DNA of 64,000 nucleotides, taken from the NCBI GenBank assembly GCA_028690665.1, contig JAQVAV010000001.1, positions 124,001 through 188,000 of the forward strand, written 5' to 3'. Shown in pieces: positions 1 to 64,000 of this stretch (position 1 is its first letter; each line of letters opens with the position of its first letter). Both the position numbers and the translations under genes were made by a program. Under the pieces are notes generated by a model. The model saw nothing but the letters and a program-made list of their open reading frames with translations. It was not told where the DNA came from and searched no databases. Source of the DNA: Paludibacter sp. GTDB lineage: Bacteria > Bacteroidota > Bacteroidia > Bacteroidales > Paludibacteraceae.

Positions 1-1
1 T

Positions 2-868
2 TATCTATTTTATGTATTTATCTGGATTTTAGCATGGTTACCATTAAAGGTGCTTTATCTTTTTTCTGATTTATTGTATCCATTGGTCTATTATGTAGTA
101 GGGTATCGTAAAAAAGTGACGAGACAAAACCTGTACAATTCCTTTCCTGAAAAATCGACTAAAGAACTCCGGCATATTGAACGTAAATTTTATCGTTTTT
201 TTTGTGACGTCATTATCGAAAATATTTATCTGATACATGCGAGTAAAAAAGATATGAAAAAACGATTTGAAGCTACAGACGCAGCTTCAAAAGTCATCGA
301 TTTTTACAATCAGGGGAAAAGTGTAATGATCATGACAGCCCATTATTGCAATTGGGAATGGGGATCGGCTTTTTCTTTGTATTTACCCGAAGATAAGCCA
401 ATGTATAATATCTACAAACAACTGACGAATGGTCATTTCGATTCGTTTATGAAAGTCAACCGGGAACGGCTCGGCAGTCGGAATGTAGAAATGAAATCAC
501 TATTAAGAAAAATGATTTCTCTCAAACAAACGAATGAATTAGCATGTTTCGGAATGATTGCAGACCAGTCACCACGTCGGAAGTTAATACATTACTGGAC
601 AAACTTTCTGAATCAGGAAACGCCGGTAATCGATGGAACAGAACAGCTGGCCCATAAATTTAATTATCCGGTGGTTTACATTCATATCAACCGAATAAAA
701 AGAGGATATTATAAATGTACTTATCATATTATCTCTGAAGATCCATCAAAAGAAACTCCATTTTCCATCACGGAAAAATACGCTCGAATTCTTGAAAAGG
801 AAATCCAAAAAAAGCCGGAATACTGGCTCTGGACACACAAACGATGGAAACATAAAAAAGAAAATTGA
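2..868 (+). CDS. Lipid A biosynthesis-type acyltransferase (LpxL/HtrB family), 5' end outside window
   Basis: This protein should transfer an acyl chain from acyl-ACP onto a lipid A precursor at the inner membrane. The reading frame is open from base 2, and the codons before the first GTG (position 50) encode a hydrophobic stretch ending in W-L-P-L-K-V that fits the N-terminal membrane anchor of this family. The GTG is therefore internal and the true start lies left of the window. The family's H-x4-D/E motif appears as H-Y-C-N-W-E near visible residue 114. The family is usually about 300 residues and 288 are visible, so little is missing. The stop lies two bases before the ATG of the RNase H gene, suggesting coupled translation. 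Family assignment is secure; the acyl chain and position are unknown. Confidence 0.88.
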   Translation, partial: YLFYVFIWILAWLPLKVLYLFSDLLYPLVYYVVGYRKKVTRQNLYNSFPEKSTKELRHIERKFYRFFCDVIIENIYLIHASKKDMKKRFEATDAASKVIDFYNQGKSVMIMTAHYCNWEWGSAFSLYLPEDKPMYNIYKQLTNGHFDSFMKVNRERLGSRNVEMKSLLRKMISLKQTNELACFGMIADQSPRRKLIHYWTNFLNQETPVIDGTEQLAHKFNYPVVYIHINRIKRGYYKCTYHIISEDPSKETPFSITEKYARILEKEIQKKPEYWLWTHKRWKHKKEN

Positions 869-870
869 AA

Positions 871-1506
871 ATGGCAAAACAAAATCAGTTCTTCGTAGTT
901 TGGGATGGACGGGAACCGGGCATTTACAAAAGTTGGGAAGATTGCAAGAAACAAGTAAATGGTTATCCTGATGCAAAGTACAAAGGTTTTGCGACCGAAG
1001 CAGAGGCTAAAGAGGCTTTTTTGTCACCATACTGGAACTATGTAGGTAAAAATGCTCCTGAAAAAAAGCCAACAGCAACCATGAAGTCAGATGCAGGACT
1101 TCCAGACCTTGAAAGTTTAGCTGTTGATGCTGCCTGTAGCGGAAATCCGGGGCTTATGGAATATCGTGGAGTGTATACTCGAACCGGAGAAGAAATTTTT
1201 CATCAGGGACCGTTTAAAGACGGGACAAATAATATCGGGGAATTTCTGGCTTTAGTACATGGGCTGGCTTTTTTGAAGCAGAAAGGGAGCAAACTACCTG
1301 TTTACACCGACAGTAAAACTGCCTTAGCATGGGTGCGCGCCCGAAAAGCCAAAACACAACTCGAAAAGACAACTAAAAATGCTGTTTTATTCGATCTGAT
1401 AGAACGCGCCGAAAAATGGCTGGCTTCCAACACGTATGATACTCCGATTTTAAAATGGAACACCGAAGTCTGGGGCGAAATCCCGGCCGATTTTGGCCGG
1501 AAGTAA
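871..1506 (+). CDS. rnhA: Ribonuclease H (type 1) with N-terminal viroplasmin-like domain
   Basis: Cleaves the RNA strand of RNA/DNA hybrids. Residues 5-50 form the small viroplasmin-like (caulimovirus VI / hybrid-binding) domain, with F-F-V-V-W near the start and G-I-Y-K-S-W. Residues 80-211 are the RNase H fold. All four metal ligands are visible: D86 in V-D-A-A-C-S, E124 in N-I-G-E-F, D147 in Y-T-D-S-K and D207 in P-A-D-F-G. ATG 871 is preferred to TTG 865 because it gives the usual M-A-K start. It follows the acyltransferase by two bases. A six-pair GC hairpin (1483-1500, CCGGCC/GGCCGG) sits just before the stop and may help termination, although the following T tract is weak. Confidence 0.93.
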   Translation: MAKQNQFFVVWDGREPGIYKSWEDCKKQVNGYPDAKYKGFATEAEAKEAFLSPYWNYVGKNAPEKKPTATMKSDAGLPDLESLAVDAACSGNPGLMEYRGVYTRTGEEIFHQGPFKDGTNNIGEFLALVHGLAFLKQKGSKLPVYTDSKTALAWVRARKAKTQLEKTTKNAVLFDLIERAEKWLASNTYDTPILKWNTEVWGEIPADFGRK

Positions 1507-1523
1507 TTTTCAGGATTACAAAA

Positions 1524-3023
1524 CTACCTGCCTATTTTATTTTTTAACCTACTTATAAAAGGAAGTTGACTTAACGGAAAATCATGCTTAACTGTATAAT
1601 AAACAAATCCTCCGAATAAAATTGTTTTCAGGGCGATATTAAGAACGATATACGGCGTTGCTATAAAATTACTCAGGATAGTCAAGGCAACAGTTATTCC
1701 GATGTATTTAAAAATGGTTTTTAAATCATATTTAATAGGCATATATTTCTGCCCGAAATAATACGAAATTATCATAATTGTAAAATAGCAGACAAAACCG
1801 GCCCAAACTGAACCCCAGTAGCTAAAACGCGGAACAAAGAACAAATTTCCCAAAACAATAATTGCCGTTCCGACAAGCGAAAACCATGCTCCATAAATTG
1901 TTTTATCAATCAGTTTATACCAAAACGAGAGATTAAAATAAATTCCCTGGAAAATGTACGACCACAAAATAATCGGGACAACGCTTAATCCTACCCAATA
2001 ATCTTTAGGCAGGAAGAACTTAAAAATGTCAAGATAGAGCACCATACCAAGAAATATGACAAGCGAAAAAATGATGAAATATTTCATAACATCGGCATAT
2101 ACCTGAGTGCTGTTCTTGTCTTTCTGTTTGGCAAATACAAAAGGTTCGTAAGCATACCTGAACGCCTGTGTAAACAACATCATTACCAACGCCAATTTTG
2201 AGGTTGCTCCGTAAATGCCTAATGCTGTTTTTCCTGCCTCTCCGGGTTGTAAATGAGGAAAAATCATTTTATCTAAATTCTGGTTGGCAATTCCTGTAAT
2301 TCCAAGAATAAGCAAGGGCAAAGAATAGCCCCAGATACTTTTCAGCAAATGAATATCAAAACTGAACTTTGCCTTAAATATAAACCGGGACAGTAATAGA
2401 GTTTGAAGTGTTGTGGTAATGATGTTCGAAACAAAAATGTAACCAACACCATAATCCGGTTTATAAAACCATGAAATGCTACCTGGAGCAACTTTCATCA
2501 GCCAGGGACAAACAAGCAGGAAAAACAGGTTAAGAAAGATGTAAAGGATAATGTAAAAAATCTTTAGCCCGGCAAACATATAGGGGCGGTTTTTGAACCT
2601 CAGATACGCAAACGGTATGGCAGAAAAAGCATCCATTGCAACACTTAATCCAAGCATCCAAATGTATTCCGGATGGTTTGGATAACTTAAGGCATTGGCT
2701 ATAGGCTGATTAAACAGTATGATAAAAACAGCGAAAATCACACTTGTACTTCCAACTGAAATCAGGGCATTTCCATAAACTTTATTAGAGTCTTCCGGAT
2801 TTTTGTTGGCAAATCTGAAAAAGCCGGTTTCCATGCCATAAGTCAGTATTACCATCAGCATTGCTGTCCATGCGTACAAGTTTGTTACCACACCGTATTC
2901 CGCCGGATTAGGTAAAGTGTAAGTAAACAATACAACCAGCAACCAGTTCAGGAATTTTACGATAATAGTGCTTCCGCCGTAAATAACGGTATCTTTTGCC
3001 AATGATTTTATCCCTTTTGCCAT
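1524..3023 (-). CDS. Polysaccharide/oligosaccharide flippase (Wzx-like, MATE/MOP superfamily)
   Basis: A 499-residue integral membrane protein with about 12-14 hydrophobic helices across its whole length, typical of Wzx/PST exporters that flip lipid-linked oligosaccharides to the periplasmic side. The N-terminus (L-A-K-D-T-V-I-Y-G-G-S) matches the family start, and the C-terminal quarter is a second block of short helices as in the polysaccharide biosynthesis C-terminal domain. No glycosyltransferase genes lie next to it, so the exported glycan cannot be guessed. It is transcribed towards rnhA and may share a transcript with the DUF2007 and TerB/J-domain genes upstream, which run in the same direction. 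Confidence 0.87.
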   Translation of the reverse strand: MAKGIKSLAKDTVIYGGSTIIVKFLNWLLVVLFTYTLPNPAEYGVVTNLYAWTAMLMVILTYGMETGFFRFANKNPEDSNKVYGNALISVGSTSVIFAVFIILFNQPIANALSYPNHPEYIWMLGLSVAMDAFSAIPFAYLRFKNRPYMFAGLKIFYIILYIFLNLFFLLVCPWLMKVAPGSISWFYKPDYGVGYIFVSNIITTTLQTLLLSRFIFKAKFSFDIHLLKSIWGYSLPLLILGITGIANQNLDKMIFPHLQPGEAGKTALGIYGATSKLALVMMLFTQAFRYAYEPFVFAKQKDKNSTQVYADVMKYFIIFSLVIFLGMVLYLDIFKFFLPKDYWVGLSVVPIILWSYIFQGIYFNLSFWYKLIDKTIYGAWFSLVGTAIIVLGNLFFVPRFSYWGSVWAGFVCYFTIMIISYYFGQKYMPIKYDLKTIFKYIGITVALTILSNFIATPYIVLNIALKTILFGGFVYYTVKHDFPLSQLPFISRLKNKIGR

Positions 3024-3079
3024 ATAACTCTCAACTAAGACTTTTTATTCATGTGTTTTTTGTAAAAGCGGGAACAAGC

Positions 3080-3364
3080 TTACTTTTTAAACCGATTCAA
3101 TAATTTTGTGATCCATTTCATTTCCGGAGTTGGTTCTAAATCTTCATCTTTAAGATATCCGCCCTGAATTAAAAGTTTCACTGCTTCTTCAGCCTGTTCT
3201 TCTCTTACCTGGAGTTTGGCTCCTCCGTTTACATTGGCTAAATAAGCTCGGTTGATAATTTCATCTTTTCCAAAACACTCAATCCCCATTGATTCGAGAT
3301 AAGCTTTTACCATTTCAAAATCTACAGAGCTGCTAAAAGTTCTGATTGTAACAAGTTCGCTCAT
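3080..3364 (-). CDS. DUF2007-domain protein
   Basis: A 94-residue soluble protein. Residues 5-72 fit the DUF2007 (putative signal-transducing) pattern: an N-terminal strand, a helix ending L-E-S-M-G-I-E-C, then a strand with G-G-A-K-L-Q-V and a helix rich in Glu and Ala. This ferredoxin-like alpha/beta unit is often found near membrane or regulatory genes, but its biochemical role is not established. It starts ten bases after the end of the upstream TerB/J-domain gene, so the two are probably cotranscribed. Confidence 0.75.
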   Translation of the reverse strand: MSELVTIRTFSSSVDFEMVKAYLESMGIECFGKDEIINRAYLANVNGGAKLQVREEQAEEAVKLLIQGGYLKDEDLEPTPEMKWITKLLNRFKK

Positions 3365-3374
3365 AGTAATTATA

Positions 3375-4121
3375 TTAGATTATATTTCTGGATTTTTTCA
3401 AGGTTTCGTAGGCCTCGTTTATAGAACGGAATTTTTCTGTAGCCGATTTTTTAATGTCCTCACCCAGATTATTTACTTTATCCGGATGATATTTCATAGC
3501 CATTTTCCGGTAAGCTTTCTTTATTTCATCGTTGGAAGCTGTAGGTTCTATTTCAAGCGCTTTGTAAGCCCAATTAGGATCCGAATGTTTAAAGTATGGC
3601 GCCTTAAGGGATTCGACATCTGCCTGTGAAAGTCCGAATATTCCGGAGATCCTTTCTATAATTGAAATTTCCGACTGATGTAAATCCCCATCCGCCCCGG
3701 CTATGTCGAAAAGCAAATGTACTAATTGCAGTTTCGCAGAATAATTCATATAACGGTTTATTTGCATGGCAACTTCCGTTTCATTGATCGGCTGGTTCAA
3801 TAGATTTTTAAGTATCTGTAAAGCGTCCAACGCTCCTTCTTCTCCAAAATTTGCAACCAAAAACCGTTTTACAACATCCAATTCCGCTTTGACTACTTTT
3901 CCATCGGCTTTCATAACACAAGCTATCATAACCAACAGGCTCATTTTAAAATCGCCCTCGGTTGTAGTTCTTCTGCGTGAATATTCTGTAGTTGTATTTT
4001 GAGTTGCATCATGCCCTTTGCCATCAAACAAAGAACCCACTGCAAATCCCAGCAGTGCTCCGATAGGCCCTCCGAATGCCCAGCCAAGGCCCCCACCTAT
4101 CCATTTTCCAAATCCTGCCAT
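3375..4121 (-). CDS. TerB-domain and J-domain co-chaperone (DjlA-like)
   Basis: A 248-residue protein with three parts. Residues 5-33 are a glycine-rich hydrophobic segment ([10 protein letters not shown]) likely to touch the membrane. Residues 55-165 form a helical TerB-like domain with acidic A-D-G-K and A-D-G-D-L motifs. Residues 178-245 are a J domain with an intact H-P-D tripeptide (Y-H-P-D-K), so it should stimulate the ATPase of a DnaK partner. The order matches DjlA-type anchored co-chaperones. A -7 element TATCTTTG lies on the minus strand at 4148-4155, about 27 bp before the ATG, with no clear -33 box. Confidence 0.85.
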
Positions 4122-4315
4122 ATTTTTCCTTATTATTTTTCAGTCGACAAAGATACAAAAAAGTTGTTTGAGGTTGTGTCGTTGTTCATTACGTCAATTT
4201 TTTATTTAAAGAATATTTTAATATGAAAATTTTATAGAAGCTGAAGCAGTGTTGTTTTTATACCCTTAATTAGCACTTTTTCATATACTTCGAAAATAGA
4301 TCACCCTCTTTAAAT

Positions 4316-4346
4316 TTTCATTTAACAGTATTTTTTTGTATATTTG
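4316..4346 (+). promoter_or_regulatory. Promoter of the porin-proVWX operon
   Basis: A Bacteroidota-type promoter: TTTC at 4316-4319, a 19-bp spacer, and TATATTTG at 4339-4346 (perfect match to TAnnTTTG). It places the transcript start near 4353, giving an unusually long leader of about 200 nt before the porin ATG at 4553. The rest of the 430-bp gap (4122-4552) holds the minus-strand -7 box of the J-domain gene and the structured leader listed next. Confidence 0.6.
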
Positions 4347-4367
4347 CAATAACTCAAATAAAAAAAC

Positions 4368-4452
4368 ACAGGATTAGCAACTTAAACGGAACATATCAGG
4401 ATCTTCTCTATTTCATGCTGAGCAAGCAGCCCGGCAGGTATGTTCCTCCTGT
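4368..4452 (+). ncRNA. Structured 5' leader (possible cis-regulatory RNA) of the osmolyte operon
   Basis: The leader can fold into nested helices. An outer stem pairs ACAGGA (4368-4373) with TCCTGT (4447-4452). A 14-nt one-sided bulge (4374-4387) follows, then a 10-bp stem pairs 4388-4397 (GGAACATATC) with 4437-4446 (GGTATGTTCC) with one G-U pair. Inside is a short GCTG/CAGC hairpin (4417-4420 with 4427-4430). The two long stems stack directly on the 3' side. A second hairpin, ATTCGT/ACGAAT around a T-rich loop, lies at 4477-4494. The placement between a good promoter and the first gene suggests regulation in cis. I do not recognise a known riboswitch class. Confidence 0.45.
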
Positions 4453-4552
4453 ATATCTCATCTTCTTTTAACTAAGATTCGTTTTTTTACGAATTATATT
4501 TCCTTACGATATATACTTCATATATCAAGTTTAATCATATAAATATTTCTTT

Positions 4553-5716
4553 ATGGTAGATTTAAAAAAAATCTTATTATCTCTTTTTATCTTACTGTCA
4601 ATCAACTTGTTTGCTCAAGACAAACCTGAAGTAAAACTGGGTGGCGCCTTGCGCTTTAATTACAATCTCTCATCGTGGAAAGAGGGACAAAATGACAGAG
4701 GTGGCGACTTTGGTTATGATGTCTTCAGAATAAATGCAAATGCAAAGTACAAAGGTGTAAAGTTGAATGCAGAATACAGACTTTATTCCACCGGATTTGG
4801 CGGAGGAATGCTTAAACAGGGTTGGGTCGGATACGATTTCAACGCTGCCGATGAATTACAGGTTGGTCTCACTCAGGTGCCTTTCGGGAACACGCAGTAC
4901 AATTCTCATAACTGGTTTTTTAGCATAAACTATTATCTCGGACTCGAAGATGACCACGATATGGGAATCAAGTTTAATCACAACGGCAGCAATTGGGAAT
5001 ACAGTCTTGCTTTTTTCAAAAATGCCGAAGAAATGGGATTCGGTAATTATTCGGATGTTTCCGATAGTCGGTATTCTTATGATGTTTCATCGATAGATTA
5101 TGATGGAAATGAAACTCTCGACTTGAGAAACAAAGAAATAAATCAGTTTAATGGTCAGTTATCTTATAAACTGGGCAATGACCGTACTAATCACAAAATT
5201 GGTGTTTCTGCCGAATATGGAGGATTATATAATCTGGATGTACAAGAAACAGGCAGTCATTATGCTTTGGCCGCACATTACGATTTGAATATATCTCGTT
5301 TTAACCTGAAGGCTCAAGCCTCGTATTATAAGTACAATCCTAAAACCAGAGTTGATGACTTGCAAAATGTAGTGGCAATGACGGCGTATGGTGCCCCGTA
5401 TTTAGTTGCCTCGAAAGCAACAACTTATACGCTTGGCGCAGCTTACAGTATCCCTGTAAAATGGGGGCCGGTATCTTCGTTGCAGGTCTATAATGATTTT
5501 GGGCTAATGGATAAAGTTAATTCGAATTTTCAGAATTCCTTGATGAATGTTACCGGAATTTTAGTCTCTGCCGGAAATGTTTATACCTATATTGATTACG
5601 CTGCCGGAAAAAATCAACCTTGGTTAGGCTCGGTTTGGACGGATGCTCTTGCCGCCGGAACTATTGATGCCAAATGGAATACCCGATTCAATATTAATAT
5701 TGGATATTATTTTTAA
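4553..5716 (+). CDS. Outer-membrane porin-like beta-barrel protein, first gene of osmolyte uptake operon
   Basis: A 387-residue protein with a signal peptide (about residues 1-21, ending L-F-A-Q) followed by alternating amphipathic strands rich in Gly, Tyr and Asn, ending in an aromatic strand (N-I-G-Y-Y-F). This is typical of an outer-membrane barrel of the phosphate-selective-porin/DcaP type. It is 21 bp upstream of the ABC ATPase gene of a glycine betaine/proline-type transporter and shares its promoter, so it probably supplies the outer-membrane entry route for the same solute. The substrate preference is inferred only from context. Confidence 0.75.
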   Translation: MVDLKKILLSLFILLSINLFAQDKPEVKLGGALRFNYNLSSWKEGQNDRGGDFGYDVFRINANAKYKGVKLNAEYRLYSTGFGGGMLKQGWVGYDFNAADELQVGLTQVPFGNTQYNSHNWFFSINYYLGLEDDHDMGIKFNHNGSNWEYSLAFFKNAEEMGFGNYSDVSDSRYSYDVSSIDYDGNETLDLRNKEINQFNGQLSYKLGNDRTNHKIGVSAEYGGLYNLDVQETGSHYALAAHYDLNISRFNLKAQASYYKYNPKTRVDDLQNVVAMTAYGAPYLVASKATTYTLGAAYSIPVKWGPVSSLQVYNDFGLMDKVNSNFQNSLMNVTGILVSAGNVYTYIDYAAGKNQPWLGSVWTDALAAGTIDAKWNTRFNINIGYYF

Positions 5717-5737
5717 TTGATCATAGAAGCCTAAAAT

Positions 5738-7000
5738 ATGACTGAAAATAGAAATGTAAAAATAAAGGTAGAGAAACTTTCATTAATTTTTGGAAAAAAT
5801 AAAGAAAGTGCATTGAACCTCCTCAATCAGGGATGTTCCAAAGCTGAAATATTAGAAAAAACAAAGTGTACTGTTGGTGTAGACAGAGCCAGTTTTGAAA
5901 TATATGAGGGTGAAGTTTTTGTCATTATGGGACTGTCTGGAAGTGGAAAGTCTACGCTCCTACGTTGCATTAACCGCCTCCATAAACCGACATGCGGACA
6001 TATTTACATAAATAATGAAGATATTACTACAAAAACCAACAAGGAGTTACTCGAAATAAGACGAACAGAAATGAGTATGGTTTTTCAGAACTTTGGTTTA
6101 TTACCACATCGTACTATTTGGGAAAATGCAGCCTTTGGTTTGGAGATTAAAAATGAAAAGACCGGTGTTCGTCATGAAAAAGCTATCGAAGCCTTACATA
6201 CCGTTGGATTAGATGGATATGAGAATCAATATCCTAAATCTCTTTCTGGTGGAATGCAGCAGCGTGTTGGACTTGCCCGTGCCATTGCCAATAATCCCGA
6301 AGTTTTGCTAATGGATGAGGCGTTTTCGGCTCTTGATCCGTTGATAAAATCAGATATGCAGGATGAATTGCTGGATATTCAGAATAAACTACATAAAACC
6401 ATTGTATTTATTACGCACGATCTTGATGAAGCTATCAAACTTGGTGATCGCATCGCTATTATGAAAGATGGTGTAATTGAACAATTAGGTACAGCTGAAG
6501 AAATTATAACTTCACCTGCCAGCGAATATGTGCAGGCTTTTGTTGAAAAAGTCGACCGTAAAACGATTATTACAGCTGGGACTTTGATGTTCCAAAAACC
6601 GGTTACCCTTCTGATTGAAAAAGATGGCCCCGAAGGAGCTTTACGCAAAATGAAGACAGAATCTCTCGAAGTTCTCCCCGTGGTAGATAAAAATAAAAAA
6701 TTTGTGGGTTTTGTATGGATGAATGATGTTATCCATGCGGCAAAGCAAAAACATCTGGATTTAGTTTCAGTTGTCAAAACAGATGTACCAAGTATACATA
6801 AAAATTATACTGTAGAGGAAATGTTGCCTCTTATTTCAGAAGTTCGCACACCTTTGGCTGTGGTTGATGAAACAAACGGCCGACTTCTGGGAGTCGTAAC
6901 ACAGCCATCCCTTATTATTGAGTCTACTCGGTTTGATAATGAAGATGAAATATCAGAATTAAAAGAACAAGCAAAAGAATATTTCAAATGGAAAAAATAA
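5738..7000 (+). CDS. proV: Glycine betaine/proline-type ABC transporter ATPase with CBS domains
   Basis: The cytoplasmic ATPase of a ProU/OpuA-type importer. Walker A is G-L-S-G-S-G-K-S-T at residues 65-73, the signature is L-S-G-G-M-Q-Q-R-V, and Walker B is L-L-M-D-E-A-F with the family's S-A-L-D-P following. A long N-terminal segment (1-48) before the first core strand is typical of ProV. Residues about 285-400 form a CBS pair, which in characterised homologues senses ionic strength or nucleotides. The gene overlaps the permease gene by 13 bp. Confidence 0.92.
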   Translation: MTENRNVKIKVEKLSLIFGKNKESALNLLNQGCSKAEILEKTKCTVGVDRASFEIYEGEVFVIMGLSGSGKSTLLRCINRLHKPTCGHIYINNEDITTKTNKELLEIRRTEMSMVFQNFGLLPHRTIWENAAFGLEIKNEKTGVRHEKAIEALHTVGLDGYENQYPKSLSGGMQQRVGLARAIANNPEVLLMDEAFSALDPLIKSDMQDELLDIQNKLHKTIVFITHDLDEAIKLGDRIAIMKDGVIEQLGTAEEIITSPASEYVQAFVEKVDRKTIITAGTLMFQKPVTLLIEKDGPEGALRKMKTESLEVLPVVDKNKKFVGFVWMNDVIHAAKQKHLDLVSVVKTDVPSIHKNYTVEEMLPLISEVRTPLAVVDETNGRLLGVVTQPSLIIESTRFDNEDEISELKEQAKEYFKWKK

Positions 7001-7851
7001 TTAATATTGGAAAATACATTGAAATTGCCATTAACTTTCTGGAGGAACATTTGTCTTTCTTGTGGAATGCTATTGATAACCTCATAACGTGGACTGTCGA
7101 CTCGATGAACAGCCTTTTCCTGAACATTCCTTTTTGGTTGTTTATGCTGATTGTTGCTGCTATTGGTTATTGGGCTAAGTCAGGAAAAACAGCGTTCAAT
7201 AAATCAGGCATAAAAAAGGCTTCCGGCATAACCCTGTTTATTTTTATAGGACTTGTACTTATTTATCTTATGGGATATTGGAAAGAAGCGATAGAAACAA
7301 CTACATTAGTGTTGGTCTCAACATTTATTGCCTTACTATTGGGAATTCCAATTGGCATTTTATCGGCAAAAAGCAGTTTGGCTAATGCGATCATAAGACC
7401 TGTTTTGGACTTTATGCAAACGATGCCTGCATTTGTTTACCTCATTCCGGCTATTTTCTTTTTTAGCGTCGGAAATTCACCGGGAGTGATAGCAACCGTT
7501 ATCTTTTCGCTTCCTCCGGCAGTTAGGCTTACAAGTCTTGGGATTAAAAATGTTGCCGGAGAGGTTGTTGAAGCAGGACATGCCTATGGAGCCACAGAAA
7601 ATCAGATACTATTTAAAATACAATTACCATTGGCTATGCCTACGATATTGGCAGGGGTAAATCAGGTAATTTTACTCGCTTTATCGATGGTGGTTATCGC
7701 ATCAATGGTTGGAGCCCGTGGGCTTGGAAGTATTGTTTATCAGGGAATTCAGCAAAATAATATCGCCAAAGGTTTTGAGTCAGGATTAGGCATTGTTATT
7801 CTTGCAATTATTTTAGACCGTATAACACAAGCCTTCGGAAATAAAAAATGA
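6988..7851 (+). CDS. proW: Glycine betaine/proline-type ABC transporter permease
   Basis: A 287-residue inner-membrane permease with about six to seven helices. The binding-protein-dependent transport signature (EAA loop) is visible around residue 190-220: A-G-H-A-Y-G-A-T-E-N-Q-I-L, followed by Q-L-P-L-A-M-P-T-I-L-A-G. An N-terminal amphipathic stretch (residues 1-45) precedes the first helix, as in ProW. Its start lies inside the end of the ATPase gene, so translation is probably coupled. Confidence 0.92.
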   Translation: MEKIINIGKYIEIAINFLEEHLSFLWNAIDNLITWTVDSMNSLFLNIPFWLFMLIVAAIGYWAKSGKTAFNKSGIKKASGITLFIFIGLVLIYLMGYWKEAIETTTLVLVSTFIALLLGIPIGILSAKSSLANAIIRPVLDFMQTMPAFVYLIPAIFFFSVGNSPGVIATVIFSLPPAVRLTSLGIKNVAGEVVEAGHAYGATENQILFKIQLPLAMPTILAGVNQVILLALSMVVIASMVGARGLGSIVYQGIQQNNIAKGFESGLGIVILAIILDRITQAFGNKK

Positions 7852-7898
7852 TTTATTAGAATTAATTGTAATCGTAAATATATAAAAAACAAAAAGTT

Positions 7899-8768
7899 AT
7901 GAAGATGAAAATTAAGAAAATTATCGGAGGGCTACTTGCTCTTTCTTTAGTTCTATCCTTGTCATCCTGTGTGAATTCTAAAAAGAAAACAAATGGCGAG
8001 AGTGAGAAAATCACAATTCTGTATCCGAACTGGGCAGAAGGTATTGCATTTACAAATCTTGCAAAAGTTGCCTTGGAAAGTGATGGATATGAAATGGATC
8101 TGATTAGTCTGGAACCGGGGCTTATTTATGGAGAACTCTCTAAGGATAATTCGAAAGGAGACGTGTTCATGGATGCGTGGTTGCCTAATACCCATAAATT
8201 TTACTGGAAAGATTATGGGGACAAACTCGTAAAATTAGGAGAATCTTTTAGTGACGGGACTACCGGACTTGTCGTTCCTTCCTATGTAACTATTAATTCA
8301 ATAGAAGAATTGAATAAGAATAAAGATAAATTCGGAGGAAGGATTATCGGAATTGGCAGTGGAGCCGGTATTTATGCAAATACGGATAAAGCAATTGAAG
8401 CATATAAACTTAATTTTGAACAAATTGCATCTAGCGGTCCTGCCATGGTGGCAAGTCTTGAAAAAGCGGTTAAGAATAAAAAATGGGTTGTTATTACGGG
8501 TTGGAAACCTCATTATATGTGGGGAAAATTTGATATTAAATATCTTGAAGACCCCAAAGACGTTTACCCGAAAGATGCTTGTACCATTATTTCAAGAAGA
8601 GGATTTGAAAAAGATCATCCTAAAGCAGCTGTTTTCTTTAAAAATTTTAAACTGAATGAAGATCAGTTATATTCTTTAATGGATATGATTGAGCAAAAAG
8701 GCGAAGAGGCCGGAGCAAAAGAATGGTACGAAACCAATAAAGGATTGGTGGATGGTTGGAAAAAATAA
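7899..8768 (+). CDS. proX: Glycine betaine/proline-type substrate-binding lipoprotein
   Basis: The substrate-binding component of the ABC importer. A lipoprotein signal ends L-S-S-C with Cys24 as the likely acylated residue, so the protein is tethered rather than free in the periplasm. The OpuAC-type fold is shown by N-W-A-E-G near residue 45, W-L-P-N-T-H-K-F-Y-W and T-G-W-K-P-H-Y-M-W; Trp residues at these places build the aromatic cage for quaternary ammonium ligands in known homologues. It starts 47 bp after the permease and is followed by a strong hairpin terminator, closing the four-gene operon. Confidence 0.92.
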   Translation: MKMKIKKIIGGLLALSLVLSLSSCVNSKKKTNGESEKITILYPNWAEGIAFTNLAKVALESDGYEMDLISLEPGLIYGELSKDNSKGDVFMDAWLPNTHKFYWKDYGDKLVKLGESFSDGTTGLVVPSYVTINSIEELNKNKDKFGGRIIGIGSGAGIYANTDKAIEAYKLNFEQIASSGPAMVASLEKAVKNKKWVVITGWKPHYMWGKFDIKYLEDPKDVYPKDACTIISRRGFEKDHPKAAVFFKNFKLNEDQLYSLMDMIEQKGEEAGAKEWYETNKGLVDGWKK

Positions 8769-8790
8769 ACAATTCTGTTTTTAGATAACA

Positions 8791-8822
8791 AAAAAGAGTT
8801 GCAAATTATTGCAACTCTTTTT
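8791..8822. terminator. Bidirectional intrinsic terminator between proX and pnp
   Basis: A perfect 14-bp hairpin pairs 8791-8804 (AAAAAGAGTTGCAA) with 8809-8822 around the loop ATTA. It is A-rich on one side and followed by T on the other, so it can end both the proX transcript and the convergent pnp transcript. Confidence 0.85.
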
Positions 8823-8844
8823 TTATCAATATATTTCGGTTCTC

Positions 8845-10989
8845 TTATTTTTCAGCCGAAGGTTTTTCCTCTCTCGGTGGACGAGGTAATAACGCTTTAC
8901 GGGAAAGCTTGAATTTTCCTGTTTTCTGATCAATGTCAAGCAATTTCACATCAATTATATCACCTTCTTTTAAACCGGAAGTTTCCATAGTTTCGATGCG
9001 CTTCCAGTCAATTTCAGAAATATGAAGTAATCCTTCTTTTCCTGGGAGAAATTCAACAAACGCGCCGTAAGGCATGATTGATTTTACTTTGGCCGGATAA
9101 ACTTCTCCAACTTCCGGAATAGCTACGATACCTTTAATTTTTGCGATAGCAGCATCAATTGCCTGTTTATTATTGGCGGCAATTTCAACACGTCCCTGAT
9201 CGCCTATTTCTTCAATAGAAATAACAGCACCAGTTTCAGCCTGCATCGATTGGATAATTTTTCCACCAGGGCCGATTACTGCACCAATCATTTCTTTTGG
9301 AATGAACATGACTACAATGCGTGGTGCATGAGGTTTCAAGTCCTCACGTGGTTCCGAAATAGTTTCAAGGATTTTGCCCATAATGTGCATACGTCCTTCT
9401 TTGGCTTGTCTGAGGGCAGTTTCAAGAATTTCATAAGAAAGTCCGTCCACTTTTATATCCATTTGTGTAGCCGTGATACCGTCAACAGTTCCGGTTACTT
9501 TAAAGTCCATATCTCCGAGGTGATCTTCATCTCCCAAAATGTCCGACAGAACTGCATAGTTCTTACCTTTATTTTCAGAGATAAGTCCCATAGCAATACC
9601 GGTAACCGGTTTTTTGATCTGAACACCGGCATCCATCAACGCAAGAGTTCCGGCACAAACTGTAGCCATAGAAGAGGATCCGTTTGATTCCAAAATATCT
9701 GAAACCACACGTACCACATAAGGATAATCGTCCGGAATCATTGGTTTCAATGCTCTGTAAGCTAAATTACCATGTCCAATTTCGCGACGACCAATTCCAC
9801 GTGATGCACGTGCTTCACCGGTAGAAAACGGTGGAAAGTTATAATGCAACAGGAATCTGTCTTTTCCCTGAACCAGAGCTTCGTCAATTAATTTTTCATC
9901 ATTTTTGGTTCCGAGAGTTACCGAAGTAAGAGATTGAGTTTCACCACGGGTAAAAATGGCAGAACCGTGAGGTCCCGGTAAGTAACTAACTTCGCACCAG
10001 ATAGGACGAATTTCGGTTGTTTTACGTCCATCGAGGCGTTTGCCTTCATCCAAAATAGAACGTCGCATAGCTTCTTTTTCGACATCATGGTAATATCTGT
10101 CGATTAATCCTTTTTTCTCTTCTGCAACTTCAGGATCAAGAGTTTCTATATATTCGGCTTTTACTGCATCAAAATTATCAGAGCGGGAATGTTTATCTGC
10201 ATTGCAGGCAGTTGCAAGAGCGTATGCCTTATCATAAGTTTTTTTCCAAACATCCTTTTTCAGGTCTTCATCATTTTCTTCGTGGCAATAAACGCGTTTT
10301 TCTGTTTTACCTACAGCGTCCATCAATTCAAGCTGAGCCTGACAATGAACTTTAATAGCTTCGTGTGCAACTTTCATGGCATTCAGCAAATCATCTTCAC
10401 TAACTTCTTTCATTTCGCCTTCCACCATCATAATATTATCAAGGGTTGCAGCTACCATAATGTCCATATCGGCATCTTCAAGTTGAACGAAAGTCGGATT
10501 TACAACAAATTCTCCATTAATACGTGCAACTCTCACTTCTGATATTGGTCCGTGGAAAGGAATATCAGAAACAGCTAAAGCGGCCGATGCAGCCAAACCA
10601 GCTAATGCATCCGGCATATCAATACCATCCGCAGAATAAAGAGTAACATTAACAAATGTTTCTGCATGAAAATCGTCCGGAAAAAGTGGACGCAATGCCC
10701 GGTCAACTAAGCGGGATACTAAAATCTCATAATCGGAAGAACGTCCTTCGCGGCGTGTAAAACCGCCCGGAAAGCGTCCGTTGGCAGCAAATTTTTCTTT
10801 ATAATCAACAGATAGCGGCATAAAATCCGTTCCCGGAACCGCATCTTTGGCAGCACAAACTGTTGCCAGCAGCATAGTGTTACCCATGCGCACCATTACA
10901 GCGCCATCGGCTTGTTTAGCCAATTTGCCTGTTTCAATGGTAATTTCACGTCCATCACCAAGTGTGATGGTTTTTGTAACTACATTCAT
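8845..10989 (-). CDS. pnp: Polynucleotide phosphorylase
   Basis: A 3'-5' phosphorolytic exoribonuclease central to RNA turnover. It has two RNase PH cores (about residues 10-225 and 310-540) with [11 protein letters not shown] and [13 protein letters not shown], a KH domain near 550-615 with G-P-G-G-K, and a C-terminal S1 domain (about 620-695) with G-A-F-V-E-F and L-L-H-I-S-E. The length of 714 residues is normal. A minus-strand -7 element TATCTTTG lies at 11030-11037. Convergent with the osmolyte operon. Confidence 0.97.
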
Positions 10990-11217
10990 AAAATTACATT
11001 TTCTTTTTTAAACTTTTAATTCTCGGGCGCAAAGATACGATTAAATTTACAAAAAATATATAATACAGTATTTATATATAGGAGTGTTTCTTGTTTTTGA
11101 ATATATATAATTTTTGAATGGAATTTTTATACAAGCAAACTGGAGCGTTTAAAAGTAAATACGACATTCATACAATAAATTAATGGTTGAGCTTTAGTTG
11201 ATAAAGTAATGATTTAC

Positions 11218-11249
11218 TTTGTCTGACGGCATATAAAATATTATCTTTG
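11218..11249 (+). promoter_or_regulatory. Promoter of the MscS-type channel gene
   Basis: TTTG at 11218-11221, a 20-bp spacer and TATCTTTG at 11242-11249 match the Bacteroidota promoter consensus exactly. The leader to the ATG at 11315 is about 60 nt. The remainder of the 325-bp gap 10990-11314 is AT-rich and, apart from the pnp -7 box, I see nothing else in it. Confidence 0.7.
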
Positions 11250-11314
11250 TTCGAATAGCTCTGATTTTGAAGAGCTAACTATAGATAAAAAAGAAATTAC
11301 ATAACGATTCAGGT

Positions 11315-12607
11315 ATGAAAGGCATAGATAGTATTGAAAATTGGACGGAGAAGCTTTTAACTAATAGCGGGATTTCAGGCGAATGGGCAATGTATCTTCG
11401 GCTTCTGATTTTTATCATTTTATTGCTACTGGTATCCGGTATTGCATTTTTCATAACAAAGCAAATTATTGTTCGTTATATTTATAAAACCGTCAAAAAG
11501 TCGCCCGTTAAATGGGATGATGTTTTGGCTGATCAAAAAGTATTCAACAATGTTTCCCACGTAGTTCCTGCTCTGATAATACGACTGCTGGCTCCTGTTA
11601 TTTTTACGGATTTTCAGTCAGTTCTCCCTTTGGTTATAAAAATTACCGATTCTTATATAATTATTGTCGGGATGACTATCGTTTTTGCCTTACTGAAAGT
11701 AGGAGAATTTGCGCTGTCGGCACAACCGACCTTTAAGGATAAACCCCTGACAAGCTATTTCCAATTAATTCGGATTATACTTTATATCGCGACAGGAATT
11801 CTTGTTTTGTCAGTTATTTTCGGAAAATCACCTGTTTATTTTTTAAGCGCTTTTGGAGCAATGACAGCTATTTTGCTTTTAATTTTTAAAGATACAATAC
11901 TTGGATTGGTTGCAAGTGTTCAGATGTCGTCGAACGATATGGTCCGGGTTGGAGACTGGGTTGAAATGCCCAAGTTTAACGCTGACGGAGATGTAATAGC
12001 AATTAACCTGAATACTGTAAAAGTTCAAAACTGGGATAAAACCATAACTACTATTCCGACTTATTACTTTATTACCGATAGCTTTAAAAACTGGCGGGGA
12101 ATGGTGCAAAGCGGAGGCCGGCGAATAAAAAGATCTGTTTTTATTGATTCCCATTCAGTCAGGTTTGTTGACTCGGATACAAGGCAAAAATATTTGAAGT
12201 TTCAACTCGTTTCGGAATATATTGAATCAAGGCAAAAAGAGATAGAGAAATTTAATACAGAACACGAAATAGATACAACCGTATTAATCAATGGAAGAAG
12301 GATGACGAATCTCGGAGTTTTCAGGCAATATGTAGAAGCTTATTTAAAGCACCATCCCATGATAAAGAAGGACATGACGATTATGGTTCATCAACTTGCA
12401 ACCGAAGACAGGGGAATTCCATTAGAAGTATATTGTTTTACAAGCACAACCGACTGGTTGGAATACGAATCTATTCAGGCAGATATTTTCGATCATCTGT
12501 TTGCCGCTATACAATATTTCGATTTGGGAATATTCCAGCAACCCGGAGGAAAAGATATTCAACTGGCATTTAGAGGTTTTAATCAAACGTTGAATGGCAA
12601 AGATTAA
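11315..12607 (+). CDS. MscS-family mechanosensitive ion channel (YbdG-like)
   Basis: A 430-residue membrane protein with about five hydrophobic helices in residues 20-200, the last being the pore-lining helix (A-F-G-A-M-T-A-I-L-L-L-I-F-K-D-T-I-L-G). The MscS beta domain follows: M-V-R-V-G-D-W-V-E-M, then W-D-K-T-I-T-T-I-P-T-Y. The size and the extended C-terminal region fit the YbdG/MscM type rather than the short MscS type. It should release solutes on hypo-osmotic shock. Its proximity to the osmolyte importer is suggestive, but it has its own promoter. Confidence 0.88.
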   Translation: MKGIDSIENWTEKLLTNSGISGEWAMYLRLLIFIILLLLVSGIAFFITKQIIVRYIYKTVKKSPVKWDDVLADQKVFNNVSHVVPALIIRLLAPVIFTDFQSVLPLVIKITDSYIIIVGMTIVFALLKVGEFALSAQPTFKDKPLTSYFQLIRIILYIATGILVLSVIFGKSPVYFLSAFGAMTAILLLIFKDTILGLVASVQMSSNDMVRVGDWVEMPKFNADGDVIAINLNTVKVQNWDKTITTIPTYYFITDSFKNWRGMVQSGGRRIKRSVFIDSHSVRFVDSDTRQKYLKFQLVSEYIESRQKEIEKFNTEHEIDTTVLINGRRMTNLGVFRQYVEAYLKHHPMIKKDMTIMVHQLATEDRGIPLEVYCFTSTTDWLEYESIQADIFDHLFAAIQYFDLGIFQQPGGKDIQLAFRGFNQTLNGKD

Positions 12608-12682
12608 TTGAACCGAATTGACCTGCCTCTGTACACAATTTATTCTTAACAAACACAGCATTTCTTGAAGCGCTCGTAAAAA

Positions 12683-13249
12683 TTAGCCCCAGATAATGTC
12701 GATAACTTTGGGATAGTGCTCATATTCCAAAGCATGAACTTTTGTAGCTATATCAGCTGCACTGTCAGTAGGAGTTAGAGAACATTTTGCCTGAAAAATT
12801 ATATTTCCCTCATCGTAATTTTCATTCACATAATGAATCGTGATACCAGATTCATTTTCACCTGCATTTTTTACAGCTTCATGCACCTTGTTTCCGTACA
12901 TCCCTTTTCCCCCATATTTAGGCAAAAGAGCCGGATGTATATTAATTATTTTATTAGGATATGCTTTAATTAATGTAGTCGGGATTTTTAGCAGAAAGCC
13001 AGCCAAAACAATATAATCAATATTGTTTTCTTTTAAAAAATTGAGAACAACATCGCCTGCTGAGAATTCTTCTTTGGTAAAAGTATAAGAAGGGATAGAC
13101 AATTTTTTAGCCCTTTCATGTACAAAAGCATCTTTTTTATTTGATAAAATAACCGAAAATGTAAATTTTGTACTTTTTGAAAAGTAATTGACTATATTTT
13201 CGGCATTTGAACCTGAACCTGAAGCCAAAATAGCTATTCTTGAGGACAT
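12683..13249 (-). CDS. purN: Phosphoribosylglycinamide formyltransferase
   Basis: Transfers a formyl group from 10-formyl-THF to GAR in purine synthesis. The open frame extends upstream to 13750, but that part is antisense to acpP and fabF. The true start is ATG at 13249, giving the classic M-S-S-R-I-A-I-L-A-S-G-S-G-S-N N-terminus and a normal 188 residues. Catalytic residues are visible: N103 and H105 in I-N-I-H-P-A-L-L-P, and D146 in E-N-Y-D-E-G. An in-frame ATG three codons further upstream (13258) is possible. Divergent from acpP. Confidence 0.94.
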   Translation of the reverse strand: MSSRIAILASGSGSNAENIVNYFSKSTKFTFSVILSNKKDAFVHERAKKLSIPSYTFTKEEFSAGDVVLNFLKENNIDYIVLAGFLLKIPTTLIKAYPNKIINIHPALLPKYGGKGMYGNKVHEAVKNAGENESGITIHYVNENYDEGNIIFQAKCSLTPTDSAADIATKVHALEYEHYPKVIDIIWG

Positions 13250-13400
13250 ATAATTCATTTTTAAATTGCTCAAAACAGAGCCGATTGTGCAAAAAAATGT
13301 ATTTTTTTTATTAAAATTGCGATTATGTGGAGAAATTTTCATTTCTTTGCACCGCAAAATTACAAAACATTTTTTATTTATAAACTTAAAAACAAAAATT

Positions 13401-13637
13401 ATGTCAGAAGTTGCAGCTAAAGTAAAAGCTATTATTGTAGACAAATTAGGTGTAGAAGAATCTGAAGTTGTTCCAACAGCAAGTTTCACTAATGACCTTG
13501 GAGCTGATTCTCTGGATACAGTAGAACTTATTATGGAATTTGAAAAAGAATTCGGTATTTCTATTCCAGACGAACAAGCTGAAAAAATTGCTACCGTAGG
13601 CGACGCCATCGCACATATCGAAGCTTTACAAAAATAA
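13401..13637 (+). CDS. acpP: Acyl carrier protein
   Basis: A 78-residue acidic carrier of fatty acid synthesis intermediates. The phosphopantetheine site is S37 in [10 protein letters not shown]. The open frame extends upstream to 13266, but ATG 13401 gives the standard M-S-E-V-A-A-K start. fabF follows 24 bp downstream, the usual acpP-fabF-rnc order. A degenerate -7 box, TTTCTTTG, lies at 13342-13349, giving a leader of about 50 nt. Confidence 0.97.
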
Positions 13638-13661
13638 CTTTTTCCACGATAATTTTTTATT

Positions 13662-14924
13662 ATGGAGTTAAAAAGAGTTGTAGTGACTGGTTTAGGCGCG
13701 ATTACTCCGTTGGGTAATTCAGTTCCTGTTTTTTGGGAAAATGTTATCAATGGCGTGAGCGGTGCCGGACCAATTACTCATTTTGATGCGTCAGCTTTTA
13801 AAACTCATTTTGCATGTGAAGTAAAAGATTTTGATCCTTCAAAATACTTTGATCGCAAAGAAGCACGCAAATTAGACATTTACGCACAATATGCCATAGC
13901 AGCTGCAAAAGAAGCGCTGGAAAATGCAAAAATTGACCTTGATACCATTGACAAAGATGAAGTAGGGGTGATTTTTTCGGCCGGAATCGGTGGAATCCAG
14001 ACTTTTGAGCAGGAAATAGGCTACTATTATGCAAATAAAGAGCAAGGTCCTAAATTTAGTCCGTTTTTCATTCCTAAGATGATTTCGGACATTGCAGCCG
14101 GTCATATTGCGATTATGTATGGCTTTCATGGACCGAATTACTCTACAGCTTCTGCTTGTGCGTCTTCAACCAATGCCATCATCGATGCATTTAACTATAT
14201 CCGTCTCGGAAAAGCAAATATGATTTTTGCCGGTGGAGCCGAAGCTGCTATTACCCCTGGTGGGTTAGGAGGTTTTAATGCTCTTACTGCTATTTCGACA
14301 CGTAATGACAGTCCGGAAACGGCATCCCGCCCATTCTGCAAAAGCCGTGATGGTTTTGTTATGGGAGAAGGAGCAGGTTGTTTAGTTTTGGAAGAACTTG
14401 ATCATGCAATCGCCCGTGGAGCCAACATCCTTTGTGAAGTGGTTGGGGGAGGTTTATCTGCCGATGCTTATCACATGACAGCGACCCATCCTGAAGGACT
14501 CGGAGCAAAATTAGTAATGCAACGGGCATTGAAAGATGCAGGACTTTCTATAGCTGACATTGACTACATCAACGTTCATGGAACATCTACTCCGGTTGGA
14601 GATATATCGGAAGCGAAAGCTATCAAAGACGTGTTTGGAGAAGAAGCTTATAAGCTGAACATCAGCTCAACTAAGTCGATGACCGGACACCTGCTTGGTG
14701 CAGCCGGAGCTGTAGAAGCAATCATTTCTGTGCTTTCAGTGATAAATGACATTATTCCTCCGACTATTAATTTTACGGAAGGAGATGAAGATCCTGAAAT
14801 TGATTACAATTTGAATTTTACATTCAACAAAGCTCAAAAACGTGTCGTTAACACAGCTTTGTCTAATACATTTGGTTTTGGTGGTCACAATGCGAGTGTC
14901 ATTGTGAAAAAATATGCTAAATAA
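13662..14924 (+). CDS. fabF: 3-oxoacyl-ACP synthase II (KAS II)
   Basis: Condenses malonyl-ACP with growing acyl-ACP in fatty acid elongation. The catalytic triad Cys-His-His is visible: C166 in T-A-S-A-C-A-S-S, H306 in N-V-H-G-T-S-T and H343 in M-T-G-H-L-L-G-A-A-G. The length of 420 residues is normal for FabF. It lies between acpP (24 bp upstream) and rnc (3 bp downstream). Confidence 0.97.
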   Translation: MELKRVVVTGLGAITPLGNSVPVFWENVINGVSGAGPITHFDASAFKTHFACEVKDFDPSKYFDRKEARKLDIYAQYAIAAAKEALENAKIDLDTIDKDEVGVIFSAGIGGIQTFEQEIGYYYANKEQGPKFSPFFIPKMISDIAAGHIAIMYGFHGPNYSTASACASSTNAIIDAFNYIRLGKANMIFAGGAEAAITPGGLGGFNALTAISTRNDSPETASRPFCKSRDGFVMGEGAGCLVLEELDHAIARGANILCEVVGGGLSADAYHMTATHPEGLGAKLVMQRALKDAGLSIADIDYINVHGTSTPVGDISEAKAIKDVFGEEAYKLNISSTKSMTGHLLGAAGAVEAIISVLSVINDIIPPTINFTEGDEDPEIDYNLNFTFNKAQKRVVNTALSNTFGFGGHNASVIVKKYAK

Positions 14925-14927
14925 ATT

Positions 14928-15737
14928 GTGATTAAATATCTTATACGTAATATAAGGCTCTTTTCCAATTCAAGGAAAGAGCCTTATTTGCTTTTCCATA
15001 AAGTTTTGGGCTTTTATCCCGGTAAAATTGAATACTACCAGCTGGCAGTACGTCACAGATCCGTATCGATTCCGACAGATAACGGCTTACCTCTTAGCAA
15101 CGAACGTCTTGAATTTTTAGGCGATGCCGTTCTCAACTCTGTTGTTACCGATATTTTATACCGCCGTTTTGAAACACAACGCGAGGGTTTTCTTACAAAT
15201 ACCCGCTCTAAAATTGTAAAAAGAGAATCCCTCAATAAATTAGCTTTTGAACTTGGACTTGATCAGCTGATTCTATCTTCGAAACACGTAAACACGCATA
15301 CGAACAATAATATATACGGAAATGCACTCGAAGCGTTACTTGGTGCAATTTACTTAGATTACGGATACAAGAAATGTAAATCATTCGTTGAAAATCGCCT
15401 ATTGAAATCGTTTGTCGATATAGATGAAATAGCAAATGGAGAAGTGAATTTCAAATCGAAAATTATTGAGTGGTCTCAAAAACATAGAATTTCTATTGAA
15501 TTTTTATTGGTAGAAGAACAAGTAATTGCGGGCAATAAACATAAATTTGCCACCGACCTACAGGTTGTTGACAAAATAGTCTGTCGCGGCTTCGGAAGCA
15601 GCAAAAAAGCCTCTCAGCAAGATGCTTCACGCCGTGCTCTTCAGATTTTTCGAGAGAATCCACAACTCGAATCGAACATCCTGAACATAACAGATGAACC
15701 TGTCCGGACGGAAGAAAACCCGGATCCAAACATTTAA
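14928..15737 (+). CDS. rnc: Ribonuclease III
   Basis: A dsRNA endonuclease for rRNA and mRNA processing. The signature is N-E-R-L-E-F-L-G-D-A-V-L at residues 58-69, and a second acidic motif, A-L-E-A-L-L-G-A-I-Y-L-D-Y-G, follows near 130. Residues about 175-247 form the dsRNA-binding domain ending K-K-A-S-Q-Q-D-A-S-R-R-A. A GTG start three bases after fabF gives the 25-residue basic N-terminal extension common in this phylum, and no better start is available nearby. The tail after the dsRBD is short and polar. Confidence 0.93.
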   Translation: MIKYLIRNIRLFSNSRKEPYLLFHKVLGFYPGKIEYYQLAVRHRSVSIPTDNGLPLSNERLEFLGDAVLNSVVTDILYRRFETQREGFLTNTRSKIVKRESLNKLAFELGLDQLILSSKHVNTHTNNNIYGNALEALLGAIYLDYGYKKCKSFVENRLLKSFVDIDEIANGEVNFKSKIIEWSQKHRISIEFLLVEEQVIAGNKHKFATDLQVVDKIVCRGFGSSKKASQQDASRRALQIFRENPQLESNILNITDEPVRTEENPDPNI

Positions 15738-15766
15738 GCCCAGATAATATATTCATGTAATTTACA

Positions 15767-15807
15767 ACACAAAAAGCACTGTTTTGTGTAATAAATCTTT
15801 ATTTTTG
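15767..15807 (+). promoter_or_regulatory. Inverted repeat and -7 box before the acyl-CoA ligase
   Basis: A perfect inverted repeat of ACACAAAA and TTTTGTGT with a 7-bp centre (15767-15789) lies just upstream of a consensus -7 box, TATTTTTG (15800-15807). No TTTG stands at the right -33 distance. The palindrome may be an operator, for example for a TetR-type fatty-acid regulator, or a weak terminator for rnc, since it lacks a T tract. Confidence 0.4.
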
Positions 15808-15840
15808 TACTATTAATACATCAAACTAAAAAACACTCCC

Positions 15841-17640
15841 ATGGAACTTCACTTTTCTCAGATCATTAAAAGTCAGATTAATAAATATAAAGAAAAGGAA
15901 ATTCTTTTTTACCGAAAAAATCTGACAGATACATGGAATCACTATAGCTGGAATGAGCTCGATCGCCAAGTGGATATTGTTTCCAGAGCTTTATTGGAAC
16001 TTGGTGTATCTGAATTTGATAGAGTTGGACAATTTTCGCAAAACATGGCAGAAAATCTGATTGTTGATTTCGCTTTGTATGCCAACAGGGCGATAATGGT
16101 GCCACTCTATGCTACATCCTCGGTATCTCAGGTTGAATTTATCGTAAATGATGCAGAAATCGGAGTATTGTTTGTTGGAGAACAGCAACAATATGATATT
16201 GCTTTGGAGGTAATTAAAAACACAAAAACGCTGAAGAAAATCATTATTTTCGATAAGTCAGTTAAATTGGCGGAAACTCAATATTCATTGTACTATGAAG
16301 ATTTACAGGACATAGGAATTCAATCGACAAAACACTTTGAGATAGAACAAAGACGCCAGGAAGCACAGGACGATGATCTGGCCTGCATCCTGTACACATC
16401 CGGCACAACAGGAAATCCGAAAGGAGTCATGTTGCCACATTCGGTTTTCATAGAAGCCATGCGCATTCATAAAATCAGATTAACCAGCATTTCCGACAAG
16501 GATACCTCAATTGCATTTTTGCCTCTATCTCACGTATTTGAGCGTACATGGTGTTACTTTTGCCTTTATATGGGAGTTAGTATATACATTAATCTCCGAC
16601 CTATGGAAATTCAGCAGACGATTAAAGATGTAAGACCTACTCTCATGTGCGCAGTTCCTCGTTTTTGGGAAAAGGTTTATGCTGGGGTAAATGAGAATAT
16701 TGCTGCGATGTCACCTTTTATGCAGGGAGTTGTAACATGGGCAGTAGCTGGAGGTAAAATGTATAATTTGGATTATTTGCGTGTTGGCAAGAATCCCGGT
16801 TTACTTTTGAAATTAAAATATCTGATAGCTGATGCATTCATTTTTGCTAAAGTAAAGAAAACCCTCGGTATCGAAAACGCGAACATGCTTCCGACAGCAG
16901 GAGCAAAACTATCGGATGAAATCACGGTATTTATGCGAAGCATCGGAGTACCGATAGTTTATGGTTATGGGCTTACGGAAAGTACCGCAACGGTTACCTG
17001 TTTTGATTATACCGGTTACGAAATCGGAACTGTGGGATCAATCATGCCAGACATTCAGGTAAGAATAGGAGAAGATAATGAAATTCAGCTTAAAGGAAAA
17101 ACAATTTTTCCGGGATATTATAAAAACAAGGAGGCTACCCAATTAGCATTTACCGAAGATGGCTGGTTCAAAACAGGCGATGCCGGCTTTCTCAAAGGGG
17201 ATAAAATTGTCCTTACGGAACGCCTGAAGGATTTATTCAAGACTTCAAATGGAAAATATATAGCCCCTCAGGAAATTGAGACACGTTTGGCTTTAGATAA
17301 GTATATTGAACAGGTTGCTGTTATAGGCGATGAACGGAACTTTGTTACAGCAATCATTGCTCCATCGATTGAAGCTTTGAAAGAATTTGCCAAAAAGAAA
17401 AAATTACTATTTTCCAACGATGAAGATTTAATTAAATTACCTGAAATTTATCAGCTTATTACAGATAGAATAAAAGAACGCCAACAAGGTATGGCAAATT
17501 ATGAATTAATCAAGAAGTTTACACTTATCAAAAAAGGATTTAGTATTGAAACAGGAGAACTGACTAATACATTAAAAATCCGAAGAGCTGTAATTATGCA
17601 GAAATACAAAGTCCAAATCGACGCGATGTATATGTTATAA
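15841..17640 (+). CDS. Long-chain fatty acid-CoA ligase (AMP-forming)
   Basis: Activates fatty acids to acyl-CoA through an acyl-adenylate. The ATP-binding loop is Y-T-S-G-T-T-G-N-P-K-G near residues 186-196, followed by Y-G-Y-G-L-T-E-S, a T-G-D-A-G motif and the hinge L-K-D-L-F-K-T-S-N-G-K-Y. The length of 599 residues is typical of the bacterial FAA1-like group, without a membrane segment. It is monocistronic, between rnc and the winged-helix gene. Confidence 0.92.
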   Translation: MELHFSQIIKSQINKYKEKEILFYRKNLTDTWNHYSWNELDRQVDIVSRALLELGVSEFDRVGQFSQNMAENLIVDFALYANRAIMVPLYATSSVSQVEFIVNDAEIGVLFVGEQQQYDIALEVIKNTKTLKKIIIFDKSVKLAETQYSLYYEDLQDIGIQSTKHFEIEQRRQEAQDDDLACILYTSGTTGNPKGVMLPHSVFIEAMRIHKIRLTSISDKDTSIAFLPLSHVFERTWCYFCLYMGVSIYINLRPMEIQQTIKDVRPTLMCAVPRFWEKVYAGVNENIAAMSPFMQGVVTWAVAGGKMYNLDYLRVGKNPGLLLKLKYLIADAFIFAKVKKTLGIENANMLPTAGAKLSDEITVFMRSIGVPIVYGYGLTESTATVTCFDYTGYEIGTVGSIMPDIQVRIGEDNEIQLKGKTIFPGYYKNKEATQLAFTEDGWFKTGDAGFLKGDKIVLTERLKDLFKTSNGKYIAPQEIETRLALDKYIEQVAVIGDERNFVTAIIAPSIEALKEFAKKKKLLFSNDEDLIKLPEIYQLITDRIKERQQGMANYELIKKFTLIKKGFSIETGELTNTLKIRRAVIMQKYKVQIDAMYML

Positions 17641-17671
17641 AATAACCTAAAACCAGAAATATTATTGATTT

Positions 17672-17703
17672 ATTGTGTTTTACAACATAATTTAATATCT
17701 TTG
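17672..17703 (+). promoter_or_regulatory. Promoter of the small winged-helix gene
   Basis: ATTG at 17672-17675, a 20-bp spacer and TATCTTTG at 17696-17703. The -7 box matches the consensus perfectly and the -33 box at three of four positions. The leader is about 45 nt. Confidence 0.55.
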
Positions 17704-17753
17704 CAGCAGAATTGTTTTTAGTTCAACTATAAACTAAACTTAAAAGGACTGTT

Positions 17754-17951
17754 ATGTTAATTGAAAAAATTGGAACTAATGCAGGACTCGTTTGGAGTGC
17801 ATTAGAAAATGGCGAACTTTCAGTAAAAGCCATTAAAAAAGCAACAAAACTAACTGAAAAAGATTTGGCTTACGCTTTCGGTTGGTTAGCCCGTGAAGGC
17901 AAAATTAAATTCAACGAAGTTGAAGGGGAATTGTTTGTTTCATTAGCTTAA
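17754..17951 (+). CDS. Small winged-helix protein (DUF2582 type)
   Basis: A 65-residue protein whose whole length fits a winged helix: helix (G-L-V-W-S-A-L-E), helix-turn-helix (V-K-A-I-K-K-A-T-K-L-T-E-K-D-L) and a two-stranded wing (I-K-F-N-E ... G-E-L-F-V). It matches the DUF2582 family common in Bacteroidota. DNA binding is likely from the fold, but no target is known. It has its own promoter and terminator and no partner gene. Confidence 0.82.
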   Translation: MLIEKIGTNAGLVWSALENGELSVKAIKKATKLTEKDLAYAFGWLAREGKIKFNEVEGELFVSLA

Positions 17952-17969
17952 GGAACAAAAATGGCATTT

Positions 17970-18000
17970 AAAACGGACAAGTTTGTGATTTGTCCGTTTT
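17970..18000 (+). terminator. Intrinsic terminator after the winged-helix gene
   Basis: An 11-bp hairpin pairs 17970-17980 (AAAACGGACAA) with 17990-18000 (TTGTCCGTTTT), followed by further T residues. This is a strong rho-independent terminator. Confidence 0.88.
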
Positions 18001-18046
18001 TTTCTTGTTTTTAAGGTTAAAAAAGACTATTATTTTCACCGAAATA

Positions 18047-18078
18047 TTTCGTCATTTAAAAAAATGACTGTATATTTG
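18047..18078 (+). promoter_or_regulatory. Promoter of the tRNA-Gly/tRNA-Leu pair
   Basis: TTTC at 18047-18050, a 20-bp spacer and TATATTTG at 18071-18078, 37 bp upstream of the first tRNA base. The spacing is right and the -7 box perfect. Confidence 0.6.
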
Positions 18079-18115
18079 CAGCCGCTTTCAGAGAGAAGAA
18101 AGCTTAATTCTTAAT

Positions 18116-18188
18116 GCGAAAATAGCTCAGTTGGTAGAGCATAACCTTGCCAAGGTTAGGGTCGCGGGTTCGAGTCCCGTTTTTCGCT
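18116..18188 (+). tRNA. tRNA-Gly (anticodon GCC)
   Basis: A full cloverleaf of 73 nt. The acceptor GCGAAAA pairs with TTTTCGC, the D arm is GCTC/GAGC, and the anticodon stem TAACC/GGTTA encloses loop TTGCCAA with anticodon GCC. The T loop is TTCGAGT. The 3' CCA is not encoded. Confidence 0.96.
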
Positions 18189-18225
18189 CAAAGCAAGCAT
18201 TTGTTTGCACACAGGAATCATTCCT

Positions 18226-18308
18226 GCCCGGATGGTGGAATGGTAGACACGAAGGACTTAAAATCCTTTGGCTTCACGGCTGTGCGGGTTCAAGTCCCGC
18301 TTCGGGTA
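18226..18308 (+). tRNA. tRNA-Leu (anticodon TAA)
   Basis: A class II cloverleaf of 83 nt. The acceptor GCCCGGA pairs with TTCGGGT, the anticodon stem AAGGA/TCCTT encloses loop CTTAAAA with anticodon TAA, and there is a long variable arm as in tRNA-Leu. The T loop is TTCAAGT and CCA is not encoded. It lies 37 nt after tRNA-Gly, so the two are probably one transcript. Confidence 0.95.
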
Positions 18309-18313
18309 CTGCT

Positions 18314-18354
18314 AAAAGCTTCGATAATTTGATTTACAAATTATCGAAGCTTTT
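18314..18354. terminator. Terminator after the tRNA pair
   Basis: A perfect 18-bp hairpin pairs 18314-18331 (AAAAGCTTCGATAATTTG) with 18337-18354 around ATTTA, followed by more T. It closes the tRNA transcript and, read from the other side, could stop the convergent efflux operon. Confidence 0.9.
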
Positions 18355-18398
18355 TCATTTTTCTTTCTACAAAACAGAACTTTCAACTAACATCAATT

Positions 18399-19439
18399 TT
18401 ATCTTTTGATCCAATTTTTCCCTTTTTGGATCCACACTGCTTTCGACTCCGAGTCGGCATCTGTTTTATTTGTTGTTGACTTATTTTCGACAGAGAAACC
18501 ATTTTGAGCCAAAACTGCTTCATCCGGTTTAAAGCTTAAAGCCTTATTGGGCAAAAGCTGAATGTCGTTCTTCTCTATAGTGTAAATGGTAATATTGGCC
18601 GTAAGCCCCGGTTTCAGCTTCAAATCCGGATTGGGAGCATTGACAATAACTTCATAGGTAACTACATTTGAAGTTGTAGTAGGATTTAAACGAACCTGAG
18701 TAATTGTAGTACCTTCAAAAACATCTGAAGGATAAGCATCAACCGTAAAAGAAACGCGTTGTCCATCCTCAACCGAACCTATATCAGCTTCGTCAACATT
18801 AGCCACTACCTGCATTTTGGTCAGGTCACGGGCAATTACAAACATAGTCGGAGTACTAAAACTGGCTGCTACTGTCTGTCCTTCTTCCACTTCACGCAAA
18901 AGAACAACTCCATCTATCGGAGAATATATGGTAGCGTAACCAAGATTAGTTTTGGCCTTATCCAAACTTGAAAGATTTTGTTTGTATGCTGACTCAGCTG
19001 TTTCGTAAGTGTATTTTGCTGTTTCGTAATCGGTATCACTAATCAGTTGTTTCTCGTGTAAGTCTTTTGAACGTTCAAAATTCTTTTTCTGATAATCGTA
19101 TTGCACTTTCGACGACTGAACAGCAAGCAACTGAGTGTTGTATTCGGTCTGTAAATTAGTTTTATCAATTTCGGCGAGCACCTGCCCAGCTTTGACTACA
19201 GAGTTGTAATCCACGAATATTTTAGCAATTTTACCGGATACCTGTGTTCCGACTTCAACCTCCGTAATTGGTTCAATAGTTCCGGTGGCTGTAACATTTG
19301 TACTGATGTTAGCTATTTTCAGCATAGTTGTATCCAATTTCAAATTACTTTCGGGCGTACCTTTCAGCAAGAAATAAGCTACAAATGCAACTACAACAAC
19401 GGCTGCTGCAACAATAATTATGATTTTTTTCTTTTTCAT
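18399..19439 (-). CDS. Periplasmic adaptor (membrane fusion protein, MacA/HlyD type), shortened C-terminus
   Basis: An efflux adaptor that bridges an inner-membrane pump and a TolC channel. Residues 1-27 form a signal anchor (K-K-K-K-I-I-I-I-V then alternating Ala/Val). The lipoyl-like half V-G-T-Q-V-S-G-K-I is near residue 65, a coiled-coil hairpin spans about 95-165, the second lipoyl half reads I-Y-S-P-I-D-G-V-V, and a beta-barrel domain follows to about 285. Family members usually carry a further 50-60 residue membrane-proximal domain after V-W-x-x-x-x-G-K; here the protein stops 12 residues after that point (W-I-K-R-stop). No pump gene follows: the next genes downstream are tRNAs on the opposite strand. 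It is likely impaired or dependent on a pump encoded elsewhere. Confidence 0.85.
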
Positions 19440-19474
19440 TTCTTTGATATTTACTGTTTTTTATTTTCGCTAAT

Positions 19475-20776
19475 TTATTTCCACGGGTATATATCCTGAT
19501 ATAAATTCAGGATCTGGATATCCATAATACTAAGATATTTAGCCTGCATCATACTTTGACGGGCTGATAGCAGATTGTTTTTCCCGGTAAGCAATTCCAG
19601 CGTATTTTTCATTCCCAGAGTATATTGCTGTTCGATGAGGTTATAACTGGTTTCAAGAGCTTTTACTTTTTCCGAAGCCGCAACATACTGACTTTGTGCA
19701 GAAAGAGCATCCTGATAAACCGACTCAATTTCTTTCAACAAACTTTTCTCCGTATCAAGAGTCTCTAACTTTACCGTTTTTTCATTCAACCGGGCTTTCT
19801 CCAGATTCGACTTGTTTTCGCGGTTGCTAAAAATGGGGATATTAACCGAAACTCCTACCCCTGCGTAAAGAGCATCGTTCAGCTGAGTTCCGATATTGTA
19901 ATCGGAATTTGTTGTATGTCCGGTTGACACACTTCCACTCAGACTAACTGTGGGTAAAAAAGCCGCCTTTGCTTTCGCTGTTTCAAGTTCTGAAACTTTC
20001 TGATCAACTTTCGTAGATTTTATCTGGGGTATTACATTCAATGCGGTTTCGTAAATAGTTTGCAGAGAACCGACTGGTTTCAAAATATTAATATTAGTCA
20101 GAGCCGGAATCTCAACGTTAATCGTATCTTCGGGATTCAGTTCCAGTAACTGCCTCATTTCGAGTTGAGCTGTACTGAGGGTATTTTGCGCCACAATCAA
20201 CTGATATTTATCCGAACTCAGCTGAGATTCCAACTGGGCAAGATCTGCACTTGAAATACTCCCTGCCCGCAAAAGTTTCTTTCCCCTGTCTAATTGATAT
20301 TGAGATGTTTTTACGGTTTCATCATACACCTTCACCGCTTCATCGGCATAGAGTATTTGGGCATAAATTTGAAGAATAGACATCTGAATGCTTTTTTCAG
20401 ACTCAAGAATGCTGTACTGACCAACCTCTTCCTGTAACTTTTGCTGTTGAATGGATTTCAGATTCTGACCTCCATTAAACAATGTCATGGAACTATTGAT
20501 ACCATAGCTTCCACTATAAGTTCCAACTGAACCGGAGGGGCTATAACCCGCATTTTGATTGACACTGGCAGAAAGGGTTGGCAGAAGCTGAGCTTTGGCT
20601 TGCAATGTGCTTACCTGGTTGCCCTCCAAACTGATTTTTGCTTTCTGAATCTGTATGTTGTTGTTCAGAGCATAATCAATGCAAGCAGACAAATTCCATT
20701 TTTTAGGTTTATCTTGTGCTTGTAGGGTTATCGTTAGCAGGATAACCGGAATCCATAATATTCTTTTTACTCTCAT
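19475..20776 (-). CDS. TolC-family outer-membrane efflux protein
   Basis: The outer-membrane channel of a tripartite exporter. ATG 20776 gives a clean signal peptide (M-R-V-K-R-I-L-W ... L-Q-A-Q), while the longer frame to 20815 adds a polar stretch with no signal, so 20776 is preferred. The mature 410 residues hold two OEP repeats with long heptad helices and S-A-C-I-D-Y-A-L-x-x-N-I at the front, as in TolC homologues. It is the first gene of the operon with the adaptor, 35 bp downstream. Confidence 0.9.
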   Translation of the reverse strand: MRVKRILWIPVILLTITLQAQDKPKKWNLSACIDYALNNNIQIQKAKISLEGNQVSTLQAKAQLLPTLSASVNQNAGYSPSGSVGTYSGSYGINSSMTLFNGGQNLKSIQQQKLQEEVGQYSILESEKSIQMSILQIYAQILYADEAVKVYDETVKTSQYQLDRGKKLLRAGSISSADLAQLESQLSSDKYQLIVAQNTLSTAQLEMRQLLELNPEDTINVEIPALTNINILKPVGSLQTIYETALNVIPQIKSTKVDQKVSELETAKAKAAFLPTVSLSGSVSTGHTTNSDYNIGTQLNDALYAGVGVSVNIPIFSNRENKSNLEKARLNEKTVKLETLDTEKSLLKEIESVYQDALSAQSQYVAASEKVKALETSYNLIEQQYTLGMKNTLELLTGKNNLLSARQSMMQAKYLSIMDIQILNLYQDIYPWK

Positions 20777-20800
20777 TTTGTTTTCATTAAAATTTGAAAC

Positions 20801-20868
20801 CAAAAGTAAGAACACACAATTCTCCTCACAAAAAGATTAGACGAAAGTTCTGTTTTATTCGACGAAAG
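20801..20868 (-). promoter_or_regulatory. Promoter and direct-repeat operator of the TolC-adaptor operon
   Basis: Read on the minus strand, TTTG (20829-20832), a 20-bp spacer and TACTTTTG (20801-20808) form a perfect Bacteroidota promoter. Just upstream is an exact direct repeat, CTTTCGTC, at 20840-20847 and 20861-20868, spaced 21 bp (two helical turns). This is the pattern of a dimeric or two-headed AraC-type activator site. No regulator gene is adjacent. Confidence 0.6.
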
Positions 20869-21007
20869 GTACCTGTTATTCAAATCACAGAAAACCATCA
20901 AGCAGAAATGTAAACAACACAAAAACATTAACTATTTAAAATTAGATTATAGTTATTTTATGTGAATTTTCGTAATAAAACCTTGTATTTAATCATTGAA
21001 TCTACAT

Positions 21008-21074
21008 TTGAAACAAACGAGTAAATTATTTGGACAAATAATGATATAAATTATTTTATAACTATTTTACTTTG
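21008..21074 (+). promoter_or_regulatory. Operator/promoter region of the first susC
   Basis: Two imperfect copies of TTGGAACAAAT lie 21 bp apart: TTGAAACAAAC at 21008-21018 and TTTGGACAAAT at 21029-21039, each matching 9 of 11. The -7-like box TTACTTTG (21067-21074) starts 33 bp after the second ACA, and there is no -33 TTTG at the normal distance. The second copy also lies within a palindrome, ATTATTTG-GA-CAAATAAT (21025-21042). The rest of the 335-bp gap from 20777 holds the divergent TolC promoter. Confidence 0.5.
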
Positions 21075-21111
21075 CATAATGAAAAACAACCGGAAAATTT
21101 AATATATACGT

Positions 21112-24100
21112 ATGATTCTAAAAAAAATTGAATTTCAAGTAAAGCAACTATGCCGGATATGTTTGCTAGTCGGATTTACCTTATATATTCCGGCAAAAGC
21201 AACAGCTCAACTAAAAAATGTAAGCGGTGTGGTTGTAGATGAAACAGGAGAGAGTTTAATAGGTGCCACATTACAGGAGATTGGAACAAATAACTCTACC
21301 GTAACCAACATTGATGGGGCATTTATATTGAAGCTTTCATCTCTCAATCCTGTTTTAGAGATTAGGTATGTTGGATATAAAACAGTACATTATTCTGTAC
21401 AAAGTCCCCGAGTAAAAATCACAATGCAAGTATCGTCTGTATCACTTGAACCTGTTGTAGTAGTTGCGTATGGTACTCAAAAAAAAATTACAGTAACAGG
21501 AGCTATCTCTTCAATTGGTACCGAAGATATCAAAAAAAGTTCTGCGCCAAATATAACAGCAGCAATTGAAGGAAAACTTCCTGGTCTGTCAACAATACAA
21601 ACCAATGGAGCTCCGGGAAAAGATGATGTAACCTTGTTTTTACGTGGAGCAGCCACTTCCAATGACCAAAGTCCATTAATTCTTGTGGATGGTATTCCGC
21701 GGGAGAGTATCCGCGAAATTGATGCTAATGAAGTAGAAACCATAACCGTATTAAAAGATGCAAGTTCTACTGCTGTATTTGGAGTACGGGGAGCCAATGG
21801 AGTAATACTGATAACAACCCGAAGAGGGAAAAAAGGAAAAGTAACAGTTTCTCCTTCGGTATCTTATAGCGTGCAGTCGTTCTCAAGAAATTCTACACGC
21901 CGTAATTCGTGGGAATATGCAAGACTGCTGAACGAGGCTCGTGAAAATGAAGGAGCAGCTGCAGCATTCTCCGATGCAGAAATTGCAAAATTTGATAGTT
22001 GGCGTGACGGTTCGGGGCCTTCCAATGCAAGTGACCGGTATTGGTATCCAAACATCGATTGGCAAAGCATTTATTTTAAAAATTACGCACCCATGGTAAG
22101 GGCTAATGTCGACATTTCGGGTGGTTCTGAAAAATTACAATACTTTATAAATTCAGGTTATATATATCAGGGAGGTATGTATAATACAGAATCGGAATCT
22201 TTGCTCGGGTACGATCCTCAGGCAAAGATGAACCGGTATAATTTCCGTTCCAATATTGACTACTCATTCAATAAAAGAATAAAAGCATCATTCGACTTGT
22301 CAAGTTTTATTGAAAAAGTAAACGGGACAAATGGTATTGAAAGTGCCTTGTGGGCCGATGCCATTACAGCACGTTCCACATCGCCTGGTCCACTTACGGT
22401 AGCCGGATTCAATGTGCGTGAAAGTGGAACCGATTCAGAAGGAAACGTTCTGGTTCATGCAGTCAGAGCAGGTCAGGTTGTTCAGGATCCGACACAAACA
22501 GTACAATCGGGATATGGAAATATGAACCGTAGCGGATATAAACTTGAAACTCGTTCCGGGGTGAATGCCATTAGTACTTTGAATGTAGATCTTGGTTTTC
22601 TTACACAAGGTTTAAGTGCAAAAGGCTTAGTATCATTCGAGTCAAGAGGTAATGATGTTATTTATGCATTAAAAGGATTTGTTACTTATAAATTCGATCG
22701 TAATCCATCTGGTTTGGATGAGCCGGTATATACTTTTGACGGCGATAACGAAGAAGATGACCAATTGAGTTTGGGACGCACTTCAAGCAGCAGTTGGTTT
22801 CTGAATATGCAGGCGCAGTTAAACTACAACCGGACATTTGGAGAGAAACATGCTGTGACTGCAATGGCACTTTTTCAACGTGATATTCGTGAAACCAGCA
22901 GCGGGGATATTCCATATAATATGGTAGGCTTGTCTGTTCGCGGCACTTATGCTTACGACAACCGTTATCTTGGTGAAGTAAACATTGGCTATAACGGAAC
23001 AGAGCAATTTGCTCCGTCTCACAGGTTTGGCTTTTTTCCGGCATTTTCATTGGGCTGGGTTGTATCGAACGAGTCGTTTATGAAAGACTTGACTGACGAT
23101 GGAATACTCTCGAAATTGAAATTAAGAGCTTCTATCGGTAAGGTAGGGAATGATCGTCTTGGTTCAACTCGTTTTTTGTATTTAGATAATATCAGTTACC
23201 ATATTGATGTAAATCATATCCCATCGCTTGGAAATGGAGGAAAAATATCTGAAGTAATGTTAGGAAATAGCGACATACATTGGGAAACAGCCTGGAAGCA
23301 GAACTATGCAATAGACTTTTCACCAATAAAAGACTTGGATTTATCGTTCGATTACTTTATTGAAGACCGAACCGATATTCTTATAACAAGAAACACGGTA
23401 CCTGTTTTATCCGGCTTAACCGGAAGCCAGTTGTCGAGGGTCAACATGGGAGAAATAATAAATAAGGGTTACGAAATTTCACTCGCGTATAAAAAATTTC
23501 TTACAAAGAATATAGGTATCAATGTTTCAGGGAACTTTTCTTATACAAGAAATAAAGTAATTTCAACTGATGAAGCCAAGTTGTCGGAAGATTATACTTA
23601 CAGATATCGTGAGACCGGATATTCCTTAGGACAAAATTGGGGATATGTGATAGACTATTCTAATGGTAACGGATTTTTCAACTCGAAAGAAGATATAGAA
23701 AACAGCGGGTTAACTTATGAAACAGGCGGAGGTACCCCGCTTCCGGGCGATTTTATTTATAAGGATCTCAACGGAGATCATATTATCAATGAAAAAGATA
23801 TGGCTCCGATAAAATACTCCTCCTTAGTACCACGCATTAATTACGGATTGAGCTTGGGGGGATCTTTCTATGGAGCAGACGTCACTGTAATGTTTCAAGG
23901 GGTAGGACAATACTCCAAATATTATTCAGGATGGGGCGTATTCGAAGAAATGGGTTCAAAATACTACTTAGATATTTGCGACAACCGTTGGACTGCAGAA
24001 CGATACGCCAATGGAGAAAAAATCACACATCCCCGTTTGGCTAACTCTGGTTCCACAAGCCACATAGAAAACAGCTATTATATAATGGATGCATCATATA

Positions 24101-24309
24101 TAAGATTAAAAAGGGCTGAGATTGGGTATACGTTCCCAGCTAAAATTATAAAGAAGATGAAAGTAAGTAATATGCGTGTCAGTATTTCCGGAGACAATAT
24201 TTACACATGGACAAAATTACTTACAAAAGCTTTTGATCCTGAACAATCTTCTGTTCTGAATTACCCGCTTATGCGAACTTTTAGTTGTGGACTAAATTTC
24301 AATTTTTAA
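21112..24309 (+). CDS. SusC-like TonB-dependent transporter (first pair)
   Basis: The outer-membrane barrel that imports oligosaccharides with its SusD partner. Order: signal peptide to about residue 33 (ends A-T-A-Q); CarboxypepD_reg-like domain about 36-110 (V-S-G-V-V-V-D-E-T-G-E-S-L-I-G-A-T); SusC signature and plug about 115-240 (V-V-V-A-Y-G-T-Q, L-V-D-G-I-P, A-V-F-G-V-R-G-A-N-G-V-I-L-I-T-T); a long beta-barrel; and a final aromatic strand, L-N-F-N-F. The length of 1065 residues is normal. It is the first gene of a four-gene block C-D-C-D, followed 12 bp later by its SusD. Confidence 0.97.
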   Translation: MILKKIEFQVKQLCRICLLVGFTLYIPAKATAQLKNVSGVVVDETGESLIGATLQEIGTNNSTVTNIDGAFILKLSSLNPVLEIRYVGYKTVHYSVQSPRVKITMQVSSVSLEPVVVVAYGTQKKITVTGAISSIGTEDIKKSSAPNITAAIEGKLPGLSTIQTNGAPGKDDVTLFLRGAATSNDQSPLILVDGIPRESIREIDANEVETITVLKDASSTAVFGVRGANGVILITTRRGKKGKVTVSPSVSYSVQSFSRNSTRRNSWEYARLLNEARENEGAAAAFSDAEIAKFDSWRDGSGPSNASDRYWYPNIDWQSIYFKNYAPMVRANVDISGGSEKLQYFINSGYIYQGGMYNTESESLLGYDPQAKMNRYNFRSNIDYSFNKRIKASFDLSSFIEKVNGTNGIESALWADAITARSTSPGPLTVAGFNVRESGTDSEGNVLVHAVRAGQVVQDPTQTVQSGYGNMNRSGYKLETRSGVNAISTLNVDLGFLTQGLSAKGLVSFESRGNDVIYALKGFVTYKFDRNPSGLDEPVYTFDGDNEEDDQLSLGRTSSSSWFLNMQAQLNYNRTFGEKHAVTAMALFQRDIRETSSGDIPYNMVGLSVRGTYAYDNRYLGEVNIGYNGTEQFAPSHRFGFFPAFSLGWVVSNESFMKDLTDDGILSKLKLRASIGKVGNDRLGSTRFLYLDNISYHIDVNHIPSLGNGGKISEVMLGNSDIHWETAWKQNYAIDFSPIKDLDLSFDYFIEDRTDILITRNTVPVLSGLTGSQLSRVNMGEIINKGYEISLAYKKFLTKNIGINVSGNFSYTRNKVISTDEAKLSEDYTYRYRETGYSLGQNWGYVIDYSNGNGFFNSKEDIENSGLTYETGGGTPLPGDFIYKDLNGDHIINEKDMAPIKYSSLVPRINYGLSLGGSFYGADVTVMFQGVGQYSKYYSGWGVFEEMGSKYYLDICDNRWTAERYANGEKITHPRLANSGSTSHIENSYYIMDASYIRLKRAEIGYTFPAKIIKKMKVSNMRVSISGDNIYTWTKLLTKAFDPEQSSVLNYPLMRTFSCGLNFNF

Positions 24310-24321
24310 ATATTTAAATAC

Positions 24322-26124
24322 ATGAAAAATACATTATTATATACATTGATATCCATTTCAGTCCTGTTGTCGTTGAATTCTTGCAGTAGCGAGATGGATA
24401 TTACTCCTGATGGGCGTTTGACGATGGACGAAGTATTTTCGAATCCGGAATACGTTCCCGCCTATTTCAGTAGTGCATTTGATTGCATACCGTTTAAAAT
24501 GTCATGGTATTTTTGGTTTGATAATCTTCCATCAGCCCTGAGCGATGAATCATGGTCGTGCGATGATGTTGAAGGGACAGGAGCTGTCAATGCGTACAAG
24601 GGACAGGGTAGTGCGAGTGAGAATATATTTGAAACCAATTATAATGATAATTTTGATTCTCAGTACTGGACTAAATATTGGAAATCGATACGAATAATAA
24701 ATGTTTTTCTCCAGCACATACCAACAGCAGCGGTTGACGATGAGGAAGATCGGGTAAGGTGGACTGCCGAGGCTCATGTGTTGCGAGCTTATTATTATTT
24801 ACAGTTGGTAAAATGGTATGGCGCTGTTCCTATTATAACAGAGCCATTGGCCGACGATTTTGACTATTCGACTATGAAAAAGAATACGGCCGTGGAATGC
24901 TTAAAATTCATTGTTGAAGATTGTGAAGTGGGTATGAAATGTGATGAACTGCCCTGGAGGATTGTGAATAGCAGTGAGTTCAGGAGATTGTCCCGTGGAA
25001 TCGCCGCAGCAATACGTTCACAAGCTGCTCTATATGCCGCAAGTCCGCTATATAATGGAGGTGAAGACCTCTGGGAGTATGCTTATGAAAAGAATAAAGA
25101 TTCTTTCGAAAAATTGAAAGAAAACGGCTATGAGCTTTACACTGCAATGCAAACAAGTAATTATTCCTGTGCTTACGGTGAGTATTTTGCCCAAAATGCC
25201 AGTGGAGGAGCAAATCCCGTTGATCGTGAAACAATTTGGGGAAACATTAAGGATAACCATCCAATGTGGTGGGTATGGGGTATGCCTATACAGAGTAATT
25301 ACAGGGCAGGTGATGTTCCTACGCAGGAATTGGTTGATGCCTACGATATGGTAGCTACAGGAAAGCCGGTTTTAAAACTATCACAACCCTATCTTGATGA
25401 AACTCATTTGGATCCGAATTATACTGAAAATTCGGGATATAATCCCAATCGTCCTTACGAAGGAAGAGATCCTCGCTTTTATGCAACTGTAATCTATCAC
25501 GGAGCAAGTATATATGTTGGCAATACCAAATCTACGGTTCAAACATTTTCTGGAGGTAACTGTGAACTTCGCGATGATGACCGCAGATATACACGTACCG
25601 GTTATTATATGAATAAATACCGTAACTGGAATGCTTATTCAGGCTCGCCCGGAGAAGATGGCAAATGGAAATTTTTTCGTTTAGGAGAGGTGTATTTAAA
25701 TTTAGCCGAAGCTGCTGTCGAAGCCGGACATATCGATGAGGGATTGGAATTAGTCAATGAAATCAGGCATCGTGCAGGATTTGATCCAGCTGTAGATGTA
25801 AGCGCAACGACTAAAGATGAGGCACGCCTTATAGTGCACCATGAACGTCAGGTTGAGTTCGCATTTGAAGAACATCGTTTTTTTGATGTGAGAAGATGGA
25901 CAAAGAACGATGTAGATTTGGAAAATGAAAAATTCTGTACCGGTATGAAGGCTATACGTTCAGGTCTTAAAGTGAAATATGAACGTTTTATTGTTGGTTC
26001 TGATGGAACTACTCCGAGTAAATTGTCCTATAAAGCAAAATGGCATTTTTTGCCTATTCCTCTTGATGAAGCATCTTCACTTGAAAACTTAACGGGAATA
26101 AACTGGCAAAATTATGGTTGGTAA
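24322..26124 (+). CDS. SusD-like glycan-binding lipoprotein (first pair)
   Basis: The surface lipoprotein that lids the SusC barrel and binds glycan. The lipobox ends L-N-S-C with Cys21 as acylation site. The SusD/RagB N-terminal motif W-T-A-E-A-H-V-L-R-A-Y-Y-Y is present near residue 152, with the C-terminal family features R-L-G-E-V-Y-L-N-L-A-E-A and R-x-V-E-F-A-F-E-E-H-R-F-F-D-V-R-R-W. The length of 600 residues is typical. It may overlap the next susC by 11 bp if that gene starts at its first ATG. Confidence 0.96.
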   Translation: MKNTLLYTLISISVLLSLNSCSSEMDITPDGRLTMDEVFSNPEYVPAYFSSAFDCIPFKMSWYFWFDNLPSALSDESWSCDDVEGTGAVNAYKGQGSASENIFETNYNDNFDSQYWTKYWKSIRIINVFLQHIPTAAVDDEEDRVRWTAEAHVLRAYYYLQLVKWYGAVPIITEPLADDFDYSTMKKNTAVECLKFIVEDCEVGMKCDELPWRIVNSSEFRRLSRGIAAAIRSQAALYAASPLYNGGEDLWEYAYEKNKDSFEKLKENGYELYTAMQTSNYSCAYGEYFAQNASGGANPVDRETIWGNIKDNHPMWWVWGMPIQSNYRAGDVPTQELVDAYDMVATGKPVLKLSQPYLDETHLDPNYTENSGYNPNRPYEGRDPRFYATVIYHGASIYVGNTKSTVQTFSGGNCELRDDDRRYTRTGYYMNKYRNWNAYSGSPGEDGKWKFFRLGEVYLNLAEAAVEAGHIDEGLELVNEIRHRAGFDPAVDVSATTKDEARLIVHHERQVEFAFEEHRFFDVRRWTKNDVDLENEKFCTGMKAIRSGLKVKYERFIVGSDGTTPSKLSYKAKWHFLPIPLDEASSLENLTGINWQNYGW

Positions 26125-26143
26125 CGGGTCTAAAAAAATGGTT

Positions 26144-29100
26144 ATGAAAAAAATAAGAAAAATAATAATTGTAGTTGCGGCTTGTTTTTTAATTTGTACA
26201 AATGAGGTCGTTGCTCAAACAATTCAATATACAGGCGTTGTTCGCAATAATGAAGGAACACCTCTCTATGGAGCTACTATAAAAATACAGAATTCTCATG
26301 AATATGCGACTACCGATTCCGAAGGGCGGTTCTACATAAACACAGATAAAGTTACCGGCAACATCATTTGTAGCTATATTGGCTATAAGAATAAAATTGT
26401 TCCGTTGAAAGCCGACTCAGACATGACAGTCAGACTTATACCTGATATTTCCTGTAGCGATGAGCTTATGAATGTCTCATTGGATCGTAAGGAATCGCGT
26501 ATTTCTTATACAGGGGCAATAAGTACTGTTAAAAGTGAAGAAATAAAAACATGGCAGTCATCAGGCCTCGTGGAAACTCTTAAAGGAAAACTTGCAGGAT
26601 ATGACAACGGACATATTCGGGGATTGAATTCAATGAATGGAGAAGCTATTTTAATTGTCCTCGACGGAGTGCCAGCCCCTTCTTTGGATTTAAGTTCTAT
26701 TGACCCTGATATCGTCGAATCTGTCAGTATTCTAAAAGATGCAGCAGCAAAAGCTTTATATGGCCCTCTTGGAGCACAAGGTGTAATTTTAGTTACAACT
26801 AAGAAAGGTGTGTCAGGGAAGACTAAGGTCAATGTAAATGCTAATTTTGCATTGCAATCACCTACTGTTATGGCAGATATGCTTAATTCTTATGATTATG
26901 CCGTTTTACGAAACAATGCATTAACTAACGATGGACTTCCCGCCGCTTTTTCCGATGATGAACTTCAAGCATTTGCCAATGGAATTGGAACAGATAATGA
27001 TTGGCGCAAGATGTTTCTGAAAAAAGTACGCAATTCTCAACGATATAACATTGGAATTAACGGAGGAAACGAAAAAGTTCGTTATTATGTAAATGCCGGA
27101 TATGCAAATTTGGATGGAACATACAACGTGGACTGGACTGAAAAATATAATCCGGAGGATTATACGAAGCATTTTACATTGGCATCCAACATTGATGTGG
27201 ATTTATTCAGTTTTATGTCGGCATTCTTGAATACAAATATGCGCTTATACCGCATTAACAATACAGCAGGAGGCGATATTCTGTATAAAATTTACAGCAC
27301 TCCCAATACAGTAGAAGGGCCTTTATCAGAAGATGGCAAGATAATAACCACGGAGAACTTTCCTAACCCGATATACGGTTCGATAAATTATAGCGGAGTA
27401 AACTTAAAAACTTCTACAGATGTAAACACCAAATTTGGAGTAAATCTGGATTTAGGATCTCTCACTAAAGGATTATCGATGAAAGGAATTCTCGGATATG
27501 AGACTTATTATATTGGTACCCGTATCGGTTCATATAATTACACCCGCTATGTAAGGGACGAAACTGGCGATTTAGTTCAATTAGGAACTAATGAAGAAAC
27601 AGCATTGAGTTGGTCGAAAGCCTCTTCAATGATATATTTTATGAATTTTCAGGGAATCATGGAATATAACCGTAATTTTGGAGCAAATTCGGTTGAAGCG
27701 TCATTGAATTACCTCGCTGAAGACAGATTAGGAAATAGCTATAGTTCAAGCTGGTTATTGCCATTTAAACGAATTCAACTTGGCGGACATGCAAAATACG
27801 GTTATGACAATCGTTATTTTCTTCAGTTCGATTTCACTCATGCCGGTTCCGAACAAATGATAAAGGGCAATCAGTTTCATTTTTCACCTACCATATCCGG
27901 AGCCTGGGTTGTTTCGAACGAAGATTTCATGAAAGATATGGATTTTATAGACTTATTAAAATTCAGAGGGTCATTCGGAGCTCTCGAATATGATAATTTA
28001 TGGAACTTCTCAAGTCGTTATTTGTACGCCAATGATGTCAGAGAGGCAGAGGGATCCGGATTGATAAACAGCATATTCACGTGTGCCCTTGTAACAGAAG
28101 GAAATTTAGGAAATTCGGAAATTGAATGGGAGAAATCATATCAGCAAAATTATGGTGTGGACTTAACTCTACTAAACGCAGTTAATCTGTCTGTCGATTA
28201 CTGGAGAACAAACCAGAGAGGAGTACTTTGCCAAAGTGAATTGACTCCCGAGTTAAGTGGTTTTTCTTCTTCTGCATTGCCGTATGAAAATGTTGGTAAA
28301 ATATTAAATCAGGGCATAGACATTGAAACAAGCTATAATAAAAATTTGAATAGTGGTCTTGGAATCACGGTATCCGGTGATTTTTCATGGAACAAAAACA
28401 AGATTATTGATGCAGATGATCTTAATTATTCCGATCTCGGGTATTATTATCCTTATCGTAAAACGGGATATAGTATCGGCCAGGTTTTCGGATATTTGAT
28501 AGATTACTCCAATGGTAATGGATATTTTAATAGTGGAGAGGAAATAACGGAAAGTGGTCTTACATACCAGGGCACAGCACCTCGTGTAGGTGATTTTATA
28601 TACAAAGATCTTAATAATGACGGTTTAATAGACGAACGTGATAAAGCGCCGCTTGATGGAGTGAAAACCATGCCTAATATAATGGCAGGTGCTTCGGTGA
28701 AATTGACGTACAAGAACTTCGACTTGTATGTTCAGTTACAGGGAGAAGCCGGACGCAATGCTGTTTACAGTGGTCTTGGAGTATATGAAAATATAGAGCA
28801 GGGTGTATATCTTGAGATGCACAAACATGCTTGGACTTCAGAACGTTATACTGCCGGTGAAGAAATAGATTATCCGGCTTTAACATCCACCACTTCATCG
28901 AGTTTGACAGCGAACAGTTTTTTTGTATCAAAGGCGGATTATTTGCGGCTTAAAAACGTTACTTTCGGATATTCTTTGCCTAAAAAAATCGTTGATAAAA
29001 TGAAGATAGACCAGTTTCGTTTCTATGTTACGGGACAAAATCTTCTAACAATGACTGACCTTAAATTTAAGGGATTTGATCCTGAATGTTCAAATATAAA

Positions 29101-29149
29101 TTCATTTGTATACAGAATGTTTAACTTGGGACTGAACATTAACTTTTAA
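26144..29149 (+). CDS. SusC-like TonB-dependent transporter (second pair)
   Basis: A second import barrel in the same operon. Three ATGs are in frame (26114, 26138, 26144); 26144 is chosen because it gives M-K-K-I-R-K-I-I-I-V-V and a standard signal peptide ending V-V-A-Q. The CarboxypepD_reg-like domain (T-G-V-V-R-N-N-E-G-T-P-L-Y-G-A-T) and the plug (I-V-L-D-G-V-P, A-L-Y-G-P-L-G-A-Q-G-V-I-L-V-T-T) are present, but the segment between them is diverged and lacks the clear V-V-V-A-Y-G-T signature. The last strand is L-N-I-N-F. It is clearly different from the first SusC, so the pairs probably take different fragments. Confidence 0.95.
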   Translation: MKKIRKIIIVVAACFLICTNEVVAQTIQYTGVVRNNEGTPLYGATIKIQNSHEYATTDSEGRFYINTDKVTGNIICSYIGYKNKIVPLKADSDMTVRLIPDISCSDELMNVSLDRKESRISYTGAISTVKSEEIKTWQSSGLVETLKGKLAGYDNGHIRGLNSMNGEAILIVLDGVPAPSLDLSSIDPDIVESVSILKDAAAKALYGPLGAQGVILVTTKKGVSGKTKVNVNANFALQSPTVMADMLNSYDYAVLRNNALTNDGLPAAFSDDELQAFANGIGTDNDWRKMFLKKVRNSQRYNIGINGGNEKVRYYVNAGYANLDGTYNVDWTEKYNPEDYTKHFTLASNIDVDLFSFMSAFLNTNMRLYRINNTAGGDILYKIYSTPNTVEGPLSEDGKIITTENFPNPIYGSINYSGVNLKTSTDVNTKFGVNLDLGSLTKGLSMKGILGYETYYIGTRIGSYNYTRYVRDETGDLVQLGTNEETALSWSKASSMIYFMNFQGIMEYNRNFGANSVEASLNYLAEDRLGNSYSSSWLLPFKRIQLGGHAKYGYDNRYFLQFDFTHAGSEQMIKGNQFHFSPTISGAWVVSNEDFMKDMDFIDLLKFRGSFGALEYDNLWNFSSRYLYANDVREAEGSGLINSIFTCALVTEGNLGNSEIEWEKSYQQNYGVDLTLLNAVNLSVDYWRTNQRGVLCQSELTPELSGFSSSALPYENVGKILNQGIDIETSYNKNLNSGLGITVSGDFSWNKNKIIDADDLNYSDLGYYYPYRKTGYSIGQVFGYLIDYSNGNGYFNSGEEITESGLTYQGTAPRVGDFIYKDLNNDGLIDERDKAPLDGVKTMPNIMAGASVKLTYKNFDLYVQLQGEAGRNAVYSGLGVYENIEQGVYLEMHKHAWTSERYTAGEEIDYPALTSTTSSSLTANSFFVSKADYLRLKNVTFGYSLPKKIVDKMKIDQFRFYVTGQNLLTMTDLKFKGFDPECSNINSFVYRMFNLGLNINF

Positions 29150-29163
29150 AAAAACAGAACGAA

Positions 29164-30909
29164 ATGAAAAAATACAAATTATTATATTTCATACTTGTTG
29201 CCGTAGCCATAATACCTTTAGGCTGCACATCCATAGAAGATTATCCTGATGGAAGGTTGAGCTTTGATCAAATATTTCAAAACCAGAAGTTAGTTGGCGG
29301 ATACATGAATAGTTGTTACGGATCAATTTCGGGCAGCACCGGAGATAATTACACGGATAAAACTTTTCTGGCAGCAGCCTGCGATGAAGCGCATGATGTA
29401 GGAGATGTTACCAACGGAGCCATGTATCAGTGGGTTAGCGGATTTGCATCCGCTTTCGACAATTCTCTTGCAAGTCCCGAAAAGTGGGATTATTATAGCC
29501 CGATAAGAAAATGTAATATAATGATAGCCAAGATAGATTCTGCAAATATGTATCTGGAAGATCAACGTGAAAGTTATAAAGGAGAAGCATACGGACTAAG
29601 AGCATTTTATTATCTTCAAATGATTAAAAATTACGGAGGTGTGCCTCTCATTCTTGATAATGCTTCTGAGGACGATTATGACTATTCAAAATTATCTCGG
29701 TCAACATTTTCGGAATGTGCGTTGCAAATAATTTCAGATTGTCGTGTTGCCATAAGTAATAAAACAATGGGATGGCATTCAGGAAGCTCAGATAAAGACC
29801 GTTACCGCTGGAGTAAGGCGATGAGTGCAGCTGTCATGTCCGAAGCAGCATTGTTTGCTGCCAGTCCGCTGAATAACGATGGTACGCTCGATTGGAATGA
29901 AGCGGCTGTGATTACCAAAAACGCTCTTGACAGTTGCCTTGCCAATGGATATGCCCTTTATACTGCAACTCCGGAAGACGCCTCAGCTACTGCTGCTTAC
30001 GGTACTTATGATTTGTATTTTATGTCGGCAGCAGATGTGAAAGGGCAAGCAGATCCCGAGACCATTATGACAGGACGAAACCAACTGGCAATTTGGGGAT
30101 ATTGCGGTTTACCGGTTACATTGGGACAAACCCGTGCCGGCTCATGTCCATCGCAGGAACTTGTTGACAGTTATGAGACTACAGATGGAAAATCGCCCAT
30201 ACTCGGTTATGAAGATGAGGATCACTTACATCCTATAATTAATCCGGATGCAACGCTTTATGATGAAAATAACCCTTATGCAAACCGCGATCCCCGTTTA
30301 GTAGCAAGCATATATTATAACGGAGCACCGCTTACAGTAGGAGACAGTATATACGTCGAAACTTATGAAGGCGGAAATTGTGCATTGTCAAGTACCAGCA
30401 AGCGAAATACCCGTACAGGATATTATATGCGGAAATTCGGAAATCCGACTTCCGACAAAAATGGAAATAACGACGGATATTTTAGAATTTTCCGGCTTGC
30501 AGAGTTATATTTAAATTATGCCGAGGCACTAAATGAGGCTTCTTCATCCATGGCTCCCGATGCCGCCGTAGATGCAGTAAATACGGTACGGGCCAGAGTT
30601 GGTATGCCTGCAATACCTTATGGATTAACCAAAGAAGAATTCAGAAAAAAAGTACGTAACGAACGCCGGGTAGAATTTGCATTTGAAGAACAACGTTTTT
30701 ACGATGTTCGCCGCTGGATGATTCTGGACAGTACCGACAAGGTTGTTACAGGAATGAAAGCAACAACCGATGGTAAATATGAACGCTTCGTAGTGAACCG
30801 ACGAAAAGCATATTCTGATAAATATCTTCGGTTTCCAATACCGGGCGATGAAGCCATTCGTTTAAAAACACAAACCGGATTGGATTTTCAGAATCCGGGT
30901 TGGGAATAG
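29164..30909 (+). CDS. SusD-like glycan-binding lipoprotein (second pair)
   Basis: The partner of the second SusC, 14 bp downstream. The lipobox ends P-L-G-C with Cys21. The conserved core includes Y-K-G-E-A-Y-G-L-R-A-F-Y-Y near residue 140, R-L-A-E-L-Y-L-N-Y-A-E-A, and R-R-V-E-F-A-F-E-E-Q-R-F-Y-D-V-R-R-W. The length is 581 residues. The start resembles the first SusD (I-x-D-Y-P-D-G-R-L against I-T-P-D-G-R-L), but the middle is diverged. A 263-bp gap follows (30910-31172) with only short imperfect hairpins and no clear promoter. Confidence 0.96.
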   Translation: MKKYKLLYFILVAVAIIPLGCTSIEDYPDGRLSFDQIFQNQKLVGGYMNSCYGSISGSTGDNYTDKTFLAAACDEAHDVGDVTNGAMYQWVSGFASAFDNSLASPEKWDYYSPIRKCNIMIAKIDSANMYLEDQRESYKGEAYGLRAFYYLQMIKNYGGVPLILDNASEDDYDYSKLSRSTFSECALQIISDCRVAISNKTMGWHSGSSDKDRYRWSKAMSAAVMSEAALFAASPLNNDGTLDWNEAAVITKNALDSCLANGYALYTATPEDASATAAYGTYDLYFMSAADVKGQADPETIMTGRNQLAIWGYCGLPVTLGQTRAGSCPSQELVDSYETTDGKSPILGYEDEDHLHPIINPDATLYDENNPYANRDPRLVASIYYNGAPLTVGDSIYVETYEGGNCALSSTSKRNTRTGYYMRKFGNPTSDKNGNNDGYFRIFRLAELYLNYAEALNEASSSMAPDAAVDAVNTVRARVGMPAIPYGLTKEEFRKKVRNERRVEFAFEEQRFYDVRRWMILDSTDKVVTGMKATTDGKYERFVVNRRKAYSDKYLRFPIPGDEAIRLKTQTGLDFQNPGWE

Positions 30910-31172
30910 TTTGCACGAACATTTAATTATAGAGATTTTTTGACATCTCTGATTGAAATAAATAATGAACTCGTCTTGACTTTTCGTAGTAATTCTTTGT
31001 TTCAATAAAGATTAGAAAAATAAGACAAAAGATTCCTCGATAGAATCAGGATTACAGAAATTTGTAGAGAATAAAATCTGTATTTTCTGTCTGAAAAGGG
31101 AATATAATACTCGTTAATTCTGCCTTGATTTAAAAGTCAAGATAAGTTCAATATAAAATAAAATTATAAAAA

Positions 31173-33224
31173 ATGAATAAGCAAAGAAATATTATTTTAA
31201 CTTTTTTAGGTCTATTATCGATGCTGACATTGACAAAAGCTCAAACCACATGGGATACATATCCGGATACATGGGTGGCTGTTGACGAGTTAGGTCGAAA
31301 TGTAGCATCTTCCGATGCCGGTGTAACCCGAACCAGTGTTGATAATAACACTACAATCGGAATGTTTTATTACATCTGGCACGGAATGCATACAATGGCC
31401 GGAAAGGATATTACCGAACTTCTGAAAGCCGATCCTGACAATCCGGACTGGGGACCGGAACAAACCTTTCACTGGGGATCAAAACCCTGGTTAGGATATT
31501 ACACGGCAGGTGATAAATATGTTGTAGCCAAACACATGCAGATGATGGTAGATGCGGGTGTTGATTTTTTATTTCTTGATGCAACAAATAGCTTCATTTA
31601 TCCCACACGCGTTCTAATTTTAATGAATGAAATAGACAGACGTGAAGCTCTCGGTCTTAAAAGTCCGAAACTTGCATTTATAGTACATTCAAATGCGGCG
31701 GCAACTACTGAGAATTTGTATAATACATTTTATAATGATTCCAAGTATGACAAATACTGGTACGAATATGATGGAAAACCTTTGTTACTGGGAAATAAAG
31801 ATGAAATATCCGCAACTTCGGTTGATGGATTGATGGATCGTTTCACTTTCCGGAATTCCTGGGCCTGGATGGGTGGTGCAAATGCTGACGAATGGTCTTG
31901 GCTCGAATATTATCCGCAAAGTAGTGGTTGGACTTACGTGTATAACTCCATGTTTTCAACATACGTAAAAAAAATAGAACAAATTTCGGTAAGTGTTGCT
32001 CAACATGCTACAACTAAGGTTGGAAAGAGTTATCATAATGGTAAAGAGCCTGCTTATGACAAATATGGTTTGTGTAAAGAAACTCCTTATGGATTATATT
32101 TTCAGGAACAGTGGAATAAAGCCATAACTATACATCCACCACTTGTAATGGTAACTCAGTTTAACGAATGGATGGCACAACGTTTTGTAATTCACAATAC
32201 AAGTGAGTATGGAAGTATTCGCCCTGGAGCTACAGCAAAAATCGGAGAAACTTATTTTGTTGATGTTTACAATGCTGAATTCAGTAGGGATTTGGAACCA
32301 TCAACTTCTCCTCTTATTCGTGATAATTACTATCTTCAACTTATTTCAAATGCACGTAAATATCGAGGAGTAAACAAGATACCTGTACCAACTGCCAATA
32401 TCTCAATAGACATCAATGGAGATTTCTCTCAATGGGATGCAGAATCAGTAGAATACAGGGATGAAAAAGGAGATGCATTTTATACTTCTCCAACGGTTCA
32501 AACAGCCGAAACACGTGAAAGAAACACAAATGATATTATTGTTTCGAAAGTAACAAAAGATGCGGATAATTTATACTTCTACGTTAAAACGATGGAGGAT
32601 ATGACTGATTTTGACACATCAAAATACTGGATGCGTTTACTTTTAAATACCGATACTTGCTATACAACCGGTTGGGGTGGATATGATTATATGGTGTATA
32701 AAGATACTATCAGTGGAGAATACTCTTTGATGAAAAATGTTGATAATGAATTTCAATGGCAAACATTAACCACAGTGGATTTCAGAGTGTCAGGAAACGA
32801 AATGCAGTTGTGCATTCCTAAATCGGCATTGGGATTGACAACTGACCATGATATAGATTTTAAATGGGCAGATAATATTACGGATAATAACCCGGATATA
32901 ATGACATTTATTTCCGATGGAGATGTTGCTCCTGATGGTCGTTTTAATTATCGCTACAAAGGAGCTTCTTTACCAACTGGAATTTCAAATACAAAGGCCG
33001 AACCCGAAAAGTTTAATATTTATAATTTAAGTGGGAACGTAACATTTTCCTATGACGAATCTTCCGATGTTTTTATTCAGATTTTTGATACAACCGGGCG
33101 AACAATTAAAAGTATCGTCGACAAATCAACAAATTCATCAAAAGTGAATTTGAATAATGGATTTTATATCGTGGAATATTTACTTGACGGAAAATCAGGA
33201 ATAAAAAAATTCATGATTGAATAA
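31173..33224 (+). CDS. Secreted GH71/GH99-like protein with CBM9-like domain and type IX sorting signal
   Basis: A putative glycan-degrading enzyme of 683 residues. The signal peptide ends T-K-A-Q at residue 24. Residues about 55-390 resemble the GH71/GH99-like (beta/alpha) barrel: I-G-M-F-Y-Y-I-W-H, G-V-D-F-L-F-L-D-A-T, Y-D-G-K-P-L-L-L, and F-N-E-W with a candidate acidic residue. Residues about 400-600 look like a CBM9/DOMON-type sandwich (I-D-I-N-G-D-F-S-Q-W-D, M-R-L-L-L-N-T-D). The last 70 residues are a type A type IX sorting domain. The reaction is not established; GH71 members cut alpha-1,3-glucan and GH99 members act on mannan-type alpha linkages. Confidence 0.72.
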   Translation: MNKQRNIILTFLGLLSMLTLTKAQTTWDTYPDTWVAVDELGRNVASSDAGVTRTSVDNNTTIGMFYYIWHGMHTMAGKDITELLKADPDNPDWGPEQTFHWGSKPWLGYYTAGDKYVVAKHMQMMVDAGVDFLFLDATNSFIYPTRVLILMNEIDRREALGLKSPKLAFIVHSNAAATTENLYNTFYNDSKYDKYWYEYDGKPLLLGNKDEISATSVDGLMDRFTFRNSWAWMGGANADEWSWLEYYPQSSGWTYVYNSMFSTYVKKIEQISVSVAQHATTKVGKSYHNGKEPAYDKYGLCKETPYGLYFQEQWNKAITIHPPLVMVTQFNEWMAQRFVIHNTSEYGSIRPGATAKIGETYFVDVYNAEFSRDLEPSTSPLIRDNYYLQLISNARKYRGVNKIPVPTANISIDINGDFSQWDAESVEYRDEKGDAFYTSPTVQTAETRERNTNDIIVSKVTKDADNLYFYVKTMEDMTDFDTSKYWMRLLLNTDTCYTTGWGGYDYMVYKDTISGEYSLMKNVDNEFQWQTLTTVDFRVSGNEMQLCIPKSALGLTTDHDIDFKWADNITDNNPDIMTFISDGDVAPDGRFNYRYKGASLPTGISNTKAEPEKFNIYNLSGNVTFSYDESSDVFIQIFDTTGRTIKSIVDKSTNSSKVNLNNGFYIVEYLLDGKSGIKKFMIE

Positions 33225-33327
33225 ATCATAAAACTATTCGCATCTAAATAATTTACAGACAGTTTCGACAAAGAAATTCTCATTAATCTATCCTGATGAT
33301 TTAATTATGAATAAGCAAAAAGTATAA

Positions 33328-33394
33328 TTGGAACAAAAGCAAAAAAGAATGGAACATTCCAGAAAGACAGAAATAAACCGATTAGCTACTTTTG
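33328..33394 (+). promoter_or_regulatory. Operator/promoter of the first duplicated carbohydrate-binding gene
   Basis: The direct repeat TGGAACA lies at 33329-33335 and 33350-33356, exactly 21 bp apart. The -7 box TACTTTTG (33387-33394) starts 33 bp after the second ACA. There is no -33 TTTG, as expected if an activator bound at about -45 replaces it. The same arrangement is conserved upstream of the paralogue at 35604-35670. Confidence 0.6.
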
Positions 33395-33435
33395 ACTATC
33401 AATTCAATTGAAAAAATCATTTAAAATTAAAAAAA

Positions 33436-35112
33436 ATGAAATCAAAAATTTTACCTTTAATTTTGTGTTGCTTATTAGCAACAAGTGCTTATGCTCATAG
33501 AGACGACTATTTTGGATTTACAATGGGAGACAACCCTGGAAATGATGGTTGGTCGATAAGTGGTGGTACTGGCGAATCTATCGATGGAATGTATGTTGTT
33601 ACAGCTACAGGAGGAGAGTCTGTTGTTTGGACACGCGATTTAGAGACTCAGGCCGGAACAAAAGATCAAACTTATGTGTCTCGTGCCATTTTGCAATATG
33701 TTTCGGGTACCGGAGCTACTAATGGAACGGCTCACATTGTCCCTAAAGTTATTCTTGAAGGTTATAATGGAGAGACTGTTACTTTTACATTTAAAACAGC
33801 ACCTGACGACGACAGTAAGGTCATTTCTGATACAGCTGCTATTTCAGATGGTGCCGCATTTGAAGGACAAGTACGCTATATTAAGGTGATATTTGAAAAC
33901 GCAGAACCTAATGAACTTATTTCATTCAGTTATATCGATTTAGCATCGCAATGGTTTATGCCAGAAGTAGATGTTGATAAAACAATTTACATTCAGGCTG
34001 AAGATTATGACGAAAGCTGGATTAATAATCGAAAAACACATTCTTCAATTAGTGGTGGAAACAAATATAGAAGTTTGGATCCTGATTTATACATTGATTG
34101 GCAAGATGATGGTGCATTTTTTCAGTCATGGACATACGGTAATGGCCATAAAAATAACTGGTATGGTTTTGCTGTAAAAAATATGTGTCCAAATGGGGCA
34201 ACGTGGAATGTTTACTCAGGAGATTATATTGACGAAACCTCAAATAAAATTACAGTTGAGGATGCAAAGATGAATTTTGGTGCATGGCTTGAGTACACAT
34301 TTGATGTTCCTGAAGCCTGTGTAGCTGATATTTCGCTCAAGGCCGGATCTCACTGGGGCGCTTACGGAGGAGTTTCCGGGGGTACAGGTAAATACGGACT
34401 GCCACGTGAAGACGGAGGATATTCAATAGATGGTATGAGTGAAGACTGGGTAAAACATTATGCTGCATCAGCAGTATTATCTCTCGATGGCAATAATTTA
34501 ACAACTAATTGGGCCTCGTATCCGAAAAATGAAGGACTCTCTCAACTCGAATATGCTGCTTTAGCCAGCGATCCTTCTTTAGGCTGGGCTAGTACTCAGG
34601 TAACTAAGGATGGAGCTCTTGTTAATAGTGATACATTGCATATTTTCCCAAATCCTCTTGCCGGTGATCCAAGTAACCCGATGGTTGTGTGGTCTACTTA
34701 TTATAAAAGTGACTTGTTTACTGACTTGCAGACAAATACCGGAGATCCAACTTTAGCTGATTATATTAAACCGGATTATGCAAATGTATATTTGTCAGCC
34801 GGACGTCACACTATTAAAGTGCAATCCTTGGCTCCAATGTGGCATTTTGATGAGATGAAGATTGAAGCTAAAGAATTTACAGATGTAAAAAATATCAAAA
34901 CAAACTCTTCAGAAAAATTAATAGTATATCCTTCTATAGTAGCAGATGTTTTGCATATAAAAGGTATGAATGTAAATTACAGCATAGTTAATTTAGAAAG
35001 TGGAGCTATTTTGATGAATGGATTTGGTAATACTGTAGATGTATCCAAACTAAGTGCCGGTGTATATGCAATCAGAGTTGGTGAAAACATACAACGATTT
35101 ATCAAAAAGTAG
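33436..35112 (+). CDS. Secreted carbohydrate-binding protein with type IX sorting signal (tandem copy 1)
   Basis: A 558-residue secreted protein without a recognisable catalytic domain. A signal peptide (ends A-Y-A) is followed by H-R-D-D-Y-F-G-F-T-M-G. Residues about 30-180 are a beta-rich domain. From about 187 a CBM6/CBM35-like domain begins with I-Y-I-Q-A-E-D-Y and contains G-A-W-L-E-Y-T-F-D-V-P-E-A. The last 70 residues form a type IX C-terminal sorting domain (I-V-Y-P-S ... L-S-A-G-V-Y-A-I-R-V). It is likely an abundant surface or extracellular glycan-binding protein. Almost the same protein is encoded 600 bp downstream. The CBM family is a judgement from motif shape only. Confidence 0.7.
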   Translation: MKSKILPLILCCLLATSAYAHRDDYFGFTMGDNPGNDGWSISGGTGESIDGMYVVTATGGESVVWTRDLETQAGTKDQTYVSRAILQYVSGTGATNGTAHIVPKVILEGYNGETVTFTFKTAPDDDSKVISDTAAISDGAAFEGQVRYIKVIFENAEPNELISFSYIDLASQWFMPEVDVDKTIYIQAEDYDESWINNRKTHSSISGGNKYRSLDPDLYIDWQDDGAFFQSWTYGNGHKNNWYGFAVKNMCPNGATWNVYSGDYIDETSNKITVEDAKMNFGAWLEYTFDVPEACVADISLKAGSHWGAYGGVSGGTGKYGLPREDGGYSIDGMSEDWVKHYAASAVLSLDGNNLTTNWASYPKNEGLSQLEYAALASDPSLGWASTQVTKDGALVNSDTLHIFPNPLAGDPSNPMVVWSTYYKSDLFTDLQTNTGDPTLADYIKPDYANVYLSAGRHTIKVQSLAPMWHFDEMKIEAKEFTDVKNIKTNSSEKLIVYPSIVADVLHIKGMNVNYSIVNLESGAILMNGFGNTVDVSKLSAGVYAIRVGENIQRFIKK

Positions 35113-35178
35113 GACAGTCTCCTTTTTGAATCATTATTCATCTCTAATGGAATAATATAAATATAGTTGATTGAAATT

Positions 35179-35214
35179 GCAGGGGTTTGTGTTATAAAAG
35201 GCACAAACCCCTGC
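35179..35214 (+). terminator. Terminator of tandem copy 1
   Basis: A 13-bp hairpin pairs 35179-35191 (GCAGGGGTTTGTG) with 35202-35214 (CACAAACCCCTGC), followed after two bases by a run of six or more T. It is homologous in position to the hairpin after copy 2, but its arms have changed together. Confidence 0.87.
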
Positions 35215-35603
35215 TACTTTTTTAAGTCTATATTTTATATATATAAAGTTCAGGCCTCACCTCCCCTAACCTCAAATCTTTTTAAATTACATTTTCAATT
35301 TTATCTGATTCTAAAATCAAGACGAGTTTAACGTACCATGTGTCAATCGTAATGCAGTGGAAATTCCACCTATAAATAATATTTGACAAACAAATGAAAC
35401 CTATGAACTAATGAACTCTGTCAACTAATAATCTCCATAAAATGAGCGGATATAAATAAGATAGTACTTGGGCTCCGGAAACATCAATCAACAGCTAAAT
35501 TATTCAATAAAAACAAAAAAACATTTCAGAACTCCACCTACAAATCATCTGATAATCTTTGTTTTATAATTATAATGTATCACAAACAAGCAAAAAAGCA
35601 TAA
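35215..35603. other. Non-coding spacer between the duplicated units
   Basis: AT-rich, with no supported gene on either strand. It contains a short palindrome, GTGGAA-A-TTCCAC (35357-35369), and TCAAGACGAGTT (35317-35328), which is the reverse complement of AACTCGTCTTGA at 30968-30979 in the gap before the GH71/GH99-like gene. Neither can be assigned a role. Confidence 0.5.
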
Positions 35604-35670
35604 TTGGAACAAATACCATAAAAAATGGAACATTACAGAAAGACCGAAATAAACCTATTGGCTACTTTTG
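35604..35670 (+). promoter_or_regulatory. Operator/promoter of the second duplicated carbohydrate-binding gene
   Basis: TGGAACA at 35605-35611 and again at 35626-35632, 21 bp apart, with TACTTTTG at 35663-35670 starting 33 bp after the second ACA. The arrangement and much of the intervening sequence match copy 1 (33328-33394), while neighbouring non-coding DNA has diverged. Confidence 0.6.
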
Positions 35671-35712
35671 GATGACAATTTAATTGAAAAAATCATTTAA
35701 AATTAAGAAGAA

Positions 35713-37374
35713 ATGAAATCAAAAATTTTACCTTTAATTTTAGGTTGCTTATTAGCAACCAGCGTCTATGCCCATAGAGATGATTATTTTGGATTCACTA
35801 TGGGTGGTGATCCTGGAAGTGATGGTTGGACGGTAAGCGGTGGAACTGCTACTACAGCCATTAATGGAGTTTATGCTGTGAGTGCTACTGGTGGTGTCCC
35901 CGTGGTTTGGACGCGCGATTTGCAAAGCCAGCCCGGAACAAGAGCTCAAACTTATGTATCCCAGGCGATTTTGAAGTATGTTACCGGTACCGGAGCTACA
36001 AGTGGAACTGCTCATGTTGTTCCTAAAATCACTCTCGAAGGTTTTGCAGGCGAATCTCTTACTTTTACATTTAAAACAGCACCGGATGATAACACCACCT
36101 TAATTGCTGATACTGCTGCAATTTCAGATGGAGCTGCATTCCCGGGTGACGTTCGTTACATTAAAGTGGAATTTGATAATGTGCAGCCAAATGAAACCGT
36201 TTCATTCAATTATATTGATTTAGCTTCTCAATGGTTTATACCTCAGGTTGAGATAGATAAAACGATTTATATACAAGCTGAAGATTATAATGAATTTGCA
36301 ATAAATAATCGTAAAGGATATTCTTCGGCTACAGGTCCCAACCAATATCGCCCAGAAGATGCCGATCTGTTTGTTTCATGGCAGGATGATGGTGCATTTT
36401 TTCAGTCATGGACTTACGGAAATGGTCATAAAGATGACTGGTACGGAAGAGCTGTGAAAAATATGTGTCCGAATGGTGCAACCTGGAATACTTATTCCGG
36501 AGAATATGTTGACGCAACTTCAAATGAAATAACTGTTGCTGCTGCTACAAAGAATTTTGGTTCTTGGCTTGAATATACATTTGATGTTCCAGAAGCTTGT
36601 GTCGTAGATATTTCGCTTAAAGCCGGTTCCCACTGGGGGGCATATTCACCAATTTCAGGAGGTACAGGTAAATTTGGATTGCCTCGAAGCAGTGGCGGAT
36701 ATACTATTGCGGGTATGAGTGAAGACTGGGTAAAACGTTATATTGCAGCTGCAGTATTATCTATTGATGGAAATGATTTGACAACCAATTGGAGTGCATA
36801 TCCCAAAAACAATGGATTAGCTCAATCTGCTTATGAGGCCTTGGCAAAAGACCCTTCTACTGGTTGGACAAATACTCAAATTTCAAAAGATGGTGTACTT
36901 GTAAATAGTGATACATTACATATTTATCCGAATCCTAATGCAATGACTTATTGGTCTACTTACTATAAAAGTGATTTGTATACCGATTTGGAAAATAGTA
37001 CAGGTGATGAAACTTTAGCTGATTATATTAAACCGGACTATGCGAATATTGCCTTGTCAGCAGGGCGTCATACGTTGAAAGTTCAATCTTTAGCTGCAAT
37101 GTGGCATTTTGATGAAGTCAAAATTGAAGCAAGGGAAACTACAACGACTAAAGTTGTTGCCGTAAAAGACTCAGGTAGATTATTAGTATATCCTTCTATG
37201 GTAGCAGATGTTTTACACATAAAAGGTGCAAATGTTGATTATAGTATAGTTGATTTAGGAAGCGGTTCTGTTTTGTTGAATGGATTTGGTAATACTGTAG
37301 ATGTTTCTAAACTGAGTGCAGGTGTGTATGCAATCAAAGTTGGACAAAATGTACAACGCTTTATCAAAAAATAA
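35713..37374 (+). CDS. Secreted carbohydrate-binding protein with type IX sorting signal (tandem copy 2)
   Basis: A paralogue of the preceding gene: a 553-residue protein with the same layout and most residues identical. The signal peptides differ at only two positions before H-R-D-D-Y-F-G-F-T-M-G. The CBM6/35-like part (Y-I-Q-A-E-D-Y, G-S-W-L-E-Y-T-F-D-V-P-E-A) and the sorting domain (L-S-A-G-V-Y-A-I-K-V) are intact. Differences cluster in surface-like stretches, such as the loop after the A-E-D-Y motif (S-W-I-N-N-R against F-A-I-N-N-R), and copy 2 lacks five residues near position 420. It has its own operator, promoter and terminator, so both copies are probably expressed. Confidence 0.7.
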   Translation: MKSKILPLILGCLLATSVYAHRDDYFGFTMGGDPGSDGWTVSGGTATTAINGVYAVSATGGVPVVWTRDLQSQPGTRAQTYVSQAILKYVTGTGATSGTAHVVPKITLEGFAGESLTFTFKTAPDDNTTLIADTAAISDGAAFPGDVRYIKVEFDNVQPNETVSFNYIDLASQWFIPQVEIDKTIYIQAEDYNEFAINNRKGYSSATGPNQYRPEDADLFVSWQDDGAFFQSWTYGNGHKDDWYGRAVKNMCPNGATWNTYSGEYVDATSNEITVAAATKNFGSWLEYTFDVPEACVVDISLKAGSHWGAYSPISGGTGKFGLPRSSGGYTIAGMSEDWVKRYIAAAVLSIDGNDLTTNWSAYPKNNGLAQSAYEALAKDPSTGWTNTQISKDGVLVNSDTLHIYPNPNAMTYWSTYYKSDLYTDLENSTGDETLADYIKPDYANIALSAGRHTLKVQSLAAMWHFDEVKIEARETTTTKVVAVKDSGRLLVYPSMVADVLHIKGANVDYSIVDLGSGSVLLNGFGNTVDVSKLSAGVYAIKVGQNVQRFIKK

Positions 37375-37409
37375 ATAGTATCTATTTTTAATAAAGTATG
37401 ATATTAATT

Positions 37410-37444
37410 GCGGGGATTTGAGTCGTATCGGCAAAAATCCCCGC
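37410..37444 (+). terminator. Hairpin terminator of tandem copy 2
   Basis: A 10-bp stem pairs 37410-37419 (GCGGGGATTT) with 37435-37444 (AAATCCCCGC) around a 15-nt loop, followed by an AT-rich stretch. The T tract is weaker than after copy 1. The remaining 190 bp to the GH65 gene show no clear promoter. Confidence 0.7.
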
Positions 37445-37633
37445 AAATTTATTATATTAATCTGTTGTAAAAAAATTTTCATATCAGAATGTTATTTTCT
37501 GTTTTTATTATTGATGTTGTTGCTTATATTTTCAGTTGACTATATGCATATTTATATTTTGAAAGCAACTCTTTCCTCCTATGTATTTATTCGCTGTTGG
37601 TTTCTCTGATTTCTAATTAAAATTCAATTTACA

Positions 37634-39670
37634 ATGAAGAACATAGTATTTATAATTTTTTCTTTTATATCTCTTTCGGTCGTTGGTCAAAACAATGGTT
37701 GGAATATTTCAACTACTCACCCTGAAAATTATACAGGAGTTGTACTTTCAAACGGTCAGATTGGTATTTTACCTTCTGAACATGTTTTTGGAATTAAACA
37801 TGTTGTTTTGAATAACATATACGATGCTGATCCCTCCGGAGTCAGCCGGATTCTGTATGGAATGAATTTCGGAAATCTTGAAATGGAGATTGATGGAGAA
37901 AAAATTACGGATGCTAATATTAGTAATTGGGAACAAACGCTTAACATGAAAGAGGCTAAATTAACCACGACTTTTACATTCAAAGATAAAGCCGTGATTT
38001 CTTATACCATCTATGCTCTCCGCAATATGCCAAACGTAGGATATGTGGATATCAGCATTGATGCACAGAAGAACGTAGTGGCCAAAATAACAGGGAGAAT
38101 AAGCACTCAAGCTTCGGATTATAAGAAACCCCAAAATACATATAAAACATTGAAAGACTGGGAAAAAACTATGCCCATTCTTCAATCATCGGCATTTAGT
38201 GTTTTTAAAAATCACGAAGTCAGTACTTCTGCCACTTTTATTTGGCATGATATAAACTCAACATTAGAAAGTGAACGACCTCAATTAACCCATTCAATAT
38301 CTTCCGACTGGGACAACTGTCTTTCTTTCGAAAAAAAAATTTATAAAAATACTTCTCTTAATTTTGCCTGGACAGCCGCAGAGTGTACCGATAAGGATTT
38401 TACTGACCCAAAATCAGAAAGTGAACGGGTTACTATATTTAGTCTTTTAACACCTAAAGAAACACTCTTGCAACAACACAAAAATCTTTGGAATAAACTA
38501 TGGGAAGGCGATATCATAATCGAAGGTGATCTGAAAGCTCAACAGGATGTTCGGTTGGCACTGTATCATTTATACTCATTCGGAAGGGGAGATAACGATT
38601 TGAGCATTGCTCCAATGGGGCTGTCGGTTCAGGTTCCCTACAATGGTCATATTTTCTGGGATACAGAAATATGGATGTTTCCACCACTTTTAATGTTGAA
38701 TCAGGATATTGCCCGTTCTCTTATAAATTATAGGGCCAATCGGCTTGAAGCTGCGCAACGAAAGGCAAAAACTTTCGGATATAAGGGAGCTATGTTTCCG
38801 TGGGAAAGTGACGATACTGGTGAGGAAGCAACTCCTTCTAATGCCATGACCGGTGCTTTTGAACATCATATAACCGCAGATATTGCCATTGCTTTTTGGA
38901 ACTACTACCGCGTTACCAAAGATAAAATATGGTTGAAAGAAAAAGGATTTCCTGTATTAAAAGAGGTGGCCGATTTCTGGGTAAGTCGTGCAACTAAAAA
39001 CAGCGATGGAAGTTATTCAATCAATAATGTGGTAGGAGCCAATGAATTTGCTTCAAACATCAACGATAATGCTTTTACAAATGGTTCTGCTCTAACGGCT
39101 TTAAAAGCAGCTACGCTGGCTGCAAAAAAATTAGGCATAAAAGCCAATCCAGAGTGGAAAACTGTAGCTGATAAAATTGTCATACATCGTTTCCCGGATA
39201 AAACGACCATGGAAAACAGCAAGTATGCCGGAGAAGAAATTAAACAGGCTGATGTGAACTTATTGACTTATCCTTTGGATATTATTACCGATAAGGAAAC
39301 AATACTTAAAGACCTGAAATATTACGAGCCAAAACTGTCTGCCTGGGGGCCGGCAATGGGTAAATCTGTTTTTTCGATAATCTATGCCCGGTTAGGCGAT
39401 GCAGATAATGCCTATCGCTTGTTTAGAGAATGTTATGAGCCTAACAGGCATGCTCCCTTTGGAGCTCTGTCGGAAACCGCTACTGCCAACGATTCGTATT
39501 TCGCCACTGGTGCAGGAGGTCTTTTGCAGACAGTTTTGTTTGGCTTTGGTGGATTGCATATCACAGATAAAGGGATAACTCAGGTAAATCCCTGTTTGCC
39601 AAAATCATGGACAAGACTCGTTCTGAAAGGCATTGGCCCGGAAAGAAAGACATTTACAGTAACACAATAG
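37634..39670 (+). CDS. Glycoside hydrolase family 65 protein
   Basis: A 678-residue periplasmic or exported enzyme with a signal peptide (ends S-V-V-G-Q). The N-terminal half is a beta-sandwich with G-V-V-L-S-N-G-Q-I-G-I. The (alpha/alpha)6 barrel carries the GH65 block H-I-F-W-D-T-E-I-W-M-F-P and A-M-F-P-W-E-S. The equivalent of the catalytic motif G-P-D-E-Y-H reads G-A-N-E-F-A, keeping the acidic residue (E471) but losing the usual Pro-Asp. GH65 covers alpha-glucoside phosphorylases and hydrolases (trehalose, kojibiose, nigerose, maltose); the signal peptide favours a hydrolase. There is no type IX domain, so it is likely periplasmic. Confidence 0.82.
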   Translation: MKNIVFIIFSFISLSVVGQNNGWNISTTHPENYTGVVLSNGQIGILPSEHVFGIKHVVLNNIYDADPSGVSRILYGMNFGNLEMEIDGEKITDANISNWEQTLNMKEAKLTTTFTFKDKAVISYTIYALRNMPNVGYVDISIDAQKNVVAKITGRISTQASDYKKPQNTYKTLKDWEKTMPILQSSAFSVFKNHEVSTSATFIWHDINSTLESERPQLTHSISSDWDNCLSFEKKIYKNTSLNFAWTAAECTDKDFTDPKSESERVTIFSLLTPKETLLQQHKNLWNKLWEGDIIIEGDLKAQQDVRLALYHLYSFGRGDNDLSIAPMGLSVQVPYNGHIFWDTEIWMFPPLLMLNQDIARSLINYRANRLEAAQRKAKTFGYKGAMFPWESDDTGEEATPSNAMTGAFEHHITADIAIAFWNYYRVTKDKIWLKEKGFPVLKEVADFWVSRATKNSDGSYSINNVVGANEFASNINDNAFTNGSALTALKAATLAAKKLGIKANPEWKTVADKIVIHRFPDKTTMENSKYAGEEIKQADVNLLTYPLDIITDKETILKDLKYYEPKLSAWGPAMGKSVFSIIYARLGDADNAYRLFRECYEPNRHAPFGALSETATANDSYFATGAGGLLQTVLFGFGGLHITDKGITQVNPCLPKSWTRLVLKGIGPERKTFTVTQ

Positions 39671-39842
39671 TTCTTCTGGTAAGTTTATAGCTGATTACAC
39701 TCTAATTATTTATATTTTAGCCTATTACCAATTAGGGTTGAAAACATCTTAGTACAGCTCTTGCTTTGGTAGACTTCAGAATTTTTCACGATTCTCTAAG
39801 TAATTTGTCTAATATTTTATATGTTGCTAATATAGATATATT

Positions 39843-42500
39843 ATGAAAAAATCAGGATTTTTATTTCTATTCTTTATATTCACAAAGAGTTTAATAGCGG
39901 TTGAACCTGGGACTCATTGGTGGCCGCAAGCCGGACAAACGATGGAGTGGACCGTAGATTCTACCACCAACACATTGCAATTCGATGGTACAAAAATTAT
40001 CGGTTCCCGCATTGCTACACAATTCGGTATGTCTGCGCCATACTTGGATATAAAACTGAATTTTGATGTTACAATACCAGCAACAGGAGAATCCACAACT
40101 TTGGTATTGGGTTCCGATAATGGTTGGGGAGACGGAGGTTCCGGTATTATTATCGAAATAAGTAGATATCACGTTCAGGCACTCAAAAATTTTGATTACA
40201 CAGCTGAAAATGTGCTTAAACTTACAAATAACGATACAGATTATCAGGCTCTTTTTAGTGCCGATTCTGATTTACATTCAGTACAAGTGGATGTAAGTGC
40301 TACGGGTTTAATTACAGTCACAGTGGACAGTTATACTTGTCCCGTAACTTATCAAGCTGATGTTACTGTTCTATCCAATCCATTTGTACTTTTTGCACCG
40401 GGTACTACAGGTTTCCGGCTTCGAAATGTAATGGCAACAAAGGGTGACATCATCAAAAGATTTTTTTATAGGCCATTTACCGGATCATTATACATTGATG
40501 CTGAAAACGGAAACGATGCTAATTCAGGATATTCAGAAGCCGAAGCAATGAAGACATTCAATTATGTAAATTCAAATGTCCTGGCTGCAGGTACCAAGGT
40601 TTTACTCAAAAGGGGAAGTGTTTGGAATCAACGCCTTGAAATAAGAGGATCTGGAACTGTTAACAACTGGATTTCGGTCGGTGCGTATGGAACTGATCCG
40701 GCCAGGCCCAAAATCTCGTTGACCAATGATCCAAACGATATTGGTTTATTAATTTGCGATTTGGATAAAACGACAGGTGTTGCCAGACAACAGGAAATGA
40801 ACTACATTGAGGTAAAGAATATTGAAATTTCAAATACGCGACTGGGTATATATTACCGTAATTTCACTGTTACCCAGAATACGGGTTTCCGTGTTTCAAA
40901 TGTTGTCTTCAATAATATCAACTGCGATGCGGTAATGACAGCTATAAATTCAGCATTGGATAAAAATGCCGCTATTAGTGCTTATTTATCTCTCAGAAAA
41001 GGTAATTTACAAACCGTGAATGGTGAAAACGATGGCGGCGGATACGAATATGTTTTTCCTGCAGCGATATTTATTGGAGGTCAAACTGTCAATAATCAAA
41101 CTGTAAGCGGAAATCACACCACGGCGCTAACTGAATTCGAAGTGAACAATTGTGAGTTTAACGAAGCTATTGTCGGTGTAATGAGTGTGTTTTACTGGCC
41201 CTTTGCGGCTGGTGGTGGTTCCGGTATTTGGCGACAGTTAATCAATAAAGTGAAAATCAGCAATTGTACTTCATCCGGCATTGTGAATGGAGTTATTGCA
41301 TTCGACGGAGTGAATGGTGGTTGTGTTACAAATACCAACAATGAACCGCAAGCCGACCCCGATGGTTGGGGCGTTATTAAAAATGTACGTATTACCATGG
41401 GTTCGGCTGTACCCGGACGAACCTGGCCTAACGGAACAACCGGCGTTATACTAAATAACAGTCAGAAGTTATTGTTGGATAGTTGTGACTTTTCCGAAGT
41501 GTTGAATCAGGGTATGCCTGATGGTTGCGGACTTGATTTTGAATCGAACAATGATTTAATTACCGTACAAAATACAAAATTCATCAACAATGATGGCCAT
41601 TCCATTTTACTCATGAATGGTGGCAATTATGGAGGAAATACAAACATTGTGTTACAAAAGAACTTGTTTGCCAAAAATGTAAAATACAGCAACTCAATTT
41701 ACGAACTCAATCTTGGACAACAAATGGATGGTTCAGGGATACATCAAAATATGAAGATACGTAACAATGTGTTTTTCATGCGTAAGAAAAATAAAAACAA
41801 TCAAGACATAGGTTTTTACTATACTCCTGGTAGAGATTATGTTACGGCAACTGACAATGATTTATATTATCTTGAACCTACGGCAGATGCTATTCCTGTC
41901 AGCTTTCTTGGACAGATTTACGAATACAATGCAGAGATTAGTTCAGTTGCCTTGCCGGAGGTTTCCGATTTAAATATTAACAATGGTGCAAGTATAACTG
42001 ATAGTCGGGATGTACAGCTGTTCAGTGAGATATCGAAATCAACTCCGGCATATTGTATGATGAGCGAAAGCCCTGTTTTTGATGGGGCCGAATGGTTGGT
42101 GTATAAATCGTCACTAAATTTTAATCTATCTGCCGGTTCGGGTAATAAAATTATTTATTTTAAGGTGAAGAATGCTGCAGGAGAGTCCTTGGTAAAGACT
42201 GCAAATATTTATTTAAACGGCAATACAAATGTGTTTAATCCTCATTCAGATAGTAATACTGCAGAAATTTCTGTTTTGCCAAATCCTGCTACTGACTATG
42301 TAAAAGTATATCTGCCGGATGCACCTAAAATATTTGATTATAAATTGTTTGTCTATTCCAGTGATGGTATAATAGTTAAAATAACTAATATTAGTGATGT
42401 AGAATGCAATTTAGATTTCAGAAGTTTTAACAAGGGGTTGTATTTTATCAAAGTTGTAGGAAACAAAACAAGCTATATGGCTCGTGTTTTGAAAAAATAA
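39843..42500 (+). CDS. Secreted right-handed beta-helix protein with type IX sorting signal
   Basis: An 885-residue protein. A signal peptide (about 1-20) precedes a concanavalin-like sandwich at about 25-205 (G-S-R-I-A-T-Q-F-G, G-F-R-L-R-N-V). A linker with L-Y-I-D-A-E-N-G-N-D-A-N-S-G leads into a right-handed parallel beta-helix (about 215-690) rich in N-N, I-x-N and G repeats, as in pectate-lyase-like and GH polysaccharidases. A type IX sorting domain occupies the last 70 residues (V-L-P-N-P-A-T-D-Y-V-K-V). No lyase catalytic triad can be assigned by eye, so it may be a lyase, hydrolase or binding protein. Confidence 0.65.
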   Translation: MKKSGFLFLFFIFTKSLIAVEPGTHWWPQAGQTMEWTVDSTTNTLQFDGTKIIGSRIATQFGMSAPYLDIKLNFDVTIPATGESTTLVLGSDNGWGDGGSGIIIEISRYHVQALKNFDYTAENVLKLTNNDTDYQALFSADSDLHSVQVDVSATGLITVTVDSYTCPVTYQADVTVLSNPFVLFAPGTTGFRLRNVMATKGDIIKRFFYRPFTGSLYIDAENGNDANSGYSEAEAMKTFNYVNSNVLAAGTKVLLKRGSVWNQRLEIRGSGTVNNWISVGAYGTDPARPKISLTNDPNDIGLLICDLDKTTGVARQQEMNYIEVKNIEISNTRLGIYYRNFTVTQNTGFRVSNVVFNNINCDAVMTAINSALDKNAAISAYLSLRKGNLQTVNGENDGGGYEYVFPAAIFIGGQTVNNQTVSGNHTTALTEFEVNNCEFNEAIVGVMSVFYWPFAAGGGSGIWRQLINKVKISNCTSSGIVNGVIAFDGVNGGCVTNTNNEPQADPDGWGVIKNVRITMGSAVPGRTWPNGTTGVILNNSQKLLLDSCDFSEVLNQGMPDGCGLDFESNNDLITVQNTKFINNDGHSILLMNGGNYGGNTNIVLQKNLFAKNVKYSNSIYELNLGQQMDGSGIHQNMKIRNNVFFMRKKNKNNQDIGFYYTPGRDYVTATDNDLYYLEPTADAIPVSFLGQIYEYNAEISSVALPEVSDLNINNGASITDSRDVQLFSEISKSTPAYCMMSESPVFDGAEWLVYKSSLNFNLSAGSGNKIIYFKVKNAAGESLVKTANIYLNGNTNVFNPHSDSNTAEISVLPNPATDYVKVYLPDAPKIFDYKLFVYSSDGIIVKITNISDVECNLDFRSFNKGLYFIKVVGNKTSYMARVLKK

Positions 42501-42565
42501 ATTATTATCCAATAAAATTGTATTTATTTATATGTCAAATTCTTATGTTCAATAAAGGAATCTCG

Positions 42566-45091
42566 ATGATAATGAAAAACTCAAAAGCTCGTTTTTTCTA
42601 TATCCTTGCTTTTTTATTTTCTGTTGGCAGTTTGTTGGCTCAAACCTGGTCGCCCGACTTGCCTGTATCTCCCAATAATTTTTCGGAAGCTGAGAAGGAA
42701 CAACAACGTATAAACGCCAAAAAACTTATAGATTCCTTAAATACGTATGTCTTAAACCCGGATGTTGAAAAAACAATCATTGTGAATGATCACTGTCGCT
42801 TTTCGGGCAGTGGTTCCTTTGTAGTTTCAGCATTGAAGAATACAAAAATAATTGGAGCGAGAGGGAAAAACATAACATTCTGGTTCGATGCACCTCATAT
42901 TTACGGATTGGCATTGTTGAGTTGTAAAGATGTGAGTATTTCAAACATAACGTTTGATTGCGATCCTTTGCCTTTTACACAAGGTAAAGTGATATCAAAA
43001 AACGCTGGTTCTGTGCTATTAAGTCCAATGAAAGGCTATGAGACACTGATAAGCAATGCCAATGGTATTTTTGTGATTTTTAATCCGGATGGAACGTTCA
43101 AAAGACACGGGCCTTTAACTTGTTCCATGTCTCAAAACACAGATCAAACAATCAGTCTTACTAATGGAAGTTTTGATAAAGTCGATGTTGGGGATTATAT
43201 CGTTTTACCTTCGCGTACAGGGTATATGATATCATTGAATCAATGTGAGAATATCACATTAGACAGCATTAATATTTATGCCTCCGGAGGAATGGTTTGT
43301 CTCGCGGATAAAGGAAAAGGAAATCATTTGCTCAGGCATGTAATTGCCACTCGTCGTCCCGGGACAAACCGGTTGTGGATGAGTGGAGCAGATGGCTTTC
43401 ACATGAATGAACTGGCTGTTGGTCCACGAATTGAGGATTGTGAAATTTCTTATACAGCAGATGATTTAATCAATATTCACGGTCGTTTTGGTTGGGTTGC
43501 TTCAAGAATTAATAATAGCAAAAACAAACTTCGCGTTATTTTTACTCCGGGTTCTGTAACTGTAGGCCAACGTATTGATTTTTGGGACAACAACACGCAG
43601 GAATATAAAGGTAATGCCAAAGTTATCAGTATGACATCTGTTACCAACCAATCGGATATTAACGAGGCTTTAACTAATGCAATTCCAAATTTAATAAATT
43701 CGGTTTACGATATACAACTGGACGCCAATGTGGATGCTGATTTTGGTTCATTGATGGAATATCATACCAATGTTTGTTCGGGATATGTGATCCGAAACTC
43801 AAAATTGCATGATACATTTAATCGAGGACTTTTGATCAACGGAGCAAGTGATGGTTTGATAGAAGGTAATACTGTTGAACATATTGGATCAGGGCAAAGT
43901 TTTCACATGGAAACATGTTGCTGGAGCGAAGGTCAATATATTCGTAATCTGAAAATCCAGAATAATATATTCAGAAATGCAGGCGGTTTATGGTTTGATC
44001 TGGTAGCTCCGGATGGTAATAATATTTACAGTGCTTACAGAAGCGTACCTATGAGTAATATCCAAATTTTGAATAATACGATTGAACTGCCTGCGGGCGA
44101 TATTTATGGAATTACAACGGCATATATCGACACGCTCCGGATCGAAGGAAATACTATAATAAGAAATATGTCGGACGATGATTGGAGCAATAGCAATTTG
44201 TATTTTACCGATGGTTATGGCATTAGTACTGAAAGTGCAGTGTTTACAACAACAAGCAGGAATGTGACTATCAAAGACAATGTGGTTACAGAGCTAACTT
44301 CAAACAGTGCGAAAAAAGTTGATTACGGTGTTCTGGTCAACAATATCTCCATAGATGGAGAAAAGCAGTACAATGCAGTGGCAGATGTTGTTACCGGGTG
44401 GTTTAAAAACGGATTGCAGGACGATTTAGGTTGGAGCTACGGATATGCGAATGTAACTTTAGGAAATTATTCGAAAAAGGCTTTTGTGAAAATGAATTTA
44501 CAAAGTAATAATCTCTGGGTTCCTAATGATCAGACATCATCGCCATTTATTGGAAAAATGACAGCCAAACCATCTGCTTTGATGTGTCCTGTAATTCGTT
44601 GGACAAGCACAGTTAGCGGAGAACTAAGAGGAACAGGTAAAGTAAACAATACCTCAACAGGTGGTGATCATGTTGTGATTTTGATTTATGTAGATGGAGT
44701 AGAAAGATACAGGTATGATACAAGCAATGGAAATCTGTTGCTTGATGTAAATTTGGGAGATGTAAAGGAAGAAGATTTTGTCGATTTTGTGGTAGATTCC
44801 AAAGGAAATTCCCTATGGGATCAAATCAATTTTAATTTCAAATATCTTGTAGATGAGAATGCAGTGTCTTCAGTTTCAACTGAAAAAGCTGATTTCCCAT
44901 TTATAATAGGTTTAAAAGACGAACAATTAATTGTAAAAACAAGCAGACCAACAGCCTTGTTGTCGGTTTTTAGCATGGAAGGACTATTGTTGCTGTCACG
45001 TAGAATTTCAGATACAACACAATACATCCCTTTAAAAAGAGGAGCCTACGTAGTCCGCTTGGATGAATTTGCCACCAAAATAATTATTTGA
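42566..45091 (+). CDS. Secreted GH110-like right-handed beta-helix enzyme
   Basis: Probably a glycosidase. ATG 42566 is preferred over 42518 because it follows A-A-A-G-G-A at a good spacing and gives a clean signal peptide ending L-L-A-Q. The first helix turns (I-I-V-N-D-H-C-R-F, I-I-G-A-R-G) lead to S-G-A-D-G-F-H-M-N and Y-T-A-D-D-L-I-N-I-H-G. This resembles the A-D-G-F-H and D-D-x-x-N-x-H-G signature of GH110 alpha-1,3-galactosidases, where adjacent aspartates are catalytic (here D299/D300). The last 65 residues resemble a type IX sorting domain (I-P-L-K-R-G-A-Y-V-V-R-L). It starts 65 bp after the preceding beta-helix gene and is probably cotranscribed with it. Confidence 0.65.
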   Translation: MIMKNSKARFFYILAFLFSVGSLLAQTWSPDLPVSPNNFSEAEKEQQRINAKKLIDSLNTYVLNPDVEKTIIVNDHCRFSGSGSFVVSALKNTKIIGARGKNITFWFDAPHIYGLALLSCKDVSISNITFDCDPLPFTQGKVISKNAGSVLLSPMKGYETLISNANGIFVIFNPDGTFKRHGPLTCSMSQNTDQTISLTNGSFDKVDVGDYIVLPSRTGYMISLNQCENITLDSINIYASGGMVCLADKGKGNHLLRHVIATRRPGTNRLWMSGADGFHMNELAVGPRIEDCEISYTADDLINIHGRFGWVASRINNSKNKLRVIFTPGSVTVGQRIDFWDNNTQEYKGNAKVISMTSVTNQSDINEALTNAIPNLINSVYDIQLDANVDADFGSLMEYHTNVCSGYVIRNSKLHDTFNRGLLINGASDGLIEGNTVEHIGSGQSFHMETCCWSEGQYIRNLKIQNNIFRNAGGLWFDLVAPDGNNIYSAYRSVPMSNIQILNNTIELPAGDIYGITTAYIDTLRIEGNTIIRNMSDDDWSNSNLYFTDGYGISTESAVFTTTSRNVTIKDNVVTELTSNSAKKVDYGVLVNNISIDGEKQYNAVADVVTGWFKNGLQDDLGWSYGYANVTLGNYSKKAFVKMNLQSNNLWVPNDQTSSPFIGKMTAKPSALMCPVIRWTSTVSGELRGTGKVNNTSTGGDHVVILIYVDGVERYRYDTSNGNLLLDVNLGDVKEEDFVDFVVDSKGNSLWDQINFNFKYLVDENAVSSVSTEKADFPFIIGLKDEQLIVKTSRPTALLSVFSMEGLLLLSRRISDTTQYIPLKRGAYVVRLDEFATKIII

Positions 45092-45123
45092 TAAATAGAA
45101 CATTTATCAGATAACTGATATAA

Positions 45124-45159
45124 AAAAGGTTTGTCGAAATAATTTTCAACAAACCTTTT
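45124..45159. terminator. Bidirectional terminator where the two arms of the locus converge
   Basis: AAAAGGTTTGT (45124-45134) pairs with ACAAACCTTTT (45149-45159), extended after one mismatch by GAAA/TTTC. It has A on the left and T on the right, so it can end the rightward and the leftward operon, whose stop codons lie at 45091 and 45223. Confidence 0.85.
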
Positions 45160-45222
45160 CACTTTTCTTCTACTAAAATTCCACACATTTTTTTAATGGC
45201 AGCTTTCTAGATTACACTTGTA

Positions 45223-47208
45223 TTAATCTATTTTATATTCAACAAAGGCTTCAATTGCTTCATACGACGCCAAGCCTAATTTGTTGTACAGGTTAGCGGT
45301 AGTCTGATTTCTTTCCTCCGCCCTTTGCCAAAATAATCGTTCATCATTACCCAGAAACGGAGCATTGTCCATTTGGGATTGATGTTTAAGGATGGAGTTA
45401 CGTTTTCTTCTGAGTTCTTCCGGACTGATTGGCACGGCCATTTCAATATTATCAATTTCCCATTCTGCCCATGCACCACGATACATCCATATCCGGCAGT
45501 CTTTCATCCATTTTTCATCTTTCAACTCATGAATGGCTGCCAATGCAGCGTCTAAACAAATTTTATGTGTCCCGTGCGGATCAGCAAGATCTCCAGCCAC
45601 ATAAATTTGATGAGGTTGAATTTTATAAATTAATGGAATTATTTTCAAAATATCTGCATCTGACAGTTTATCTTTCTGCACTTTGCCGGTTTCATAAAAG
45701 GGTAAATCGAGAAAATGTACATTTTCTAATTTTACGCCAATATACTGGCAGGCTGTGCGAGCTTCTTCCCGTCGAATTTGGGCTTTCAGAAACAGAACAT
45801 CCGCAGTATCAGGATCTCCGGCCTGTTTTTCAGCTTTCAGAAAGCTCAATATAGATTGGTATTTATCAATCAAATACTTGTTGTTTGTATCAAACCGATT
45901 TATAACATTAAGCATCAGTGCAACATAACGAATAACTTCCTCATCTCCAACGGCAATGTTTCCCGATGTTTCATAAGCAACATACACTTCGTGGTGTTGA
46001 TCTACCAGGCGTTGCAGTGTTCCACCCATTGAAATTACATCGTCGTCGGGATGCGGACTGAAAATCAGCACACGCTTGGGATATGGAGTTGCCCGTTCCG
46101 GACGGTTAGTATCATCAGCATTTGGCTTTCCACCCGGCCAGCCGGTAATGGTATGTTGTAAATCGTTGAAAATTTTTATGTTCACATTGTAAGCCGAACC
46201 GTAAAGAACAAGCAATTCGTCTAATCCGTGCTGGTTATAATCTTTATTCGTGAGTTTAAGAATTGACTTACCGGTTTCGGCACACAACCACACAATAGCC
46301 CGACGAATGAGGTTATTAGTCCATTCACAGGGTCCGACCAGCCACGGTTGGCGTATACGTGTCAGTTGCTGTGCGGCATTCAGATCAATTACTGCAAGTG
46401 CATCTTCGTGCATTTGCAGAAACGAAGCAGGAACATTATCATCTACTTTTCCCTGAATGATTTCTTTTAAAATACCGGCCTTTCTTTGTCCCCATGCCAA
46501 CAGAATTACCTGCCCAGCATTAAGTATGGTGGATAAACCAATAGTGATAGCACTTGATGGCACTTCGGAAACAGAACTATACAGATGTGCCAGATCACGT
46601 TGAGACTCGTTATCCAACAACATGAGCCTTGTCAGCGTACTTACCTGTGACCCGGGTTCGTTATAGGCAATATTGCCCACTAATCCAACACTGACCAGTA
46701 CTAGATCCAAGCCATCATTCTGGTCAATCAGCTCTTCGTAATGTCTGCAAAATTCGTAAACGTCAGAGCGATTGATAGAAGCATCTGGTGTAATAAAATT
46801 TCCGGGTTTAATGTCTACCTTATCAACAAGATAAGAACGCAGTAACTTAGTATTTGAATGTCGGCCATCTTCGTGAACCGGGAAAAACTCAGAAACATTG
46901 AATATGGTAACATCCGCAAAACTTAAATCTTCTTCCCTATGCATTCTTACAAGCTCATCATATACTCCAAGCGTCGATGACCCACCCGAAAGTCCTAAAA
47001 AACAAGGTTCATCTATTTCTTCCTTCTTACGAATCAGGCTTGCTATTCGTTGTGCAGCAAAAACGGATCCTTCTTCCGGATTTTTATAAATATTGGTTCG
47101 AAGTTTTTCGAAACGTCTTTGGCGAAGACTTTCAATCATATCGTTTGACTGGAAATAACTTTCAGGGATGTGCTCTAATGTTATTTTTGAACTTAAATCG
47201 TATTTCAT
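45223..47208 (-). CDS. Fusion of NagB-like domain and PIG-L/LmbE deacetylase domain
   Basis: A 661-residue cytoplasmic protein, the last gene of the leftward operon. Residues about 25-280 are homologous to glucosamine-6-phosphate deaminase (L-G-L-S-G-G-S-S-T-L-G-V-Y and Y-N-E-P-G-S). However, the catalytic positions are changed: D72 of NagB is S106, D141 is V177 and H143 is N179; only the Glu (E184) remains. Residues about 375-600 are a PIG-L/LmbE zinc deacetylase with intact H-P-D-D-D and D-P-H-G-T-H. The deacetylase half is therefore probably active, for example on N-acetylglucosamine derivatives, while the NagB half may only bind sugar phosphate. No nagA gene is in the window, so this protein may fill that role. 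Confidence 0.83.
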   Translation of the reverse strand: MKYDLSSKITLEHIPESYFQSNDMIESLRQRRFEKLRTNIYKNPEEGSVFAAQRIASLIRKKEEIDEPCFLGLSGGSSTLGVYDELVRMHREEDLSFADVTIFNVSEFFPVHEDGRHSNTKLLRSYLVDKVDIKPGNFITPDASINRSDVYEFCRHYEELIDQNDGLDLVLVSVGLVGNIAYNEPGSQVSTLTRLMLLDNESQRDLAHLYSSVSEVPSSAITIGLSTILNAGQVILLAWGQRKAGILKEIIQGKVDDNVPASFLQMHEDALAVIDLNAAQQLTRIRQPWLVGPCEWTNNLIRRAIVWLCAETGKSILKLTNKDYNQHGLDELLVLYGSAYNVNIKIFNDLQHTITGWPGGKPNADDTNRPERATPYPKRVLIFSPHPDDDVISMGGTLQRLVDQHHEVYVAYETSGNIAVGDEEVIRYVALMLNVINRFDTNNKYLIDKYQSILSFLKAEKQAGDPDTADVLFLKAQIRREEARTACQYIGVKLENVHFLDLPFYETGKVQKDKLSDADILKIIPLIYKIQPHQIYVAGDLADPHGTHKICLDAALAAIHELKDEKWMKDCRIWMYRGAWAEWEIDNIEMAVPISPEELRRKRNSILKHQSQMDNAPFLGNDERLFWQRAEERNQTTANLYNKLGLASYEAIEAFVEYKID

Positions 47209-47282
47209 TATTTAATCTTTTTGTATTTCCAAAATTGTACTGACTTTTGTCTATATCAGCTCTCTCATTAAACAAACACGCG

Positions 47283-48065
47283 TTATCCTTCTATTTCTCT
47301 AAAATAGCGATATGTGCCGACTGTCAATTCAATGGTCGCTTCTTCGTCACAAACAATAACTCCTTTCGGATGCAATTGTAATGCAGTGATAGTCCACAGG
47401 TGATTCACAGAACCCTCAACAGCCTCCTTTAATGCCCGTGCTTTGTTATGTCCGTTTACAATAATGAGGACTTCCTGCGCATCCATAACTGTTCCAACAC
47501 CAACAGTCAGTGCCTGGCGGGGAACTTTTTTAATATCATTATCAAAAAATCGTGAATTAGCAATGATCGTATCTTGTGTAAGTGTTTTTATTCGGGTTCT
47601 CGAATGCAGTGATGAACCTGGTTCGTTGAAAGCAACATGACCATCAGGGCCAATTCCACCCAGAAAAAGTTGAATTCCACCAACAGCTTTAATTTTATCT
47701 TCATAAGCCTGACATTCAGCGTCCAAATCAGGCGCGTTTCCGTTCAGAATATGAACATTCTCAGGCAGAATATCGATGTGCTTAAACAGATTATCCCACA
47801 TAAAACTATAGTAACTCTGTGAAGCCGATTTCGGTATTCCTACATATTCATCCATATTGAATGTGATGACATTTTTGAATGAAACTTTTTTTTGTTTGTA
47901 AATTTCAATTAATCTGGAATAAGTGCCAAGAGGAGTCGATCCTGTTGGTAAACCGAGTACAAAAGGTTTTTCGGCAGTGGGATTAAAAGCATTTATTTGG
48001 GCTGCAATATAATCGGCCACCCATGCTGAAATAGCATTGTAATCGGGGCGTATAACTAATCTCAT
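47283..48065 (-). CDS. nagB: Glucosamine-6-phosphate deaminase
   Basis: Converts glucosamine-6-phosphate to fructose-6-phosphate and ammonia. The 260-residue protein keeps the catalytic residues at the E. coli positions: D72 in F-N-M-D-E-Y-V-G, and D141, H143 and E148 in [11 protein letters not shown]. The phosphate loop reads [10 protein letters not shown]. It lies between the GH20 gene (27 bp upstream) and the NagB/PIG-L fusion (74 bp downstream), linking hexosamine release to central metabolism. Confidence 0.96.
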
Positions 48066-48092
48066 ATTATTTTATCTGTTAATTTTGTTTTT

Positions 48093-49640
48093 TTACTTTG
48101 CATAATTATATCCGTATTTATCGTAAAGTTGAGATAAGTGTGTTAACCGATGCAGAAAATCAGTATAATTCATCCTTTCAGGCTCTGACCACTGAACTTC
48201 GGATAAAGCCGCAAGTCGTGGCAACAACATATATTGAACCCGCTCGAAAGTCGGCATATATTCGGTCCAGACATTTGCCTGAACACCTAGAATGTGAGAA
48301 ACTTCGGTTGAGTCAAATTCTTCGGGAACCGGTTGAAAAGAATAGACTTTATCAATCGGAGTTCTTTCTTCCTGATCGTAGTCAAAATAGCAATGAGAAG
48401 TAGGAGACAGTATGGCATCATGCCCCTGATGAACCGCTTCTACAGCACCTTCCATGCCGCGCCATGAATGTACTATTGCGTCCGGGCCTAATCCGCCTTC
48501 AAGTATTTCGTCCCAACCAATTACTCTGCGTCCCTTTTTTGCCAGAAAATTTTCAACCGACACCATAATGTAGCTTTGTAATTTCTGCTCAGCCGAATGT
48601 GTTGAATCGGCGACAATACGCAATTCTTTTATTTTGGCCTGACATTTAGGGCATACTTTCCAACGTTCTTTGGGGCATTCATCTCCGCCAATATGAATAT
48701 ATTTTGATGGAAACAGATCTACAATTTCGGAAAAGACATCATGCAAAAAATTCATTGTTTCAGAATTTCCGGCACACAAAACATCTGCAGGTCCACCCCA
48801 TACTTCCCAAACTTTATACGGACCACCGGTGCAACCTAACTCAGGATAAGATGCTAATGCTGCGGTTGTGTGTCCCGGCACGTCTATTTCGGGAATGATA
48901 GTTATATACCGGTCTTGCGCATATTTTACAATATCCCGAATTTCGTTCTGCGTATAGAAACCGCAATACTGTTTGCCGTCCCCATTGGTTTGTGCCCTGC
49001 AAGAACCAATGGAAGTTAGTTTTGGACGTGACTTTATTTCGATACGCCAACCCTGATCGTCGGTCAAATGCCAATGAAAATAATTGCCATTATGAAGAGC
49101 AATAATGTCGATATATTTTTTGATAGAATCAGCAGGAAAAAAATGTCTTGAAACATCAAGATGCACTCCACGGTAACTGAAACGGGGACTGTCTTCAACT
49201 TTACCTGCCGGGATTTCAACTTCACAGGTTTGTAGAATTGGCAGGGATTTGCGTAAAGTCTGTATCCCATAGAATACTCCCTCGGGAGAATTCCCAGTGA
49301 TATGTATCCTCTTTTTATTAACTATTAAAGTGTATTTCTCTGCATTGGCAGCTGCATTGTTTTCAGCAATAAGACTTATTACATTGTTTCGTTGTGGTAT
49401 CTTTGTCAGTTTTAGATTAATTCCACAAATATCCTCAATGTAATGCTGAAGAAATGCTGCATTGCGTTCCAGTCCTTTTTGATAATATATTTTGGTTTTA
49501 TTGTTTAAAATAAATGGAGTGGATGAACTAAGTTCAATTTTTTGTGGTATTGGTATTACATTGAAATCTGCTTTTGGTATCGCTGCAAATGTTCCATTTA
49601 TACCTAAAAATGATATAATTGCTATAAATATTTTTTTCAT
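48093..49640 (-). CDS. Beta-N-acetylhexosaminidase (GH20)
   Basis: Removes terminal beta-linked GlcNAc or GalNAc. A signal peptide (ends G-T-F-A-A) is followed by a GH20b domain to about residue 150 and a catalytic barrel with R-G-V-H-L-D-V-S-R-H-F-F, H-W-H-L-T-D-D-Q-G-W, and the catalytic pair D320-E321 in H-I-G-G-D-E-C-P. W-T-E-Y and L-P-R-L-A-A-L-S-E-V-Q-W complete the active site near the C-terminus. At 515 residues it lacks additional domains and is probably periplasmic. It is the entry point for the amino-sugar genes downstream in the operon. Confidence 0.95.
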   Translation of the reverse strand: MKKIFIAIISFLGINGTFAAIPKADFNVIPIPQKIELSSSTPFILNNKTKIYYQKGLERNAAFLQHYIEDICGINLKLTKIPQRNNVISLIAENNAAANAEKYTLIVNKKRIHITGNSPEGVFYGIQTLRKSLPILQTCEVEIPAGKVEDSPRFSYRGVHLDVSRHFFPADSIKKYIDIIALHNGNYFHWHLTDDQGWRIEIKSRPKLTSIGSCRAQTNGDGKQYCGFYTQNEIRDIVKYAQDRYITIIPEIDVPGHTTAALASYPELGCTGGPYKVWEVWGGPADVLCAGNSETMNFLHDVFSEIVDLFPSKYIHIGGDECPKERWKVCPKCQAKIKELRIVADSTHSAEQKLQSYIMVSVENFLAKKGRRVIGWDEILEGGLGPDAIVHSWRGMEGAVEAVHQGHDAILSPTSHCYFDYDQEERTPIDKVYSFQPVPEEFDSTEVSHILGVQANVWTEYMPTFERVQYMLLPRLAALSEVQWSEPERMNYTDFLHRLTHLSQLYDKYGYNYAK

Positions 49641-49737
49641 TTTTAAAATAATATCTGTTTTCTAATCAATTATCCAGATTATCAACATTGCTTTTAATAA
49701 AAACTTTTTTTTAGTTATTTCTTTTAAGTCAGGGCGT

Positions 49738-52269
49738 TTATAGTTTTATTACTTTCATTTTCTCTGTAAATCCGTTTTCTCCATCAACTTTTACTACGTA
49801 AGTTCCTTTGTTTAAACCTGATCCAAATCTGGTCTGAGATAAATTGTCGGATAAATCTGTGGTTTCAACAATTTTACCCAACAAGTCGTATACTACAATA
49901 TGCGAAATTGAAACGGGAGCCTGAATTAGAAAATCTGTGGAAGAAGGATTGGGCGAAATATTGGCAGATAGAGTATCAATTTTTTTTATATCACTTGTAA
50001 TATCTTCGTTGTATATATAGTTAAATCTCCCTCCTGGTGCAACATCTCCATTTACATAAAAATCCATGATATTTCCATCTTCCTGCATATTGTCACTCCA
50101 TTTAAATTCGAGATTTATAAGGCTGCTATTTGTTAATCCAAGTAACGAACGTTTAATTTTTATAACAAGCGTTTTCCCATCAATTATATATTCTGCAGCT
50201 CCGGCTTTTTCCCATTCCCAAGAGTTTGTACTTTTTTCAATTGTAGCCGAGTCTTCGGGACTGGTTCTGTTTATCACATAGTCATAGCCTTCCCAACCTG
50301 TTGTTTTATCTCTGTCCACATCAATAAAAAGCCGCATCCATTTTGCATCCGATTTATCTGTCAGGTTATCTGCTGTTTCCACATAAAAATATATGTACGA
50401 AGGATCTCTGGCTACTTTTGCCCCGACAATATCGTTTCTACCTGTTGTATTGGTATAAATCAACGATCCCTGCCCGGAGGCATTTCGGTGTTGAACGTTG
50501 CCTTTGTATGATTTGTATTCTGGAGTAACATCGTTCCAGCTTGTTATATCTTGCATATCGATGGTTTTTGCAGCAGATACAATGTCCGCAGATTCCATTC
50601 CTTTGAACCGGCGAATGTTGCTAACAAGTTGCATGTAATAAACATCTCCTTTGTTTCCCCATGATTTTACGGGTTCTATATCCCGGCTTTTTTCAGCAGA
50701 ATATTGATCTACAAATGCCATAGGTATTCCCCAATTAGACCAACGACCGGCAGTCCATTCATTCCAGCCAGTTACAAATACCAAATCCGGATCAAGGTTA
50801 TGGGCTCTTTCCCATTGTTCCTGAAAGTTAAGTCCTTTGTAATATGCCTCAGCTGATTCGTCCTGCTTATTTGCTTGTGTGTAGCTACGTCCATAAGTTT
50901 CATAAACAGCCCCATCTTTAAATTCAGGCATATTAAATGCACAATTACGGCCTCCTGTATTGTCACATGCATTTTGTGCAACTCCGACTGTCACTTCTTC
51001 ATAACCTCCTGCTGCTTTAGAAACATATCCATGCTGTGGAGCAGTCTCTAGCCAACCCCATTGATCACTTCGTTGTGGACCTGACACATAATCAGGTTGT
51101 CCTGGTCTAAAGGTGAAGAAATTCTGTATTTCGGTTATCCTAGCTTTATTAACTCCGTCTGTTGAAACTTGTATAGGAACAGTAGTTGTTCCTGTTGTTA
51201 AAGGAGTGAAATTGTCTGTTGAAGAACCATAAGAGATTTGACTATCATAATAACCACTTACTGAAGAACCTCCGAAAAAACTAAGCGTACCACTAGGTGC
51301 TGTCCCATCTGTAAATTTCCATACTCCGACTGTTTCAGTCCCATTTGACAAATTCCAAATATACTTACCAGCAGGTTGTGTTGGGAAAGTTAGTGTGATA
51401 TATGAATTGTCTGCAAAATCAACAATAGTATCTACAGCAATCGGAGTGCCTTCCAAACTTTTAATACTGGATGTGTCCCATTTGTAAAGACTAAATGTCA
51501 GACTTCCAATATTATTTCCCCAACTTGGGCAGTGTGCACTGATAGCAGAAAATGAGGAATCTGCGGTGAATCTTAAACTGGCATTATTCCCGGGTTGAGT
51601 TGCCATTTCTGGATATGCCATGATCAGAGGTTTTCCATTCCACATAAACCATAAGTCCTTATAAAGTTCTGGTTTGTATAAATCAGTATATAGTTCATTG
51701 ATCGCTGTAACTCCACCTGAAGTTGAACTAAATGGCAATAAAAAAGCTATCTGAGGTGTGTTTACTCCATCTTTTCTCGCTTGTTCCCACACTTTTAACA
51801 ATTCAGTATAGGAAGATTTCCATGTATAAGAACCGTTTGTGCAGTCAAAAAAAACCACATCAACACCTGCATCTGCTAGCATTTCGGCGTGTTTACGTAA
51901 AACCCAGTCGTCGGTTGTTCGATAATAACCAAACAGTGGTTGATCCCACCAGAAATTTCCACCTTCAATTCCTTGCCAAAGAGCATTGTTGGGATTTGTT
52001 GCAGCAGTGGGATCTTGCAACAGAATTTGTGAAATATCCATTACTTCAGATACAGCCAATGCATCGCAATGCCACGTCCAATAAAACAGACCTACATATT
52101 TTCCTGCTCGTGCGCCGCCAACTTCTGTTGCATTAGGCAATTTACGTCCCAAACCATCTGTTGCCGCCCATTGATTACTGATTGTTTGAGCTGACAGAGT
52201 GGAAAATGTCCCAAGAAGTAGGAATATGTTTACCACAAAAAATAACTTGAAAATATCGTTTGTTCTCAT
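49738..52269 (-). CDS. Secreted GH71/GH99-like protein with inserted domain, CBM9-like domain and type IX sorting signal
   Basis: A paralogue of the 31173 gene, 843 residues. Signal peptide ends L-S-A-Q. Barrel motifs correspond: L-F-Y-W-T-W-H, G-V-D-V-V-F-F-D-C-T, W-N-G-K-P-L-I-M, and G-W-N-E-W-T-A-G-R-W. Between the G-K-P-L strand and the next barrel strand (F-F-T-F-R-P-G) lie about 155 extra residues (about 225-380) with beta-sandwich character (G-K-Y-I-W-N-L-S-N-G-T, G-V-W-K-F-T-D-G) that the paralogue lacks. A CBM9-like domain follows at about 570-760 (M-R-L-F-I-D-V-D-R-D-K-T-T-G-W-E-G-Y-D), then a type IX sorting domain (I-S-P-N-P-S-S-T-D-F-L). Function is as uncertain as for its paralogue. 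Confidence 0.72.
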   Translation of the reverse strand: MRTNDIFKLFFVVNIFLLLGTFSTLSAQTISNQWAATDGLGRKLPNATEVGGARAGKYVGLFYWTWHCDALAVSEVMDISQILLQDPTAATNPNNALWQGIEGGNFWWDQPLFGYYRTTDDWVLRKHAEMLADAGVDVVFFDCTNGSYTWKSSYTELLKVWEQARKDGVNTPQIAFLLPFSSTSGGVTAINELYTDLYKPELYKDLWFMWNGKPLIMAYPEMATQPGNNASLRFTADSSFSAISAHCPSWGNNIGSLTFSLYKWDTSSIKSLEGTPIAVDTIVDFADNSYITLTFPTQPAGKYIWNLSNGTETVGVWKFTDGTAPSGTLSFFGGSSVSGYYDSQISYGSSTDNFTPLTTGTTTVPIQVSTDGVNKARITEIQNFFTFRPGQPDYVSGPQRSDQWGWLETAPQHGYVSKAAGGYEEVTVGVAQNACDNTGGRNCAFNMPEFKDGAVYETYGRSYTQANKQDESAEAYYKGLNFQEQWERAHNLDPDLVFVTGWNEWTAGRWSNWGIPMAFVDQYSAEKSRDIEPVKSWGNKGDVYYMQLVSNIRRFKGMESADIVSAAKTIDMQDITSWNDVTPEYKSYKGNVQHRNASGQGSLIYTNTTGRNDIVGAKVARDPSYIYFYVETADNLTDKSDAKWMRLFIDVDRDKTTGWEGYDYVINRTSPEDSATIEKSTNSWEWEKAGAAEYIIDGKTLVIKIKRSLLGLTNSSLINLEFKWSDNMQEDGNIMDFYVNGDVAPGGRFNYIYNEDITSDIKKIDTLSANISPNPSSTDFLIQAPVSISHIVVYDLLGKIVETTDLSDNLSQTRFGSGLNKGTYVVKVDGENGFTEKMKVIKL

Positions 52270-52295
52270 TGAAATTAATGTGTTTTGATGTTACT

Positions 52296-55103
52296 TCAAT
52301 TTTCTATCTTAAACTTATAATTACCTTGCGGCACAGTTACCACATAATAACCGTCTTTTATTTCTGAAAATTTTACAATATCCGAATCTTTAATTGGAGC
52401 ATTGTTTTCTGTTACAGCTGAATCAACATTTTTTATCGGAATATGTATTGTTGCGGTACTACCAACAGGAACTGTTACATTCATTTCCAGATTATTACCA
52501 GATTGTTTGATTTCAGAAACGACTTTTCCGTAAGGTGTAACGCTTGAATAATAAACTTCGGGTAACTGTTTGTTCAGGATTGGTTTTATGATAATGTGTT
52601 TAAAACCGGGCTGATTTATATCAACGTTTACTCCGGCAAGAATCCGATAAAACCAGGTCAACCCTCCTCCAAACATTGGATGATTATGAGAGTCTCTTCC
52701 GTCCCATTGTTCCCAGGTTACAGTAGCTCCTTGTTTTATCCAGTTCCCGAAACTAGGGAAATCTTCCTGATTCATAGCAGCATAAGCAATATCATTAAGT
52801 CCGTTTTGCGCCAATGTTTCGAAAAGAAATTGAGTTCCGAAAATACCTGTATTCAAGTGGTTGTTATATTTTACTGAAATTTCGTTTTTCAATGTTGCCA
52901 CTACATCATTGTATCTGTCGGACGGAACCCCTAAAACCAAAGCATAAACATTACTACCAAAATCGCCATAAGATTTTAGCTGAGGGTTATAAAATTTCTT
53001 ATTAAAAGCCCGTTTTACTTTTTCGGCAATGGATGCATAATAGTCGGCATCGCTCTGTAAATTCATTACCCGGGCCGCTTTTGCTGTAAAATCAGCGCAA
53101 CGCCACAAATAAAATGTGTGAACGAGTTCCTCGGATGGAATGCTGAATGCCGGAGCCCAATCGCCCAAGTTAAGCCAATAGTTGGGTTGGGTTGAATTGA
53201 GATTTGCACGCTGTGCAAGCATAGTACCGTCAGGAGTTAACCATGTCAGCATATAACGAACCTGCTCTTTCATGGCATAATAATTATCCGCAATCATTTT
53301 TCTGTCGCCATAGTGTAGGTAAAACTCCCATGGCATAATGTTCATGGCTGCTCCCCATGGAACACCACCACCACAGCCCGGTTGCCAGGGTGCCCCGTTA
53401 GGTACGTACCCGGTTTCAACATTCTGAGCATTTCTGATATCACGGATCCATTTTTGATAAAAGGCAGCGGCATCGAAGTTGTACATAACAGTTGTGCAAG
53501 CCACTTGTCCATCGCCTGTATATGGTGAACGTTCGCGATGTGGGCAATCACTGGCTATGCAGCCATGCATATTGTCAGTCTGGCTTTGTTGCCATATCTG
53601 GTTTATTTTGTTGAATAATTCGTTAGATGTTTTGAATTCAGCATTCAATTTGACATCTGTATTAACAGCCTCTGCTGTTATGTTTTTAACTGAAAGATTT
53701 TTCACACCCGAAATAATGGCTTTGCTGAAAACATACCATGTGAACCTTGGTGCATAACTTTCTTTTCCCGTTCCTTTAAAAATGTATTTATATACTCCAA
53801 GCGGCGATTCGCAGATATACTTGACATTTAACGTGTCGCCTTTGTTGCCCTGAATGTCTTTGAAGTGAAGCCATCCTGAAATTTCTTTGGCAAATTCAAC
53901 TTCATAAGTTCCATCTTCGAGTTTTTTGAGCGATGTGGGTTTCAGCACTTCTGTAATTTTGTCTGTGGGAGATGTGTTGGCCGTGAGTTTTCCTTCAGGA
54001 GCTTTTCGGTATGTGGCATTACTCCAGTCAGAATCATTGTATTCTGTACTGCCCCAATCTTTGATTTCTTTGTTGGCATCGTAAACTTCTCCATCAAAAA
54101 CGCCATCGAGCACAATAGGTGATTCTGTCACTTTCCAAGTGTCGTCTGTGCAGATTAGTTCTTTTGAATGGTCGGCATAGGTTACTTCTATCTGACATAA
54201 AAAACGGGGAGAACCAAATGGGCAAACCCAGCTTGTAGAGCAATCGTAAAACCCATTTCCTAAAATTGCTCCAGCAACATTCTCTGTTCCTTTGAGCATA
54301 TTTGTTATATCATAAGCCAGATACATGACCCGATAGTCACGAAATTTGTTATCGATAGAAATTCCGTAGTTTTTGATGTCGTCACGAACTGTATAATCTG
54401 TGAAGTTAGGAACCAAATAATCATCTCCAACTTTTTTACCATTCATATAAAATTCAAAGTACCCCAAACCCGTTACAAAAGCCTTGGCTGAGACAACATT
54501 ATCTTTTAATTTGAAGGTTTTACGAAAGAGTGGTGCTGCATAATGTCTTTGTTCATATTGATCCGGACTAAGCACTTTTATGGGAGCTTCACCCTGCCAG
54601 GGGGTTCCAATCCATTGAGCTTTCCATTCGTCAGTGTTTAGTAAACCCATGCCCCAAAATGCAGGAGAACTCCAAGAAGATGCTTTTCCCTGATTGTCCC
54701 AAACCATAACACGCCACCAATAATTCTGCCCCGATTGTAACTGATTTCCATTGTAACTTATAAGGCGTGATTCTGAAGACATTTGTTTTCCACTGTCCCA
54801 TGCGTCATAATTTTCTTTTTGTAGTTTTTCTTTGGATGTTGACACCACAATACGGTATGCTTGTTGCGAAAGTCCACGGTCGCGACTTGAATTTACTTCG
54901 TTAATCCATGAGAGTCGTGGCGATAACGCATCAACAACAGTCGGATTATCCAGGTACTCACATCTCAGAGAACCCGGAGTTATTTTTCCGGAAGCTGACA
55001 CGCTCATATAAACAAATATCAATATTCCGAGATAAAATATTTTGCGTTTTATTGTACAATAGCTTTGAGCAAATAAAGATCTGAATATATTAATGATCAT
55101 CAT
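52296..55103 (-). CDS. Alpha-L-rhamnosidase (GH78)
   Basis: Hydrolyses terminal alpha-L-rhamnose. The 935-residue protein shows the full GH78 order: N-terminal Fn3-like domain (L-R-C-E-Y-L-D-N-P ... P-R-L-S-W, about 45-150), the rhamnosidase N-domain (about 175-345, A-F-V-T-G-L-G-Y-F-E-F-Y-M-N-G), a concanavalin-like domain, the (alpha/alpha)6 catalytic barrel from about 510 (C-P-H-R-E-R-S-P-Y-T-G-D-G-Q, with W-E-Q-W-D-G later), and a C-terminal beta domain (P-L-L-like I-K-P-I-L). The start codon lies directly after the stop of the upstream gene, so translation is coupled. The signal peptide is preceded by a 20-residue polar stretch, so a later start is possible. Confidence 0.92.
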   Translation of the reverse strand: MMIINIFRSLFAQSYCTIKRKIFYLGILIFVYMSVSASGKITPGSLRCEYLDNPTVVDALSPRLSWINEVNSSRDRGLSQQAYRIVVSTSKEKLQKENYDAWDSGKQMSSESRLISYNGNQLQSGQNYWWRVMVWDNQGKASSWSSPAFWGMGLLNTDEWKAQWIGTPWQGEAPIKVLSPDQYEQRHYAAPLFRKTFKLKDNVVSAKAFVTGLGYFEFYMNGKKVGDDYLVPNFTDYTVRDDIKNYGISIDNKFRDYRVMYLAYDITNMLKGTENVAGAILGNGFYDCSTSWVCPFGSPRFLCQIEVTYADHSKELICTDDTWKVTESPIVLDGVFDGEVYDANKEIKDWGSTEYNDSDWSNATYRKAPEGKLTANTSPTDKITEVLKPTSLKKLEDGTYEVEFAKEISGWLHFKDIQGNKGDTLNVKYICESPLGVYKYIFKGTGKESYAPRFTWYVFSKAIISGVKNLSVKNITAEAVNTDVKLNAEFKTSNELFNKINQIWQQSQTDNMHGCIASDCPHRERSPYTGDGQVACTTVMYNFDAAAFYQKWIRDIRNAQNVETGYVPNGAPWQPGCGGGVPWGAAMNIMPWEFYLHYGDRKMIADNYYAMKEQVRYMLTWLTPDGTMLAQRANLNSTQPNYWLNLGDWAPAFSIPSEELVHTFYLWRCADFTAKAARVMNLQSDADYYASIAEKVKRAFNKKFYNPQLKSYGDFGSNVYALVLGVPSDRYNDVVATLKNEISVKYNNHLNTGIFGTQFLFETLAQNGLNDIAYAAMNQEDFPSFGNWIKQGATVTWEQWDGRDSHNHPMFGGGLTWFYRILAGVNVDINQPGFKHIIIKPILNKQLPEVYYSSVTPYGKVVSEIKQSGNNLEMNVTVPVGSTATIHIPIKNVDSAVTENNAPIKDSDIVKFSEIKDGYYVVTVPQGNYKFKIEN

Positions 55104-56777
55104 TTAATTTTTAAATAATAAAGATATTTCTTTTCGACTAGGTTCTATTCTGAAAACTTTGCCGGAAGTATCTTTGCAATCGATAAAAGAACCACCTCTA
55201 CAAGAAACCTTATAATCGAAAGATTTCTCCTGAGCATTTATCGTTGATTTTGTGATTTCAGTAAAAGGTAATTTAGCTTCTGATGCAACAGACATTTCCA
55301 AGTACCATTTTAGTTTTAGCTGATCTTTTGAAATACATTTCATGCTCACTTTATCCTGATCGAAAGTCATTATAAACGATGAGTTTGGTATTTCCAAAGG
55401 CCATTCTACCAAGAGTCGTTTGCCTTTTTGGCTGATTTTGGGTGTTCCCCCTTTAGCTTCAACCATTTTCCCGTTTTTATCAGCATAGTACAGACGAAGT
55501 CCGGCTAATTGTTGGTCTGTGCTCCAAACATTTCCATCAATAAAAGGTAATGTCATAAAAGTACAATTTGGAGTTGTGCATACATTCTCAATATAATTAG
55601 ATGCAAAATTTTCGTTGAACAAATGAACATCTCTGAATCTGAATAAATTTTTCTCCCAAAGTAAATTTGCCCGGTAGTATTTGCTGTTGTACCAAACTGT
55701 TTTTTTATCGTTACTTGTATAATCTGTTAGTGCGCTTATGGCGGTTGGAGGAGTCATGGAGAAATTATCTTTATACCATTTCCCTGTTTCAGATAAAGTT
55801 TCAATGCGAATTTGTCCTTCTTTCTGTAATTCAGCAAGTAAAGGCATTTGCATTTCCAACCCTTTTTTCATAGGGCCCCAAGTAAATGAGTTTTCCTGTC
55901 CGGCTTGTGTGTACGAGAATGTCATGCAAGGATCTTTGAACATAGAGTTGAAAAACCATTTTACCCATTCTTCAGAACCACCAGCATTACCATATACAGG
56001 TTCCAATGTAATTACACCTTGATGATTTCCACCTATACCTAAATCGTATTGGTATATAGGGTCGCTACCTAACATACGAAATACTGGAACCTGAATTTGT
56101 TCACTTTTTGTTTGAGCCGGCATATATACATTTTTTTTGCTAGGATAGTATCCTTGTCCCCAATATCCACCCCACATGGTATATCCATCAGTTCCAATCT
56201 GATCCCGACAGTTTGCTGATGCAACTATATTGTATTTATCGTGCATATAAGCCAAAGTGTGGGCATCGATAAACCAGCATGCAATTGCTGTGGGATATTT
56301 TCCAAAAATCTCTTTGAATTTTTCCATGTACACATCTACCAGTTTTTCCCTCTCTTTCGGAGTATAAGCAATGGAAAAACCAACGTTGGCATGCCAGTCC
56401 CATGGATATTGTCCACGCCATTTTATTCCGGCGGCTTCAACCTGAGGCTGAGTTATTTCCCACCAACCCCCAATTTCGGTTCCGGGTAAAACATCGTTTT
56501 TTAATAGTTTTTGATATGATGGTGATATCAGAGCATCGTATTGCAATAAATAGGTTCCTTTTATGCCATACTTGTTCAATAGTTTTACTTCCTCAACAAC
56601 TGTTTGATACAAAACCTCATCTGTTATAGCATCAATACGTGGTTCTGTTTGTCGAATGAAATTGACTACATTGACAATTCTGGGAGCAGATTCCCCTTTG
56701 TCTTTTGCATTTGTTTCTATACTGAAAAATATAAAAATGAAGATCAGAATATATAGTTTCTTCAATAATGTTGTCAT
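55104..56777 (-). CDS. Exported protein with polysaccharide deacetylase/glycoside hydrolase-like (beta/alpha) fold
   Basis: A 557-residue protein with a signal peptide (ends E-T-N-A). The first 330 residues look like a beta/alpha barrel of the glycoside hydrolase/deacetylase (NodB or GH38/57-like) superfamily: V-N-F-I-R-Q-T-E-P-R, K-Y-G-I-K-G-T-Y-L-L-Q-Y-D-A-L, E-I-G-G-W-W-E, D-W-H-A-N-V-G-F and A-C-W-F-I-D-A-H-T. Several His and Asp residues in these blocks could bind metal. Residues about 370-557 are a beta-rich domain. I cannot name a family with certainty. Its place between GH37 and GH78 genes, with tight spacing, points to a role in debranching or deacetylating the same glycan. Confidence 0.6.
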   Translation of the reverse strand: MTTLLKKLYILIFIFIFFSIETNAKDKGESAPRIVNVVNFIRQTEPRIDAITDEVLYQTVVEEVKLLNKYGIKGTYLLQYDALISPSYQKLLKNDVLPGTEIGGWWEITQPQVEAAGIKWRGQYPWDWHANVGFSIAYTPKEREKLVDVYMEKFKEIFGKYPTAIACWFIDAHTLAYMHDKYNIVASANCRDQIGTDGYTMWGGYWGQGYYPSKKNVYMPAQTKSEQIQVPVFRMLGSDPIYQYDLGIGGNHQGVITLEPVYGNAGGSEEWVKWFFNSMFKDPCMTFSYTQAGQENSFTWGPMKKGLEMQMPLLAELQKEGQIRIETLSETGKWYKDNFSMTPPTAISALTDYTSNDKKTVWYNSKYYRANLLWEKNLFRFRDVHLFNENFASNYIENVCTTPNCTFMTLPFIDGNVWSTDQQLAGLRLYYADKNGKMVEAKGGTPKISQKGKRLLVEWPLEIPNSSFIMTFDQDKVSMKCISKDQLKLKWYLEMSVASEAKLPFTEITKSTINAQEKSFDYKVSCRGGSFIDCKDTSGKVFRIEPSRKEISLLFKN

Positions 56778-56829
56778 AAAATGGATATTAAATAATTTGT
56801 AAATACAGTCATTTATAAGTTGTTATATT

Positions 56830-58128
56830 TCATCTATTATAACAGTAGTCAAATGCATATATATACACTCCGGCGGTCCAGCCCATAAAAGCGCCGGGCA
56901 TTCTATATTCGTCTTTCACGTCAATATCTCCACTGACTGCGTTATATTTTTCCCATAAATTTCCGGTTTTTTTATAAATGCCGGCCATACTCTGAACGTA
57001 CTTTTCAGCCAGTCTAAAAGCCGCTTTTTTATAACCATAATTATCTAAGCCTTTTATTACAAGATAATTAAGCGGAGCCCAGCCGTTCGGATAATCCCAT
57101 TGGTAGGTGCGGTTACGTTCCTTATATTCGCAAGTTGCCACGCCATTGGCACATTCAAGTCTGTTCAGATTACGATATATGATTTTTGCCTGTTTTTTAG
57201 AGGCTAACTTGACAAACAAAGTATTGAATACGGCCGCTGAAAATACTGAAGAGCGACGGTTGCGAACATAGTCATAATCATAAAAAAGCTTGTCTTCGGG
57301 ATTCAGACACAACTTATTCATCAATGCTTTACGTTGGGATGCAATTTTGAGCCACTTGCCAGCTCCTTTACTACCTGTTTCACGATAGAAATAGGCAAAA
57401 TTCTGTTCATATCCGTAAAGATTAGCATTCAAATCCACCGGGTTGAAATCTTCACATCTTGAATCAAAACGCGGGTTAAAATCCCAGCCTGACTCTGCTT
57501 CGGCAAGCAAATGTGATGCAAGGGTTAAACGTTCTTCATCGTTATGATAATCGTTTGGATTTAAGCCGAGCCGTCCAACCACATAATTGTAGAATGACAT
57601 TAAATCTGCTTTGTCTGCATTATTGGAATATCTATTGAGTCCTGAAGAAGTTATGCGCTTGGTCATCCAGAAATGATATTCCTTTTCAAGAATTTTGCAG
57701 GCATGCGCTAACCAAGTTTTATCGTGTGTCGCTTCATACACTTCCCTCACCATCATGCTTGCATACGGAGGTTGCGATCTGTTCAACATTCCTTTATTGC
57801 TCGCGTTGGGCATATATCCGAATTTGTCAATTAAGGACAGAATGTTATCTATATTGTTTTTTGCTTGTTCAATGTTTCCATCCAGCAAAAGGCCTACATT
57901 AGTAAAGTAAGTATCCCAGTAAAATAAATTCTGAAAACCATTGACAATACAAGGCACACTAAATGGATATGGCAAGGCTATATTCCCTAAAGTATCTTTT
58001 TGACATACACGAACTGTTTTAGGCATATCTCTGTCGATATATGCTTTAAGTTCTTTTGCATCGGATGATATTTGCGCTGTAACTGATTGAACGCAAATTA
58101 GTAATAATATGTAAATGAAGTTCCGCAT
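56830..58128 (-). CDS. Trehalase-like glycoside hydrolase (GH37)
   Basis: An exported 432-residue enzyme. Signal peptide ends S-V-T-A-Q. GH37 motifs are visible: L-F-Y-W-D-T-Y-F (signature 1), Q-P-P-Y, S-G-W-D-F-N-P-R-F (with the candidate acid Asp), Q-W-D-Y-P-N-G-W-A-P (signature 2) and L-W-E-K-Y-N-A near the C-terminus. The length is shorter than classical trehalases (about 540), mainly because the N-terminal lead is short. It should cleave alpha,alpha-trehalose or a related alpha-glucoside in the periplasm. It lies 52 bp before the deacetylase-fold gene and 29 bp after the GH3 remnant. Confidence 0.85.
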   Translation of the reverse strand: MRNFIYILLLICVQSVTAQISSDAKELKAYIDRDMPKTVRVCQKDTLGNIALPYPFSVPCIVNGFQNLFYWDTYFTNVGLLLDGNIEQAKNNIDNILSLIDKFGYMPNASNKGMLNRSQPPYASMMVREVYEATHDKTWLAHACKILEKEYHFWMTKRITSSGLNRYSNNADKADLMSFYNYVVGRLGLNPNDYHNDEERLTLASHLLAEAESGWDFNPRFDSRCEDFNPVDLNANLYGYEQNFAYFYRETGSKGAGKWLKIASQRKALMNKLCLNPEDKLFYDYDYVRNRRSSVFSAAVFNTLFVKLASKKQAKIIYRNLNRLECANGVATCEYKERNRTYQWDYPNGWAPLNYLVIKGLDNYGYKKAAFRLAEKYVQSMAGIYKKTGNLWEKYNAVSGDIDVKDEYRMPGAFMGWTAGVYIYAFDYCYNR

Positions 58129-58157
58129 TAAAATTTATACAATTTATGGCACTGTCA

Positions 58158-58628
58158 TTATTTTTCCCAATTAACTGAGAGTTTTTGCAAATATTTTGAA
58201 TTTGGCCCCACAAAAATATTGAAATCACCAGTTTCCCAATCATGTTTTAACGCTTGATTGTAGAACTTCAGTTTTTCTGTTGTTATTTTGAATTTCAGCG
58301 TTTTTGTTTCGTTGGGAATAAACTCAACTTTTGCAAAATCTTTTAGTTCCATAACTGGTCGTGAAATGGAAGCAGCCGGATCTCCTATATAAAGCTGAAC
58401 AATTTCCTTTTTTTATCGCTTCATCCAATCCTATTGCGCTACCAACTATTTTAGGATTTCCTACACCTCCAAGATTTAATTGTCCTATTTTTTTTGCAGA
58501 GTCATCCGTTTCATCAGAGAATTGCTGAAACTATTCATCTGCTTATCGTTCGTCGATTGTGCTAAAGAACAATGTAACGGGATGAGAACATAAAGAATAT
58601 ATTTTCGTTTTATTTTCAATAAATACAT
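58158..58628 (-). pseudogene. Decayed GH3 beta-glucosidase with internal deletion and frameshift
   Basis: Two ends of one GH3 enzyme remain. From ATG 58628 the minus strand encodes a signal peptide and the GH3 start D-K-Q-M-N-S-F-S-N-S-L-M-K-R-M-T-L-Q-K-K, then a stop at 58485-58487 within a run of eight A. With one more A the frame continues I-G-Q-L-N-L-G-G-V-G-N, as in intact GH3 proteins, to I-K-K-G. There it jumps directly to the C-terminal Fn3-like domain: E-I-V-Q-L-Y-I-G-D-P, S-I-S-R-P-V-M-E-L-K-D-F, ending at 58158. Only about 155 of a usual 740 or so residues are left and the catalytic domains are gone. It still sits in the operon, 29-31 bp from both neighbours. Confidence 0.85.
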
Positions 58629-58659
58629 TTTAAATTACTATTCAAAATTTGTGAGAGAC

Positions 58660-60387
58660 TCAGTCCATGACTATTTTAACTTTATCCGGAGCCTTAACCT
58701 CACTCACAACTTTGCCCTTATCATTTTTAGTACAGCTTATGGAAACAACACCATAAGGAGTTGGGAATGTTCCTTTTACAGATTTCAATGAACCAAGATT
58801 AGGTTTGATTCTGAGAGTACGACATCCTGGTTCAACCGGAGTTACACCTAAAACATGCTTGGTAAGCCACGAAGTAGGACCTGATGCCCAGCCGTGACAA
58901 AGGCTAAGTCTCAAGCCTTTGTAGCAATATGCGCCGCCGCCTGAGTGTATATCGTAATTGCTTTCTGGAACTATTTCGTCAATACGTCCGGCATTAACGA
59001 CATCTGAATACTTTAAATCTTCCCAGAATGTTGTTGCTCCAAGATCCAGCATAGCACCCCAGTATTTCGAAATAAAATCAAGAGCTTCATCATATTTTCC
59101 GTTCTGAGCAAGAGCTTCCAGCATATAATAGCCATAAAACGTTGAAAAACCATTCAGTCCATTTTTCAATATTATATTACAATCTTGTTTGGAATTTTTG
59201 CTTAGTCCTGATAAAATATTTAACGCTGCTGCCTGACTGTTATTAAACGAATCTATATGCACATTTCTCATCCGACGGACACAGTTGGAAGCAATACTTT
59301 GAATCGAGTCATCCTGCAGGTATTCACCAATTTGAAGTGCCGCATTTACGGCCATAAAAGAAAGCGATTGCAAGCCACTGTGTATAACATCGTTGTTTTC
59401 GGATGTTGGCCAATCAAGGAAACGAGTTCCATCGAGTTGTTCAACGCCATTTTTATCAATTTTCTCATCAATCTGTTTGACTAGCTTAAGCAGGTATTCG
59501 CGTTGATTTTTCAAATAATCAAGATTTCCCTGATACATGTACAAATCTCTTTGTATGATTATCCACCAAAGGGAATAAGAACACATTCCATTCATCCAAC
59601 CAGGCAGAGGAGTGTCTTTTCGGGCAAAATCGAGGCTTTTATATACAACTTCATTTTCTCCGAATACACTATTGATTGTCATAACTTCAGGGTGCATATC
59701 CCCGACCCACACCAAGCGGTCTCGTTTTATACCATCCCAGATATATTCCTGCATATTGAGCTTGACCGTATAGGCTCCTGTTTCCCATATTTTATTAATT
59801 CGCTCATTGTCAGAAAAGAATGAGCCCTTTTCTTGGACATCTCTCAAAATAGAAGTTGCAGATACATTACGTAAATTATATTGTAAATTTTTATCAAGTA
59901 AATCTATTCTGACAAATCTGAAGCCGCTATTTCCACATTGAAAAGAGCCAAGCCATGGAACCGAAATGACAAAATCTCTTAAAGAATGTTCGTTAGTGGG
60001 ATTTGCCGGATTATCCAAAATATCTATATCCGACATTGCTTCTGTTACAGACTCGCCAAACCGGATTCTTAATCTGACCGGATTTTTATATTCTCTGATG
60101 GCCGAAGAAATTTTTATTCCACCATAAATTTCTTTTCCGAAGTCCAGTAGTATTGATGCCTGCTGAGTATCAGAACTCATAAATCCCGTATATTTGTCAT
60201 CTGATACAGATAACTGGTCGCTGAAATCAGCCAGCAAATTATTGGGGTTTGTCACATACTTTCCGGACTCATCTGACATCCAAACAATTCTGACCGGAGA
60301 TATATTGGTGTACGTAATTTTCGCATAGACATTGAGTGCAAACAAACTGAACAGTGTAGCTAGTGTCAGTACATGGCGTTTCATCAT
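58660..60387 (-). CDS. Alpha-L-rhamnosidase-like glycoside hydrolase (GH78-like), short form
   Basis: A 575-residue exported enzyme and first gene of the leftward operon. The signal peptide ends V-Y-A. A beta domain (about 25-185, L-D-F-G-K-E-I-Y-G-G and R-I-R-F-G-E-S) precedes an (alpha/alpha)6 barrel with W-D-G-I-K-R-D-R-L-V-W-V-G-D-M, F-L-D-W-P-T, F-W-E-D and C-H-G-W-A-S-G-P-T. The C-terminal beta domain reads L-R-I-K-P-N-L-G. It lacks the N-terminal Fn3-like and extra sandwich domains of the 935-residue GH78 in the same operon. It fits the GH78-like group, but activity on rhamnose is not certain. Confidence 0.78.
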   Translation of the reverse strand: MMKRHVLTLATLFSLFALNVYAKITYTNISPVRIVWMSDESGKYVTNPNNLLADFSDQLSVSDDKYTGFMSSDTQQASILLDFGKEIYGGIKISSAIREYKNPVRLRIRFGESVTEAMSDIDILDNPANPTNEHSLRDFVISVPWLGSFQCGNSGFRFVRIDLLDKNLQYNLRNVSATSILRDVQEKGSFFSDNERINKIWETGAYTVKLNMQEYIWDGIKRDRLVWVGDMHPEVMTINSVFGENEVVYKSLDFARKDTPLPGWMNGMCSYSLWWIIIQRDLYMYQGNLDYLKNQREYLLKLVKQIDEKIDKNGVEQLDGTRFLDWPTSENNDVIHSGLQSLSFMAVNAALQIGEYLQDDSIQSIASNCVRRMRNVHIDSFNNSQAAALNILSGLSKNSKQDCNIILKNGLNGFSTFYGYYMLEALAQNGKYDEALDFISKYWGAMLDLGATTFWEDLKYSDVVNAGRIDEIVPESNYDIHSGGGAYCYKGLRLSLCHGWASGPTSWLTKHVLGVTPVEPGCRTLRIKPNLGSLKSVKGTFPTPYGVVSISCTKNDKGKVVSEVKAPDKVKIVMD

Positions 60388-60417
60388 AAATCATTTTTTT
60401 AGTTATTTTGCAGTATG

Positions 60418-60485
60418 CAATTTTAGCTAATTTTCCGCCATGCATCATTTCGCATTTGTTCTAAGTTGTACTGCATTTATTCCAA
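60418..60485 (-). promoter_or_regulatory. Operator/promoter of the leftward glycoside hydrolase operon
   Basis: Read on the minus strand, TTGGAATAAAT (60475-60485) and TTAGAACAAAT (60454-60464) form a direct repeat with 21-bp spacing, each followed by GC. The -7-like TAAAATTG (60418-60425) begins 34 bp after the second ACA, leaving a leader of about 25 nt to ATG 60387. The arrangement matches the operators of the rightward arm. Confidence 0.58.
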
Positions 60486-60551
60486 ATAACCATGATTTTG
60501 TTTCAAATTTTTTAATGGATGTTTCAATTATCGAAAATCACATAATTTTCT

Positions 60552-60584
60552 TTTGGATTATTCAAATGTTTTAGCATAATTTTG
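60552..60584 (+). promoter_or_regulatory. Promoter of the hybrid two-component regulator
   Basis: TTTG at 60552-60555, a 21-bp spacer and TAATTTTG at 60577-60584 match the consensus exactly, unlike the glycan-responsive promoters of this locus, which lack a -33 box. This is consistent with constitutive low-level expression of the sensor. The leader is about 95 nt. The 300-bp gap 60388-60687 is thus fully used by two divergent promoters. Confidence 0.7.
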
Positions 60585-60687
60585 AGCATTAAAAATGTGC
60601 CCACACCAAGCCACGTAATTTCAAAGCCTTTGATCTGCTTTGTTAAGGTACTCCTTTTTAAGGTGAGAGCAGAAATCTGATTTACGT

Positions 60688-63600
60688 ATGAAAAGAACAT
60701 TAAAAACGATACTGTATTTTATCATAATCTCATCGTTCAGTTTCATTTCTTTCTCTCAGCCGTTGCGTCGTACCGATTTATCAAATTTACACGTCAACGC
60801 TTTTGCGCAGGATAGCCTCGGTTACATCTGGATAGCAACGGCCAACGGACTTTGTAAAAGTTACGGAAACAGTTATAGTGTATTTTTCTATAATGAGAGA
60901 AATAAAAACTCTATTCCATCTAACAACATTACGGGGCTGTATGTCGATAAAAATTCCAAACTGTGGATTTCTACCGGAAATGGCATATGTTCAATGTCGA
61001 AAAGCCGATACGAGTTTCAACGGTATTTGAAAAATAACTCGGCAGGTTCGGAAGGCTTTTTCCTGGGTTTTATAGAATATGCGGGGAAAATATTGACTTA
61101 TGGATATAACGGACTCTACGAAATAGATGAAAAAAACAAATGCTTAATACCACGTCTGAAAATTGACAGGCAAGTTATTTATGGTGCGTTACAAGACAAA
61201 CAAAAAAATCTTTGGATAACTAATGGTATCGAACTGATAAAACTTAATCAATCATTGAGTTTTGTATCGAAAGTTACCGTAGACAAAGGTGCCAACGTAA
61301 ATTGCATGATCAATTACGGTAATGATATACTTTTAGGTACCGAAAACGGCATAAAACTATTTAACCTGAATAGTTTTAAAATAGTCGACAGCAATTTTTC
61401 AAAGTCATTAAGCGATCTGAGAATCAATCAATTATTATTAATTGATGGAGGCCACAGACTACTGATAAACACGAACAACAAAGGGGTACTTGTGTACAAT
61501 TTCAAAACTCGCGAATTAAAAACCAGTGATAACAACATAGAATTCAATGATATACCATCAATTGATATTACTTCGGCCTTTGTCGATAAAGAAAAAAATA
61601 TCTGGATCGGGACATTTGATCACGGACACTTTATGTTGTCGAACAGAAAGAAAATATTCAATAAAGATAAGGGTCTTGTAAATCTGTTCAGGAACAAGTT
61701 TGTAACGCGTATAATAGGAGACCGGTTCGGTAACATGTGGATCGGAACCCGGTATGACGGCTTTATATATTATAACACAAAGAACAAAAAAGTAATTAAA
61801 TATAACGATTCCACAACATCGTGGCTATCTGTTTTTAATAGTAATTTTGTGCAGGAAATATATTGCGATTCAAAAAACAGATTATGGATCGGATACGGAA
61901 ATTTGCTGATTGTTTGCAAAGCATCTCAGGATGGAAGGATAATATTGGAAAAAACTTATTCCGGGATAGGAAATGTGGTAACAATTACCGAAGATGGTAA
62001 TAAAAGAATATGGGCCGGATCGTCCGATAACGGACTATATATTTACAATGAAGATTTGACGCTAAAAAAACACATAACATCTGCCGTATCCAACAGCAAT
62101 AACATAACTAAAATCATCTCTCTTTCAAATGACAATATGCTATTTTCAGCATATATGGATAATATTTACATAATCGACGATAATACGCTTGTTGCCAATG
62201 CTTTAAATTCTAAGTTTCAAAATAACTGGTCCAATACCGTAGATCTCAAACTCGACACCCGGAATAATTTGTGGATAGGCACCTACGGCAACGGACTTAT
62301 GAAATATAATCTCAAGGAAAAGACACTCAAGCAATATAGTGAGCTTCAGCGCAAGGATATAGTCGGAATCGAATACGACAAACAGCATAATATATGGGCA
62401 AGCTCTTCTAATGGGATATACAGAATCTCCTCATCTACCAATGCAATCAATATATACTTGGAACAAGATGGCACCGGAGGCAATCAATATCACGAAAAAT
62501 GCGCATTCAAAGACGCCTCAGGACATATATATTTCGGAGGAAACACCGGACTTGAAGAAATAACTCCTGAAAATGTAGAATCCGCCAAACAGAATAATCC
62601 GATATATTTGACTGATCTCAAACTGTTCGGAAACAGCGTGGTTCCGAAAGATGGAGGAATAGTTGACAAGGATATTTCATTGACAAAAAAAATAAAACTC
62701 AAACACAATGAAAATGTCGTGAGTTTAGAATTTACAAGCATCAGCTATGATTGCCTGTCGCTTTTAGAATATGCTTACATGCTCGACGGATTTGATCAGA
62801 CATGGAACTATATCGGAAAATATAACCGGGCTACATATTCCAATCTTCCGGCAGGTCATTATACTTTTATGGTTAAAGTTAAAAACGGAAACGGTGTATG
62901 GGAGGCCCCGAGGAAATTACTCGATGTGGTGGTTAAACCTGCTCCATGGCTGCACCCCATTGCATTATCGATATATGCAGCGCTTTTGATACTACTTATC
63001 ATTCTGCTCAATAGGTTATATATTCGATTCAAACTCGCTAAAGAAAGAATCACACTTACAGAAGCAAAAATAGCACATGAGCATAAAATGTCGGAAATGA
63101 AAGTGAACTTTTTTACAAATATATCCCATGAATTGAGGACTCCTCTGACTCTGATTTATGCTCCCGTGAAAATGCTCAGAGAAAAATATCAGTCACTTAA
63201 CGAGCAACAACTAGCTTATAATCTGGATTTTATAGCAAATAATGTGGATCGGTTAATGAACCTAACCGATCAATTGCTTAAATTCCGGAACATTAAAAAT
63301 GAAACTCTGCCGCTAAAAGTCGGTTATCATGATTGCGTGCAACAATTATCCAATATTGTTAAACTATACAATATATATACAGCCGAGAAAAATCTCAGCA
63401 TGGAATTCGACTGCTCGTATGAAAGCCTTACGGTAATGTACGATTCCGATAAATTAGATAAAATCATGAACAATTTATTCATGAACGCCACAAAATATTC
63501 ACTTGATAGTGGGAGCATTGTTGTAACGTTGGATCTCGTTAAACACCCTGAAAATATTGACAACGAGAATGAATGGGCCTACATAGAAATTCGTGTTTCG

Positions 63601-64000
63601 GACACCGGCATCGGCATTGACAAGAATGATTTTTCACGTTTATTCAAACGATTCAGCCGCCTTGTAAATCCTTCAAAACGTGATCAGATAAATGGTTTTG
63701 GAATAGGACTCAACTTTGTATATCATCTGGTCGACAATCACAAAGGAAAAATCCGTGCGGAACAGAATACTACAAAGGGAATGACATTCATAGTTGATAT
63801 TCCGGTTTCTGAAGATGCCTATAGCGAAAACGAACGGGCAACAGACCATACCGATATAAAACAAAGCGGAGAAATAACTGATCATGATGAATCTGTTGTA
63901 GCGACTTCTAATCCGGGCAACATTGCTGATAAAAAAATTTCAAAAACAGAACGAAAAAAGATTCTTGTAGTCGAAGACAACCCTGATATGAACACCTTTA
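60688..64000 (+). CDS. Hybrid two-component system sensor/regulator (HTCS), 3' end outside window
   Basis: The frame is open from ATG 60688 to the window edge (1104 codons). Order: signal peptide (1-22, ends S-F-S-Q); a periplasmic propeller of Reg_prop repeats with recurring L-W-I-x-T and G-L-x-x-Y motifs (about 25-660); a Y_Y_Y domain (about 675-745); one membrane helix (about 757-778); HisKA with phospho-acceptor H814 in I-S-H-E-L-R-T-P; a HATPase with N-box near 928-937, D-T-G-I-G-I at 972-977 and G-F-G-I-G-L at 1003-1008. The receiver domain begins at about 1090 (I-L-V-V-E-D-N-P-D). The receiver Asp and expected AraC-type HTH are beyond the edge. It should sense an imported oligosaccharide and activate this locus. 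Confidence 0.95.
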   Translation, partial: MKRTLKTILYFIIISSFSFISFSQPLRRTDLSNLHVNAFAQDSLGYIWIATANGLCKSYGNSYSVFFYNERNKNSIPSNNITGLYVDKNSKLWISTGNGICSMSKSRYEFQRYLKNNSAGSEGFFLGFIEYAGKILTYGYNGLYEIDEKNKCLIPRLKIDRQVIYGALQDKQKNLWITNGIELIKLNQSLSFVSKVTVDKGANVNCMINYGNDILLGTENGIKLFNLNSFKIVDSNFSKSLSDLRINQLLLIDGGHRLLINTNNKGVLVYNFKTRELKTSDNNIEFNDIPSIDITSAFVDKEKNIWIGTFDHGHFMLSNRKKIFNKDKGLVNLFRNKFVTRIIGDRFGNMWIGTRYDGFIYYNTKNKKVIKYNDSTTSWLSVFNSNFVQEIYCDSKNRLWIGYGNLLIVCKASQDGRIILEKTYSGIGNVVTITEDGNKRIWAGSSDNGLYIYNEDLTLKKHITSAVSNSNNITKIISLSNDNMLFSAYMDNIYIIDDNTLVANALNSKFQNNWSNTVDLKLDTRNNLWIGTYGNGLMKYNLKEKTLKQYSELQRKDIVGIEYDKQHNIWASSSNGIYRISSSTNAINIYLEQDGTGGNQYHEKCAFKDASGHIYFGGNTGLEEITPENVESAKQNNPIYLTDLKLFGNSVVPKDGGIVDKDISLTKKIKLKHNENVVSLEFTSISYDCLSLLEYAYMLDGFDQTWNYIGKYNRATYSNLPAGHYTFMVKVKNGNGVWEAPRKLLDVVVKPAPWLHPIALSIYAALLILLIILLNRLYIRFKLAKERITLTEAKIAHEHKMSEMKVNFFTNISHELRTPLTLIYAPVKMLREKYQSLNEQQLAYNLDFIANNVDRLMNLTDQLLKFRNIKNETLPLKVGYHDCVQQLSNIVKLYNIYTAEKNLSMEFDCSYESLTVMYDSDKLDKIMNNLFMNATKYSLDSGSIVVTLDLVKHPENIDNENEWAYIEIRVSDTGIGIDKNDFSRLFKRFSRLVNPSKRDQINGFGIGLNFVYHLVDNHKGKIRAEQNTTKGMTFIVDIPVSEDAYSENERATDHTDIKQSGEITDHDESVVATSNPGNIADKKISKTERKKILVVEDNPDMNTF

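Follow-up and report, generated by a model that had tools for sequence, protein, structure and literature searches.

The window, meaning here the whole stretch of 64,000 nucleotides that was analysed, holds susC and susD genes, a long leftward gene run and a hybrid two-component regulator whose gene continues past the window end, and pairs of direct repeats precede several of these genes. The features are the following, in window positions unless a contig position is given:

21008..21074, plus strand: predicted operator-promoter A, before susC1 (21112); units at 21008 (TTGAAACAAAC) and 21029 (TTTGGACAAAT), box TTACTTTG at 21067-21074
21112..30909, plus strand: susC1, susD1, susC2 and susD2, presumed to be under A
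33328..33394, plus strand: predicted operator-promoter B, before the gene at 33436; units at 33328 and 33349, box TACTTTTG at 33387-33394
35604..35670, plus strand: predicted operator-promoter C, before the gene at 35713; units at 35604 and 35625, box TACTTTTG at 35663-35670
45223..60387, minus strand: leftward gene run, presumed to be under D
60418..60527, minus strand: predicted operator-promoter D; unit starts 60527, 60506, 60485 and 60464, box TAAAATTG at 60425-60418
60552..60584, plus strand: ordinary promoter of the regulator gene itself; TTTG at 60552-60555, 21 bp, TAATTTTG at 60577-60584
60688..64000, plus strand: hybrid two-component regulator of 1348 aa, whose gene extends beyond the window (G000:C2:184688-188734 in full)
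G000:C2:188844-188912 (window-equivalent 64844-64912): predicted site E, between the regulator gene and a GH106 gene that follows it

The susC and susD genes have orthologs of 71-81% identity in both of the related loci considered below. The leftward run encodes GH78-like, GH37/trehalase-like, unknown, GH78, T9SS-tailed and GH20 proteins and two glucosamine-isomerase proteins. The duplicated genes behind B and C had been called carbohydrate-binding in the initial annotation, a label for which Pfam and NCBIfam give no support, and a PDB search with protein C yielded no significant match (best E 0.62). C is a copy of the B promoter, and since the upstream DNA is alike and the encoded proteins are 73% identical, B and C are not independent. 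The regulator consists of a propeller sensor, Y_Y_Y, HisKA, HATPase_c, a receiver and an AraC-type HTH, with HisKA, HATPase_c, Response_reg and HTH_18 exceeding the cut-off.

At each of A, B, C and D two 11-bp units near TTGGAACAAAT are spaced exactly 21 bp apart, and the positions and the spacing first given for the four sites are all correct. Summed over both units, the mismatches to TTGGAACAAAT amount to 4 for A, 5 for B, 4 for C and 2 for D, so that A as well as the second units of B and C (ATGGAACATTC/A) have to be regarded as degenerate. The formula TTRGAAYAAAT-N10-TTRGAAYAAAT, earlier meant for all four sites, fits D and does not fit A, B and C; as it matches D alone among them, it was dropped as search pattern. 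The distance from the start of the second ACA to the start of the -7 box is 33, 33, 33 and 34 bp for A to D, as had been reported. This box has the full TAnnTTTG form at B, C and E and is imperfect at A (TTACTTTG) and D (TAAAATTG). The primary-sigma promoter of Bacteroidota is given as TTTG / TAnnTTTG (PMC7366714). A -33 TTTG, sought in the stretch from the second unit to the box, is absent at all five sites, including the four for which the initial annotation had described its absence, and from this we infer an activator-dependent promoter form. The sensor gene does have the normal -33 TTTG ascribed to it, in the arrangement TTTG-N21-TAATTTTG. Ahead of the GH37 gene, a weak candidate at 58191 was rejected, its 6 mismatches being chance level. 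Site E had escaped the initial annotation and was located by the motif 844 bp beyond the window end, having played no part in building that motif; its units are 21 bp apart and its box lies 35 bp from the second ACA start.

How far is the motif confined to this locus? With up to 3 mismatches allowed, the 4.05-Mb genome contains four matches, three of them within the locus (two overlapping in one array), and the reversed pattern none at the same threshold. The remaining match lies beside dnaJ and has no box at the right distance, and with this exception the genome-wide scan confines the motif to the locus, the outcome that the initial annotation had set as a test. A model of all five sites scores these, its training set, at 43-55 bits; the other 23 of the 28 matches listed do not exceed 14 bits (E 0.28), and with 150 of 3794 first-look candidates scored nothing in the 4.05-Mb genome off the five sites is comparable to the weakest of them (43 bits vs 14 for the next best match). 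When each site was left out in turn and scored on its two units alone across 105 kb (209,938 positions), E ranked 2, C 5, D 6 and A 6, with solely other sites and the array copy above them. Held-out A stood barely above the best unrelated position (17.2 vs 16.4), and B ranked 7, under one unrelated position (18.8 vs 17.8 for B); the units of B alone are not clear of background. In addition, lag 21 was the best among lags 12-44 (33 lags, 8 promoters), and none of 100 shuffles equalled it.

An orthologous regulator was found in two genomes (71% and 66%), one of them C. secundus and the other a MAG. As the initial annotation implied, the 21-bp repeats are kept in both orthologous loci found, though in C. 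secundus only with a shifted core, which reads GAGACA where the window species has GGAACA. The orthologous susC promoter carries 21-bp repeats and a box at 33-34 in all three species, and the leftward promoter D likewise has its box at 33-34 in all three. The window consensus with up to 5 mismatches finds one match in the C. secundus stretch, away from the susC and D promoters; the sites of this species appear with the consensus TTGAGACAAAT, itself drawn from the C. secundus D promoter. The susC site of the MAG has 6 mismatches, which is chance level if position and box are ignored. Genes B and C have just one C. secundus relative (L008:40391), and this relative lacks a site. Moreover, C. secundus has the GH3-GH37-GH78-GH20 run inverted and with its own site, and GH106 behind D. 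As fifth base of the unit, the window species and the MAG together have G in 1 of 18 units and C. secundus has it in 7 of 8 (Fisher p 9e-5, units of one species not being independent). This base and the regulator HTH differ together between species, in a comparison of two regulators only, as the MAG contig stops before the HTH; the 19 matches in the MAG genome did not yield the missing C-terminal half of its regulator (38% at most among the matches listed). This species-linked unit base differing together with the regulator HTH is new here. Nearer relatives were covered by 100 genomes (own, 47 of the genus, 12 of the family and 40 of the order) with up to 6 candidates scored per genome, and as none of the matches listed exceeded 36% identity over the aligned part, the own regulator aside, an ortholog is likely absent from them.

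Among 52 loci of other family members with 211 upstream regions, repeats were found in 29 regions at lag 21 and 25 at lag 22 vs 4-16 at 18 other lags, a count into which stretches between divergent genes enter twice, at every lag. A TAnnTTTG 28-42 bp after the start of unit 2 accompanies 6 of 29 repeats at lag 21, 0 of 25 at lag 22 and 4 of 167 at the 18 other lags, and the box rule is therefore supported at lag 21 only. Runs of three units (at least 28/33) in these 52 loci occur in 5 and 7 regions at lags 21 and 22 vs 0-3 elsewhere; runs of four (at least 34/44) occur in 2 and 3 regions at these lags and in 0-3 at other lags, and hence are not enriched.

At D, two units (60506, 60527) add to those described initially, and D and both orthologous promoters alike have four phased units, with 0 of 1000 shuffles as good for each array. 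Such a conserved four-copy site at one promoter is unusual, and the four phased units are new here. The array might serve two promoters, in that one pair of units would activate the leftward operon and the outer pair would regulate the divergent sensor gene (autoregulation), a dual role that is compatible with the main operator explanation and that we consider rather doubtful. It would suit the location of the array between leftward operon and sensor gene in all three species and the 25 bp that separate its outer end at 60527 from the sensor promoter TTTG at 60552. However, all four units are oriented to the leftward operon in one common phase, and within the window the sensor gene is preceded by an ordinary promoter, for which no strict match is recognisable within 260 bp in either orthologous locus. 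A bolder reading, which we regard as rather unlikely, is that the D array could be a cooperative switch of two dimers, a one-faced row of four with a threshold unlike that of the two-unit promoters, which may also set the sensor level, and that the paired shift of base 5 and HTH could be a natural change of specificity.

How might the regulator act on these sites? The motif very probably labels five promoters that belong to a single locus for glycan degradation, and its repeats are highly likely to be the operator for the hybrid two-component regulator whose gene lies at 60688, as first proposed; near-confinement to the locus, recurrence in both orthologous loci, the HisKA, HATPase, receiver and AraC-type HTH domains and the enrichment of 21-22-bp repeats next to other members of the family support this assignment. 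In the mechanism that we infer, the periplasmic propeller domain would bind a target-glycan oligosaccharide, the kinase would phosphorylate the receiver fused to it, and the AraC-type DNA-binding domains would pair as a dimer and bind the two direct 11-bp units, one subunit each, on one face of the helix. The gene-proximal unit ends just upstream of the expected position of a -33 TTTG, and since a -7 box is present and the -33 box is missing, we propose that the regulator, once bound, would substitute for the -33 contact. In this manner it could switch on five promoters spanning both arms of the locus.

Alternatively, another AraC-type regulator, be it a paralogous hybrid or a separate protein, may bind the repeats and the 60688 regulator may control something else. 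At least five more members of this regulator family are present in the genome (six matches, six candidates scored), and the motif was assigned from position and co-occurrence, both of which would accommodate such a swap. Strong sites, however, are found solely around the 60688 regulator and around its ortholog in the two other species, and one of the four paralog loci of the own genome (C11, gene at L150:9115) carries a 21-bp repeat different from the motif of this locus, with its box at the equal distance of 33 bp after an ACA-like core, all of which renders a different regulator improbable. Chance similarity within A+T-rich promoter DNA would be in keeping with the shortness of the units, some of them degenerate, with the weakness of B and with the one off-locus match at up to 3 mismatches in each of the three genomes; inspection by eye of those in C. 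secundus (L103) and the MAG (L104) gave a helicase-like gene and no evident glycan enzyme. Yet the fifth site, the held-out ranks, the shuffles for lag 21 and for each array and the recurrence in three species refute chance for the site set as a whole, though not for B by itself, and we give this explanation next to no weight.

As operator of the 60688 regulator, the repeats constitute a well-supported new example of a known switch type. The AraC operator araI1-I2 of E. coli comprises a direct pair of half-sites with a spacing of 21 bp, and the half-site closer to the promoter borders on the -35 region. The present sites resemble it in the 21-bp direct half-sites and the promoter-adjacent placement of the near one; unlike here, the E. 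coli AraC system has no sensor-kinase fusion and a sigma-70 promoter, and the likeness noted is one of geometry. For hybrid two-component regulators, direct repeats about 21 bp apart are already published: in the accessible part of that work, the predicted HTCS operators of Bacteroides thetaiotaomicron belong, like here, to AraC-type hybrid regulators beside susC/susD and have a mean unit distance of 21 bp (here 21 bp at five of five sites), their motifs vary from one regulator to the next and are similar where the regulators are related, and regulons are mostly local (Ravcheev et al., 2013, PMC3878776). These operators differ from the present locus in organism and motif, and the -7 box distance, the missing -33 box and the four-unit array are features of this locus not found in that part of the paper. 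The present locus combines a hybrid regulator with AraC-type HTH, a direct repeat of about 21 bp, confinement to the regulon and sites that precede susC/susD and glycan genes in the neighbourhood of the regulator and are kept beside its orthologs, apart from the B/C relative in C. secundus. Moreover, BT4124 and BT4663, hybrid regulators of the same kind, gel-shift with the susCD promoters of their own loci, bt4114 and bt4662 (PMC11253607); a unit structure of their operators was not found, and 'direct repeat' and 'tandem' occur 0 times in the main text.

One sensor thus gets a testable regulon of five promoters with nearly fixed geometry, which offers a promoter series of two versus four units and of good versus degenerate units, and this locus and C. 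secundus supply regulator and operator variants that form a natural pair. That the distance between near unit and -7 box hardly varies at promoters without a -33 box suggests a simple route of activation at an unusual Bacteroidota promoter, and this geometry may aid the search for operators of uncharacterised hybrid regulators.

The paired motif copies 21 bp apart that the initial annotation reported at four promoters of the locus were recovered at all four, by direct reading and by scanning, as two 11-bp units each (mismatches are to TTGGAACAAAT over both units):

Site A, 21008, before susC1, 4 mismatches
Site B, 33328, before the gene at 33436, 5 mismatches
Site C, 35604, before the gene at 35713, 4 mismatches
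Site D, 60485, minus strand, before the leftward run, 2 mismatches
33436-35112 and 35713-37374, duplicated proteins downstream of B and C, 73% identical, family without database match
G000:C2:184688-188734, hybrid two-component regulator with AraC-type HTH, beginning at window 60688

The promoter architecture described with them was likewise borne out: the TAnnTTTG-like -7 box begins 33, 33, 33 and 34 bp past the start of the second ACA (A, B, C and D), TTTG is absent between near unit and box at all four places, and the ordinary promoter ascribed to the regulator gene is present (TTTG-N21-TAATTTTG). The observation is right, and the repeats are a well-supported candidate operator of the regulator at 60688. 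Because B and C duplicate a single promoter, the four places amount to three independent cases.

How specific is the repeat? At a tolerance of 3 mismatches, the paired motif has four matches in the whole 4.05-Mb genome, two of them overlapping at D, and the reversed pattern has 0. The expected confinement of matches to the locus held for three of the four, at D and at a fifth site, E; the other lies beside dnaJ and has no box at the right distance. Site E, at contig position 188844 and outside the stretch covered by the initial annotation, comes after the stop codon of the regulator and lies upstream of a GH106 alpha-L-rhamnosidase gene; its box, TATCTTTG, begins 35 bp past the point where the second ACA starts. 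Built from the five sites, a sequence model by construction scores 43-55 bits on them; of the 28 matches listed, the other 23 reach at most 14 bits (E value 0.28), 150 of the 3794 first-look candidates having been scored. When each site was left out in turn and the units alone were scored over 105 kb (209,938 positions), the held-out sites ranked 2 (E), 5 (C), 6 (A and D) and 7 (B). Everything that outranked E, C, A and D was another site or the 60506 copy in the array; B was outscored by one unrelated position, and for A the next unrelated position was only narrowly lower. Across eight promoters from three species, the best self-match among distances between unit starts (lags) of 12-44 is at lag 21 (8.88 of 11 versus 7.09, sd 0.34, in shuffles; 0 of 100 shuffles as good).

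Regulator orthologs were found in two of 64 loci, in Coprobacter secundus (L008, 71% identity) and in an uncultured Bacteroides MAG (L009, 66%), whose contig stops before the HTH of the regulator; elsewhere among the 64, identity is 37% or less. Both loci share susC1, susD1, susC2, susD2, GH99-like, GH78, the unknown gene 55104, GH37 and GH78-like (67-81% identity), and C. secundus additionally has GH20 and, behind D, GH106. The GH65 gene, 39843, 42518 and two glucosamine-isomerase genes had no match at an E value of 1e-10 within the compared stretches of both loci. The repeat is kept before susC1 in both, with a TTACTTTG box: the units are AAGAGACAAAT/ATTAGACAAAA in C. secundus (box at 34) and AAGAAACAAAT/TTAGCACAAAG in the MAG (6 mismatches, box at 33, read by eye). 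It is absent before the single C. secundus relative of the B and C genes, which has no site in about 150 bp upstream. The C. secundus GH3-GH37-GH78-GH20 run, opposite in orientation to that of the window, carries a site, CTGAAACAAAT/ATGAGACATAT, with box TACTTTTG at 34. The listed ORF start, L008:15116, falls within this site, so translation must really begin farther downstream; alignment of the MAG protein starts only at residue 50. The C. secundus sites are detectable only with that species' own core, GAGACA (GGAACA in the window species), taken from its D promoter; the window consensus at up to 5 mismatches found one match in the C. secundus stretch, at none of the site-bearing promoters, and the whole-genome pattern search in C. 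secundus found 0 in the orthologous locus.

Between the GH37-like gene and the GH78-like one, a 532-bp gap (window 58128-58660) contains fragments that match the GH3 gene of C. secundus at residues 46-127 and 715-797 (two main pieces, 77% and 72% identity); full-length GH3 relatives stand in both orthologous loci, and the remnant is, to judge from these alignments, a decayed GH3 gene. Among 99 further relatives, of which 47 belong to the same genus, no regulator ortholog was seen (identities at most 36% among the matches listed), and this patchiness, with 71% in C. secundus and none seen in near relatives, hints that the regulator may have been acquired by horizontal transfer. The enzyme set (21112-64000 and L005:8944-12165), with GH78, GH106, GH20, GH65, GH37-like, weak GH99-like and glucosamine-isomerase proteins, suggests a glycan containing rhamnose and N-acetylhexosamine as candidate substrate. 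Protein C (35713-37374) has a weak T9SS tail, and AEDY...GSWLEYTFDV in the duplicated proteins, itself without database match, we take to be reminiscent of CBM6-type modules.

Four phased units stand at D (60527, 60506, 60485 and 60464), as they do at the orthologous D promoters of both other species. Mismatches over the four total 8 in each of the three species (to TTGGAACAAAT, or to TTGAGACAAAT for C. secundus), a fit matched by 0 of 1000 shuffles in each, and a fifth unit fits poorly in all three (15-17 mismatches). Judged by their own majority, with no preset motif, the runs score 37, 36 and 37 of 44, and the near unit stays 33-34 bp from the box.

Other family members were surveyed at 52 loci (48 outside the Paludibacter sp. 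genome and 4 in it) with 211 upstream regions; some of the loci come from strains of the same species, and a stretch flanked by divergent genes counts double. Repeats matching at 9 or more of 11 positions occur in 29 of the 211 regions at lag 21 and in 25 at lag 22, versus 4-16 at 18 other lags (14-33). Of the lag-21 cases, 6 of 29 have a strict TAnnTTTG 28-42 bp downstream of the second unit's start; for lag 22 the figure is 0 of 25, and for the remaining lags together 4 of 167. At lags 21 and 22 there is mild enrichment of three-unit runs and none of four-unit runs; of the 211 regions, only one (L017:7369-8268, lag 22) has a four-unit run that reaches at least 36 of 44 at either lag. At the neighbour of a paralogous regulator on contig C11 (L150:9115-10353), GAGACATTAAA/GAGATAATAAA stand 21 bp apart with TACTTTTG 33 bp past the core; the geometry is that of the window sites and the motif is different.

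G occupies unit base 5 in 7 of 8 C. secundus units, 1 of 12 in the window and 0 of 6 in the MAG (Fisher p 9e-5; 2e-4 without C). The C-terminal regions of the window and C. secundus regulators are 76% alike over 160 residues, and differences in the HTH region include T to A in SRTNFYRK and I/SS to T/NL in GFGIQSHFSSSF, residues which, by analogy with the AraC family, we presume to lie in the recognition helices. Comparison of these two regulators offers a lead that regulator and operator may have changed together.

For B. thetaiotaomicron, PMC3878776 gives direct repeats predicted for 16 of 36 such regulators at a mean distance of 21 bp; gel shifts for two such hybrid regulators are described in PMC11253607, and the Bacteroidota promoter consensus is that of PMC7366714. 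PMC12125979 has no bearing on the question. Among the open-licence papers listed by searches on hybrid regulators, no title or abstract opening indicates the box distance or four-unit arrays, which is no proof of novelty. The operator type is already known; the present example is new and unusually complete, and the parts that merit bench work are the array of four units and the base change paired with the HTH differences.
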